From contig NC_135358.1 in assembly GCF_051622035.1 (NCBI RefSeq), forward strand, positions 25,076,501-25,140,500: a stretch of DNA of 64,000 bases, written 5' to 3'. Both the position numbers and the translations under genes were made by a program. Under the pieces are notes generated by a model, which was given only the letters and a program-made list of their open reading frames with translations, was not told the origin of the DNA and made no database searches. Position 1 is the first letter of the stretch, and each line of letters starts with the position of its first letter. Below are positions 1 to 64,000 of this stretch, piece by piece. This DNA comes from Arctopsyche grandis. Taxonomy: Eukaryota; Arthropoda; Insecta; Trichoptera; Hydropsychidae.

Positions 1-12
1 AAGCCCCTAGAA

Positions 13-210
13 CAGTGGTTCTTAACCTTTTTGGAGGTACTGACCCCCACCAGTTTCATATGCGCATTCACCGAACCCTTCTTAATTGGAATCCTTCTTA
101 ATTGGCACCCAAATCATATGAGTCGGGTGTGTGTCTTGACATCCGCCGAACCCCCGAGACTGACTCACCGAACCCCTGGGGTTCGATCGAACCCAGGCTA
201 AGAACCACTG
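13..210. mobile_element. hAT-type MITE with perfect 8-bp target duplication
   Basis: A 198-bp element starts CAGTGGTTCTTAACC and ends in the complementary AAGAACCACTG. It is flanked by the same 8 bp, CCCTAGAA, at 5-12 and 211-218. Terminal CAGTG inverted repeats with 8-bp duplications are the hallmark of hAT transposons. There is no coding capacity, so it was moved by a transposase made elsewhere. The perfect duplication suggests a fairly recent insertion. Confidence 0.9.
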
Positions 211-904
211 CCCTAGAAGCATCAGCCGCTAGAAGACAGACCAGGTGACCCGAGAACCAGCTTTACAACAGCTGCGCTGCATCTATAGACGAGACGAAGA
301 CTTATCAGGAACCTTCACCATAACTACACGACATCTCAGGTCAGTCAATTCGTTCCCTTTGACCCCCACCACGGAACGAACGCACCTGGAAGAACGGATA
401 ACGTATTCCTTTCCGCCACCTGCTCTCCCAACGCGAGATCAATATTTTAAGATTTAGTATTTGACTTACATATGTATGCTTTGAGGGTATCGAGTAATGG
501 TTGAGTAGACACCCAATTAGTCATGCAGATTAAGAAGGATAGTGATATTTGAAGGTAACACGAGTCGTGAGACAAAAATACAGCTAAACCAATAAAGATT
601 TTGAAAGTCTCATAAATAATAAGAAATAACCTTTAAGGAAAATATCAATTAAACGTGCGCTCAAACAATCAAGAATAAAGAGTAATATAAATACATACAT
701 AGATTGTAAGATCTTTACCACATAAGATTATGCATTCGTATAGGTACCCTAAGCATTTCCTATATATATACCCTAAACTTTTTACAATATTACGTAGTAA
801 CAATAGATGAAGTTTTGTAATATTCTCGAAAATTCTCGGCTTGGATAATATTCCCGAGAATATTCTCCAAAAGATTATTACCGAGAATTTTACAACTACT
901 ATAT

Positions 905-1452
905 GTAAGTAATGCATACATAAGTAAAAACAATTCTGAAATTTTTAATAATATTACTTCTACGCAGTAGGTATGTGATGGAACAGAATATATTATAGTA
1001 GTAGGATGTTTAGCTGTGGTATTGATTTTTGCAGTTCCCAAAGCAACCGTCAAAGCCCTTATTACCGGAAATCCAAAAGAAAATGTGAAGTATGCGGCTT
1101 GAACGACTCTACGAAGTGGTGAACAAATGCACCCTTCTTTCACAGCAACCCTGCCGCAAGATTAATTAAATATTTGATACAAAAATGAATGAAAAATTAC
1201 ATGAGTACATAAATAAACTCACTTGAGACTGTTAAAAAGTTGTAGACAGACAAAATATATGTTGTTCGTAAAAGACAATAAAACTATTCCATTCATGAAT
1301 GTATCTATCTTCTTCACTTCCATTGACAAGTGTACATACTTCTCCAAAAAATGTCTGAAACATTCTATCACAAAGTTGAGTTTAAAAGATTAATATGTGT
1401 ATGCTAGTTAATATTTTACACGATGTATGAATTTTTTACTTTTCCTTTCACA
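905..1452 (-). pseudogene. Inverted, frameshifted partial copy of sugar gustatory receptor GrA (exon 8 to fused exon 9)
   Basis: The reverse complement matches GrA from about 5568 to 6115 across an exon, an intron and the next exon, nearly base for base. It includes the reading frame beginning KEGCICSPLRRVV. In the exon equivalent to 5655-5809 the copy has lost 13 bases where GrA encodes RNAREE, which shifts the frame. Upstream and downstream exons are absent and homology stops abruptly at both ends. Because intron sequence is retained, this is a DNA-level inverted duplication, not a retrocopy. It lies about 0.8 kb upstream of the first recognised GrA exon, in the opposite orientation. Confidence 0.88.
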
Positions 1453-1533
1453 TGAATTTTTCTGTTCCTGGAAAAATGCACTAAATTGCACTGAATAATG
1501 GCGCAGTTTCGAAAAGTCCTAATTTTCAAAGGT

Positions 1534-1654
1534 GCTCAAAAAGAACTTACGCAATAGAATTCCACAAAAAAAGGTTAGTAGCCCTGGATAATATACAAAT
1601 AAATACCCCTTGACGTTTTTTTGTGGAATTCTGTTGCGTTAGTTCTCCTTGAGC
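1534..1654. mobile_element. Short MITE with ~38-bp imperfect inverted repeats
   Basis: The left end begins GCTCAAAAAGAACTTACGC and the right end is the complement of GCTCAAGGAGAACTAACGC, both continuing into a shared GAATTCCACAAAAAA. The spacer is about 45 bp. No coding sequence is present and no clear target duplication was seen. Confidence 0.65.
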
Positions 1655-1689
1655 TTTGGATGGATGTCTCGAGAGCACAACTATCTCGA

Positions 1690-1830
1690 GTGTAATTTTC
1701 CGGTCACCCATTTTTTCCACACCCCTGAACGTACCAAGCTGAAAATTTATATTTGTATTCTTTATGTACCAACTCAGAGTTGATAAGTTTTTGGCTGGAA
1801 TTCGTAAATCAGAAGTAGTAATTTTTTATA
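1690..1830. repeat. Dispersed repeat, related copy at 29360-29500
   Basis: The two stretches share a long similar block reading through CCACACCC.TGAACGTA, GCTGAAAATTTATATTTG and GAGTTGATAAG, to an AATTCGTAA motif. Neither is open, and the family was not recognised. Confidence 0.6.
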
Positions 1831-1989
1831 AATTAAATTTTCATTATTTCATTAAATCTTCCTGATATTTTATTTTTATAATATGTATAGTGATGTTAAG
1901 AAATAATAAAAAAAAGAAATAAATCCGATAACTGGAAGTAGAACTTTTGTCTTGTGTAAGTTTCCCTACATTTGCGCTAAATTTATATC

Positions 1990-2150
1990 GTACATGCTGT
2001 TTTTTTATTAAATTTATTTGAATCGAAAAAAAATATATCGAATCGAAACCATATCGAATCGTCATGATAGAAACTTTGATTTGTTTTCGATGTTACCAAC
2101 CAAATTACATACATACAAAGTCTCTTTCGAAATTACATATGTATATATTA
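1990..2150 (+). mobile_element. Fragment of the CCCGGCTTCGCTC / AAAGTCTCTTTCGAAATT repeat family
   Basis: This piece carries the 3' part of a family that is more complete at 17350-17590 and 22566-25045. It has a TTATTAAATTTATTTGAATC block, ATCGAATCGAAA stretches, and ends ACATACAAAGTCTCTTTCGA. The 5' CCCGGCTTCGCTC motif is missing. It sits just upstream of the first GrA exon found. Confidence 0.6.
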
Positions 2151-2210
2151 GATTTCAATTTAGTCACTTGAAATGTGAAGAAAAAGTTTGAATAATTTAT
2201 TTTGTTTCAG

Positions 2211-5200
2211 ATCTCCTTATAAAGGAAATAAAAGCATAAAATTTAAACATAATTTGACATATGAAGGTAAACGTATTGTATGTTTGTGTACATAATATTT
2301 TTAGGTATTTTTAATGGAAACAAATTTAATGGTCTGTAACTTTTACAAAAGTAGTGTAATATGTAGATAATTAGTAATAAAAATAAGCGCTCATTAAACC
2401 GCTTATTGTTTTAAGTATTTTTTGACAAAAAGACAACTATCAAACAGTCAGTGACCGATAATATAACTTATTAATCATCTATTCACTGACTAATTGACAC
2501 GAAGTTACTGACCAAATAAATACAGTACTTTTTTAAACAAACATTCTCACATACAGTATACATATATTTATGTACATTATTTATATTAGTTTCAGATTTA
2601 TTTTCAGCCAAAAAGGCTTTTGATGCGCAAAATAAATCGTATGCAATTCACGAAGATACATTTCAAAGCGCTTTTGGAAAATTACTAACGGTGGGTCAGT
2701 TTTTTGGAATTTTACCTGTTGTCGGCGTGCTTTCTCCTCACGCTTCCCATCTGAGGTACGGATATTTATGTATAAAATTCAATTTTGCATAAACATATTT
2801 GCTTGCAGTTTGCACTCATTATTACGAGCGTCAATTCAAGGTAAACTTACATACTTGTTGTAAGTAATCGGGTAACAGAAGTATGTACATGACTATATCG
2901 TTATATTACTCAGTCGGATATGATGGCGCATACCTGTATCATAGGCAGTGTTAAGTGTTGCCAATTCAAAAAACAAACCTCTAAAAAAACAGTCTTTATA
3001 CATACATACGGTAAACGGATTATTGCGCACATTTCGATCGCACAAACGTTATTCATCGCATGTGTGACACTCGATGGATGGAATTTCCAGGTGCCAGATG
3101 TTCCATGATCGAGATTTTAGTGACGTTTGCGAAATCGGTTTGTGCGGAATCATCACCGAACCATATATTCATACATATTATTTCAAATTTTTATTTACAA
3201 CAGATTCAGATTTGTATAAATATTGTTTAGTTTCTTCTATTTTAAAGTCGTAGCGACGCAGCGCAACACATCAGAGTTGGTACAAAAGGCAACTCTGACG
3301 CGCAGTGTCGCTCAACTCGTAGTGCTTTCTTTCTCATACAATTTCATACAAGCAATATTTGGCCGCGCTGCGTCGCTGCAGCGCAGTGCTGCCCAGTGCG
3401 GTCAGACCTTTAATTTTACATAATTGAATGATTGTTTTTATTACGATCCTTCCAGGTAGACAGACTAAGCTTAATTCAAGATAAAAGTGACCATTCGTGA
3501 TATTATATACATACATATATGCAATGGCGGATTATCGAACAGCAAAATTGGCGCATATCTGTGGCCTCTAAATTTAAGGGGCCTCCAAATCGTTCTGAGA
3601 AAAATTATAATTCGGAAATTCCTATTCATTTTTCAATAAAATATTGGAGTTTACGACTAAATTACGTTGCGCCTGTGGCCTCCGAAACGCTTAATCCGCC
3701 ACTGTATATATATGCCAAAAATAAGTCGCCAATTTTGTTGCCTAGTACTTAAAACTTTATTTCTTCAATTCAAATATTTTCTGGATCCGCTAGTGTCCTG
3801 TATTCACCTGGTACTATTTCAGAGGACATCGTCTCATTTCCGGTTCTAGGACAATTACCCCCTGGACACGTACCCCCCAGACGTATACCCCCGGTCATAA
3901 ACCCCCTGGTAATTAACCCCCCGTGCAAAAAACCCCCCGTGCAAATAGCCTCCGCCAAGAATAAAAATATTTTATAAAAATTGACAGTATCTTTAATAAA
4001 AAGTCAGTATCAATATCAATACTAATTTATTTCAGTCATAATACATACATACATTTTTTTTTTAATTTACTTACTTATATTAAAATCTACTTTCAATACC
4101 ACAGAACGCAAACGCCAACTGATGACTGAAAGTCTTTTAAATTGAAATTTATTCTATTTACATCAATAAATTGAAATTAAATATTGTATATAAATTGAAA
4201 TTAAATATGCTCTAACAGACTTAATTTATTCTTATTTAACACTTTCAAATTATTAAGTATTTATTACTATTTTAAATATTTTATTTGAACGGGGGGTTAA
4301 TGACCAGGGGGTTTTTGACCGGGGGTATTTGTCCGGGGAGTATATATCCAGGGGGTTTATGTCCGGATACCCTCATTTCCTTATGAATGAGTTTAATTTT
4401 TTCGCGGTTTTGAATTGCAGGTTCACCTGGTTCAGCTGGAGAGTGCTCTTTACTTTGACGTGCACTTTCGGCTCGGCAATAATGACTTCTCTTTGCTTAT
4501 TCCGTTTGTTCTTCAGTGGAATCGACATATACAAAACGAGTATTTGTTTAAATCCGTACTACATATATACATACATACCCGAATTTTTCATCCTTTTAAC
4601 AAAAAAATATTTTTCAGTAAGCACGATGTTTTATGGAAGCACATTGTTTGTGCTTGTGTTATTCTTAAGATTAGCACCACATTGGCCCTCTTTGATGATG
4701 GCAGTCGCTGAAAAAGAACGTCCAAGAAAATTTCCAAGACGATCTCTACGAGTGCGTTTCAGCGCATATAGTTTCGGCATTCTGTTTCCAGCTTTGAGTA
4801 AATTGAACACTGAATATACATACTTACATACATATACATACATATATGTATATAGCAGTAAAATCAGAAATATCCAAGCTTCCCAATTTTTGTATGTAGT
4901 ACATATGAAAATGTATGTATTATTGTAGTCCTCAAAAAAGATTGTATTGGTATTTCAACAAGCCTTAGTCTTATGATATATGTATGTATGTACATTCTTA
5001 TATATAGGTAGGTACGTATACCTACATACATATATAAAATAAATCAACAGATTTGGCAGAGATTTTGAAAGGATTGGACTTGAATTATTTTGACAATTTA
5101 TTAGTATGTACATATGTACATATTAATAAATTGTTGGTTTTTCAGTGAATGCTTTATTTCAGTTGAACATTTGTTGGCAGTCATTACATGCTTATCCGTG

Positions 5201-6454
5201 GCTTACGATTGTAATAGAGGTGCTCCTGTTTTAGATTCCTATTTCACGAATTCGTTTCCGCAGATTTTTGCTCACACTGACTTCACCCCTTGGAAAGGTA
5301 TTTTAGTACAGGTATAAATAATATTGTCACTCCACAAACTGCTGTAAATATTTTAAATACTCTTTTGCCATAGTGAATAAATTGATAATCACTTGACCGA
5401 TCGCTATAACCACTAACTGTAATCCTAGAATGCAATTTAGAAAAGATACTTTTCAGTTTGTCAACGTTAGTTCGACTTTCAATTGGAACTACATGGATTT
5501 GTTTCTAATTTTGGTAAGTCTCACGTTAACGGATCGATTTGAACAGTTGAATGATCGTCTGGACTCTGTGAAAGGAAAAGTAAAAATTTCATACATCGTG
5601 TAAAATATTAACTTGCATATACATCTTAATTTTTTAAATACAACTTTGTGATAGAATGTTTCAGAGGTTTTTTGGAGGAATGCAAGGGAGGAGTATGTAC
5701 ACTTGTCAATGGTAGTGAAGAAGATAGATAAATTCATGAACGGAATAGTTTTCTTGTCTTTCACGAACAACATATATTTCGTCTGTCTACAACTTTTCAA
5801 TAGTCTCAAGTGAGTTTATTTATTCATGTAATTTTTCATTAATTTTTGTATCAAATATTTAATTAATCTTGTGACAGGGTTGCTGTGAAAGAAGGTTGCA
5901 TTTGTTCACCACTTCGTAGAGTCGTTCACGCCGCATACTTCACATTTTCTTTTGGATTTCTGGTAATAAGGGCTTTGACGGTTGCTTTGGGAACTGCAAA
6001 AATCAATACCACAGCCAAACATCCTACTACTATAATATATTCTGTTCCATCACAGACCTACGGCGTAGAAGTAATATTAGTAAATTTTTCAGAATTGTTT
6101 TTACTTGTGTATGAATTTACTTACGAGTACATATGTATATGCTATTTTCAGCAACGACGTTTCTTGGAGCAAGTTATTAATGATGTGATAGCATTCACGG
6201 GTCTTAATTTTTTCTATATAACACGTGGACTAGTTCTCACAGTATGTATACAATTGCAAATCAATTAATGTTTGGTAACCAGGCTATTTCGTAAAACTGA
6301 AGTATTTTATAAAAGAAAAAAATTTCAGATCGCCGGCACTATCGTCACTTACGAATTGGTTTTGGTGCAATTCAATTCTGGGGAATCGACGATAAACGTC
6401 AATATAACGTCAGATGATATTTGCGGAATCACCATTGAATCTTGGAGCGAATAA
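2211..6454 (+). CDS. Sugar-type gustatory receptor GrA (first exon not located)
   Basis: Exons: 2211-2266, 2596-2755, 4421-4539, 4618-4797, 5163-5311, 5457-5579, 5655-5809, 5878-6070, 6152-6241, 6329-6454. All splice GT-AG and stay in frame for about 450 residues to a TAA. Family evidence: TVGQFFGILPVVGV after the N-terminus, FLRLAPHWP, several hydrophobic segments expected of a seven-pass receptor, and the C-terminal signature TYELVLVQF of insect gustatory receptors in the sugar (Gr5a/Gr64, trehalose-receptor) subfamily. Such receptors are ligand-gated cation channels in taste neuron dendrites; the ligand cannot be told from sequence. Compared with GrB and GrC, the small exon 9 and exon 10 are a single 193-nt exon here. 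Intron 3 (2756-4420) is loaded with MITEs. The start exon, expected to end in phase 2, was not found upstream. A possible AATAAA overlaps the stop. Confidence 0.88.
3010..3164. mobile_element. MITE, GGTAAACGGATTATTGCGC family, copy 1
   Basis: It begins GGTAAACGGATTATTGCGCA and ends TGCGGAATCATCACCGAACC, with an internal GTGCCAGATGTTCC. Four related copies lie at 16101-16322, about 21755-21975, 26955-27138 and 53336-53529. It has no coding potential and lies in GrA intron 3. Confidence 0.6.
3240..3415. repeat. GC-rich inverted repeat, probable MITE remnant
   Basis: GCGACGCAGCGC near 3253 is answered by GCGCTGCGTCGC near 3364, in sequence distinctly more GC-rich than its surroundings. Element ends and target duplications could not be fixed. 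It lies inside GrA intron 3. Confidence 0.4.
3521..3704. mobile_element. MITE with CARTGGCGGATTA termini
   Basis: It begins CAATGGCGGATTA and ends TTAATCCGCCACTG, a near-perfect terminal inverted repeat of the hAT-like CAGTGGCGGAT type. The interior has TGTGGCCTC at both sides. The flanks (CATATATG and TATATATA) resemble each other but are not a clean duplication. Confidence 0.65.
3842..4371. mobile_element. Foldback-type element with inverted repeats built of ~15-bp CCCCC subrepeats
   Basis: A 530-bp element flanked by an exact 9-bp duplication, CTCATTTCC, at 3833-3841 and 4372-4380. Its ends are GGTTCTAGG and CCGGATACC. Each end carries about 75 bp of inverted repeat made of degenerate ~15-bp units of the form GGACAATTACCCCCT. 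The middle is AT-rich and non-coding. Subrepeat-built inverted ends with 9-bp duplications are known from Drosophila FB (Foldback) elements, which are related to Mutator-like transposons. Assignment here is by structure only. It lies 40 bp upstream of the GrA exon at 4421. Confidence 0.8.
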
Positions 6455-9400
6455 ATTCTTACTGTTTATTTGCTCAAAGTTTATTCGCTTAAATGTTTTG
6501 CAAACGACGGATTCGGAAAAAAATTGTGCATTTGATGTAAAAAAAAATCTTGTATAGATACATACATATGTATGTATCTACATAATTCAATGGGTGAAAA
6601 CCGTTTTCAAGCAGAAATAGGGAAAAAACTGTCACTTAGATAAATTTGCATTTTTTAGAAATATGTATTCAATGAATAAACTAACTATTCAAATTTTGTT
6701 CTCCTGATACATACATACAATATCCGAATAATTAAAAAACATTAACAAACTATTTTCGAATTTCATCGATGATTTCTGTATCGAAATTACTATATATTTT
6801 CTTAAGTATACAATTTAAAGTTGACCCGAATTTTTGGTCTTTAAAACACAATAAGTCTGAAATATATATGATAAATGAAAGAACCATCCTAGAAATTCTA
6901 GAGAAAATACAAAATTTACAAATGGTGGCGAAATTTATAACAAGGATGACTCATATTTCATATACATTTAAGACGTACCTATCTATATCATTTTTTTGTC
7001 CTTAAATTATTTATATTTAAAATTCCGGGTACAAGTTGAGGAAATACCCATCTACTCGGGTATTAAAAAATCCAAATAATTCAGCAACTCTACTCATAAA
7101 CATAATATACTCGAATCTATAAAAATAATACGCATTCATACACGTGTTGGTACTTACATACATACATAGGCATAAGCCGAAACAAAATTAAGTTTTATGG
7201 TCGTTTTATATATTTGAAAGTGGCGCAAGTCCAATTTTCAGTTCCAAAAAAAATATTTCTGTTTGACTTAATTCATAATTTTTTATCCCTTCTTTTAATT
7301 TGATATGTCCAGAATCTTGGAAAAGCAGGATAAACGTATTACAAAAAAAATATTACACCAGTATTTTTAAATATTGTTAAACGCAAAACATTATATTTAA
7401 TATTTAATTAGGTATTTTCCGAAATGAAGAAAAGTGAACTAATGCCATTTTCAATTATAACGCCTCATATATTCAACGTTATGTATGTATACATATTAAG
7501 TAGGTGATATTGAGAAGAGTAGTTGAAATAAATGTACATACATATGTATTAATGTATGTGCATAGTATCTTCTTTGTATTTAAATGTCAATCACTATTGC
7601 ACTAATTTGTATTTGTGTTATGCAAAATTTGGCAATAAATTGAATTTTTGAAATAAATCTTTTCTTTCAATTTTAAAAATTCAATTGACCATTGTCAAGA
7701 TTTGTACATATGAAATTGTTTTAACCATTAAGTCATGTGGTCACCAAATTCTGACAAGTCTCAATTTAATTTACCTAAACTTTTCATAACTTTACTCAGT
7801 GTCAGTTTTAGGGGGGGGGCTGGGTCAGGTGGTGCCCGAGGGCGCCAAATAAGTTTGGGCGCCGCTCGATGCGCCAAAAGCGCTTTAAAATTAAAATTAG
7901 AGCGTCAAAGGTCCTACATTTGTACTCGGCAAATTCTATTCAAACAATCTACTGGAAGAAGCCGAATTCAAAATCTGATATTATAAGCAATGAACTTATC
8001 AATATCTTCCTTTCTTTCAAATAAAGTTCAAGGTAAAATGAATCCATTCATTGTATTAAATTTTATAAAGCAGCACAATTTACAAGAATTATATCCAAAC
8101 ATTTGGGTTCTATGCTTTTACTGACACAGCCTGAAACTGTAGCAAAGTCCCAAGGCCGAGAAAAAGGAGGATGGTAAACCAGTTTTTTATAATTTTTTTC
8201 TAAGGATGTTAAGAAAAAAATTCCCGAGGGTGCCAGCACTGATTTAACCATAAGACAAACTGAAAAATGCTTCTCAGTAAAAGTAGACGTCTATTTTGTA
8301 AGTCTACATATATAATATTATATAATGTACTCTCGATTATCCAGCCTAATGCTGGCGAATTCGGGATCGGATAAATGAAAAGTAAGGATAATCCAAACTA
8401 TCAATTTTTGATATCGTTTCTATTGTTGTACATAATGACAAGACACTCATGGTATCAGGACATGTACAAAACCCCCTGGCAAGTAGTCCACCTCACCGAG
8501 TACAGCGGTCCTACTACTTGCCATCTCCTTTGCACCAACGCTATCTGCGTCACAAACACGGACCCCAAGAAAGCCTTTCTAACGCAATTACCGCTCGAGT
8601 CAGTACGTTTAGATAAAAAAAAATATTGAGATAGAAAACCAATCCTTATAAACGTGGTGAAATAAAAAAACTGGCCAAATAAACGCATAATAGCATGAAA
8701 AAAATATATTTTTGACTTTAAAAATTCGCTAAATAATTAATTATAAGTATTTTAAATCAATGAAATATCATAACCAATAGAAAAAACATCTGACTATTGA
8801 TTCCAAGACTCATTTTGAACGCAACAATACTAGATTTTGAGTTGAATACCGCAAAAGACAAAAAACTGTAAAAATTGCGCATTTTTTTAAACGCTCATAT
8901 CTCGAAATCGAGAGCGAACCAACAAAAATCATTATCATATTCGAATTCAATGGCTCAAACTTAGTGAAGATTGATTTTTTTTTGTTGCTCAGTGTTATTA
9001 GTCAATAAATACAGTTTCAACCTACAGATATTTTTTCCTATGCAATGTAATTCATAAAATACATCTTCGTGAAATAAAACTACCACTTAAATCGAGTAGA
9101 TGTGGCTTGTATAAAATTTGCTTTAATATGGTTGATCAGTTTGAAAGTTGATGAAGAGATGTTATAGAATTCAGAAATGTTGTGGGCTTTTGAAGGTTGA
9201 GTTTGATGAGTGTCTTTAATGATGACGCATTTAGCATGAGAAAACTGCCAGGTCATTGAATTTGTCAGGTTTATTGTTTCGCAGAAGCGCCGCAATTTGA
9301 ATAATAGATTGTCAAAACAGTGCTTTTTTCCCCCGCCCGTCCTTGGGTTTGAGTGGCATTAGGTGACAGACTAGATAAGGGCTGGTATTTAATTGTCCAG

Positions 9401-9990
9401 CGGTTATTTACAAACGGTCGATGGACCGATAAGCGGGCCTCGCATGCACCACACCTGACAAACAACATCACATTCGATATTGCAGTGCTGTGCAATTTAC
9501 ATTGTTTGACTTAGTTAACGTCGATATCTTTCTAAAGTAGGTACTCTACATATATGTATAAAATATGTAGTCACATATGATCGTGTACCTGTTTTTGAAA
9601 AACGCATTTTATACAAAGCGCTTATTGTTGTTTAAGAATAATTACAAAAAATGCTTGGGGTGCAAATAAAAAATGATCACAAAACTTCATATATTGTTCT
9701 ACGTATGTATGTACATATGTACATAGAAAAAGCAAAAAACTAACTGTGTACATATAAGTTTAATATATGAGTAAACTATTTAAAGTATGCAGCAAATACA
9801 ATTTACATATGTATATTACATTTTTACTTTATATAATATGTACCGTAATAACAATAGATGAAGTTTTGTGATCATGCGAAAATTTGAACTCGAGATTTTG
9901 ACTGATTCGAACTCAGAATCAATCACTGATCACGTTTTCATGATCTAGAAAAAATGTGTGTGTGTGTCTGGGTATTTTTTTATTTGCGAG
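6455..9990. other. Intergenic region between GrA and the GrB duplication block
   Basis: No gene is supported. It contains microsatellites, a G-run at 7811-7819, and a TCTCGATTATCC motif near 8331 like ends of pogo/Tigger-type elements. A diverged repeat at about 8870-9000 (TTTTTAAACGCTCATATCTCG, ending CTCAGTGTT) has an inverted relative at 16945-17190. A GC-richer stretch at 8430-8620 is open for 84 codons, but I recognise no family and see no splice context. Another GC-richer stretch lies at 9325-9480. Confidence 0.6.
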
Positions 9991-10700
9991 CTTGGAAGTA
10001 CTGTGTATTTAATATTCTTCAATTAAAATAGAATCCTCTCGAGCTTTCATTTCCATAGTTCTTTAATTTTACGAAAGCGCATTTTAAAATTCTATTGAAT
10101 AGGTTCTGTGGAATTGTTTGTTTCTAATGTTTCTAATATTAGAAACAAATTCGTATACATACATATATACATACAATGGAACTGTTTTAATGGTCAATAT
10201 GAAATTTTAAACGTGGGTAAAAAAGAGTACAAAAACTTTTTCGAATCGTGAGATAAAATACACCACTGTAAGATAAAAATATGATTCATACCAATGCACG
10301 TTAAGTATCTGCATATGTACAACCTATAAAACATATTGACTATCTAAAATAAATATTCATTACTCCATAGTAATAAATCATTTATACATATGTCAATGCT
10401 AATAATTGTGAGTGGGATTAAATGTTGTTCATAGAATTTGTAGATTCAATATTGCGATAGAAGATCCCGATTGGTTATAACTAAAAATAATTTATTTCAT
10501 TTTTATCAAATCAACAAAATTCGTCATAAAAATTGATTCAATAAGTATATATGTACATTCTTAAATATTACCGAATTAATTACAAATCAATGTATGGGAG
10601 TACTGATTTAAAAATTATTTCAATTCCAATCTACTTCAGGCATTTAGAATTCGGTTCAATTTGTTTATGTTATTCATTTACTAAATTTCAGTACACCGAC

Positions 10701-13700
10701 ATGAAAAATTTCGAACTTCGAATGAAACCGTCAATTCAATGGGTACGACCTGTACCTGTGGATTTAATGCAAAGGTAAAATACAAATATATTCTATTTTT
10801 GTTATTGTCATTCAAATTATAATTTCAATGACTCAGGTAGTCAGTACAGATCAGGGCTCGAAATGGGAATCTTCACCAATGGGAGCGCTCGATAATTTTA
10901 AAAACATACTTTTGATTTTTTTATCGTAATTATTATGCATTATATACATACAATATATCAGAGTCGGAACTGGACATTTTGTCATCTGAGGCAAACGGAA
11001 AAATTTGCGCCTTTTGGTAATTTTATTTTTAATTTTCAATAAGTATTTCTTAAGTAAAAATAAGGTATTACACATATAATAATTAAGGTAGAGCACAATC
11101 TTAATTTAATTTAAGGGTGATAGATAGCTTGTATATTAAAAACATTACATAAATAATATGTTAAATATGATATAATATTTTCGGGTGTTTGAGAAAACCT
11201 GGTGTACAATATGAGCTCAATGGGCCACTGTTCGAAGAAGAGTATCTTCAAAAGTCTTGGTATGTAGATACATATGTATTCATAATAAATTACATTATTC
11301 ATAAGAGGGATTTTGTTTTTTTTATCAGATGGACTTGCGAGGCTAAACAATTTTTAAATTTTAATAAAACAATTAAGTCGACAATTTAATAGAAAATTAT
11401 CGAATTCGGTGACAAACTTGTTGGAAATGCTGATTGTCGACCTCAAAACTGAAACTTTTTGCTCAAATCCAACATATGTACATATATAAATACATGGAAT
11501 CATAAAACTCTCGAATTGAATAGAATTTGGAATCCGTTATTTTTAAGTAACATTGGTGCACCCAGCTTGTTAAAAACACAATAGTTAAAATGGTTCTTAG
11601 CTAGGGAACCATTTAACCATCTACATACATATGTACTTAGAGAACCATTTTTATTTAATTTAAAATGTTTCAAAACTTACAAAAGGGTACGGAAATTTTG
11701 GATTTTTCACGAGAGGAGGCGCTACGTTTTTGGATTTTACCAAAGGGAGCGGAAATGAATTTGTAATTGAATTCTCAATGTCGGTGAATATAATATAATT
11801 ATTTCAAGTCAGCTGCTTTCACTTGAAATAATCATAAATTAATAAAAATGCGATTTTTCAAGAGAGTCGTTTTCTTTATTAAATAAATAATTATTTCATA
11901 AAGTCAACGGTATTCAACTGTCAAAAATATTAATTTCACAAATAGGGGCTAATGAATATGTAATTTCCGTAGTGAAAATATAACTATACCCAGTTAATGT
12001 GTAATTGCATTTGAACGTCAGTGTAATTATGATTTCACTGTAACATACTCGTATACACTACTAAATTTTATTTACCGAGTATTTCACATAATTTTAAAGT
12101 GAATCATCGATCATATTAAATCGCCTATAATATTTTCAACTGAACTGGACGTACTTACATACTTTCAATTGACACAATATTGCAGTATTATTAACACTCA
12201 AATATAATCCTTACCGCAAAATAATACGCACGATAAGAGTTTAATTCTTGCTTCAATGTTTAGTATGAAAATCAAGTCCTCGGTGTTAACTGTTAGCACT
12301 GGATATTCTATTATTTTATTCTCGTACATATTTAACAAGCATCAAAATTTCCAGATCTTTTGTTACAAATGAATCAGCAAATATATTCCCGAAGAAAATG
12401 ACTATATTTGATGGTAATTGTTTATTCAATTTCATTATTGCAATATACGTATTTATGTAGACTATTTATGAAATTTATTTTTAGAAATATTTCCAGAAAA
12501 AGACAAAATTAAAGATGTCAAAGGAAAAGAATACAAAGAAACCAATGACACGTTCCATAGAGCCATGGCACCGGTTTTAACAGTCGGACAATGTTTCGGA
12601 ATACTACCCGTTATTGGCATTCGAAAATCAGAACCATCAGATTTGAAGTAGTTGATATGAAATTTCAGCTAAATTATATATATTAAAATACAATAAAATA
12701 TATATATACAATATTTTAAGATTCTCATGGGTCAGTTGGAAAGTCGGCTTCACGTTTATTAGTATGTGTTGCTGTATTTTTATATGTGGAATGTGTATTT
12801 TTCGAATGGTTGTCAATGGAGTGGATCTTTCCAAAACCAGTAAGTATTTCTAAATATAAAATTTTGATTTTTCGATATTTAATTTTACTCATACTTTGTT
12901 TCAGTAAGTACGGTGTTTTACACAAGCACTTTGACGGTTTTGATATTGTTTTTACGCTTAGCCCCAAAGTGGCCAGCTCTGGTAATAGCTATGTCGCGAA
13001 ATGAACGACCCAAAAGACTAACCCGTCGTCCTTTACGCACTCGTCTAAATTTGTGTTGCTTCGCGATATTATTCCCTGCCCTGGGTGAGTAATGTATTTT
13101 AGAGAATTAACAATAATATTATATTATACGTGAAATATTAATAGTGAGTTTAATGTGTTTGAACAGTGGAACATGTTTTGGCAATTGTAGCAGGCCTCGC
13201 TGTCGCCTACGATTGCAGTTTTGGTAGACATCTTGTCGAGTCTTATTTTGTTAATTGTTATCCGCAAGTATTTGAGTTCACCGAATATGCTCTTTGGAAG
13301 GGTGTTGTATTGCAAGTAAGAATATTAAAATGGTATATTATTACCACAGGTAGTCTTCACAGGTATTGTTCACAGTTGTTTATCCTGGTTTAAGTAAGTA
13401 CTAACAAGATATTGAATATTCAAGTCAAAAACTTTTTAATGAATTTCATTTTTTGTTGTTGTTGAAAAGCCGATGTTATATAAATTGAATGACACCTCAG
13501 ATAAATCCATATTTCAGATTATTAATTTAGAGAGCACTTTCAATTGGAACTTTATGGATCTCTTTATCATTGTCGTAAGCTTGGGATTAACCGATAGGTT
13601 TAATCAATTGAATAAACGTCTTGAAGCTGTCAAAGGAAAGGTATGAATATAAATACAAATTCATTAAATATCATTGTTAGAGTATTTAAACACGATTAAT

Positions 13701-14322
13701 ATAATATTCTACAGCATGTATGTACATATGTATTATGTGTAGAGTTTACCAGAGCAGTTTTGGAAATTGGCCCGAGAAGAGTATGCTCATCTTTCTCGCT
13801 TGGTAAAGGAAGTTGACACAGCCATCAATGAAATCGTTCTTCTGTCATTTGCCAACAATCTGTATTTCATTTGCGTGCAGTTGTTCAACAGTCTCAAGTT
13901 AGTTGATTTTGGTTTATATACATTTTTATGAAATTTTATCGTGAAAAACTGATCCATCTATTTTATTCTACGTACGCAACAATTTTAGTAATGCACACGA
14001 TGAGACGTTAGTGGATAGTTGTGGTCAGACAAAACTTGGGTGAGATTTGTAAAAAACTAGTTAATCAATTTTTTTTTACATTCCAGCTTATTTTTGCTTC
14101 AAAAAATTACAACGCTTTTAATATGGATTGTAAAAAATATATGCGAAGGGCAGGCCTGCTTTCTTTTATTCATTAGAGCGCAAATTTTTTTATCGCTGTG
14201 GGCTTTACGTACATTCATAATATTCTCAAATTTTTCATACAATATTCTGCTTTCATGCTAAAAAATACATATGCATGTATATCTGAGACGAAATAATAAA
14301 TAATAAAGTTTTTATATTTTTA

Positions 14323-14416
<94 letters not shown>

Positions 14417-15055
14417 TATTATATATACATACATATACTTATCATAAAAAAACTACAGCATTATAATGTACATATTATGTATATATGTACATTATAATGT
14501 TATATGTGTACATATTTATTCAGACCACTACGAGGACTATCAAATATTTTCTACTTTGGATTTTCATTTGGATTTTTGGTGACGAGGTCTTTAGCTGTGT
14601 CTTTGGGAGCAGCTCGCATACATTCAGCTGCTCGACAACCAGCCTCGACCCTATATGCTGCTCCATCATCTTCGTATGGAACTGAGGTAACATACATGAA
14701 TATATAAATTGTAGGATATTAAATATATACAAATAATATACACGAAGGAAGGGTGATTTGAAGGCACAACGATTCTTGGAGCAAGTTGTAACAGATGATG
14801 TGGCTCTCACTGGGCTAAATTTTTTTAACGTTACCCGTGGACTTGTTCTTACAGTATGTTTTATTACTTACACACTTTAATTTCAACGTTTATCATAAAA
14901 CCAGTAAATGATTTAAAAATAATTTTGGGTTTCAGATCGCTGGTACTATCGTCACATACGAACTAGTGTTGGTTCAATTTAATACATCGCCACCACCTGT
15001 TACTGCAAATATAACTATAAATGAAAATAGTTGTGGAGTTCCAATCAAAACTTAA
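10701..15055 (+). CDS. Sugar-type gustatory receptor GrB
   Basis: Twelve coding exons: 10701-10774, 12355-12413, 12485-12647, 12721-12839, 12905-13084, 13167-13315, 13518-13640, 13743-13897, 13989-14039, 14524-14686, 14764-14853, 14936-15055. They sum to 1,446 nt, giving 481 aa, normal for sugar receptors. The ATG follows a splice acceptor 9 bp upstream, so a 5' non-coding exon is likely. Motifs in order: FHRAMAPVLTVGQCFGILPV (near residue 90), FLRLAPKWPALVIAMSR, STFNWNFMDLFIIVVSLGL, and C-terminal AGTIVTYELVLVQFN, the gustatory receptor signature. The product should be a seven-pass cation channel of sweet-sensing neurons; ligand unknown. Exon 9 is only 51 nt and GrA has no separate equivalent. 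Intron 9 contains a long (TA)n run. Possible AATAAA at 15181. The paralogue GrC lies 3.5 kb downstream. Confidence 0.93.
14329..14413. repeat. (TA)n microsatellite in GrB intron 9
   Basis: About 42 uninterrupted TA units. The matching intron of GrC carries nested transposons and a 2.2-kb tandem array instead. Confidence 0.97.
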
Positions 15056-15659
15056 ATTTTTATTGTATCTATACGTAAATTTAATCCATATATTTTTTGT
15101 TGTTTTACAAGTAGACTCACATAGAAACACTACTAAATATATTATTTTATTAAAAGACAACTTATCAAATATTTACTTTCAATAAAAACATTATTCAAAA
15201 TTTGATTTTAAGAAACACATATTATTTAAGGAAGACGCAATATAATGTACGATGGTAGATAGCAAAATTCAAAGCACATATTTATTTATAGTTAGAAAAA
15301 ACGAATGAAATAATTACAATATTTATTTTATATAAACTTCATTTATGAAATAATTATATTTAGAAAGTTGGGTATGTATTATGTAGATGTTTTTAAGTAT
15401 TGAAAATTGTATTAACCTTATTTATTAAATAATAAAATGGTTCATTTAAATTGTAATTTTGTTTAAATATACATATGTATGTACATACATATGTTGTTAG
15501 GTACCTATGTATATATTGTACATGCAAGTGAGCTTTAAAATAATCAGATAAAGATTTAGAAGGGTAAAAATATTCAAATAAGTTCCAATTTGGTAAATCG
15601 AATTTAATCGAAAGTGGTGCATGTCGAAAAAATAAAATAAGGTCACTCTCCAGTTGGAT

Positions 15660-16012
15660 CTTCTTCTCCCCCGTTTCCTCAATGTTGATTGTCGTGGTCA
15701 TAGATATCTGAAATATGATGGATGATCTGCCTCCACCATTTCTCTGGCTTCCACTTCTTCGGGTTCTGTGCCAAGTTAAGGGACGATCCCGTCAGTTCTA
15801 TGATCTGGTCTGTTAATCCTTGGTAGTTGAGAGACCGTCCTCTTGTTCGCTTTTCTCCTAGCGTTCCGGTGACTACAAACTCTCCACATTCTTCCTGGCC
15901 ATATGGTCAAAGTAGGAAAGAACCCTTATCCTACTACATGTTGTGGATAATGTATCTGAGACTGCCAGTTATTTGAGGATGGAGATGTTCGTGCATCTTG
16001 CGTTCCATGGCA
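15660..16012 (-). mobile_element. Non-LTR retrotransposon fragment, RTE-like C-terminus
   Basis: One minus-strand frame reads LAQNPKKWKPEKWWRQII then HHISDIYDHDNQH and a stop, the kind of tail seen at the end of RTE-type reverse transcriptase ORFs in insects. Upstream on the same strand are LNYQGLTDQIIELTGSSL and RTRGR-like residues. Only the C-terminal part remains, and no frame is intact. It lies between GrB and GrC. Confidence 0.6.
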
Positions 16013-16100
16013 CTGGCGGATCCAGGGGGGGGCATGGATTTAATGGACCCCACCCTAGAGAATTACATAATGCAGTAGCCGTACTTTTAGATGTATTTTT

Positions 16101-16322
16101 AAGTTCGGTGATAATTCCCCAAAAAGTCATCTCGCGCACGTTACTAAAATATCTATCAAGGAACATCTGGCCCCCAACTACCCCATAAATCGAAAGCTAC
16201 CCACGTGAAATATTGTACTAACTAGAACTCGAGTGCCAAATATTCTGTATTCGTGATTTTTGTGGCAACGATTGTCAACGATTGTCAACGATCGTTTTTT
16301 GCGGAATAATCCGTTTACCATA
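16101..16322. mobile_element. MITE, GGTAAACGGATTATTGCGC family, copy 2
   Basis: It begins AGTTCGGTGATAATTCC and ends GCGGAATAATCCGTTTACCA. It shares AAATATTGTACTAAC and GTGCCAAATATTC with the copies at 26955-27138 and 53336-53529. A direct repeat ACGATTGTCA occurs near the right end. Confidence 0.6.
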
Positions 16323-16429
16323 TTTTTAATATGTGAAAAATCTATCAGAACTATTAGAATTGGTAAAAATACCCATATATTGGTTGCAATTTTTTTAAAT
16401 AATTTTATTTATTTATTTATTTAAAATAG

Positions 16430-16830
16430 CAAATTGCTAATGAATATATAACAAAAGTAACAACTGTAATTGTAACTACAAAATAACATAATACAAATAA
16501 CAAAAAAAACTATAATTAGTAACTATAACATAAAATTATAATGCCAAACATTGCATTTATTAACCTATATAATTACATCATCTTCCACAAAGGTATCCAT
16601 TAACACGCTTCAAGAAAGCACCTTTATTAACACTTCTAATGTTCTCAGGAAGGGCATTATAGATTTGAATACCTCTGTGAAAGACACCTGCAGTTCTTGC
16701 TTTTTTTACTCTGCCTATAATTAATTTATTCTTATATTATATTCCTATTTCTAGTCTTATAATTATGTAAATCTCTATTCCTAACTATGTAATTATTAAA
16801 AATTTGGGTAATAGATTATTGTCTAGCTTA
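16430..16830 (-). mobile_element. LINE fragment, C-terminal end of a reverse transcriptase ORF
   Basis: On the minus strand the frame AGVFHRGIQIYNALPENI, then RSVNKGAFLKRVNGYL and a nearby stop, resembles the very end of ORF2 of CR1/Jockey-group retrotransposons (NxLPxxIR.....F...L..YL). The rest of the ORF is missing. ATTTATTT repeats near 16405 lie beside it. Confidence 0.55.
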
Positions 16831-17349
16831 TATACAAATTTAACTTTAACTGGAACTTTACCCCGGCTCCCCCCCCCCCCCCTAAAGTAAGAAAGTAAAA
16901 TTTTGATACAGTGGAATCCCGATCAATCGACTGAATACACTGAGCAACAAAAAATCACGTTTTTGAGTTACCAGAGCGGAGACTAGCCAATCTTTACTAA
17001 GTTTGACCCACTGAATTCGAATATGATATTGATTTTTGTTGGTGGGTGATCGTTTACGAGATATGAGCGTTTAAAAAAATCCGCGATTTTTACAGTTTTT
17101 TGGCTTTTGCGGTCTTTAACTCAAAATTTAGGATTGTTACGCTCAAAGTGAGTATTGGAATCAATAGTCAGATATTTTACAAAAATCCAACTTCTAATAA
17201 ATATGTATATTACATTTTTACAATGTACATGGTAACAATGATTATGTTTATTGATCATGCGAGAATTCGACTGCGCATGTTGAATTTTTGACTATCTACA
17301 AGAGTAATCATCTGAGCTTGAAATCATTGTCTATTTTATAAGAAACTAG

Positions 17350-17590
17350 TTGTTTTACCCGGCTTCGCTCAGTATTTGTAATATAAACAGCGTAAACATG
17401 GCGAATCTAATAGTAAATATTCATTTGTTTTTTTTATTAAATTTATTTGAATCGAAAAAAGAAATCGACTCGTATACTCGACTCATAGAAATTTTGACTA
17501 GTTTACGATTCCCAACCAAAGATATTTATAAATATACATATATGTATATTTACATACAAAGTCTCTTTCGAAATTATATATTAGATAAGT
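17350..17590 (+). mobile_element. Short form of the CCCGGCTTCGCTC / AAAGTCTCTTTCGAAATT element
   Basis: About 240 bp, beginning ACTAGTTGTTTTACCCGGC then TTCGCTCAGT, with an internal TATTTGAATCGAAAAAAG, and ending ACAAAGTCTCTTTCGAAATT then ATATATTAGATAAG. It is non-coding and looks like a non-autonomous retroposon, though no Pol III boxes were identified. A larger member is at 22566-25045 and pieces are at 1990-2150 and 17813-18030. Confidence 0.7.
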
Positions 17591-18537
17591 ATTGTTTTAT
17601 ACTTATATATTCATCAACAAAAGTTTTGGTTTAATTTCCTATTAATAATTTGTCTTCTTGTGGTTTAAATTCCATAGTGTATTAATTTATATTGTATAAA
17701 TATGTATTCTTTAGGTTTTAAATCTAGTAGAAACATATACGTACATATGTTCATATATATACAAGGGAACTGTATTAATGGCCAATATGTAATTGTAAAT
17801 ATACCCGGCTTCGCTCGGCAAATGGAAATGCAGTTTAGTAGTGAGAATATCGTCGAACATTATTAACATTATTAAATTTATTTGAATCGAAAAAAAATAA
17901 TATTATTTAACGACCGCCTAATCACAAACGTCTTTCACCAATCAGACACGACTTTGACGACAGCCAATCAGAAACGAATTACAGACGCCGTTTCGGTTTT
18001 ATGAGGTGAAAAAATACACCCCTTTTACCAATGCGAATTGTGAGGTAAAATCATAGATATAGAATATTCTATATCAATGGGTAAAATACATCATTGTGAG
18101 ATAAAAACATGATTCGTACTTATGCACGTTAAGTATGTACTTACCTACAAAGGTAAAAATTATAAAACATATTAGCTATACAAAATAAACATATATTATC
18201 ATATCAATAAATCATTAATATGTAACATATATGTAAGTAAATTGTGTGAGGTGTTCGAATATGTAGTACATAGCATTTGTGGATTCAAAAATGGCGACCA
18301 ATTTTTTTGACTGATTATTTCTTAATATTAGTTACTTAATTTTTATCAAAACAACAAAAATCTTCATAAAAATTAATATATTTAATAATTACACATTATA
18401 TTTATGTATCGAATTAATTACAAATCAATATATGAGAGTACTGATTTAAAAACTATTTCAATACCAATACACTTAATTCATTTCGAATTTAGTTCGTTTG
18501 TTTATTTTATTGATTTACTACATTTCAGAACACTGAC

Positions 18538-21500
18538 ATGAAAAATAACGAGCTTCAATGGGTACGACCCGGGCCTGTGAATTTAATGCATAGGTAAAAT
18601 AAAAATATATTATTTTTATTATATATGGATACCACTAAATTTAAATAATGGATATTTCACATAATTCTAATGTCAATCATCGATTATATTAAATCGCTTA
18701 TATTATATATGTAATATCTTCGACTGAATTAGATGTACATATAGTTTCAATTGACACAATATTGAAGCATTATTAACACTCCTTACCACATATATAATGA
18801 CAGAATGTTAAACGACAGAAAACGCAAATATCGGAAGGCAAAGATCGAAAATCGAAAGATCTTAAGTCGAAAGTAAAAAAAAAATGGTGCATGGTAAACG
18901 GTACATACTCACTTAATTTGCGCGAGCAGGATACAACAGGAACAAGAGGAACATGCTTTTCCTCCCGTATTCTGCGCGCGCACATTAATATTTGCCGATA
19001 TTTGCGTTTTCTGTCGTTTAACATTCTGTCTCGTCACGGAGACCGATATAATCCATACCACAGAATAATACGCGCGATAAGAATTTCAGAATTTTAATCC
19101 TCAGTGTGACAGTCAAAGCCTTAGTGTTAGCACTGGATATTGTACTGTATTTAGCGATTATCAAAATTTCCAGATCTTTCGTTACAAATGACACAGTAGA
19201 TGTATTCCAGAAGAAAATGACTGCATTTGATGGTGATTGTTTATTTAATTTTACGGCTATACTAATTTGCAAAATTTCATACAAAGACTTACCAATTTTA
19301 TTTTTAGAAATATTTCCAGAAAAAGACAAAATTAAAGATGTCAAAGGAAAAGAATACAAAGAAACCAATGACGCGTTTCATAGAGCCATGGCACCGGTTT
19401 TAACTGTCGGACAATGTTTCGGAATACTACCCGTTATTGGCATTCGAAAATCAGAACCATCAGATTTGAAGTAATCGATATGAAAATTCAGTTAAATTGT
19501 GAATTTTAACATACCGTAAAATTTATATTAAATATTTTTAGATTCTCGTGGTTCAGTTGGAAAGTAGGCTTCACGATGGTAAGTGTGTGCTGCTGTTTTT
19601 TTCTAAGTATAATGTGTCTAGTGCTAATGGTTGTCCATGGAGTGGATCTTTCCAAAACCAGTAAGTAGTATTTCTAAATATAAAAATTTGATTTTTCGAT
19701 ATTTAATTTTACTCATACTTTGTTTCAGTAAGTGCGGTGTTTTACATAAGCACTTTAATGGTTTTGATATTGTTTTTACGTTTGGCCCCAAAATGGCCAG
19801 CTCTGGTAATAGCTATGTCGCGAAATGAACGACCCAAAAGACTAACCCGTCGTCCTTTACGCACTCGTCTAAGTTTGTGTTGCTTCGCAATATTATTCCC
19901 TGCCATGTGTGAGTAATGGCTTTTAGTAAATAATAATATTTTTAATACATGGAATATTAATGTTGAATTTAATATGTGTTTGCCCAGTGGAACATGTATT
20001 GGCAATTTTAGCAAGTCTCGCTGTCTCCTACGATTGCAGTTTTGGTAGAAATCTTGCCGAATCTTACTTTGTTAACTGTTACCCGCAAGTATTTAGTTTC
20101 ACCGAATACGCTCTTTGGAAGGGTGTTTTATTGCAAGTAAGAATATTTAAATGGTATATTAGTACCACAGATAATCTAAGCTCATAAACAGATCCCTCAA
20201 TTACTGTCTGTTGCTTGTCAATTACTGTCAATTATTTATTAAAACCAGGATAGACAATTCAGTCTATCCTGGTTTTAATACTTACAAGATATTGAATATT
20301 CCAGTCCAAAACTTTTTAATGAATTGGACTTTTGTTGTTCTTGGAAAGGCGATGTTATATGATTTATTTCATGTCCAGATTATTAATTTAGAGAGCACTT
20401 TCAATTGGAACTTTATGGATCTCTTTATCATTGTCGTAAGCTTGGGATTGACCGATAGGTTTAATCGGTTGAATAAACGTCTTGAAGCTGTCAAAGGAAA
20501 GGTATGAATATAAATACAAATTGATTATATATCATTGTTAGAGCATTTAAACACCATTAATACGATATTCTACAGTATGTATGTACATATGTATTATATG
20601 TAGAGTTTACCGGAGCAGTTTTGGAAATTGGCACGAGAAGAGTACGCTCATCTTTCTCGCTTAGTAAAGGAAGTTGACACAGCCATCAATGAAATCGTTC
20701 TTCTGTCATTTGCCAACAATCTGTATTTCATTTGCGTGCAGTTGTTCAACAGTCTCAAGTTAGTTAATTTTGGTTTATATACATGTTTAATGTTTTATCA
20801 AATTGTATCGTGAAAAAATAATCCATCTATTTTATTCTTCGTACCCAAAAACTTTAGTAATGCACATGATGACACGTTAGTGGATAGTTGTGGTCAGACA
20901 AAACTAGGGTGAGATTTGTAAAAAACTAGTCAATCCAAAAATTATTAGCTTATTTTGCTTCTGAAAATTATAAATGCTTTTAATATAGATATTAAAAAAA
21001 TATGCAATCCTGCTTTCTATTATTATTAGAGTGTGGAAGCTTTACATACATATACCCAAATTTTACATACAATATCTTGCATTAAGAGAGCTGGACACCG
21101 GCGCCTTGTCCATACAAACGTATTAGACTTCTCCCTTCCTCAATTATGGCACTAGAGAAATTATTTTTTAATATGCTATGGATATATACCATTGGGTTGC
21201 ATCTATCGTTTTATTTTTTTGATTAGTTATTTTTTATAGGAGTTAGGAGCCGCCAAACATCAATAAAATCGCCTCTTTTTTACACCCACGGAAAGAGTCC
21301 AGCGTGCTTATTTAACGGTCGATTTTTTAAAAAAATACGCGCATAGTTGCACAAAAAATATTTTTCTTATACCGATGATGAAATTTTTTTAAAAATTGGT
21401 CCAGTTTCGGAGGAGAAAATAGGAGAATACGAAACCTCGATTTTGTCAATTTAAAATACGTTTTATCTGGTCGAAGCGCAACTGTCGCATTCACTCAATA

Positions 21501-24500
21501 TATATATTGACGCATTCACTCAATATATATATCGAAGAATGGATCGGCAACAAAATTAAGGTTTCGGGTGTACAGCCCTCTTAATACTTAAAAAACACAT
21601 ACATACATATGTATTTCTGAAACGACATACTAAAAGTATTAAATATGTCGTTTGGACCCAAAAGTTTTGATGACATTTCAGTCCTCTCCATTTTTTTTGT
21701 GTTGCAGCCCCCCCCCCCCTAAGAAATAATCCAGTTTACGGCCATGTACATATGTAGTATGTATCGGTAATTGAATTATTACGTAAATTGCGATCGCCCA
21801 AAAGACAATTTTTGCCATGAAAATCGCGAATACGGAATATTTGGCACTCGAGTTCTCGTTAATATGATAGTTATCGTTAGTATGATGGACTTTTCGGCTG
21901 CCAGATATTCCATTATAGAGATTTTAGTGACTTTTGGGCGAACGCTTTGTGAAAATAATGTATACCTAGAACTAGAAAACAAAAAGCTTGTAATCATTGC
22001 CGTTAGCATCACCCCATATTACGGGCTATCTATCGTGGCTGCCGTTCCACTGGGGTTGTTATAAGTAGAGGTCGGAATCTGAAGGGGCCGGAAACGTGCC
22101 GCCTATTGTTCCATTGTTGTAAATCCTTTGTAAAAAAGGTTCGGCAAACCTTTAACAATGCATTTACAATCTTTGAACAATAATCAGCCCCTTCAGATTC
22201 CGGGCTCTAGTTATAAGATTCGATCTATTCACAAAAATGAAAAATTTTGCCGATTTTCATTTTAGCATCATTGAAAAAGTTCTATTGATCTTTATATCAT
22301 GCCGGTGTATATGAAATAGCTCGAAATTTGTTCATGACTGAGATAGTTTTTGATGAAGAGAAATGTTGACTTCCAAGATTCATCATATTTCAGATGTACT
22401 GGCAGATATTAGAAGACTGCATCACAATAAAATACATACATATGTACTTATATCTTCACGATTTTTGTTTTAGGTGGGTGGGATATGCAGTGGTGTCACC
22501 CCAATTTTGGGGTGACTCCGGGTTTCCAAATTTTTTTTCAAAAAATTTATTTTGAAAATATATACAACTAGCTGTATTACCCGGCTTCGCTCAGTGTTTA
22601 TAATATAAACCGCTTAAACATGACTAAGCTAATTTAATTAAAAAAAAAAAAAAATTAAAAAAAAATTTAAAAATTAAAAAAAAAAATAAAAAAAAAATAA
22701 AAAAAAAATCAAAAAAAAAAATTAAAAAAAAAATAAAAAAAAAATAAAAAAAAAATTAAAAAAAAAATTTTTAAAAAATCAAAAAAAAAAATCAAATTTT
22801 TTTTTTGCCTTCTAGGGCTTCGCCCTCGGCGCCCCCCTGAGCCTTTGCCTTCTAGGGCTTCGCCCCTCCACGCCCCATGAGCAATTGCCGTTTAGGGCTT
22901 CGCCCCCCTTAGTTAATGCCTTTTAGGGCTTCGCCCCTCCGCACCCCCATGATTAAATGCCGTCTAGGGCTTCGCCCCCCTTAGTTAATGCCTTTTAGGG
23001 CTTCGCGCCCCGCGCCCCCAAGATTAATTGCCGTTTAGGGCTTCGCCCCCCTTAGTTAATGCCTTTTAGGGCTTCGCCCCTCCGCGCCCCCATGATTAAA
23101 TGCCGTCTAAGGCTTCGCTCCCATGATCAGTTGCCTTTTAGGGCTTCGCCCCCCACGCCCCCAAGATTAATTGCCGTTTAGGGCTTCGCCCCCCTTAGTT
23201 AATGCCTTTTAGGGCTTCGCCCCTCCGCGCCCCCATGATTAAATGCCGTCTAAGGCTTCGCCCCCATGATCAGTTGCCTTTTAGGGCTTCGCCCCCCGCG
23301 CCCCCAAGATTAATTGCCGTTTAGGGCTTCGCCCCCCTTAGTTAATGCCTTTTAGGGCTTCGCCCCTCCGCGCCCCCATGATTAAATGCCGTCTAAGGCT
23401 TCGCCCCCATGATCAGTTGCCTTTTAGGGCTTCGCCCCCCGCGCCCCCAAGATTAATTGCCGTTTAGGGCTTCGCCCCCCTTAGTTAATGCCTTTTAGGG
23501 CTTCGCCCCTCCGCGCCCCCATGATTAAATGCCGTCTAAGGCTTCGCCCCCATGATCAGTTGCCTTTTAGGGCTTCGCCCCTCCGCGCCCCCATGATTCA
23601 TTGCCGTCTAGGGCTTCGCCCCCCTTAGTTAATGCCTATTAGGGCTTGCGCCCCATGAGGCTGGGCCCCCCGGGCCCCCTTCGGGGCCCCACGGGGCTGC
23701 GCCCCTTGTGGCGCCCCCTTTTGAGCCCCATGGGGCTGCGCCCCATGAGGCTGGGCCCCCCGGGCCCCCTTCGGGGCCCCACGGGGCTGCGCCCCTTGTG
23801 GCGCCCCCTTTTGAGCCCCATGGGGCTGCGCCCCATGAGGCTGGGCCCCCCGGGCCCCCTTCGGGGCCCCACGGGGCTGCGCCCCTTGTGGCGCCCCCTT
23901 TTGAGCCTCATGGGGCTGCGCCCCATGAGGCTGGGCCCCCCGGGCCCCCTTCGGGGCCCCACGGGGCTGCGCCCCTTGTGGCGCCCCCTTTTGAGCCCCA
24001 TGGGGCTGCGCCCCATGAGGCTGGGCCCCCCGCGCCCCCTTCGGGGCTTCACGGGGCTGCGCCCCTTGTGGCACCCCCTTTTGAGCCCCATGGGGCTGCG
24101 CCCCATGAGGCTGGGCCCCCCGGGCCCCCTTCGGGGCCCCACGGGGCTGCGCCCCTTGTGGCGCCCCCTTCGGGGCCCCACGGGGCTGCGCCCCTTGTGG
24201 CGCCCCCTTTTGAGCCTCATGGGGCTGCGCCCCATGAGGCTGGGCCCCCCGGGCCCCCTTCGGGGCCCCACGGGGCTGCGCCCCTTGTGGCGCCCCCTTT
24301 TGAGCCCCATGGGGCTGCGCCCCATGAGGCTGGGCCCCCCGCGCCCCCTTCGGGGCTTCACGGGGCTGCGCCCCTTGTGGCACCCCCTTTTGAGCCCCAT
24401 GGGGCTGCGCCCCATGAGGCTGGGCGCCCCCTTTTGAGCCCCATGAGGCTGGGCCCCCTTCGGGGCCCCACGGGGCTGCGCCCCTTGTGGCGCCCCCTTT

Positions 24501-25943
24501 TGAGCCTCATGGGGCTGCGCCCCATGAGGCTGGGCCCCCCGGGCCCCCTTCGGGGCCCCACGGGGCTGCGCCCCTTGTGGCGCCCCCTTTTGAGCCCCAT
24601 GGGGCTGCGCCCCATGAGGCTGGGCCCCCCGCGCCCCCTTCGGGGCTTCACGGGGCTGCGCCCCTTGTGGCACCCCCTTTTGAGCCCCATGGGGCTGCGC
24701 CCCATGAGGCTGGGCCCCCCGGGCCCCCTTCGGGGCCCCACGGGGCTGCGCCCCTTGTGGCGCCCCCTTTTGAGCCCCACGGGGCTGCGCCCCTTGTGGC
24801 GCCCCTGGCGGGGCCCCATGAAACTACTCGCTTTGCGCCCCCGCGGGGGTGAATCCATTGAATCGAAAAAAACAAATCGGCGCCCATGGATCGAAAAAAA
24901 AAAAAATCGAATCACGTGTTCGATGACGTCACCGATCTACGGACGACGACGACGACGACGACGACGACCAAGGATATTTACATACATACAAAGTCTCTTT
25001 CCAAATTATAGATTAGACTAGATAGATAGATATAAGATATATATAGATTTTTTTTCCCTCCCAGTCAGTATTACATGAAATTTCATTAAATTTTCAAGAT
25101 TTGTTTAATTTTTGACAAAAATTATATGAATTTTTAGATTAAATAACGGGTTTCCGGAAACTTTTGATTTTTAGCAACGGGTTTCCGGAAACCCATGGAA
25201 ACCATTAGGGTGACATCACTGCGATATATGTACATTTGTATTATATCCATGCATACTAATATCTAACATATTCTATTACATTATTTCAATTAAGCTAATA
25301 AAATTTTACTGCAATTTGGCTGCACCTTTAAAACTGCTTAGAAATTATTCAAATAATATACATACATATGCATATTATTGTGGTCATTCGATCTTATACA
25401 TATTTATTCAGACCACTACGAGGGCTGTCAAATATCATCTACTTTGGATTTTCATTTGTATTTTTGATGACGAGGTTTTTAGCCGTGGCTTTGGGAGCAG
25501 CTCGCATACATTCAGCTGCTCGTCAACCAGCCTCGACCCTGTATGCTGCTCCATCATCTTCATATGGAACTGAGGTAACATACAAGAATATATAAATTGT
25601 AGGATATTAAATATATACAAATAATATACACGAATGAAGGGTGATTTGAAGGCACAACGATTCTTGGAGCAAGTTGCAACAGACGATGTGGCTCTCACTG
25701 GGCTAAATTTTTTTAACGTTACCCGTGGACTTGTTCTTACAGTATGTTTTATTATCTACACACTCTAATCTCAACGTTTATTATAAAACCAGTAAATGAT
25801 TTAAAAATAATTTTGGGTTTCAGATCGCTGGTACTATCGTCACATACGAACTAGTGTTGGTTCAATTTAATACATCGCCACCACCTGTTACTGCAAATAT
25901 AACTATAAATGAAAATAGTTGTGGAGTTCCAATCAAAACGTAA
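18538..25943 (+). CDS. Sugar-type gustatory receptor GrC
   Basis: Twelve coding exons: 18538-18593, 19174-19232, 19308-19470, 19542-19660, 19729-19908, 19988-20136, 20379-20501, 20604-20758, 20858-20908, 25412-25574, 25652-25741, 25824-25943. They sum to 1,428 nt, 475 aa. Exons 2-12 have exactly the same lengths as GrB. Exon 1 is 18 nt shorter (MKNNELQWVRP against MKNFELRMKPSIQWVRP). All frames are open and ends are GT-AG. The family signature TYELVLVQF closes the protein. The last exons encode the same residues as GrB, while the region of exons 4-6 has several replacements (for example TMVSVCCCFFLSIMC). Intron 9 is 4,503 bp and holds nested transposons and the GC-rich array; whether it is still spliced efficiently is unknown. 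Possible AATAAA at 26071. Confidence 0.9.
18799..19030. mobile_element. MITE with 36-bp near-perfect terminal inverted repeats in GrC intron 1
   Basis: It starts GACAGAATGTTAAACGACAG then AAAACGCAAATATCGG, and the right end is the exact complement. GrB lacks it at the matching place, so it inserted after the duplication. The terminal motif was not assigned to a superfamily. Confidence 0.85.
20237..20280. repeat. Perfect 19-bp hairpin in GrC intron 6
   Basis: TATTAAAACCAGGATAGAC, loop AATTCA, then its exact complement. GrB intron 6 has only one arm-like sequence (TTTATCCTGGTTTAA near 13380). It is too short for a usual insect microRNA precursor. Confidence 0.8.
21086..21580. mobile_element. 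piggyBac-type MITE flanked by TTAA
   Basis: A 495-bp non-coding element with ends GAGAGCTGGACACC and the complement of GAGGGCTGTACACC, directly flanked by TTAA at 21082-21085 and 21581-21584. TTAA target duplication is typical of piggyBac. Inside is a tandem duplication of GCATTCACTCAATATATATA near 21489. It lies in GrC intron 9 and is absent from GrB. Confidence 0.75.
21755..21975. mobile_element. MITE, GGTAAACGGATTATTGCGC family, copy 3 (diverged ends)
   Basis: The interior matches the family strongly: CGCGAATACGGAATATTTGG, CACTCGAGTTCTCGTTA, GCCAGATATTCCATTATAGA. The outer ends are diverged. It is in GrC intron 9. Confidence 0.5.
22066..22209. mobile_element. hAT-type MITE with exact 8-bp duplication
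   Basis: A 144-bp element begins TAGAGGTCGGAATCTGAAGG and ends CCTTCAGATTCCGGGCTCTA. GTTATAAG is present at both flanks (22058-22065, 22210-22217). It is almost entirely hairpin and has no coding potential. Confidence 0.9.
22807..23640. repeat. GC-rich tandem array with 143-bp higher-order period
   Basis: The basic motif TTTAGGGCTTCGCCCC recurs every 30-50 bp, joined by spacers such as GATTAAATGCCGTC, GATCAGTTGCC and TTAGTTAATGCC. A block of four motifs repeats with a period of about 143 bp (GATTAATTGCCGTTTAGGG at about 23165, 23308 and 23451). Each AGGGCTTCGCCC can form a small hairpin. Confidence 0.9.
23641..24840. repeat. GC-rich 90-bp tandem repeat, about 12 units
   Basis: Units begin TGGGGCTGCGCCCCATGAGG and repeat exactly every 90 bp at 23731, 23821, 23911, 24001 and 24091. 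They continue with one short insertion near 24165 and one truncated unit near 24425 (24220, 24310, 24400, 24510, 24600, 24690). Because 90 is divisible by 3 and the sequence lacks stops, long open frames appear on both strands; these are by-products of the array. Base composition is very GC-rich in an AT-rich genome. Confidence 0.95.
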
Positions 25944-26309
25944 ATTCTTATTATATCTATTCATAAATTTAATCAATAGTATTTTCTTGGTTTCACAAGT
26001 AGATTCGCATGGATTCAAAAACATTTTTTTTTTAACTGGTAAACAACTTATCAAATATGTATGTAGTTTCAATAAAAAGTTTTTTCAACATTTTGAAATG
26101 ATCGTAGATGGTAAAATCCAAAGTATTTATGCATCATTAGAAAAGTTCCGTAAAATAATTATATATTGACTTATATATTTATATAAATTTCATTTAAAGA
26201 AACTCTTATTTTGAGAAAGTATTGTAGGTATTAGATGTTTTAAGTGAAAATTGTATTGGCCTAATCTGTTGTGTAATAAAATGGTTGATTCAAATTGTAA
26301 TTTTAATTA

Positions 26310-27512
26310 AACATAGTTATTTAAGTACATACCTCCTTACATAAAAATTCGATAAACGGGTTACTTGTCAAATTTGAATCGATAACAGGATAATCACTGC
26401 TACGAAAATCGAAACGTGCGAAGTTCATATAGTTCGTCTAGTCAATAATAATAAAAATCTCGTAAAAAACTTTTTCCTGAGTTGTAATCGTAGTGAAACG
26501 TAAAAGAGGTTAGTAAAAAAAGTATTTGCGACCAATTTTGCGAGCAGTTTTCTTGCGACCAACTTTCACATTTGACAAGTAATCATCGAACCAAAAATAC
26601 TATTGTACTTCTGTATGTGTAGTATAATTATGGAAATATTCTTTTTTTATAATCTTGTGATTATGAAAATGATTGTTCACTATAACTAATTTTTATTTTA
26701 ATGTTATTGGCATTTATATTTTCAAATTCTTAAACATATAAAAATATATATAGACAAATTCGGGTTTGTATATATTTGAATGTAAATATTTGAATTATTC
26801 GAATGTCGAATATCAATTAGTGAGCTTCAAAATATTTGGATAAAGTTTTAAAAAGGTCAAAATATTATTCAAATTTTAGCAGAATCCTAATCGGGTATAT
26901 CGAATCGAATCAAAGGTGTTGTCAGTCGCAAAAATAAAATAAGTTGATACAAAAATGGTTCGGTGATTATTGCGCACAAAACGCTCGCCCAAAATCTAAA
27001 ATCTCTCTAACGGAACATCTGGCAGCCGAAAGTCCATCATACTAACAAGAACTCGAGTGCCAAATATTCCGTATTCGCGATTTTCATGCCAAATATTGTC
27101 TTTTGGGCGAGTTCAATGTGAGTAATAATCTATTTACCTACAGAAATATTCGAATACTCCAATACAAATATGTAATCGACATATATTTGGTAGCCCTAAT
27201 GACAACATATAGTCTGGATTATACAAATCAGCTCAATTATAGCGGGACAAAATCCCGCTTGACGAGTACACTCATGTAATAATATTTTAGTACCGATAAC
27301 AATCAATCAATATTTATTTTACTGTATTATTGTGAACTCCATCACCATTTAAAAAAGCTTTGGTATATTTTGAAAAGCGAAATTAAATCATTTTCACAAT
27401 TAAACATAAATAGTGATTGGCTGTAAAATGTCGGGTTGCGGCCAATAATGTGGTCTCTAACCATTATCGCCTTTTAGGTTATGTCATCTTTGGCCGTCTA
27501 TTACTGTCAAAA
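26310..27512. other. Intergenic region between GrC and the bL9m gene
   Basis: No gene is supported. It holds the MITE at 26955-27138 and AT-rich filler. The last ~100 bp before 27513 stays open with the gene downstream (from 27417), but that extension starts weakly and is better read as 5' leader. Confidence 0.6.
26955..27138. mobile_element. MITE, GGTAAACGGATTATTGCGC family, copy 4
   Basis: It begins ATGGTTCGGTGATTATTGCG and ends GAGTAATAATCTATTTACC. The interior has AACGGAACATCTGGCAGCCG and GTGCCAAATATTCCGTATTC, shared with other copies. It is the best-preserved left end in the window. Confidence 0.65.
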
Positions 27513-28838
27513 ATGCTAAACTTCAGTAATACTTTTAATCATGTTAAGAATATCGCCACTTCGTTGATTAATTTTCAACAAACAAGGGTAAATTTTTATC
27601 TTACATTGATTGTTTTAGTCACAAAAACTACATGTTTACATTTCAAGTATTGAAAATTTTGCACATATATATTTTTATATATGGAGTACAAATATAATCG
27701 ATTTAACGCTATTGGTTACAACATTTTTATAATGATAACCGTAAGTTTACCTTATACATAATACATACATGGGTATAGATGTTATAGAAAGCTGCCTTGT
27801 ATTTAATTGCACAATTGATCAAACTGATTTCAAATGATTTTTTCTAATTTTGTATTTTACCATCCATAGAACACATTTATATTGCGTAGGCGGTATAAAC
27901 CTCTCTTAAATAAAGAGAGATCTCCTCGGAAAAAATTGACTCACAGATATTTCATTTACGACCTTGTTGAAGACACCAACATTAAAAAGCAACAGTCTAT
28001 CAAACTCATATTACTTCAAGATGTTCCTGGTATGAGTTTAGTTAAGTGATGCTTACTGTGTTTTAAGAAAACGATTGTTTTATTCAGTTTACTGTCACAT
28101 TTCAGAATACGGGGAAAAGGGTCAACTTGTTAAAGTGAGACCGCAAAACGCTTACAAATGTCTTTTATTACCTAAACTGGCGATATATGCTTCACCTGAA
28201 AATCTTCAAAAGTATGACGTGAAGACAATTACGACAGTGTCTACTGTTGCTTCTAAGACTTTCTTCTATGTGAGTATACTCCTAAATATGTGAGGTATTC
28301 TCAATACCTCCAATATCTTTTAAATCTTGACTAAAATTGTGTATATGGTTGGAATATTTTTTTTCAGATGTCTGAGCTTCTACACCAAAAAGTTTTTTAT
28401 GTATCTATGAATCGTACGGAACCATGGGTTCTAGAACCATGGCACTTGAGGGTGAGTTTTCGTAAATCTCACATTGTAGTTCCCGAACACGCTATTGAAA
28501 TGCCACCTGAAAAAATAAGTGGTCCTGATATTACCCTCGAAAATAAAATATTTTGTGTGAAAATAGCTGTAAGTCAAGATGATTTTATTCTTAATCTATG
28601 TACATGATATGTTGAATTTAAGTTTAATATAGATAAATGTTTATTCTTATAGTTGTCTGAAGGTAAAAAAGTGGAAGTTCGATGTCGGATAGAACACTTT
28701 CCTGTAGGATTAAAGGATCAAGATCAGTTATCGTTGGAACCGCTTTTCCCTGAACAAGCTGAAACTATCTCTTATCTAACCGAAAAACATCAAAAATATC
28801 TGGATGAAAAGAAAAGAAATGCTAAAAAAATTTATTAA
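27513..28838 (+). CDS. mRpL9: Mitochondrial large-subunit ribosomal protein bL9m
   Basis: Five exons: 27513-27587, 27870-28029, 28106-28269, 28368-28568, 28653-28838, total 786 nt, 261 aa, close to other animal bL9m proteins (about 260-270). The first exon encodes a basic, hydroxylated, acid-free leader (MLNFSNTFNHVKNIATSLIN), as expected for mitochondrial import. The core matches the bacterial L9 N-domain pattern: KLILLQDVPEYGEKGQLVKV, then RPQNAYKCLLLPKLAIYAS. The C-terminal part (VVPEHAIEMP, VEVRCRIEHFPVGL) is typical of the metazoan protein. It works in the mitochondrial ribosome. The start was chosen at the ATG that opens the presequence; an in-frame ATG 96 bp upstream is possible but weaker. 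Poly(A) signal AATAAA at 28886. Confidence 0.92.
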
Positions 28839-29359
28839 TTTTAATTATAAAACCTTCTATATGCTTTGGTTTTGTAATTTTTAGCAATAAAGTAATCTTA
28901 CATAGAGTATGCCAGTTTTTTTCTGAAATATGTTTGATAGACGTAAATTTTTTTCAAATGTTTAAGTTGACTGGAAATGGTACCTCCCCTTATAGGTGTC
29001 CCTTTTTTAAGTTTTTTAATTCAATTATCTCATAAACCTCTCAATGGATCAGACTTAATTGTAAATTCTATAGTTAAATTTTTATTAATAATAATTTTAT
29101 TAAGATATAAATTGTAAATTCTATAGTTAAATTTTTAAAATATTTTTACCTTAACCGGAAGTAGTACCTTTACCCTAGATAATCGAGGTTTTTTATGTTT
29201 TCTCAAAAACCTTTGCAGTTTACTCTTGTTCGATTTTTCTTCCACTATTTTTTTCGATTCTTTGAACATGTGTGCTCTTTGTATCAATGGAATGAAAATA
29301 AAAAAAATATCATTAAATTTATTAAACCAGAAGTGGGATTTTTACCTCTTAAAAAAGTC

Positions 29360-29500
29360 AAAAATTTTGTGACCATAAAATTTTTTCCACACCCGTGAAC
29401 GTATCGAGCTGAAAATTTATATTTGTATTCTTTATGCACTAACTTTGAGTTGATAAGGTTTGTCAGAATTCGTAAGCCAGAAGTTTGTATCGAAAATGGT
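29360..29500. repeat. Dispersed repeat, related to 1690-1830
   Basis: It shares CCACACCCGTGAACGTA, GAGCTGAAAATTTATATTTG and TGAGTTGATAAGG with the copy near the left end of the window, in the same orientation. Confidence 0.6.
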
Positions 29501-30149
29501 CTCATAGCTGATATATGTGAACGTGTATGTATGTTTAATTATCGAATTTTGTTTTTTATCCTTTTTATATTCCTCAAATACATAGATAAAGTCGTGGGCT
29601 GGTCACATCCGAATTTTTTTGAAAGTATAACTATACATAAACTTACCATAATTTTTTTTTTCTCAAACGGACAATTTTGAGAATTTGCTCAAAACAGAAA
29701 ATGAGTGCCTTCTATGCTATTTTGGAAAGAGAGAAGTATAAGTACTTACGATTCAAAAATGCTTAGTAATGGGGTGGTTAATAAAAAGTATTTATATATG
29801 TATTTCAGACACGGTTAGTGGAAATCTCTCTATTTCTACTGTATATAATTACTTATCTGCAAGTAGGAGAGAAGTTAAGTTCAAAAAATAATACTGAAAA
29901 ATTGTTTTCTTGCTGCTCGAAATTAAATAGTTCAAGACAACAAATTATAATGTAAATAAAAGCGTAAATATATATATTCATAATATTTTCTTTAATATTT
30001 GTACATATGTGTTATGTCATAAAAACAAATGTCTTTTATGTATGTGCAAATATGTTTATTAGGTTTGATTTTACCAGTTTTAGTATTTTGATGCTTTATT
30101 TTAAACACATATTTTCTCTATTATTCAATTTACAATCAAGCGTAGAAAC

Positions 30150-30702
30150 CAGGGCTGTAGACTCGGGAGTCGTAGCATTTCAAGAGAAGTCGGAGTTGTT
30201 AAAAATCAACCGACTACAACTTCTTTTTATTATTTTCATTAACGAATAGTATTATGAAATTCATCAGCTAGTTTCCAATTTTATTGAAGTAATTCCAACT
30301 ATAAAATGAAATATAATAATTTTTTTTATGAAAATCATGAATTTAAATTACATTATGAATACAATTGTTGGATTGCACGTATTTTTGATGTTTTGTTGGC
30401 AAAACCGACTGATTCCTCCGTCTCTTTTTTTATTTATTCAATTGATTTGTTTATGTGTGATATTCATATACATACGAATGTACTCACTTTTTATTTATAC
30501 CTATTTCATTACCAATAATTCATTAAATGTGGTTAAATGCAAATTTTTAGTGATTTTTTATATTTTGAAAAATACTAACAATTTTATACGTTGGTACAAA
30601 AAGTTGATCTTATTAAAATCATTCAAGTCAGAATCATAGCCGAAGCATAAGGTAAAGTCAGAGTCGGAGTTGATAAATTTTGAAGCGACCCCACAGCCCT
30701 GC
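30150..30702. mobile_element. hAT-like MITE with CAGGGCTGT ends
   Basis: Left end CAGGGCTGTAGACTCGGGAG, right end CGACCCCACAGCCCTG, with GTCGGAGTTG motifs inside both ends in opposite senses. There is no coding capacity. A clean 8-bp duplication was not seen. Confidence 0.6.
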
Positions 30703-30811
30703 CCTGGTGGAAACTCTTCGATAGAGAAAATAAATCAAAATTAGACCATCTAAGGTTTTTAGAACGAGATACTAAGTATCTATTTTATACGTGAGTATAT
30801 CAAAAAAGAAA

Positions 30812-32746
30812 CTACTGCGTTGAAAAATCAAAATCACTCTCCTGCACACTTGTTTCTTCCTTCAACGATACTGGGTCAGTATCTGAATCTAATATCTGCA
30901 ATGGCTTCACACTGGAATTTTGAACATCTGTATCAGGTTGTACATCTTTTATCGGACTATCTTCGATTGTAGTTTCATCATAGTATTGAGAATCTTCTTG
31001 TGGTTCGTAGTTATTATATTGTTCACTCTCCACATTATTCTGCTCTGTGTAATTTTGATATTCTCCCTGTTCATTGGATTCGACATACTCGTTTGTAACT
31101 TGTTCTGTGTTATTATCGTAAGCATAATTATCATCATTGTTTGCTTGATTCTGATCATATGTGCCTTCATATTGTGAAACATTTTCGGCATTGTACTCAT
31201 TTTGGTCGGCTGCTTGATCGTAATTGTCAGGGTTTTCATAATATTTTTCTTCTGTATATATTGGTTGTTCTTGTGATACGTTTTCTTCGGCTGTTTGGGA
31301 ATTATATAATTCTGTTTGATCGTAATTGGAAGTTTCGGCGTTGAATTGATCGTTGGATGTTTCATCGACATAGTTAGCATCATTGTTTTCATATTGTTCT
31401 AATGGTTGTTGTTGATCGATATTTGGTTGGATATAATCATTGTTTTCATATTGTTCTAATGGTTGTTGTTGATCGATATTTGGTTGGATATAATCATTGT
31501 CTTCATATTGTTCTAATGGTTGTTGTTGATCGATATTTGGTTGGATATATTCATTATTTTCTTGTTCATATTGATTTTCATAATTTTCTCCACTATCATT
31601 TGTATTTTGATTCAAATTTTCCAGTATTTCTTCATTTGTATTTGGTATTATTTCTTCTATATTTTCATTGCTGTTTTCTTGTTGCAGTTCATCAACTAAT
31701 TTTTCATTCAAAATCAAATCTTCTGAATGTTTTATACCATTATCGGCCCCAATTTCTTCTTGACTGACAATATTATTATCATTATAATTGTTTTCTATTC
31801 CCATTTGATCAACATGTGCTATTTCGCTCGACAAATGTTTTAATTTAGAATGAATACTATCGTTTTGATTTTCTAGCTGGCTTTCTTCGGTTTCTGAAAT
31901 TTCTTGCGATACTTCTATAGGTGCAACATTATTTTCACATTTTTCTTCTTCGTTTTGTATTTGCATATTTTGGAACTCTATTTCTGATAAATCTTCTTCT
32001 TTATTTTCTATATAGTCAAATTCTTTACTGTGAGACTCTTCCACTTCAGTTTCTTGGCGCTCATTTACATTTTCGTGTATTTTATCTATTATGAAATCAA
32101 CTTTATTTTGAGACACAACCTTCTCCGGTTCATGTGCATGCGTAATGTCAGATTGGACTTCGGGTTGAGTTTTTATAACAGTGTCAGCATCATTTTTAGA
32201 AATCTTATTTAACTTTTCATCGTGTATATTAATATCCCCTGGAGTTTTAGGTATCAAAACAAACCTTCGAGATATTTCTTCAATCGCTTCCTCTAATGTA
32301 ATATTTTTTGTAATATAACACGAGTTGATACACTTGGACTTCGACTTCGACTTCATATCATATGGTTCTTGTAGTTCAAAAAATTTATCATAATAAGTAT
32401 TTTTACTTTTTTCGTCTTGTACTGGTATATTGATTCCTTCGTAACATTTCAATCTTTCGTCACGGGAAGTGTAAAATATTGGGATACCATTTTTGTCGAA
32501 TTTGTTTTTATATATGCTCTGAAAATTAATATAATATATTATAATAAGATTGTCCAAACATTTTGTTTCAACGGTTATATTGCGTACAACTAGAACCTTC
32601 AATGATTTGATGCGGTCAGTTTTCGCTTGTAGAAAAGTAGCTTTTTTTTCAATATTTTCCAATTTTGCCAATAGACGTATATTCCTCTCACGTCTTCTCT
32701 TTTCATCAGTCAACAATGTATCATATTCTTTTTTATGAATAGACAT
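30812..32746 (-). CDS. Uncharacterised acidic low-complexity protein with a 19-aa triplicate repeat
   Basis: Two coding exons on the minus strand, 32746-32597 and 32518-30812. The 78-nt intron has GT-AG ends and would read through if retained. The product is 618 aa. I chose the ATG of MSIHKKEYDTLLTDEKRRR because it lies 6 bp after a good acceptor; a longer frame to 32842 exists. Residues 1-50 are charged and probably coiled coil. Residues about 50-160 are the most ordinary part (KNGIPIFYTSRDERLKCYE, ITLEEAIEEISRRF). The rest is rich in Glu, Asn, Gln and Tyr. Three tandem copies of YIQPNIDQQQPLEQYENND are encoded around 31400-31555. It ends SDFDFSTQ. No family was recognised, and the tail looks intrinsically disordered. 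Confidence 0.75.
   Translation of the reverse strand: MSIHKKEYDTLLTDEKRRRERNIRLLAKLENIEKKATFLQAKTDRIKSLKVLVVRNITVETKCLDNLIIIYYINFQSIYKNKFDKNGIPIFYTSRDERLKCYEGINIPVQDEKSKNTYYDKFFELQEPYDMKSKSKSKCINSCYITKNITLEEAIEEISRRFVLIPKTPGDINIHDEKLNKISKNDADTVIKTQPEVQSDITHAHEPEKVVSQNKVDFIIDKIHENVNERQETEVEESHSKEFDYIENKEEDLSEIEFQNMQIQNEEEKCENNVAPIEVSQEISETEESQLENQNDSIHSKLKHLSSEIAHVDQMGIENNYNDNNIVSQEEIGADNGIKHSEDLILNEKLVDELQQENSNENIEEIIPNTNEEILENLNQNTNDSGENYENQYEQENNEYIQPNIDQQQPLEQYEDNDYIQPNIDQQQPLEQYENNDYIQPNIDQQQPLEQYENNDANYVDETSNDQFNAETSNYDQTELYNSQTAEENVSQEQPIYTEEKYYENPDNYDQAADQNEYNAENVSQYEGTYDQNQANNDDNYAYDNNTEQVTNEYVESNEQGEYQNYTEQNNVESEQYNNYEPQEDSQYYDETTIEDSPIKDVQPDTDVQNSSVKPLQILDSDTDPVSLKEETSVQESDFDFSTQ
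31400..31555 (-). repeat. 57-bp coding tandem repeat, three copies
   Basis: Three nearly identical 57-bp units encode IQPNIDQQQPLEQYE plus a short linker. The near-identity at DNA level points to recent expansion, so length may vary between individuals. Confidence 0.9.
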
Positions 32747-32849
32747 TTTAATCTGAAATTTTAAATAATTATATTTTAAACTTTTAATTTGAAATTTGAT
32801 CAAAAACACATAATTTTTTGCTGGTTTTACTACATTTCCCATATTTATT

Positions 32850-34227
32850 TACCTTAAATCATTCGTAGAACGCTGTTTTCAAACTATTTCAATTATAAGA
32901 AGTAAAACACCGTCCTTCACATGTACTACATAGGTATGTTTTATTTATTATTAAAACAATTTGAGTAGTTATTTTTAACTTTAATCTAAACACGAGATGC
33001 TCAGCTGAACAGTAAAGTATTACTGCTTCTTCGAAACAAACTAACCCCTTATTATTGTAGGCAGGGATTGTAAACATTTTATACAATAACATTAAATAAA
33101 AATCTAAAATCATCGCATATACATATGTATTCATATTTATGTATTTCCAATTCATTTTATTGGCAATATTTAATGGAAAATTGATTTAATTCCAAATTAA
33201 AATAAAATATATATTAACTTGTAAAATTACATATACATGCATACATAAATATGTATGTAGTCCACCTAATTTTATTTGAACAACATGATATTCCGCAAAA
33301 GTTAAAAAATGTACATATTGTGCATATGTACATACATATGCACAATAAATATATGTATGTAATTTAAGTATATGTAAATGTCAATGAAAAAACTGGCGTG
33401 TAAATCACATACATATTTAGTTGACTACCCATGCACGACTAGTTATGTTACGGTTCACCTATTTATCGACCTAAATAATAATCAATATTTGTACCTTACA
33501 TAAATAGGCCAATCTCATACAAAGGAATAAATAATAGAACCTCGAAAAAACCAGAGTCCAGCTCGTGTGGCACATTTAATCGTGATTGAATCCAAAAGCC
33601 ATTAATTATTGCAAGTAAACAAAAATTGTGAATCGGAAAAGTCTTTGTCAAGTTCGAAGTACACAACACATGTACGTACTTGAGCTTACGACGACATGAG
33701 GTGCAAGGTCGTATCAGTCTGTACCACCTCGCCGAAAGCTGAAATTAACGATTGTTCAGATGTGGTTCATACACGACACAAACATCGTATGCTAACTATT
33801 GAATCGCGTGCTTAGCAAATCAAATGCAAACTTATACATGTACCTGTGAAGTCTGTATTGGTCTTGTTTACCTTTTTTTCAGTATCTACAGTAGCTTATG
33901 ATGAAAAATACTACGTCAGAAGAATGGGAATGAACCCGAAATAAAAAGAAACGACTGCGATTTCAATATGTTTGCAGAAATAAGCTATATTTCGATGTAT
34001 GTAACATATGTACTCTTTAATGCGTGAAAAATATGAATATAAATTGTGGTTTCGTTTTCGATCGATTTTCGAAATTTGTGGTTTCTACCATATTTATTTA
34101 TATTTATTTAATATTTATTTATTTATTACAATCAATGTACACTCGTCATTACAGATCGCTCCATTGCGCCGAGTATACGATAACGGTCAGAATACATAGA
34201 ATACAATCAGAATACATAGTATACAGA
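32850..34227. other. Intergenic, no gene seen
   Basis: TACATA-type microsatellites (33100-33400) are followed by a less AT-rich stretch at 33540-33890 with no open frame of note. This could be regulatory sequence, but nothing specific is visible. Confidence 0.5.
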
Positions 34228-35193
34228 ATAATAACACTGTTCGACAAGAAAAATGGTTCAGAGACGAGATATGACTTTTCTTTTAGATATATGCCCAGTG
34301 AACACGAATCTGGTAATAAAAAGTGTTGATTGGCTCGAGATTCGGAGATATATGTGTTTTTTAAATCGCGCGATTTTTCTATATCTTGGTGTTGTTCGGT
34401 CGATTTCTCAAAATCTGTTAATTTCCTGTTCAAAATGAATATTGGAATCTATAGTCGGGTATTTTATCTTTCATTTGTAGTACTTTTCAGCTTTCAAATC
34501 TCTCTAAGTAGTCGTCCAGTTCAAATCAAAAGTCAAAAGTACGTATTTTCACTTGGGATTTTTTCCCACTGTTAATCAACATTTTTTATTACCAGATTCG
34601 TGTTCACTGGGCATAGATCTATAATAAAAGTCATATCTCGTCTCTAAACCAAAAAAAGTTATCATTTGTCGAACAGTGTAATCTATGTAGCTATGTACTA
34701 GTATTTATTCGTATTTACACGAATCTGAATTGAATTAATAGGGATAATATATTAAATTGTCTGTATATGAGAATTAAATAAAATTTTACTTAGAAAAATC
34801 AATAGAATTTTTGTTATTAATCTACAAGAACAGTCGAAATATGATTTTTCTAGGTGGGAAAAAATCCCAAGTGAAAATACGTACTTTTGACTTTTGATTT
34901 GAACTGGACGAATACTTGGAGAGATTTGAAAGCTGAAAAGTACAACAAATGAAAGATAAAATACCCGACCATAGATTCCAATATTCATTTTGAACAGGAA
35001 ATTAACAGATTTTGAGAAATCGACCGAACAACACCAAGATATAGAAAAATCGCGCGATTTAAAAAACACATATATCTCCGAATCTCGAGCCAATCAACAC
35101 TTTTTATTACCAGATTCGTGTTCACTGGGCATATATCTATAAGAAAAGTAATATCTCGTCTCTGAACCATTTTTCGTGTCGAACAGTGTTATT
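34228..35193. mobile_element. Foldback repeat with ~335-bp arms
   Basis: The arm 34235-34572 and the arm 34853-35187 are inverted copies, nearly identical, beginning ACACTGTTCGACA and containing AAATCGCGCGATTTTT and GTGTTCACTGGGCAT. The spacer holds a third, partial copy (about 34573-34680) that ends TTTGTCGAACAGTGT. The outer ends extend to AATAACAC/GTGTTATT. It has no coding capacity; apparent ORFs are mirror images of each other. Confidence 0.88.
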
Positions 35194-35341
35194 TTCATAC
35201 TACTTGTATTCCTAGTGTTATCGTTTTTAATTTTTGCAAGAATATTGTAAACTAACATTCTTGCCAAATTTCCCTGGACACCTTTAAAAAGAAGACAAGT
35301 CCGGAAAATCTGAACGTCTGATATCCCTATATACATATATG

Positions 35342-35585
35342 CAGGCGCGGCTCGTGCATAAGAACTGCTGCGCTGCAGCACCCCCAGAAAAATTACAAAA
35401 AAATCGCATTTACAACTTGTATTTAGATATATTTGACATACTCATTAATAATGATTATGTCAAATATTTAATAATTCTTATTTAAATTATATTCACAAGT
35501 TGTAAATGTATACAAATGTGATTTTTTTGTGTTTTTTTTCTGGGGGTGCTGCAACACCGCAGTTCCTATGCACGAGCCGCGCCTG
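35342..35585. mobile_element. hAT-type MITE with exact 8-bp duplication
   Basis: Ends CAGGCGCGGCTCGTGCAT and its complement, flanked by CATATATG at 35334-35341 and 35586-35593. The inverted arms continue into CTGCAGCACCCCCAGAAAAA. The element is 244 bp, non-coding, and lies about 350 bp upstream of the DNA-PKcs start codon. Confidence 0.9.
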
Positions 35586-35934
35586 CATATATGTATGTAT
35601 GTTGGGCAACAGCATCTTACATTACAATTTTTATTTGAGTCCGATTTGGCGTATATTTTTCAGTGGTATATATATGAATACTATCACGATCGCGTCGATT
35701 ATTTCAAACAGCAAAAATTTCAAAGTATTTGTAATTATTTTATCCCTTTTAGAATATACAATTTATTAACAATATGAATTCCATTCAAAAAATAATTTGG
35801 TTATGGTTAAAAATATAATTGTTAGATAAAAGCCGACAATTTGTAGCGCGAATTGTGTTTTAATCTGACAACTGACAGATGACAGTTGCGAAGCAACCGG
35901 TTGCAGATTATCGAGTGCAATCGATGTTGTTAAA

Positions 35935-38900
35935 ATGGAATATGTAGCAACTTTGCGACTATTAAGGATAGCCGTGGAGCGCCAAGATGGGGGCTCCGCT
36001 ATTAGTTCCTTGCAATATGTCAATTCTTTACTATCCGAACAACTCACGTCATCCGTCACAGGTTAGAACTTGTCCACCTTTTATTTGTCATGTGAAAATG
36101 ACCCATATACCCTAGTTAATAAAGCTTATAATCGCTAGTGTATTCCATTGTTTTATTCATGACATCAGTGTGTACTTTATGTTAAGTGGTTCAATTTTCA
36201 CAAAATTTTCAGTTTGAATTAACTCATAATTACTCTTTTAGTTCATTTCATAATTATTTTCAGATTATTGTCAACAAATTTCAAAAGGATATCAGAAAAT
36301 ATTTATAAACTGTAACTTTTTCAACGATCGAATTAATGAGTTTTAAATATACATATATACAAATAAATATATGTTTGGTAATTTAAAAAAAATGTGTACT
36401 CAAATTACAAAAATAAATCAGTCACACATTTTTAATACATATAATGTAATAAAGGTACAGCTTCAGTTTCGGTTCTGCTTTTTTACATGATAAAATTTCA
36501 AATGTAGCATGGCCCCTTCATGTGTGCACAATTTTCACCTACATATGTACATTCTATATTATAATAGATATCTATTTTCAGATTTGGCAATATCAAATTT
36601 ATTCACGTCACAAGATCAAGAAAATCCTATGACTTTAGTCACCTTCATCCAGGGAGTGTTTATCGATTCTGTTTTTCGAGAAGCTGTGTGTGAGACTTTC
36701 AAAATTTTCGACATATTTCTCCGGAGCGAGTACAAAATGAAAATGGACTTGCACATTGATGATATTGTTAATGTGAGCGCTGTTTATAGTTAATGATTAT
36801 CTATTTATGATAGTTGCTAGGTAGCATAATAACTAGCTGGTTCGTTGTTTTGCTCGTCCGCTATTTGGATGCTTTTTTCGTAAATATTGTCGGTTAATGG
36901 TGTCGTGCTTTGCATATTGTGTAGAGTTATTGGTGTTGCTTTAATTTTTGATTAAAATTTTTGCAATTGTGATTAAATACAGTGGTTAAACTGATTTCTA
37001 AGGTTATATTTTAAAGATAATTTTCACTTGAAAAAAAAAAAAAAAAGAAGAAGAAAAAAAAAAAAAAAAAAAAAAGTTCTTTTGTTTCTTCAAATAATAT
37101 TCGTTTGGCAACGAACGTGATCAAACTGATTTCTGAAATTATATATTAACTCTCGAACCCAGAGCATATTTACAATATTACAGCATAATGCAACATTGTT
37201 AAACAAAAAACTATTTATTTCATACATATTTTTGTGCGAAATTTTGAGAATATTCTCTTATTTAAATTATAAATTGTGACGCTAATAACTAATAATACTT
37301 AACAATGATTTGCTATAAATGCAAAAGTGTTGTGTTGTTGACTAATTATGTGCTGTGCGAGCTTTGTGAAGAACCTTTCCACCATGATTGTGTGGGGATT
37401 TCGGAAACAAAATACAAAAAAATGACGTCAAAGAATAAGGAAAAATGGCGATGCGTTTCTTGCCGTATCCATCCTAACCCCCTTCCGCCGTCTCAGTCCT
37501 CATCACTAATGCTCAGTTCTCAAGATTCAGTCATCAGTCCTCAGCCATCTTTATTTGATATACTTAATGAAATTAAATGCTTTCGAGCAGACTTTAATAC
37601 CATGAAAAATGAGTTTGAAAACATAAAATCTGTAATCACAGACATAAACAATAAATTATTCACAATAGAGGCTAAGTCTGATGAATTTGATGGGAGACTA
37701 ACCACTGCTGAAAAGAAAATTTCCTGCTTTTCTGATGTAAATAAAGGTTTAATTGAGGCGCAAAATACTATTGTTGAACTGAAACAAGAAAACAATCTGC
37801 AAGATCAATTCTCTAGAAAAAACAATGTAGAAATATCCGGCATACCTATGAAAAAGGGTGAAAATCTAGTGTCTATATTATATGACTTATGTGCTGTCGT
37901 GGGTCACAAATTGTGCGACACAGATATTGACACCATACACCGTGTGCGGCCGTACCCGTCCCAGGGCGTTGCAGGTTCACAGCAACAGCAACAGCGAGAG
38001 GGCAACAGCGATGTGAGTGTGCGCACGTCATCAGTGGTCGTACGGTTCACTCAGCGCCGTCGTAAGGACCTGCTGATGGCGGCCGTGCGCGCCCGCCGCG
38101 GCATCACCACCAACGACATCAATATTCCAGGCCCGCCCACCACCCTATACGTAACGGATCACCTTACACCAACGAATAAATTATTATTGAAGCGAGCACG
38201 CCAATTGAAAACTGAATATAACTACGCCTACTTGTGGGTTAAAGATTGCAAGATCATGATTAGAAAAAAGTGCGAGCTCCAATATCATACAAATCTCAAA
38301 AGAATCAGATCTTTGCAAAATCAAATGACTAAGTGCAATATTAAATTTTAATAACCTAATAATTATCTATGCATTTATTGTCTACTGGTCTGCATCACAT
38401 ATTATAATGTATGTGCAAACAATTATGTACGTATGGCTATATAATTTATTATTTTTATTATTACTATATAACTATGCTATTTACATATATTTTACTCATA
38501 AACTAAAAAAGGTACGAGTTCATTTTTATATTTGTGTCCATGTATACCTTTGCATTTCAACTGGTATCACCAAGGATGGTTTGCTTAATAATTCCATATC
38601 TTTATCTGTGTATGCAGTTATGTGTATGTTTATATGCATATATCTATTTTCATTTATGCATATGGATATTTATATTTATATCACTACGTGCTCTATCTAC
38701 TTCCTTTTTTACAATGTCTTCTAATCGTCTTGTCATTTATTATCAAAATGTCAGAGGTCTCCGAACTAAATCTGACTCTTTTCTTCAAAATGTATTAGTT
38801 AATAATTATGATATTATCTGTCTATCAGAAACTTGGCTAAATGACTCATTCAATAATAGTGAGTTTTTTGATGCCAGATATCAGGTGTTTCGACGTGACA

Positions 38901-41900
38901 GAGATTATTCTCTTCATAACCAAATATTTGGTGGTGGTGTAATCATAGCTGTGAAAAATAATCTACCCTCTGTCATTCAAAATAATTGGTTAACTTCCAC
39001 AGAAGACCTTTGGATTACTATTACCACTAAATTTTTTAAACTAAATATCTGTACTGTCTATATTCCTCCTGGTAATTCTCACCAAACTCTATTAGTTACC
39101 CATTTAAATAAAGTATCTGATCTAATAACCAATTATCCAGAGGATCGATTCATTTTACTCGGTGATTACAATCTTCCCACTATTGATTGGACAAAATACG
39201 ACTCAAATCTGCATCTATTTCCTTCCAATTGTATTAATTTTTCTTCCCTTTCCTTTACTCAATTCTTATCTTATAATAAACTTTATCAATACAATTATTT
39301 GTCAAATACTAATAATCGTATTCTTGACCTAGCTATTAGTAGTTTCCCCTTATATATTTCTCGTGCTGACTCTACGCTAATCCATGAAGATTCTCATCAT
39401 TTATCCTTTTGCATCTCAATAATTTACAACAAATCTTCACCCTTGAATTATAATTATAATAAAACTTTCCTCTTTAGAAAAGCTGACTATGCTACAATTA
39501 TTCCAATTTTAAGCGATATCAATTGGAATTCACTTTTGTCCAATTTAAATATTGATTTAGCTTGTAAAAAATTTTACGATACCTTACAAAATATTATTGA
39601 ATGCCACGTCCCTTTTACTCTTAAATCTAAGCGTACCAAATATCCCCCTTGGTTTACATCGTCTCTTATTAAAATAATAAAAGAAAAAAACAAATTCCAT
39701 AAAAAATTTAAAATTTATTCAAATCCCTTAGATTATCAAAGTTTTTCACTATTAAGAGCTCGAATTAAAAAATATTCTTTAATCTGCTTTAGAAATTATA
39801 TTTCTCTTATTCAAAATAATATTAAAACTAATCCCAAATCATTTTGGTCATATATAAATTCAAAAAAAAATACCTCCTCTTCATATCCTTCCGTAATGTA
39901 TTATGGAAATAAGTCGGCTTCACATGGTTCTGAAATCTGTACCATTTTTGCTGACTATTTTGACTCCACTTTCAATCGTGATTCTACCATTAACCTTTCT
40001 ATCTCTAATACAGATACTTCTTCTTGTAACTTATCTACTTTTCATTTTGACTTATCTACTGTACTCAGTCACATCAACTCTCTCAATGTTAATCTTGGTG
40101 CGGGTTGTGATGGTTTGCCTTCTTTTTTCCTTGTTAAATGTGCTGTCCCATTATCTCTTCCCATAACAATCCTTTTCAATCTTTCTATGTCGAACGGTAA
40201 ATTTCCTGACTATTGGAAATTATCTTACATCACCCCTATTTTTAAAAAAGGTGATAAGAATCTTATTGAGAATTACCGTCCTATATCTAAACTATCTGTC
40301 ATTAGTAAAATCTTTGAAAAAATTATCTATAATTTCCTTTTCTCCAATTTCAAAAACTACATTATACCTGAACAACATGGTTTTTTTAAGGGGAGATCGG
40401 TAGAGACTAACCTGCTTAATTTCACTAGTACTCTCACATCTTATATGGACAAACGAATCCAAATAGACGTCGTTTATACGGATTTCTCTAAAGCTTTTGA
40501 TAAAATCAATCACAACCTTTTACTCAATAAACTTTGGTCCCTTGGAATCCGAGGAAATTTATTTCGTTGGATCTCTTCGTATATACTAAATCGTCACCAA
40601 ATCATAATTCTCAATGGTTTTAGATCATCACTTAGACATATTCCTTCCGGTGTCCCACAAGGGTCGCATTTAGGTCCCTTATTCTTTTTACTCTATATTA
40701 ATGATATCTCATACATCTTCAAACATTCCTTTATACTTCTTTACGCTGATGATTTAAAAATTTACAAACCTATATACACCATAGACGATTGTCATAAGAT
40801 ACAAGAAGATCTAGATAGATTCTCTATATATTGTTTAAATAATGATCTTTTTATTAATCTAGAAAAATGCTCTATTTTAAATTTCACTAGAAATAAGTCA
40901 ATTATTACTAATCAATATCAATTAAATCATTCAATCCTTAACACGTCATCTTCTATTAAGGATCTTGGTGTAATACTCAATAATAAACTAGATTTCTCTG
41001 AACATATTTCTTTTATTACCAACAAAGCATTTAAATCTCTTGGATTCCTACTCCGCTCAACAAAACCCTTTAATGATCCTTATGTACTAAAATTACTTTA
41101 TTTTTCCTTTGTAAGGTCTCACCTTGAATTTGCCTCAATTATCTGGTCACCTTTTTATTTATCCCATATTAATTGTATTGAGAAAGTTCAACTTAAATTT
41201 ATTAAATCCTTACGCTACCTTTTTCCTACCTATACCCATTCTACTGTTTCCGACATTTTAAAAATCCTTTCTTTTAACAATCTTTCTGTCAGGCGACGAC
41301 ATTCTGATGCTATATTCTTCTTTAAGCTCATAAATGGTTTCCTTGATTGTTCTGATTTACTGAATAAGGTTAATTTCAGAATCCCAGTTCGATACCCTAG
41401 ACGCGTTACACTCTTTTCACTTGATCCTTTCAATACTAATTCCCAAAAATATTTTTATCTGCAGCGCGTTTATCGTATGTTTAACGGAGAGCTGAATGAG
41501 GTTGATCTGTTTGGTATTTCCCTACATCAATTCAGGTCTAACATCAAGAGAATCTTGACCGATTGATTCATTTTTTCTTCTATTCTATTTTTCCAATATT
41601 TCCATTATTTTTATACTTTAGTTTAGTTATGTAATGTGCTATTTAATCATATTATAGCTTTCATTCCTTTCCATTTCATTTGTTTATTTTGTATTTACCT
41701 TTTTCATTTGTTTTTTATATTTGTAAATTTCAATTTCTTCTTATATTCTATCTTATAACCTTTTCCAAATATTTTAATACTATAGTTTAATTATGCAATG
41801 TACTACATATTTTGTCATGCCTTTATTCTTTACTTTTTAATTTGTTTTCCTTATATTTATCTTTTTCATTTTTGTAAAAATCTATTATTGGACTCGGGTG

Positions 41901-44900
41901 TTACATATATTATTTATTTACTTTTTGTGTTTTTTATACCTATCTCTGTACATCCTGTCTGTTGATTTTTCAATTAATAAAATAAAATAAAATAAAATAA
42001 AATAACAATTTTAAATTAATTTTCTTTTATTACAGGTGAGTTTAAGAATTCTAAAGAGTGCTTGTACAGCCAAGGTAAAAGAATCTTGTCTTACAACGTT
42101 GATAGTAATCGCCGGAGGCTCTTGGTCAGACACGACCAGTCGAATTTTAGAAGTAATCGTTATCCATTTCGAAAAGAAAAATGAAAAGCCAACAGTGATG
42201 GCAAAAGAATATGAACTTGCTGGTGAATTAAATATTTATTTGATATCTGAACTTATTTCGAAAAATTTTGTGAAATTTATTTTCTTCATAGGAATCCGAA
42301 TTAACGATCCGTATTATACATGATAACGTTTCTTTTATATTTTGCTGATAAATTGAGAGTTAAATGATAATTGTTTAAGGTATACTTTGTCACAATCATC
42401 CGGAACAAGTTGGCAATCATTCAGAAGATATTGGCAAGTCAATTCTTCAGACGATAGAAGAGTACATTGAAGGTAAAGCTAAAGTGTCGTTTCCATTACT
42501 CGAAGGGTGCTTCAAAGGTTTTTCCGAATACCTTTTTAACTTTAGTGAAAATTACCAGCTAATTTATAAAGGAATCAAAATTTTTTCTGATTCGAAAGAT
42601 CAAAAGAGAAGAGGACATGCCAGAGGTGAATTTTCATCTTACTTTCGAAATAAAAATCGATATGAATTTACAATTATTATTTTTTGTACAGCCGCAATTG
42701 ACATCATAACACACCACGGTGTACATTTCCAAGATTGGTTAAAAGACGATAGAAGATATTGGCATCCACTTCTGTTACGATGGATGCATCATTCTAATCG
42801 TGACGATAGAAAGACAGGTTGTCGAGCGCTTATTTCATACTATAAATATGTTGGAAACTCATTACTGATTAGTGATTCCAGTGAAAACAATTCAGCTTGC
42901 CTACAAGTAAATAATAATCTACTCATTACATAATAAAAATATTATTAAAAATTAAAAGTTTTATCATTACATGACATTGCAGTATTTTATGTCGCATTTC
43001 AAAACAATTTTATCAGATAAGCGTGCTGACGCTGATATCAGCTTCAATTCAAACTCGTACGAAATTAATATAACACTGAAAGGATTCGCCACGTTTATAT
43101 CTAGTTGTAAAACGCTTTTCAAAAACGAAGAGTTTAAAGAAATCGCTGAAACAATTACGCAACGTGCACTTTCACTTTATAAAACAGACAATAATGTGCC
43201 TTTACCAATATCAGAAACAGCCAATGAAGAAACGACTGGACGAATCGAAGAAGTATGTAATATCTTACAAACCTTTGTGAATTAATAAAACTTCTAATGT
43301 CTCAATTTTGATTTTCATACATATGTACATATTTAAATTTCAACTTATCTTCTATAATAATATCTGTTCTTAAAATCCCCTTTTGCTGTGTAAATTTAGT
43401 CGATTTTGTATAGTTTTCATATTTAAACTATTTTTATATTTCAGCTATGTAATCATATTGAAACTCTCACTGTGATGAACATTAATTTGGATAACAATAT
43501 GGAAATGCTTATTTTTGCACTTATATCTGATTTTCCCAAGTGCCTTCCTCATAGACATTACTTTGTTACAAATGCTTTAAAACGATCTTTATCTGTGATA
43601 AATATTAAGGTATAGTTAGTATACGCTAAATTATTATTCATATGAACTGAATATATTTGTAAATTATAATAATCTTCCACAGATAGTAGTTTCGTATTTT
43701 ATCAATGAAAGCTGCAAACATTTTGTCTCGTCTTCATTGTATTGGGATAGTGAATCGTTTCCTAATAACAATTTCTTAACATATGAAACATTCATGCCAC
43801 TGTGGAAATCAATCATGCAAGTTGATCAAAATACTACTAATAATAATGCCAGACATGTTTATGATGAGTTTATTGTAACCATATTGAAAATATTACCAAA
43901 TTTAGATCTTTCAACGAAAATAATTCCCATGGCAAGTAAATTTCTTTAATAATTACTCTTCAAATGAGATTTTATTTAATTTATATAATATATTTCAGTC
44001 TAAACTGAGTAATGATGTGGATGAGAGTGAATTTTCAAATATTGATTCATTCGAAACTCCAGAATATCCACACGATTATAAATTTTTCACGAACGTGTGC
44101 GATTTAACTTGCGCTGTTTTATCGTTCAAATGGACTACTGAGTGGTTTATACAATGGATAGAACCAATTCTATCGTTAATTCTAGAAGGGCGGCAGAAGT
44201 TTTTCAACGCAATAGGATACCTGAAAGTGTTAGAAGTTAGTTTAAAACTAATAAAAGATCTCAATAAAGAACAGATGATTTCTTTAATTGAATCAGAAGA
44301 GTTGTCAAATATTGGACAAATTATAATTGATTTACTGAAGGTAACGCTGTTTAGAATATTTAATTCTAATTTTCATTTCGTTGCAAACATTAAATATGTA
44401 TAAAATTAAATTCAGGATCTTACTATCACTAACGGCGATCGACTTTTTCAATTGCGATCGGCCTTAATTTTTCTGCAAACTCCTCCACAAATACTAAATG
44501 ACGAACTGATTAAGAATGCCACTGATGCTTTTAAGGTAATCAATACTTGTGTTCTTATATACATATACTTACTTATGTCATTAATTACTTAATGAAACTC
44601 TTTAACAGATTGTATTTTCGTTGGGAAAAACGAATCTTAATTTAGCTGTAGATGCTTTGGATGTGCTTGAGGAATGGGATGTACATTTGTCGAGGAATAT
44701 GTTCAAATTGATTTGCCACAAGGTATCACATTTCTATAAAAAGATTAATTGTTATAGAAAGTATGAAAATTTATTTTATTTTTATTGCATACATAGGTTC
44801 TACCAATACTCAATGAGTATCTTTGTTCTACAAGCATATCAGAAATGAGTAATCTAGAAAAGAAGAATTCTTACAAAGCAAGGCATTCGAAACCGAATAA

Positions 44901-47900
44901 AGTATTTCACGATGGAATGAGCCCACAATTAACCATGTTTCAACATCGTATTATGATATTTTTAGGTTTTTTATTTAATAAATTTATGTACATATATGCG
45001 TTTACTTCGATTTTAGTCAAAACATTATGATTAACAATATTTTAGGGAAACTTGACTCTTCGACGATAAAAACATTGACCTCTCTGGAATGCAATGAACA
45101 AGTTTTACAGCAAGAGGATAAAAATCTACAACATTTCACAAAAAACTTTAAACTATCACTTCCGTGTCCAAATCAACAAAATTTATTTGTAAATTAATAT
45201 AAGACATTTTATACTTCAAATATGTATTCTGTAATATATAATAATAACACGACATATTTATTTTTAATACAATAGATTTATATAGATAGTTTGATTCCGC
45301 GTGTGAAAGATTTGTCTCTACACAGCAGCAATCGCGATACAAGGATCACAGCTTGTCAGACCATCCATTCGATAATCCTCATAATGTATGGAACAGGTTT
45401 GCCCTAAATTTAATTTTAAATATCGAATAGTAAAATAGTACATTCAATTAATATACATTCGGTTGATTTTACACAGGTGTAACTTTACCAAAGTCTCATA
45501 GATCATCGTTTGCTAACGTGCAATCAGAATTGTATACTGCTTTGTTGTATTTGGCTGCCGATCCAGATGAGTCCATCTCGAACATGTTCGTTCCACTGTT
45601 GAAGCAGACCTGTCACTGGTTGTCTATCGTCAATGACGGTTCATCCATTGAAATGAATAATTTTATATCTGTTCTTTTTGTATGTTGCGTCACTGCATAT
45701 TTAAATAAATAACATCCTGATAATGTATTAAATTAATGCTTTTTTGTTAGGAAGGAAGTTCTCATCCATCTGATAACTTAATTCAAGACATGTCTTGCGA
45801 AGCCATTAAAGAATTCATTGCGTGGTGTATAAAAAAATCTTCAGCACAAATGTTGAAAGATTTGCCGCAAAGCATTTCTTACATTTTAAGAACATTATGC
45901 CAGATGATGCTGCATCCAGATGGTGATAATATTTTTTTTATTGTGGAAATTGTTTTATATTTTATGCAGAATTATATTTTAGACGAAATCTTGAAAGTTA
46001 ACATTTTAATTGAAAATTAAATACATATTTACTTAAATTAAAGCAAACTTTGTACATACATGGTAGTATAACATTATGCCAAAATGTCAGTTTTTTAATA
46101 TAACGTCGCTCAGATGAGATCTACTGGATATTGAGCAAATTTGTGGAACTCGAGATGTTTTGTGTTGGTTTAATTGCGTGCGATTTATTTTTGTGGGACT
46201 ATTCGAAGAAGAAAGTGTATCTTCATCGAACTCGAACTATCCAGTAGTTGAAGGATAACATACTAGCAGAAATTCAACGAATTTCAGAAATTATGCAGTG
46301 TTGAGCTCACCCGAGTCACATCATCATGTAAAAAATGTCTTTGTAGCATAATGCTATGTAGTTTGATTTTATTTATCTAGTAAATATAATTTTGAAGTGC
46401 TTATTTTCAAGATAGCAGTCGTTTAAGGGCGAAAACACACTAAGTGGGACGTGGTACGTGTTTTTTTTTAAGATACTTTCAAACATGCAAAATAAACACA
46501 GCCCCCCTAGCCCATATTCATGGTACACAGTCCCAAAAATCACCACCTGGAGTGTTTTCGGTGATATTTTATCCTTGTATTTATCCTTGCTTGACAGTGA
46601 TCGATAACGGTGAATCCCATATTTGAAGAAATTTAGGAGAAACTTGTCGGTTGCATATGGATATGCATTCACGTGCAACCTCCCAAAAATATTCATTCTG
46701 CATGTGCACAGCGGGAAGCCAAGGACACATGACGTCCCATCCAGTGTGTTTTCGCCCTAATTGTTTCCGATCTACTCGTTAAGTTCATTATCAAGATTGT
46801 TGGAGTATTTTAATAGAATAAAAATGGAATTTTCAGGTCATAAGAAGTATGGGGCATACCTTGTATTCAGGCGTGCAATTTCACAACTGTACGTGCTCGA
46901 TTCAGCCATCGACAAATACCTGCCCGAGTTGCTCTACAGTGCCGTGAAGAGCATAGAATCGATGCGCGACAATTCGAGCTTGACGCTAAAATGCACGGAC
47001 TCCCAGAGCGATCTGGCTATGAAAGTATTGAAAGTGATCTTGCAATGTCTCGAACGAAAAATCTCCATATTCGCAAAGCCCAGCGCTATGAGACGGAGAC
47101 CACCAAAGTTCGGAGACGCGACGATTCCACCCATATTAAAATGGCTATTGTCACAATTGAAAAGCGCCAATCGTTTACTGGCAAATCGCTGTTTCGAAAC
47201 TTTCTCGAGGATTTCCTCTTCACCGCAGAAATTCGTAATGGAGCTGATAGAAAAAGACGGGGTGAATCATGTCATAGATGAGTACTTTAAATATGACTCG
47301 TATCTTTCCAAAGACGTCGACATGGAATGTATGAAATTAAACGACTTCATTGTATTTGTACGCAGTCTTTATATTACGCTTGATATTTGTATTATAATTG
47401 TGCAAAACAATTTACTAACATCCGATGTGTCATTCATGGATACGTTCAACGTGGCCGATATGTTTCTACAAATTGATGCCTTTCTAGTATTTACATCAAA
47501 ACGAGATATCCACAATATCTATGACTCTTTATCTAATCCGAACACCGAAATGGATCATAGAAGTACTAGAATTCAAAAGTACTTGTTTGAAAATTTAATA
47601 TTTGAAACCGTTTGGAAGTTTATCGATTTTGTATTCCTCGCATCGACGGATGATTCATTGGATTTTGACACAATTATGAATACAATTAATGATTCAGTGT
47701 CGCGTGCCATTGTATCTTGGTTGTTCGATTCACACAAGTTGGCGGTGTTTAAGAGGACTGTCGACCATCGTATATGGAGCGTTCAGGAGTTTGTGTCTAA
47801 TTTGAAGAATAAAACGTGCAATGTATGGTGCAGTGTTGAAAATCTATTAGTAGATCGTTTGCAGCAATTGTTCATTCAATTTAAAGAAGATCCTGCTAAC

Positions 47901-50900
47901 GAATCCAAATCAAACTATGATTGTTTAAATGTACTGAGTGAAATAATATCGTTGATTGATCCTCAAAAAGCCAGCAAGCTCTCATTGGAACTTCACAACT
48001 TCGATCTGTCGCTTTTGTTCGATCTGCTATTTATAAAAGAGAGTAGCGGCATCACAATGATAGGAGAATCTTCGATACATTCATCTTCTTTCGTAAGATC
48101 TCTCAACAATATATTAAACTTCATTTTGAAATCAAACCGTATCAATCAAAAGACTCTCATTAGTGTTTTAACGAACAGTACATGCTTGTATAACGTCAAT
48201 AAAGAGACAACTTCTACAACATACGGTGAATTTTGTTTTGCCAAATTCGAAGATGGGATACTATCGTACATTGTTGCCAACGCTAAGAGTTTCTTTACTA
48301 TCTGTAAACAAAAGTTTTTAAATAATGATAAAAATGCTATCATCAAATTGATAGAAACTGTTTTAAAATGTACATGCGAGAATAATATACGGAATGATGA
48401 ATTCCTTAATAATCTTACATCTTTCATTATTGAAGTAAGTGTTTTTTTTATAGCTGTAAATGATATATAATGTTGAATGCGCATATTTCTCTATATATAT
48501 AATATGATTTTTAGATTTGGCCTTTCTTCATAGAACAGGGTGTAACAGAGTTTGAAACTTTGATTCGAATGTATTCACTCCTTGCTATGGCATTACCGAA
48601 TCCACTAAATTTGATCGGTCGTCGTGAATGTACTTTAAATGTATGGTTATTCGATTCATTGAAAAATGAAAATGTAGATTTAAAATGGAAATCGAAGTTG
48701 ATTGTGCTTCTGCCGACTGTATTGAAATCGGGTTGTTCAGAAAACTGGTATTCTGAAGTTGCTGCGTATGTTGTATTAAATTTTTTTCATTATTTCTTTT
48801 TCATGGTTCATTTGAATAAACTGTACCTATTTATTTCCAGGAATGCAGTCGAAGCTTTGAGCGAAAACTTTCCACAGAGTTGTTATGAATTCAAAGAACA
48901 CTCTAAAGCCCGAGCAAAATACCTTTCGGCGATTAAAGCACTTTTAGAATCAATGGCAAATTCGGGATCGTTCATATTGCTAGAATGTATAATTAAACTT
49001 ACCGCAGGTATACTTAGAATACAAAATCAAAAATATTAATACATAACACAATTGACCAGTTTTAATTAAGTCCACTACATTTCGAGAAATATCTCGCAAA
49101 CATTAAATATAATTGCTTTTAACGATATTTAAAAATACTGGTGGCTTGTAATACGTTTATTCTGCTTTACCGAGATTCTGGATATATCAAATTGAAATAA
49201 GTAATAACAATTTGTGAATTAAGTCAAACAGAAATAGTGTTTTTTGGAACTGAAAATTGCCACTTTAAAACATAACAGCTCATATCTTGTAGATTTTGTA
49301 TGTTTTCTTTGTTAATTCTAGCCGACCGAGATCACATTTGTGATGAACAAATCACGCACAAACTAAAATCTTTTATGGAGCGTCTCACGAGCGAGGAACA
49401 ACTCGCTGTTTTACAAGGAGTTTATAATATAGTACGAGGTTGTACCGAACCAAATTTGCAATACAATATCATCAATAGATTTATGATACCGCTGTTGTTA
49501 GATTCATCAGTCGACACTCTAGAAGTAATTATGTGTTTGATCAAAAATTTCAATAATTTAACTGTGTGTTTTAGGATGTAAATATATGATTTTTTTATTT
49601 TACAGAATTTTTATGCTGCGAAAATTTCGATTATATTAAATAGTTTCGATAAAAATGTTTCGACCGGTTCCAACCAATTTGCTGTCGAAAGGACTTACGT
49701 CGATTGGATTAGTGCCTGTAAAATAATAGAAGTCATGTTTGTTAAAGTGAGTACACATGCAAATATTTAACATAGAAGTGATTCGATATTTTGATGATTT
49801 TATTTTGTTTTTAGATACCAATGGAAAAATTAAACTCACCAGAATCGAAAATTGCTCAAAATTTAAATGTCAGTAGTCAGGGACAATTTGCTCAGATTAT
49901 TAAGGATGTGTTCACGAAAGTTTTTCAAATTCAAAAAAAGAAAATTCAAGATGTTATGGCAGAAATCGTTAAAGACAGCACTAAAGAGTTTTTAAGGTTG
50001 ATACAATATTTCATGAAAAATGGATACAAAATGAATTATTATTATATTCTTTATAATACCTGAGCTAAAAATTTTAGATTGTCACATTGTGCGGCTTATA
50101 AATGTCTATATGCCATAACAATAGCTAGACCTAAAGAGGAATTAAAGTTTTACACGTTTCTAATCAATTCTAAAGGATCCAATTGGGAAGGAATGATCGA
50201 TTGTAATAAACAATACCTATTTCCATTCAAAACTAATAAAGTAAAATTATAATAGATCTATATATTATATTTAATGAAAATTGATAATATTTTATGCATA
50301 TTAAATTTATCTTCAGGTAATAGATTCAACACTGAAAAATAATTCTGTTCCGACAAAACAAATCAATTCCAATCGTGGTCGGGTTTCTACATTTAATATG
50401 CAAAATTCTATCAATACTTTAATGGCGACAAACACCTCGTCGATCGAAAATACAAATGTTGGCGGCGTACAACGTTTTTTAAGACAAACCCTTTCAGAAA
50501 ATATATTGTCATTCGACTACAATCATGCAATAATAGCTGACAAACCAGACTTCAACAGTACCCTCATCGAACCGGTACACTTTATTTTTTTTCATTTTGG
50601 AATACATGTATGTTTTCAATGTTGTTTATACAATACAATACATGTATGCATTGTATATGTATATACAACAGTGATATTTAAGTAGATTGGTTTTGTAGGA
50701 AAGCGATATCCATATGATTTCGTTGGATTTGACCAACGACGAATTGAATAATCATGAGTGTATGGCGACAGTTTGTCGACTCGTACAAGATCTTGATAGG
50801 ATTACTTCGGATATGTTTTCACCTGAACAGTCATCGAAAGGGGACTGCTCTTCGGAGTGGGTCAAATTTATAACTGACGTTCTGAGTGATCGGACGAGAC

Positions 50901-53900
50901 ACAGAAATGTTCGGTTATTTTTAGTGCAGGTGAGTCTTATTATTTGGTGTCACGAGAAATCGCTCACGGACTTAACACTCAACGTCATATCGCTCAAGCT
51001 ACAAATCGTTCGCGGACATTACACTCACAGATGAATGGCTCACGCGACAAATCACTCACGCAGCATTACGCTCACTGAATAATTCGTACGTACAAAAACG
51101 TTATTTTTTACACAAGAATTATTCCAAAATTCAATTAAACGCATCGTGACGAATTAACACACTATCCTATCACATAAATAAATAAAACATATACAAACCA
51201 GTTTAATCTCAATTTATTCACAAAGTACAGAGTTTATTATAAAAAAAAATAATTCTTTGTATTAATAAGGATTTTCGTTCAGTTACGTTTGTAATATAAG
51301 GCCAACATTTGTTTCGATTTACCTGCTTAAACGATAATGGTGGGTCGATACCTGGAAAACACCATGTAATACATTTTTATACGCAGCGAACAATTAACAA
51401 TGAACTATAATTATTAATTAATTATCATGTCTAAAGAAAAATTTTTGTAACTGGTTTGTATATATTATATTTTTGTGTAGAAAATAACGTTTTTGTAGGT
51501 ATGAATTATTCTGTGGGCGTTTTGTTCCGTGAGCGTAATTTCGCGTGAGCCATTTATCTATGGGTGGTATGTCTGTGAGCAATTTGTCGCGTGAGCGATA
51601 TGTCGCTGAGTGTTAGGTCCGTGAGCAATTTGTCGCAGAACCTTATTATTTTACATATAATTTGCCTTGCAATTAATACTATCGTTGTTTGTATTATTAT
51701 CATTATAGGTTGTAGACAACATGCGTGATGTCTTTAAGAAGTATGCAAATATGATGTTTAAATCCATTCTTTCCGTAATACACGATCGATGTACTTCACA
51801 TGCTGACGGAATCAATCATCTAGATATTTGTCTTGTAATTAAACAATTTTTTCTTATGTTCAATTTGACAAGGTCGAGAACACAGTGATTTTTATCATGA
51901 AAATAAAGTCGTTTAAATGCTTAAAGATATCCTTAATGTGTTTTTGAACTTGATCCGTTTCGAATTATTTATACAAAAGTAAAATAATTTCATATATTGT
52001 AAATTTTTGCAGTTGTTATTATTATTGTCTTGGAGTGATCTTGTTTTACCACAACAGCTGACTGATAAAAATGATGCTTCTTCGATTGTTGGCTTAATTA
52101 TAGACGAAATTAGCCCCTCCAATGTTGATGCAGACATATTTAGACGATGTTTAGAATTGCTCAAGGAAATGCTCGCCAAATGGGGTGCCAATTTGAATAT
52201 CCAGTCTGAATTAATATTGAAAAAATTAGAAGCAACAAATAAAACTGAAACGAGAAAAGCTGGAATACAAATATCCGCTGCAGTTCTCGTAAACAATATT
52301 GCATTATGGGATAGTCCTGATACTTTTAAGAACTTCAAATACGCTATATTAGACTGTTTAAAAGTCAGCGATAGGATCACGTATAAGTCATGTGCTGAAG
52401 TAGTCGGACTTTCACTGAAAATATTATCCAATTCTCACCCAGGAGTTTTTGCAGAAAAAGAATTGAATATCGATGATGACGGCGGAGATACTCACTTTGC
52501 TGTAAAATACTTGAAGAAAATCCATAAATTGTTAAATAAGTGGTATGAAACACAGTTTGAAAAGTTTGTTGAATGCTTATTTAACATTCAGAAGCATTTT
52601 ATCGAAGTTTCCAACGAATCGCTCGTTTCTAAGACGATAATGTCAACATCTAAATTACCTGCAAAGTATAAGAATATGTGTCTGAAAATCTTATTCGATT
52701 CAATGCACATATTAGACACGACTACTCTATATAAAGAATTGAAAGCTTTTAATTTCGATGAACTTCTGAGCAATCAGGAAACTCGCCTATTGACTCTTCA
52801 TATTATAAATAAAGTCTTCAACTACTTGAAAGTCCCGGAAGTTGTATCTCTAGTGAAGGATATCAGTTTCGTGTGTGACTTGACTATACACAATGATGTC
52901 CAATGTAGAGATACTGTCTATGAGATATTAATGAAGATTTACAATGGTCAGTCAACATGATATGTCAATAAGGTTTAGTGTTTTATATTATCTCAAATTT
53001 GTACTGATTTCAGAACTGAGGCCTATGAACTTAGAACAATGCACTTGGGAAGAAATGAAAGATTGCATTGATTCAAATCGTTCGAGTGAAAATTCTGCAA
53101 CGTCTAGAAAAAGGGCGGCAAATTTTGATGAAAAGTGTTTATTATTGGACGATGTGCAAATTAATTATGCTGGGCTTGTATCATCCCAGGATCGAAAGGC
53201 GATAAAATTTGCCTTACTACGTGGATTAGATGACGATGATCTTCAACTGAAAACGAGAATATACTCTTATTGGAGTGATCGCTTTTCTTCCGAGAATCAT
53301 ATGCATGATAGGTTTGAACATTATGTACATTTTGAATGGTTCTGTGATTATTCCGCAAAAAGCCATCTAAAATCTCGATCACGGAACATCTGGCACCCGA
53401 AAACTTCATCAATCTACACGAAATATTGTACTAACGAGAATTCCAGTGCCAGATATTCCGTATTCGCGATTTTTGCGGCAACGATTGTCGTGTGCGCGAT
53501 CGCAATTTGCGCAATAATCCGTTTACCATTTTGATGTCTTTTTACAGATGGTCGGATATTGTTCGAGAATTTTTAGCTGATCAGATCGGAAGCGATAATA
53601 GATTTCTAAACCGACTGACTAAACTTGCACTCGCCTCGTGTAAACAGAATGTCAATTTTACCGTGTCAAAGCTATTCGATCGTCCACTTGAAGAATGTAA
53701 CTACACAGATTATAAGTGTGTTATTTATTGTTTTTAGTATTGAAATATACGCACTTCTATGTAATGTTTTTACCAAACGCCAATTTTTTTTCAGTTGGAA
53801 TGATAAGAAACAAACTCAGAACCGCACTATTGTTCCATCATTTGCCGAAACACTCAACACACAATTGTTAGCATCGACAGTGCTGCACCAGAGTACAAGA

Positions 53901-56900
53901 GATGGTTGTATTAGTGAAAAAGTCATTAAACACTTGAATACCTTCGTAAATACTAATTCAAAGTCTTTTTATAACGAAAAGAATACTTTCTTACAAAATA
54001 CATTGGAGAGTCTCAACATAACACTATGGGACAAAAGCACAATGTATGAATTTCTGCATTTTATTATAATTTCATTTGAATAATGTTCGAATTTTTATAT
54101 TGTTTTCGATATTTTTTAAGACGTGAAAATCAAAATAAGTCTGACCCATCTGATGGTTTTACCCTAGCAATGAATAGTTCTTTATTATTTACGTTGGAAC
54201 CTCAACTCATACATCGACGCACCTATAAGCCATTACCTGCGTAAGATTTAAATATATTTTAGTATGTATATTTTTAGAATATTTTAAAATTATTGTTTAT
54301 TTATAGTCAAGATGATCAGTATAAAAAACCAATACATGACGATTTAGAACGACGATTGAGGAAAAAGTTTATTGCCGATAAAAATCAGCAAGCGATAAAA
54401 TTTTCCGGAATAGGTGAGACATTGTTGTGTTGGTAGTGGCGTAGCAAGGGTAAATGAGGCCCGGGGTAATTATTCTTTTTTGCACCCCCATCCCTTCTAA
54501 TTTCATCATATTTGTTCACATATAAAATTTCCTAAGAAAAAAAACACAAGACACATGTACACATTATAATATATATGTATATTATAGACGTTATTTTATG
54601 GCGAAATGATATCGATTTGTAAAACAGTAAACTACAAGAATATCTGTATTCAATTAATTCGTAGTATTTTCGAACGTTCAGAGACAAAATATAATATATT
54701 AGTGTGTATAAAAGGTATCGTCTCAAATGCAATTTCCGCTCTCACGGTCAGGCTCAAATTTGGCGCCACATTAGGCCGAAAACACACTGAGTGATACGGA
54801 ACGTCATGTCCTTGGCTGGCTCCCCGCTGTGAAAGTGGGTGTTCCCCAAATCGAATTCGGGTGTAGTTGCACGTATAGAGTGCATATTTTTCTCCTACAT
54901 TTCTTCAAATATCAGATTCACTGTTATCGATCACTGTCAAGCTAGAATAAATACAAATATAAAATATCACCAAAAACACTCCAGGGGGTTATTTTTGGGA
55001 TTGTGTACCACGTATATGGACTAGAGGAGCTGCGTTTTTTTCCCATGTTTAAAAGTATCTAAAACAAAACACGTACCAAGTACCATTCAGTGTGTTTTCG
55101 CTCTTATTGTTTTCAATACAAAGCCTAGAAAGATTGCATGTTCAACAGACGGATTATTAAGAACATCCATAAACTCGAATGCTTTTGGCGACTTTGGCGA
55201 TGAATTTGAATTCGTCACCAGCTCACATTGTACTTTGCGAAGTGAATCTTAAATATGACAATAAATAAAAATATGTTATCCCTTCGCGACGCCCCCAAAG
55301 CTGATGCACCCTGGTTATCGCCACCTCTTGCTATGTCACTTAATATGTACAGTGTAAATTTGCGCAAAATAAAAATAACATTTTGTTTTTAATGAAGCTG
55401 CTTATAAAAAGAGTCAAAGTAAAAAGAAACTAACCGAAGAGAAGCCGGTTGAAGCTTTCAAGCGATTCCGAGACGGCGATTATCCTGATATACAAATAAA
55501 TTTGGATGATATTTTAACCCCACTTTTGGAATTAGCATCGGTGATTCTCAAATTTACGGTTACACGATCGTTGTGCGCTTGCATTAAATCAGTGCTACTC
55601 AAACTATGGTCCGCAGCCCAGTACTGGTCCGTGTACCGGCGGTAGCAGGTCCGTGCACAAAGAAGTAAATAAATTAAAACAATAGCTTACTATTACGTAT
55701 ATATTAATTAATTTGGAAGATTTACTAATTGATCTGACTACAAATGAAGAATTGAAAAAGTGTTTTGAAACCACAACTTCACTTGCGTCCCTTTAGATCA
55801 AATTGAAAGCAGAATTCTTCCCATATATTTAAGAATATGCACTGAAACTCTTTTACCTTTACAGGACTAGTTTCTGAACCATTAGTTTAATAAAGACAAA
55901 ATATCGTAATAGTGTAAATATTCATAAACGTGTGGAATTAATTGTCTTTGATAAAACCACGACTGTATAAGTTATCTAATAACAAACAAGCTCATGTCTC
56001 TTTAGTTTTTTTTTTTCATTTTCATTTTTCATCTTTGTCTAAGTACATACATATATGATATATAGATATTGTACTTCTTTGAATTCAACAAAATAAATTT
56101 TACTACTTATATTTAATATTATTTTTATTTGTTATATGAACAAATTTTCACTCATATTCATATATAACTTTTTTATTTAAAAATATGATGCTGGTCCGTG
56201 AGAATTACTGAAAAATATATGCTGGTCCGCCAACTGAAAAAGTTTGAGTAGCACTGCATTAAACCGCGCTCGATCATTAGGCTCTCGGCGATACAAAAAC
56301 TACAAACATCATCGAACAAAAAACAAACCCGAATCACGTATAGTTTATTTGTTGTGTATTATATAGTTAAGTTGTAGTTTTACTATATATTTTATTTGTT
56401 GTAATCGTGTTGGCGTGATGTTTGTAGTTGCGTATTGACGATCGCGATTTTAGTAAGCGCGCAACGGTCTGGCTATCATCATTTACCTTTGAAGTAAATA
56501 ACAATAAAATAATAATCGAACTAATTGCAACATATTTTTCTTATAGCGTGACGAAATCATAGCTAAAGATTTCTTCATCGTACTATTTAATTCAATTAAA
56601 AATCATCTTACTGATTTTTTAAATATAAATCAAGGCGACAGTGTTTCAACTTCTGCCAACAACGATTGTAAAACATTGAAGAGTGTGAAAAATTTCAATT
56701 TAACCTCGGCATGCTCTGCCCTCATAACTCTGAAACATGGGATCAACGTCAGTTTGCCGTCTCCACTTGCTGGAGCACTACTTCAAATATGTCGCTCCTG
56801 TTTAGAACATTGTCACGACGTTGACCAGTTTGATTATATCGTCGGCAATGCTGCAAAAACGTGTGGAGTTGAATGGCTCGGAATATTAATACTCGAAGAG

Positions 56901-59900
56901 AAGAAAATGGGTTCTGAATCGGATAATCATGAAAATCCTGCTAAAAAGTGAATCAAAATTTGTTTTTGTTTTTCCGTTATTATTTTCAATGTTTATTTTT
57001 TAAATTTATTACCTATTTTTGTTAGAGCGAAAATCGACGTAACCACTGATGTTCATTTATCACTGGAAGACGAAATATACAGACTGAAATATACTTATCA
57101 ATGGGATGAACTCCAAAAGAAGTGTGAAGAAGCTTTAGATTTGACGGATGTTAACGACCTATACGTCTCATATACTGAAGGTGAAATTGAATTTTGGTTC
57201 ATAGTTATTATATATTTGTTTTTAATATACAAACATATTAAGCCAGCAGCATGGCTCGTTGGTTGCGTTGATACTAAGCACCTAGAGGTCATTGGGTTCG
57301 ATCCCATAAGCTAACGGCGATGGAAAAGAATTTATTCTGAGTATAATCTTTAATGCCGCTGGTCAGACTTGAAAATTTGTGACTTCAAGTCGATCGTTTC
57401 CTATCAGAGTTTGTCAATTGATCTGATTTCATCGTTTAAGCGGTTGCTCCATCAAATTGTCAAAAACCATCCTACCCACTATGTCACCACTATTTGAATA
57501 TGATTTCAAAAATTTATTATAATTTCATTTTTTCGTCATTTCAGCTTTTCCCAAGGGGGGGGTGGTCAAAATTTTTGACTAGTAAGGAATGACTTTCTAG
57601 GGGGGGGTGTATTATATTAAAAAAATGAGTGTATATGAATTTTGACTATTTTAATCATTTTTTATTTATATATTTTTATCAATAAAATTAATAGTAAATA
57701 ATTTAAAAAATATATTAAGATATTTGGATATAAACGCATGTTTATTAAGTACAAAATAATCTCCTGAAAATACATTGAACGTTTATTTTTAAACTAAAAA
57801 ATATAAAATTAGTATTAAATAAATGTTAAAAACTATAACTTTGTTATTATAATATCATTTTATTCATAATAATACATTAAACAACGAGTATAGTCCCATT
57901 CAAATCTAGGGGGGCCTCCTGAATGATGATGCCCCTGTCTATAAGATAGATCAGAGCATCGTAACCTCTGGATATTCGTGGCACACATTGTTTACGACTC
58001 GTAGAGTTTGTCCGCTACGTACATACATATGTACTTCATCAGCAGTCGTTAGTTATTCCGTATATGCATAGGGACAAAACACTAATTAACATCGGTTTTC
58101 TCCCTCACACGCGATCTCACTCGCACGCATTAGGCCGAAGTGCTGTTCGGGGAACACATATTACCGCGGTACACAAGTTACGATGCTCTGACATAGATGT
58201 CTCGCTAATTTTCTTATATATAGTATTTATATTATGCTTATGTCTGGTCATAGAGACGCGTTAGAGTATTCTCTAATATCATTGTGGATATATGTAAATA
58301 AATAAAAATAAAATATATTATATTACTTGTCTGTGAGTACTAATAGATTTGATTTTTTCAGAATATTTCAAATGCTTCGCTCAACTATCAAATTGGGAAA
58401 GCTTCATTATGACAATTTCCAATCAGTACAATCAAATGGATACTATGACCGGCGCTGAAGAATTATTCAATTACAATCATCTATGGAAAATTCCATGGAC
58501 TAAAAATTTCGTTTTACCAATGTTTTTTGATGCCAACATTCACCGACTGTCGTTGACATATCCGGTGAAAGAATTTACACGGATACAACAAGACGAAAAA
58601 ATGGAATTTCGAAAACACTTGGAAAATTTCGATAAATATCTTAACAACTGGAGTGGTGAATTTTATCCTCAATTGTTTTATTTGATGTGTAATATATGTA
58701 TATAAAAGTGTGTGGGATTTTCTATTGATATAATTTTTAGGCGATCCTGAAAAGGCTAAATACCTGAACACGAAACTATCGCCAAAGATGGCCAGTTGGA
58801 AAGCGATGTTTAAATTTGATGCAAATACTCTAGAACTCATCAAACATAGTCTGCAATGGTTAAAACGCTCCTGGACACAAGAATATCTGTCGAAAAATAA
58901 TAGAACGATAATTTTCAACACCAACAGTGAAATTATTGATGACAGTTTGAAAAATATACAAATGGTTAATATTTTTTAAATAAAATTGGTTAAATATCAA
59001 ACTTTCGTTGAGAATTACTATTATTTTTAGATGGGAGAAATTTATAGTTTTGTGGAAGTATCAACAGAGTGTTTCAATATATCTCGTCGAAACGTCGACG
59101 ATTTGTGTAAATCCTTTCAAAGAATTCTATCAACTTGGAAACACGTTTTGCCTATGTTTAAAGACGATTTGGTATTTTGGGATTTGAGGTTGACGCACAG
59201 GTTAAATACTTTTTAAATATTTTTTTTGTAAATAATTTTAATCGTATCGATTATATAAATATTATAAAAATTTTAGATCGATTCTTACATCACGCGTACA
59301 GAAACATTTATCCAACATTGCCGATGAGTCTGATCATGACGAGCAAAAAAGTTTGAAAGATGTCATTAATGAAATGACCGCCGTACAAAAATTAGCTGAG
59401 CATCGATTGATCAAAGTTGCCGTTGAACATTCAAACTATTTATTAGCTAATAAATATTTGCTTAAGATGAAGTCATTCAAGTAAGATCATATGATTTGTT
59501 GACTGTTAAAATAAATTGAATTTGTTTTTAATTATAATTTACTTTTAGATTTTTGGAAAATGATGTGTTTGCATTCGATATAGAGTTTGTAAAATCTTTA
59601 AAGTTACAAGCATTAAACGAGAACAACTTGAACGCGAAAATAGATCTTCACATCAGATCTTGGGAATTTGGGGGTATATATGCGTATTTATACATCTGTT
59701 AATTTATTGAATACTTATTGTGATATTTACAAATTACATTTTTCATTACGTTTGTTACTTTTATAGAAGAAAAAAGGGCTCAATTAGCCGAAGATGATTA
59801 TCCACAAATATTTCAAAATTTTCTTAACAATGCAGCTAGTAATTCCTATGAAATTTATTCGATTTCAAATAAATTAAACGCAACTGAATTAAATACTCTC

Positions 59901-62900
59901 ATTAAAAGGCTTAACATAGTCATTTCTGGTAAAGGAATATTTGATGAATCTATTATCGGCATCGGTTGGTTTGAACATTGTTATTAAATTAAAATTGAAA
60001 TATTTATTTTACTACAAAAATATATTTCTACGCTTTAGTTGAAGACTCTATGCAGTTGAAATCGGTTCTGGATAAATACAGTGTTAAGTATTTTGAAAAA
60101 TCTATAGAAATCGCCAGAAAGTGTGCACTTCAAAGTGAATCCATTAAAAGCACACGTGATAATAATCGCCCTGAAATTAAATCTCTATGTGGCGCCTACA
60201 TGACAATGGCTAATTACTGCAGAAAAATGAAGAACCGAGAATATGAATCGAAAACATTGGAAGAAAGGTCAACATTTGCTCGAAATGTTGTGTCAAGTAT
60301 CTTACATGCGATGAAATACGGCGATGAAGAAGCTAAGAAAATGTTTCCAGTATTATTGCTCGAATTGAAAGAGTCGTCAGACGACAGTGAAATCAATCAA
60401 ATATTTAAAGACGGGGTATTTCAAACACATTTACACGTGCACTTAATAAAATATACATATGTATTTGTGTATCTTAAATAGAATGGTGTTTCAGGTATCT
60501 GATATTCCGAAATGGTTATTCATACCGTGGGTATCTCAGCTGTTAACCTATCTACCCATTTTGAAAGAGTCATTGCTCGATTTAGTGGTGGGCTTAGCTG
60601 AAGAATATCCACAGAGCATTGTGCATCAGTATCGTGTATCTCGGCGGACTTGGACTAAGACGAAATCTCCCGATTTCAAAGAGTTGGATTCCATCATCAA
60701 ACGGTTATACAGCAATAGAAATTTATATATTGTTCTATTGAGATTTTATATTTAATTTGCGTTACTTTAATTATAGATTAGATCTGATTTTATTAAAAGA
60801 TGATCAAGAAATTCTAGTTAAGGCTTTAGCGGGCGTCTGTGAACCATTTATAATATTTAAAATGCATCTAATTAATATTACTAAAGCTCTACAGAGTGGA
60901 GGTTTGCATTTACATACATATATTATAATATACTTAATACGATATACTTGTGTTGAAGAATGTATAATTGGTTGCTTTACTATTTTTAGATAAAGATCGA
61001 TGGGATACAGCTTTTGAAGATTTGTTTGAAGACATATTCCCCGATGAACAATCTAATATTAAAATTCGAGGCTCAAGGTTTAAATGTATCCTTGGAAATA
61101 GATCTTATTTGAAAGAAGCTTGGAAGTCTTGTAAATATTATTCGGTGAAGATATTTATTATTTTTTGCTACTGTTAGTAATTTAAATTAAATATTTACAG
61201 GCGCAGATGAAACCAAAATCCCTCATGTCTTAGAAAAAATCAAAAATCTGATAAAAATTTGTGATCAGAACCAGAAGAAACCGATGTCGAATTTGATCAG
61301 CATTGGCGATTTCAGTCCGTATTTATCTTCGTACGGAGACAGCGATGTGAGCATGTTGGATGTTTTCGGTCAGTATGGAGGCTTCGACGAGACATATTCG
61401 AAAATTAAAAATCATATCAAAATCGCAAAGTTCGAAAGCGACGTAAGAATCGTTCCAATTCAATAATACATTTGTATTCTACTTTTAAAATGTGTTATTT
61501 GCTGTTAGGTTTATATGCTCGCATCGATGCGTTGCCCAATCCGCATCAATGTTGTCGGATCAGATGGTAAAAAGTACACGTTTTTAATCAAACGAGGCGA
61601 AGATTTGAGACAGGACGAGCGAATTCAACAATTATTTGATTTGATGAACAATTCTCTTGGTTCGTTTCAAATGAAAATAAACACATACAAAGTGATTCCG
61701 TTATCTTGGGACATGGGCCTCATACAGTGGATAAACAATTGTATTACACTACGGGAAGCTGTGTTTAGAAAGCCTAAAAATAGAGGCAAGTTTTAAATAA
61801 ATCTTATTTTATAAATTATATGTATGAAAAATTGAGATTCCAAAAAACTGACATTTTCCACTCCCGGTACTACCGAAAGTATGAAAAACGTATGTTTTTG
61901 CTTTTAAATACTGTATACATATGTATGAATTCAAAATATTGTCAATTTAAAAAAATACATGGATTTTCGAAAAAATCAGAAGATGAGACTTTTCATTATT
62001 AACAATCAGTCACAAATCAATATATGTATTCAGAAATAGTCTTGGATACGATATTATCAGCTTGTATACTTTATCTTTGATTTTAAATTTATGATACCCT
62101 TGCTTTCGATAGCAAGTCAAAAAGGATATACAGGACATACATTGTGTGTAGAATGTGTTTCTTGCAAATTCGTCGTATATCGAATTTGTCCATAGATGAC
62201 GCTGTTGTATTGTATAATAATTTTATTATAATGTTAAGTGCTTATGTACAAAAGTTTGACCATAGGTGTCGCCTTGGGGCAACCTGTCATGGCACCTATG
62301 GTAGAAATTAATATATAATAAACAAATAAATATGTTTTTAGGAAAACTTTCGAAGCTTAGAGAAGAAAAAGATGCATATGTTAAAAATTTAAGAACCGGA
62401 AGTACACCGGAACAGTATGGATGTTTAGCTAAGAGCTTGAATGTATCTAAACAAATCTACAATCAAACACTTGAAGATCTGTCTAAATATTATCTACGGT
62501 ACATATTAAAATCATCTCACTCATTATATGTATTTCTGTAATAGTTACATAATAATCAAGCACCTTTGTTATTTTAGTGATGAATTATTAGAACTAGCCG
62601 TGTCTCCCGAGAATTTCATATTCATGAGGAATAACTTCGAAACGACTTTGGCTCCTATGAACATTGCACATTGGATATTAGGTATATATGTACTTATAAG
62701 ACGCTCTGTTATACTCGACATACATGCATGTATACAAAATTTCTATTTTATTCAGGAATTGGCGATCGGCACATGTCTAATTGTTTACTATCAATGCGTA
62801 CTGGTAGCGTCATAGGAATCGATTTCGACAGTGCATTCAGTGTATCTACACAAGTTTTACAAGTGCCAGAACTGATGCCGTTCCGACTCACACCACAACT

Positions 62901-63569
62901 GATAGGAGTCTCGGCTCCTCACGGTGTAACAGGTATTAACTTTTGGAATCAAAACTCTCATGTTGGATTAATTTTTAATTTGGTACAATATGTACATCGT
63001 TTTTCAGGTAATTTGAGACGATTCATGATCCAGTCTCTGGATGCGTTCAAAGAAAACTCAGAACTGCTTCTGGCAGCTATGGAAGTCTTTGTGCGTGAAC
63101 CTACCATCGATTGGTTGCCATACTTGAGCAATTCTACTTCTAATTGGTCGCCACGAGATAAAGTATACATTTCATATTGCACACATCGATCCACTCCTAT
63201 CTGCATTTATTGTAAATGAGGTTTTGAATTGTTGATAGATAAATCAATGCAGGAGAAAATTATTCGGAGTGATCCCGGCTGTTATCACATTGGAGGATCT
63301 TCAAATGAGAACCACGAATACAGAGTTCGTTGAATATTATTGTGCCGCTGTTAAAGCGTCTCTAGATTCATTCCGGGATTTGATAGACGCACCCGATACA
63401 GTTTTAACTACCAGTCAACAGGTGATGAAGATTAGTAATTATCAATTGCATACATTCTTTTAAGAGTTTAAACAAATTGAATTCTCTTTAGGTGAATTGC
63501 CTTATAAATCAAGCGACAGATGCAGGAATTCTTTCGATCACATACAACGGCTGGGAACCATGGTTGTAA
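35935..63569 (+). CDS. PRKDC: DNA-dependent protein kinase catalytic subunit (DNA-PKcs), 53 exons, 4,122 aa
   Basis: Key enzyme of non-homologous end joining, recruited to DNA ends by Ku. Exons: 35935-36061, 36582-36772, 42036-42222, 42380-42625, 42692-42906, 42983-43252, 43445-43609, 43683-43931, 43999-44340, 44416-44535, 44609-44722, 44797-44965, 45046-45188, 45276-45396, 45477-45679, 45751-45922, 46837-48434, 48515-48765, 48841-49007, 49322-49524, 49606-49746, 49815-49996, 50078-50240, 50317-50574, 50699-50929, 51709-51834, 52013-52946, 53014-53311, 53548-53715, 53795-54043, 54121-54240, 54307-54413, 55398-55540, 56547-56947, 57026-57180, 58362-58655, 58741-58964, 59031-59200, 59277-59480, 59549-59673, 59767-59964, 60039-60415, 60495-60703, 60777-60901, 60990-61130, 61201-61442, 61509-61785, 62342-62498, 62578-62681, 62756-62932, 63008-63162, 63239-63421, 63492-63569. 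Phases agree throughout. N-terminal and middle parts are helical repeats; RLSHCAAYKCLYAI and DGDYPDIQINL match conserved DNA-PKcs blocks; FAT, kinase and FATC follow. Two introns appear to be GC-AG. Poly(A) signal at 63616. Confidence 0.93.
37305..38351 (+). CDS. Retrotransposon ORF1 protein with N-terminal PHD-type zinc finger
   Basis: 348 aa. Residues 3-53 hold a Cys4-His-Cys3 arrangement (CYKC, CELC, HHDC, WRCVSC), a PHD-like finger common in ORF1 of CR1-related elements. Residues about 85-165 form a predicted coiled coil with regular hydrophobics, ending QDQFSRKNNVEISGIP, a block found in many insect LINE ORF1 proteins. A Gln run (QQQQQ) interrupts the C-terminal nucleic-acid-binding region. 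The protein likely coats the element RNA. Function is inferred from the family. Confidence 0.85.
   Translation: MICYKCKSVVLLTNYVLCELCEEPFHHDCVGISETKYKKMTSKNKEKWRCVSCRIHPNPLPPSQSSSLMLSSQDSVISPQPSLFDILNEIKCFRADFNTMKNEFENIKSVITDINNKLFTIEAKSDEFDGRLTTAEKKISCFSDVNKGLIEAQNTIVELKQENNLQDQFSRKNNVEISGIPMKKGENLVSILYDLCAVVGHKLCDTDIDTIHRVRPYPSQGVAGSQQQQQREGNSDVSVRTSSVVVRFTQRRRKDLLMAAVRARRGITTNDINIPGPPTTLYVTDHLTPTNKLLLKRARQLKTEYNYAYLWVKDCKIMIRKKCELQYHTNLKRIRSLQNQMTKCNIKF
38714..41566 (+). CDS. Retrotransposon ORF2: endonuclease and reverse transcriptase
   Basis: From the ATG of MSSNRLVIYYQNVRGL the protein is 950 aa; an upstream in-frame ATG at 38534 adds a hydrophobic stretch that looks like read-through of leader. 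The N-terminal apurinic-type endonuclease shows QNVRGL, LSETWLN, GGGVIIAVKN and LGDYNLP. The reverse transcriptase shows YRPISKLSVISKIFEK, QHGFFKGRSVETNL, TDFSKAFDKINH, GVPQGSHLGPLFFLLYINDI and the catalytic YADD. The tail SLGFLLRSTKPF...VRSHLEFASIIW is typical of CR1/Jockey-group elements. No frameshift or stop is seen, so it may be active. Confidence 0.92.
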   Translation: MSSNRLVIYYQNVRGLRTKSDSFLQNVLVNNYDIICLSETWLNDSFNNSEFFDARYQVFRRDRDYSLHNQIFGGGVIIAVKNNLPSVIQNNWLTSTEDLWITITTKFFKLNICTVYIPPGNSHQTLLVTHLNKVSDLITNYPEDRFILLGDYNLPTIDWTKYDSNLHLFPSNCINFSSLSFTQFLSYNKLYQYNYLSNTNNRILDLAISSFPLYISRADSTLIHEDSHHLSFCISIIYNKSSPLNYNYNKTFLFRKADYATIIPILSDINWNSLLSNLNIDLACKKFYDTLQNIIECHVPFTLKSKRTKYPPWFTSSLIKIIKEKNKFHKKFKIYSNPLDYQSFSLLRARIKKYSLICFRNYISLIQNNIKTNPKSFWSYINSKKNTSSSYPSVMYYGNKSASHGSEICTIFADYFDSTFNRDSTINLSISNTDTSSCNLSTFHFDLSTVLSHINSLNVNLGAGCDGLPSFFLVKCAVPLSLPITILFNLSMSNGKFPDYWKLSYITPIFKKGDKNLIENYRPISKLSVISKIFEKIIYNFLFSNFKNYIIPEQHGFFKGRSVETNLLNFTSTLTSYMDKRIQIDVVYTDFSKAFDKINHNLLLNKLWSLGIRGNLFRWISSYILNRHQIIILNGFRSSLRHIPSGVPQGSHLGPLFFLLYINDISYIFKHSFILLYADDLKIYKPIYTIDDCHKIQEDLDRFSIYCLNNDLFINLEKCSILNFTRNKSIITNQYQLNHSILNTSSSIKDLGVILNNKLDFSEHISFITNKAFKSLGFLLRSTKPFNDPYVLKLLYFSFVRSHLEFASIIWSPFYLSHINCIEKVQLKFIKSLRYLFPTYTHSTVSDILKILSFNNLSVRRRHSDAIFFFKLINGFLDCSDLLNKVNFRIPVRYPRRVTLFSLDPFNTNSQKYFYLQRVYRMFNGELNEVDLFGISLHQFRSNIKRILTD
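46425..46760. mobile_element. MITE with GGGCGAAAACACACT ends, copy 1, in DNA-PKcs intron 16
   Basis: Ends TTAAGGGCGAAAACACACT and the complement of TTAGGGCGAAAACACACT. It is about 336 bp with no coding frame. The second copy (54771-55106) lies in intron 32 in the opposite orientation and has the same length. Confidence 0.8.
50946..51642. mobile_element. Foldback-type element with ~145-bp inverted ends of GCTCAC subrepeats, in DNA-PKcs intron 25
   Basis: A 697-bp element starts GGTGTCACG and ends GCAGAACC, flanked by an exact 9-bp duplication TTATTATTT (50937-50945, 51643-51651). Each end has about 145 bp of inverted repeat composed of degenerate 14-16-bp units such as GGACATTACACTCACA and GACAAATCACTCACGC. 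The centre is AT-rich and non-coding. Same architecture, GGT/ACC termini and 9-bp duplication as the element at 3842-4371. It begins 16 bp inside the intron. Confidence 0.85.
53336..53529. mobile_element. MITE, GGTAAACGGATTATTGCGC family, copy 5, in DNA-PKcs intron 28
   Basis: It begins ATGGTTCTGTGATTATTCCG and ends GCGCAATAATCCGTTTACC, with interior GAACATCTGGCACCCGAAAA. It fills nearly the whole 236-bp intron and stops 18 bp before the next exon. Confidence 0.65.
54434..55341. mobile_element. Degenerate hAT-like element (AGTGGCGTAGC ends) hosting another MITE
   Basis: Left AGTGGCGTAGCAAGGG with GGCCCGGGG close by, right CTTGCTATGTCACT. The ends are imperfectly complementary. The inner MITE at 54771-55106 splits it. 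It lies in DNA-PKcs intron 32, which is otherwise without features. Confidence 0.5.
54771..55106. mobile_element. MITE with GGCGAAAACACACT ends, copy 2
   Basis: It begins TTAGGCCGAAAACACACTGA, and its right end is the complement of TAAGAGCGAAAACACACT. It shares TGTCCTTGGCT, ATCACTGTCAAGC and ACACTCCAGG segments with copy 1 in inverted orientation. Confidence 0.8.
55590..56256. mobile_element. hAT-type element with CAGTGCTACTCAAA ends in DNA-PKcs intron 33
   Basis: Starts CAGTGCTACTCAAACTATGG and ends TTTGAGTAGCACTG; CTGGTCCG motifs lie in both subterminal regions. The flanks CATTAAAT and CATTAAAC agree in 7 of 8 positions. It is 667 bp with no long frame; GTCCGCAGCCCAG near the end is typical of hAT MITEs. 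Confidence 0.82.
57249..57540 (+). mobile_element. tRNA-derived SINE in DNA-PKcs intron 35
   Basis: The head has Pol III promoter boxes: A box TGGCTCGTTGG (about 57252) and B box GGGTTCGATCCC (57294-57305), with AGGTC before the B box as in tRNAs. It does not fold as a complete tRNA, since the acceptor stem is not paired. A non-tRNA body with CATCCTACCCACTATGTC follows. Confidence 0.65.
57952..58190. mobile_element. hAT-type MITE with CAGAGCATCGTAAC ends in DNA-PKcs intron 35
   Basis: A perfect 14-bp terminal inverted repeat, CAGAGCATCGTAAC and GTTACGATGCTCTG, is flanked by AGATAGAT and ACATAGAT (7 of 8 match). 239 bp, non-coding. Confidence 0.82.
61509..63162 (+). other. DNA-PKcs PI3K-like kinase domain exons (47-51)
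   Basis: These exons encode residues about 3747-4036. The ATP-binding lysine is in FLIKRGEDLRQDERI. The catalytic loop reads GIGDRHMSN with Asp3929 and Asn3934 in place. The metal-binding motif reads GIDFDSAF (3948-3950), so the usual DFG is DFD. PELMPFRL and FVREPTIDW follow as in vertebrate DNA-PKcs. The exon boundary after 61785 uses a GC donor. Confidence 0.88.
63492..63569 (+). other. DNA-PKcs terminal exon, FATC domain
   Basis: It encodes VNCLINQATDAGILSITYNG followed by WEPWL and a stop. Terminal QATD and GWEPW are characteristic of the DNA-PKcs FATC end, which separates it from ATM, ATR and SMG1. Confidence 0.9.
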
Positions 63570-63621
63570 TTTTAATCAAATATAATTTGAATTTATGAAT
63601 ACAATATTTCTTACAAATAAA

Positions 63622-64000
63622 TGGATTTTTATGAAATTTCTACTACATATTCAATTTCTTGAGTATCTGTGTTAAGGTACATAGTTACGTACGTAACTGC
63701 ATGCATGCATTTTGCACAAGCATGTAAAGGGTCCCTAGTACCACCACATGGCACAAGCATACTTGAACAGTGTCAGACGATGTGCTCGCTTTGGCTGATC
63801 TTTTCCTGGGTTTTAAAAGAAAAATACGAAGGAAAAAACGTGGCACTTGGTGTAAAGACTGGTTTATGAAAAGAAAAACCTATTTTCATACTAACTTACT
63901 GAAGTGAATTGAAAATATATCCTTGTGCATAATTACCTCCGAATGAACGAAGAAACTTATTTGAATCTTTTGTTACTTGTCATACCTTTTATTAAAAAGC
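63622..64000. other. Downstream flank, nothing recognised
   Basis: An open stretch (63669-63869) has no recognisable motif. ACGTAACTGCATGCATGC forms a small palindromic patch near 63695. Confidence 0.4.

Follow-up and report, generated by a model that had tools for sequence, protein, structure and literature searches.

A 53-exon insect gene that looks like an intact orthologue of DNA-PKcs

Results

Locus organization and gene model

The window, by which we mean the whole 64-kb stretch of DNA analyzed here, contains a long forward-strand gene whose predicted product is assigned below to DNA-PKcs (PRKDC). The coding span extends from 35935 to 63569 and consists of 53 exons that together comprise 12,369 nt, i.e., 4,123 codons (4,122 amino acids and a stop codon). 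Some 15 kb upstream, a sugar gustatory receptor gene (Trehalose_recp) has exons at 19052–20800 on the forward strand. The Trehalose_recp match is composed of three stretches in the frame 17001–23600 (E value of 8.5e-28), and the family was also matched in two open reading frames at 19052–19474 and 20175–20507. To our knowledge, this family is restricted to insects, and its presence in the same window supports the insect origin stated in the original prediction.

Two other features lie upstream of the DNA-PKcs gene. Positions 22830–24800 are occupied by two adjacent tandem arrays with periods of 143/72 and 90, which are GC-rich within an AT-rich window; the second array (period 90) is open in several frames on both strands. 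A 678–amino acid open frame on the reverse strand (30812–32848), rich in Glu, Gln, and Asn and carrying a 57-bp tandem repeat at 31379–31561, had no match in a Pfam search at an E value of 0.1.

The exons of the DNA-PKcs gene were defined by a dynamic-programming search that combined codon bias with splice signals and reading frame, with long repeat-filled stretches masked. Evident DNA-PKcs exons within the window served as the training set for the codon scores. The end points of the search (the ATG at 35935 and the end of the stop codon at 63569) were taken over from the original prediction, which gave no exon list. Two boundaries of the final model were set by hand, starting from the nearest automatic version. 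This independent search reproduced exactly the 53 exons and 4,122 amino acids that had been claimed for a complete, in-frame gene. The exact codon sum put forward as support for that claim has no value as evidence, since any model built from an ATG to a stop codon necessarily comes out as complete codons.

Exons 1 to 9 are located at 35935–36061, 36582–36772, 42036–42222, 42380–42625, 42692–42906, 42983–43252, 43445–43609, 43683–43931, and 43999–44340; exons 10 to 18 at 44416–44535, 44609–44722, 44797–44965, 45046–45188, 45276–45396, 45477–45679, 45751–45922, 46837–48434, and 48515–48765; and exons 19 to 27 at 48841–49007, 49322–49524, 49606–49746, 49815–49996, 50078–50240, 50317–50574, 50699–50929, 51709–51834, and 52013–52946. 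They are followed by exons 28 to 36 at 53014–53311, 53548–53715, 53795–54043, 54121–54240, 54307–54413, 55398–55540, 56547–56947, 57026–57180, and 58362–58655; exons 37 to 45 at 58741–58964, 59031–59200, 59277–59480, 59549–59673, 59767–59964, 60039–60415, 60495–60703, 60777–60901, and 60990–61130; and exons 46 to 53 at 61201–61442, 61509–61785, 62342–62498, 62578–62681, 62756–62932, 63008–63162, 63239–63421, and 63492–63569. All are on the forward strand. Fifty of the 52 introns have GT-AG boundaries. The other two, at 43932–43998 (donor after 43931) and 61786–62341 (donor after 61785), are of the GC-AG type, and GC donors had to be permitted in the search because of them. An in-frame stop codon is present at 35866, upstream of the ATG, and a candidate polyadenylation signal, AATAAA, is found at 63616–63621, downstream of the stop codon.

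When the search was repeated under 16 settings, 46 of the 53 exons remained unchanged in every one. The model version was returned in 13 settings for exon 2, in 11 for exon 19, and in 10 for each of exons 50 and 51. Exon 18 started at 48539 in 12 settings and at 48515, as in the model, in 4 (both starts are in frame and lie 8 codons apart); its full model version appeared in 1 of 16. Exon 24 was divided evenly, ending at 50574 (model) in 8 settings and at 50607, a difference of 11 codons, in the other 8. Intron 18 was read through in 5 of 16 settings and intron 50 in 6, and an extra small exon at 36242–36311 was added in 8. Because some boundaries are uncertain, the length of the protein may shift by a few residues.

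Exon 28 ended at 53491 in all 16 settings and at the model’s 53311 in none. We set the end at 53311 because positions 53329–53532 are repeat DNA that also occurs at other places in the window and because the alignment with human DNA-PKcs spans the junction; the longer exon, whose extra stretch is repeat DNA, was rejected on the same grounds. By eye, an open frame in 53312–53547 resembled a human stretch, as if an exon had been missed or the frame shifted. This candidate was likewise discarded, since 53329–53532 is part of a repeat family and human DNA-PKcs can be aligned without a break over the exon 28 junction.

On the real span, the gene search scored 1113.5, which is above chance. Of 20 dinucleotide shuffles, 14 returned a model, with scores of 170.1 to 233.6, and 6 returned none, while the reverse complement of the span scored 348.4, in a control that favors the real strand, given that the codon scores derive from this very gene. 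The matches of the predicted protein to human DNA-PKcs are independent of this training.

Domain content and comparison with human DNA-PKcs

A Pfam search with the predicted protein revealed DNA-PKcs_N, CC1-2, CC3, CC5, FAT, PI3_PI4_kinase, and FATC, all above cut-off and in the correct order. The start of the N-terminal HEAT region (DNA-PKcs_N) is encoded by exons 2 to 7 (36582–43609; best at residues 59 to 448; 156.1 bits, cut-off of 26.1). It is followed by the CC1/2 region in exons 15 to 17 (45477–48434; best stretch at residues 900 to 1164; 88.3 bits, cut-off of 26.1) and by the CC3 region, which we take to be NUC194, in exons 20 to 27 (49322–52946; two pieces of 88.6 and 104.9 bits, cut-off of 28.9). 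The start of the CC5 region falls in exons 27 and 28 (52013–53311; two stretches; 199.2 bits, cut-off of 25), with the best stretch at residues 2157 to 2434 finishing at the start of exon 28. Closer to the C terminus are the FAT domain in exons 37 to 39 (58741–59480; residues 3142 to 3272; 30.9 bits, cut-off of 24.2), the kinase domain in exons 47 to 51 (61509–63162; residues 3769 to 4020; 157.9 bits, cut-off of 27.1), and the FATC domain in exons 52 and 53 (63239–63569; 42.6 bits, cut-off of 25.3), which ends with GWEPWL and the stop codon. The C-terminal GWEPW that had been predicted is thus present, at residue 4117.

Human DNA-PKcs (PRKDC; PDB 5w1r and others, 4,128 amino acids) has the same domain order and nearly the same length. 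The insect protein was compared with solved structures in three pieces of 1,913, 1,063, and 1,146 amino acids. At E values up to 0.001, the first and second pieces gave six matches each, all of them to DNA-PKcs (best E values of 4.8e-84 and 1.4e-48, respectively). Among the best 60 of 91 matches to the last piece, DNA-PKcs was at the top (5.5e-95), ahead of other PIKKs by more than 180 bits; mTOR came next (2.2e-38), with its match confined to residues 754 to 1061 of the piece. DNA-PKcs-specific Pfam domains together with human DNA-PKcs as the best solved relative support the proposed identity and completeness, and the gene looks like an intact DNA-PKcs orthologue.

The ranges aligned with the human protein cover 3,124 of 4,122 residues and have 44 of the 52 exon junctions inside them; nine exons (7, 8, 17, 18, 24, 28, 35, 36, and 37) lie mostly beyond. 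The gaps between aligned ranges are similar in length in the two proteins (126/155, 431/454, 89/79, and 281/256), whereas near residues 2434 to 2491 the insect protein is ~44 residues longer (56 versus 12 between aligned ranges). The insect protein also differs in two S/T-Q sites, T2592 and T2607, within the region aligned with the beginning of the human ABCDE loop. The TQ at human T3950 is retained as T3957.

Catalytic residues and motif departures

The ATP lysine, the catalytic aspartates, and the C-terminal end are common to the human and insect proteins. By alignment, K3774 (61590–61592) corresponds to the ATP lysine K3753 of the human protein, and D3929 in GIGDRHMSN (62764–62766) to the catalytic aspartate D3922. 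The metal-binding D3948, equivalent to human D3941, is kept in the DFG-type motif GIDFDSAF (62815–62838). A constant offset of +7 from the human residues had been claimed; it holds at D3922 and D3941 but not at K3753, where the offset is +21, nor at the last residue, where it is −6 (residue 4122 aligns with human 4128).

Two motifs depart from the human sequence. FRDGDYPD (55466–55489, exon 33), the counterpart of YRxGxxPD, has Phe (codon TTC) at residue 2767 in place of human Y2775 and keeps R, G, P, and D, i.e., four of the five named residues of a motif described as invariant across eukaryotes in PMC8549938, where it is presented as conserved and not as what defines the family. In GIDFDSAF, the glycine of human DFG is replaced by Asp (codon GAC), giving DFD. 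This glycine is not counted here as a defining feature of DNA-PKcs. ATR and SMG1 are active kinases even though they have no glycine at this position, and kinase activity is therefore expected, by analogy, of the predicted insect DNA-PKcs despite DFD.

Intron repeats and integrity of the reading frame

At least eight transposons had been claimed for the introns. Of the 13 introns longer than 150 bp, at least seven (2, 16, 19, 25, 28, 32, and 33) gave evidence of repeat DNA, a count that comes near the claim without fully supporting it. Intron 2 carries a LINE in the orientation of the gene (37296–41566, forward strand) with both reading frames open: ORF1 (37296–38351) encodes a PHD finger joined to Baculo_FP_2nd, and ORF2 (38507–41566) encodes an endonuclease and a reverse transcriptase. 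The repeats in intron 16 (46424–46761) and intron 32 (54770–55106) are inverted copies of each other, that in intron 19 (49062–49274) has a copy at 7209–7442, and that in intron 28 (53329–53532) has copies near 3.1, 16.2, 21.8, and 27.0 kb. Intron 25 contains an element with long inverted ends (50953–51635; ends at 50953–51119 and 51469–51635, 81.4% identical). The element in intron 33 (55590–56256) has inverted ends, is flanked by 8-mers identical at 7 of 8 positions, and is presumably hAT-like. Introns 35 and 47 have weak internal inverted matches only and were left out of the count. A tRNA-derived SINE suspected by eye in intron 35 was not confirmed: ARAGORN detected no tRNA in the window, and an Rfam search gave nothing at gathering scores.

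A search for stops and frameshifts indicative of a pseudogene found none in the 4,122 codons of the model, while about 260 stops would be expected from the triplet frequencies of the introns. Over 219 bp, the intron 16 and intron 32 copies share 86.8% identity (76.3% over 355 columns in a longer, looser alignment). If they were alike at insertion, each has since diverged by at least roughly 7%, and at 7% change a coding sequence free of constraint would have gained about 39 stops. A frame that stayed open while the intron copies diverged lends indirect support to the earlier suggestion that the gene is under selection, subject to the assumption that the copies were alike at insertion, as their source copies may already have differed.

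Discussion

With high confidence, we read the locus as an intact insect PRKDC gene that most likely encodes a full-length DNA-PKcs working in end joining. By analogy with other members of the family, Ku70/80 would recruit the protein to double-strand breaks through its HEAT/NUC194 cradle, and DNA-PKcs would pair the two broken ends. The FAT-kinase-FATC head at the C terminus would then phosphorylate DNA-PKcs itself and its partners and may thereby license end joining.

The kinase is common to all PIKKs and the FATC end to most of them, and mTOR, ATM, ATR, SMG1, and TRRAP all appear among the best 60 of 91 matches to the last third of the protein, as would be the case if another PIKK (ATM, ATR, mTOR, SMG1, or TRRAP) had been mistaken for DNA-PKcs. 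We give this practically no credence, since DNA-PKcs_N, CC1-2, CC3, and CC5 all score above cut-off and the first two thirds match DNA-PKcs entries alone at E values up to 0.001; within the Pfam and solved-structure libraries, the searches refute it. A recently silenced gene would also have an open frame, if the LINE in intron 2, with its two open ORFs on the same strand, cut transcripts short or if the change from DFG to DFD killed the kinase. Such silencing is improbable given 4,122 codons free of stops and frameshifts, where about 39 stops would be expected had the sequence been unconstrained since insertion of the intron 16 and 32 repeats (copies alike at that time), and given the activity of ATR and SMG1 without the DFG glycine.

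Of a different kind is the possibility that DNA-PKcs works but that the true exon limits differ at a few places, namely, at the start of exon 18, at the end of exon 24, and through retention of introns 4, 18, or 50 in some transcripts. The 16 settings disagree on exons 18 and 24 and on introns 18 and 50. Introns 4, 18, and 50 each have a length divisible by three and an open frame, but at the splice junctions of intron 4 and of intron 50 the human alignments contain no insert of such size. We consider such differences possible, if somewhat doubtful; they are compatible with an intact PRKDC gene and would affect the length of the protein only. We also see a slim chance that the synapsis and activation core of DNA-PKcs is altered in this insect lineage, as the motif Phe and the DFG Asp might indicate, with the kinase differently tuned or its role more structural than catalytic.

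The original prediction implied that DNA-PKcs is rare in invertebrates. Its absence from Drosophila stands, as an exception; rarity is not supported, as the gene has been reported in other insects (PMC8549938 and PMC6849265). The former cites Dore et al. 2004 for DNA-PKcs in arthropods and Lees-Miller et al. 2020 for its occurrence widely among eukaryotes, and lists mosquitoes, midges, stable fly, and robber fly with the gene and fruit flies without it; the latter describes both DNA-PKcs and Artemis from Aedes aegypti. By these published descriptions, the DNA-PKcs of other arthropods, A. aegypti included, represents the same gene in the same animal class.

The insect gene described here is complete and probably functional, and it adds to a family that is already well known; since DNA-PKcs has already been described across arthropods, the general view is unchanged. 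What the locus provides is one clean insect gene model, as predicted from sequence, for a repair kinase that is absent from Drosophila, and this model may be useful for end-joining or gene-editing work in this species. The Phe and Asp substitutions raise a small, testable question: which residues does DNA-PKcs truly need?
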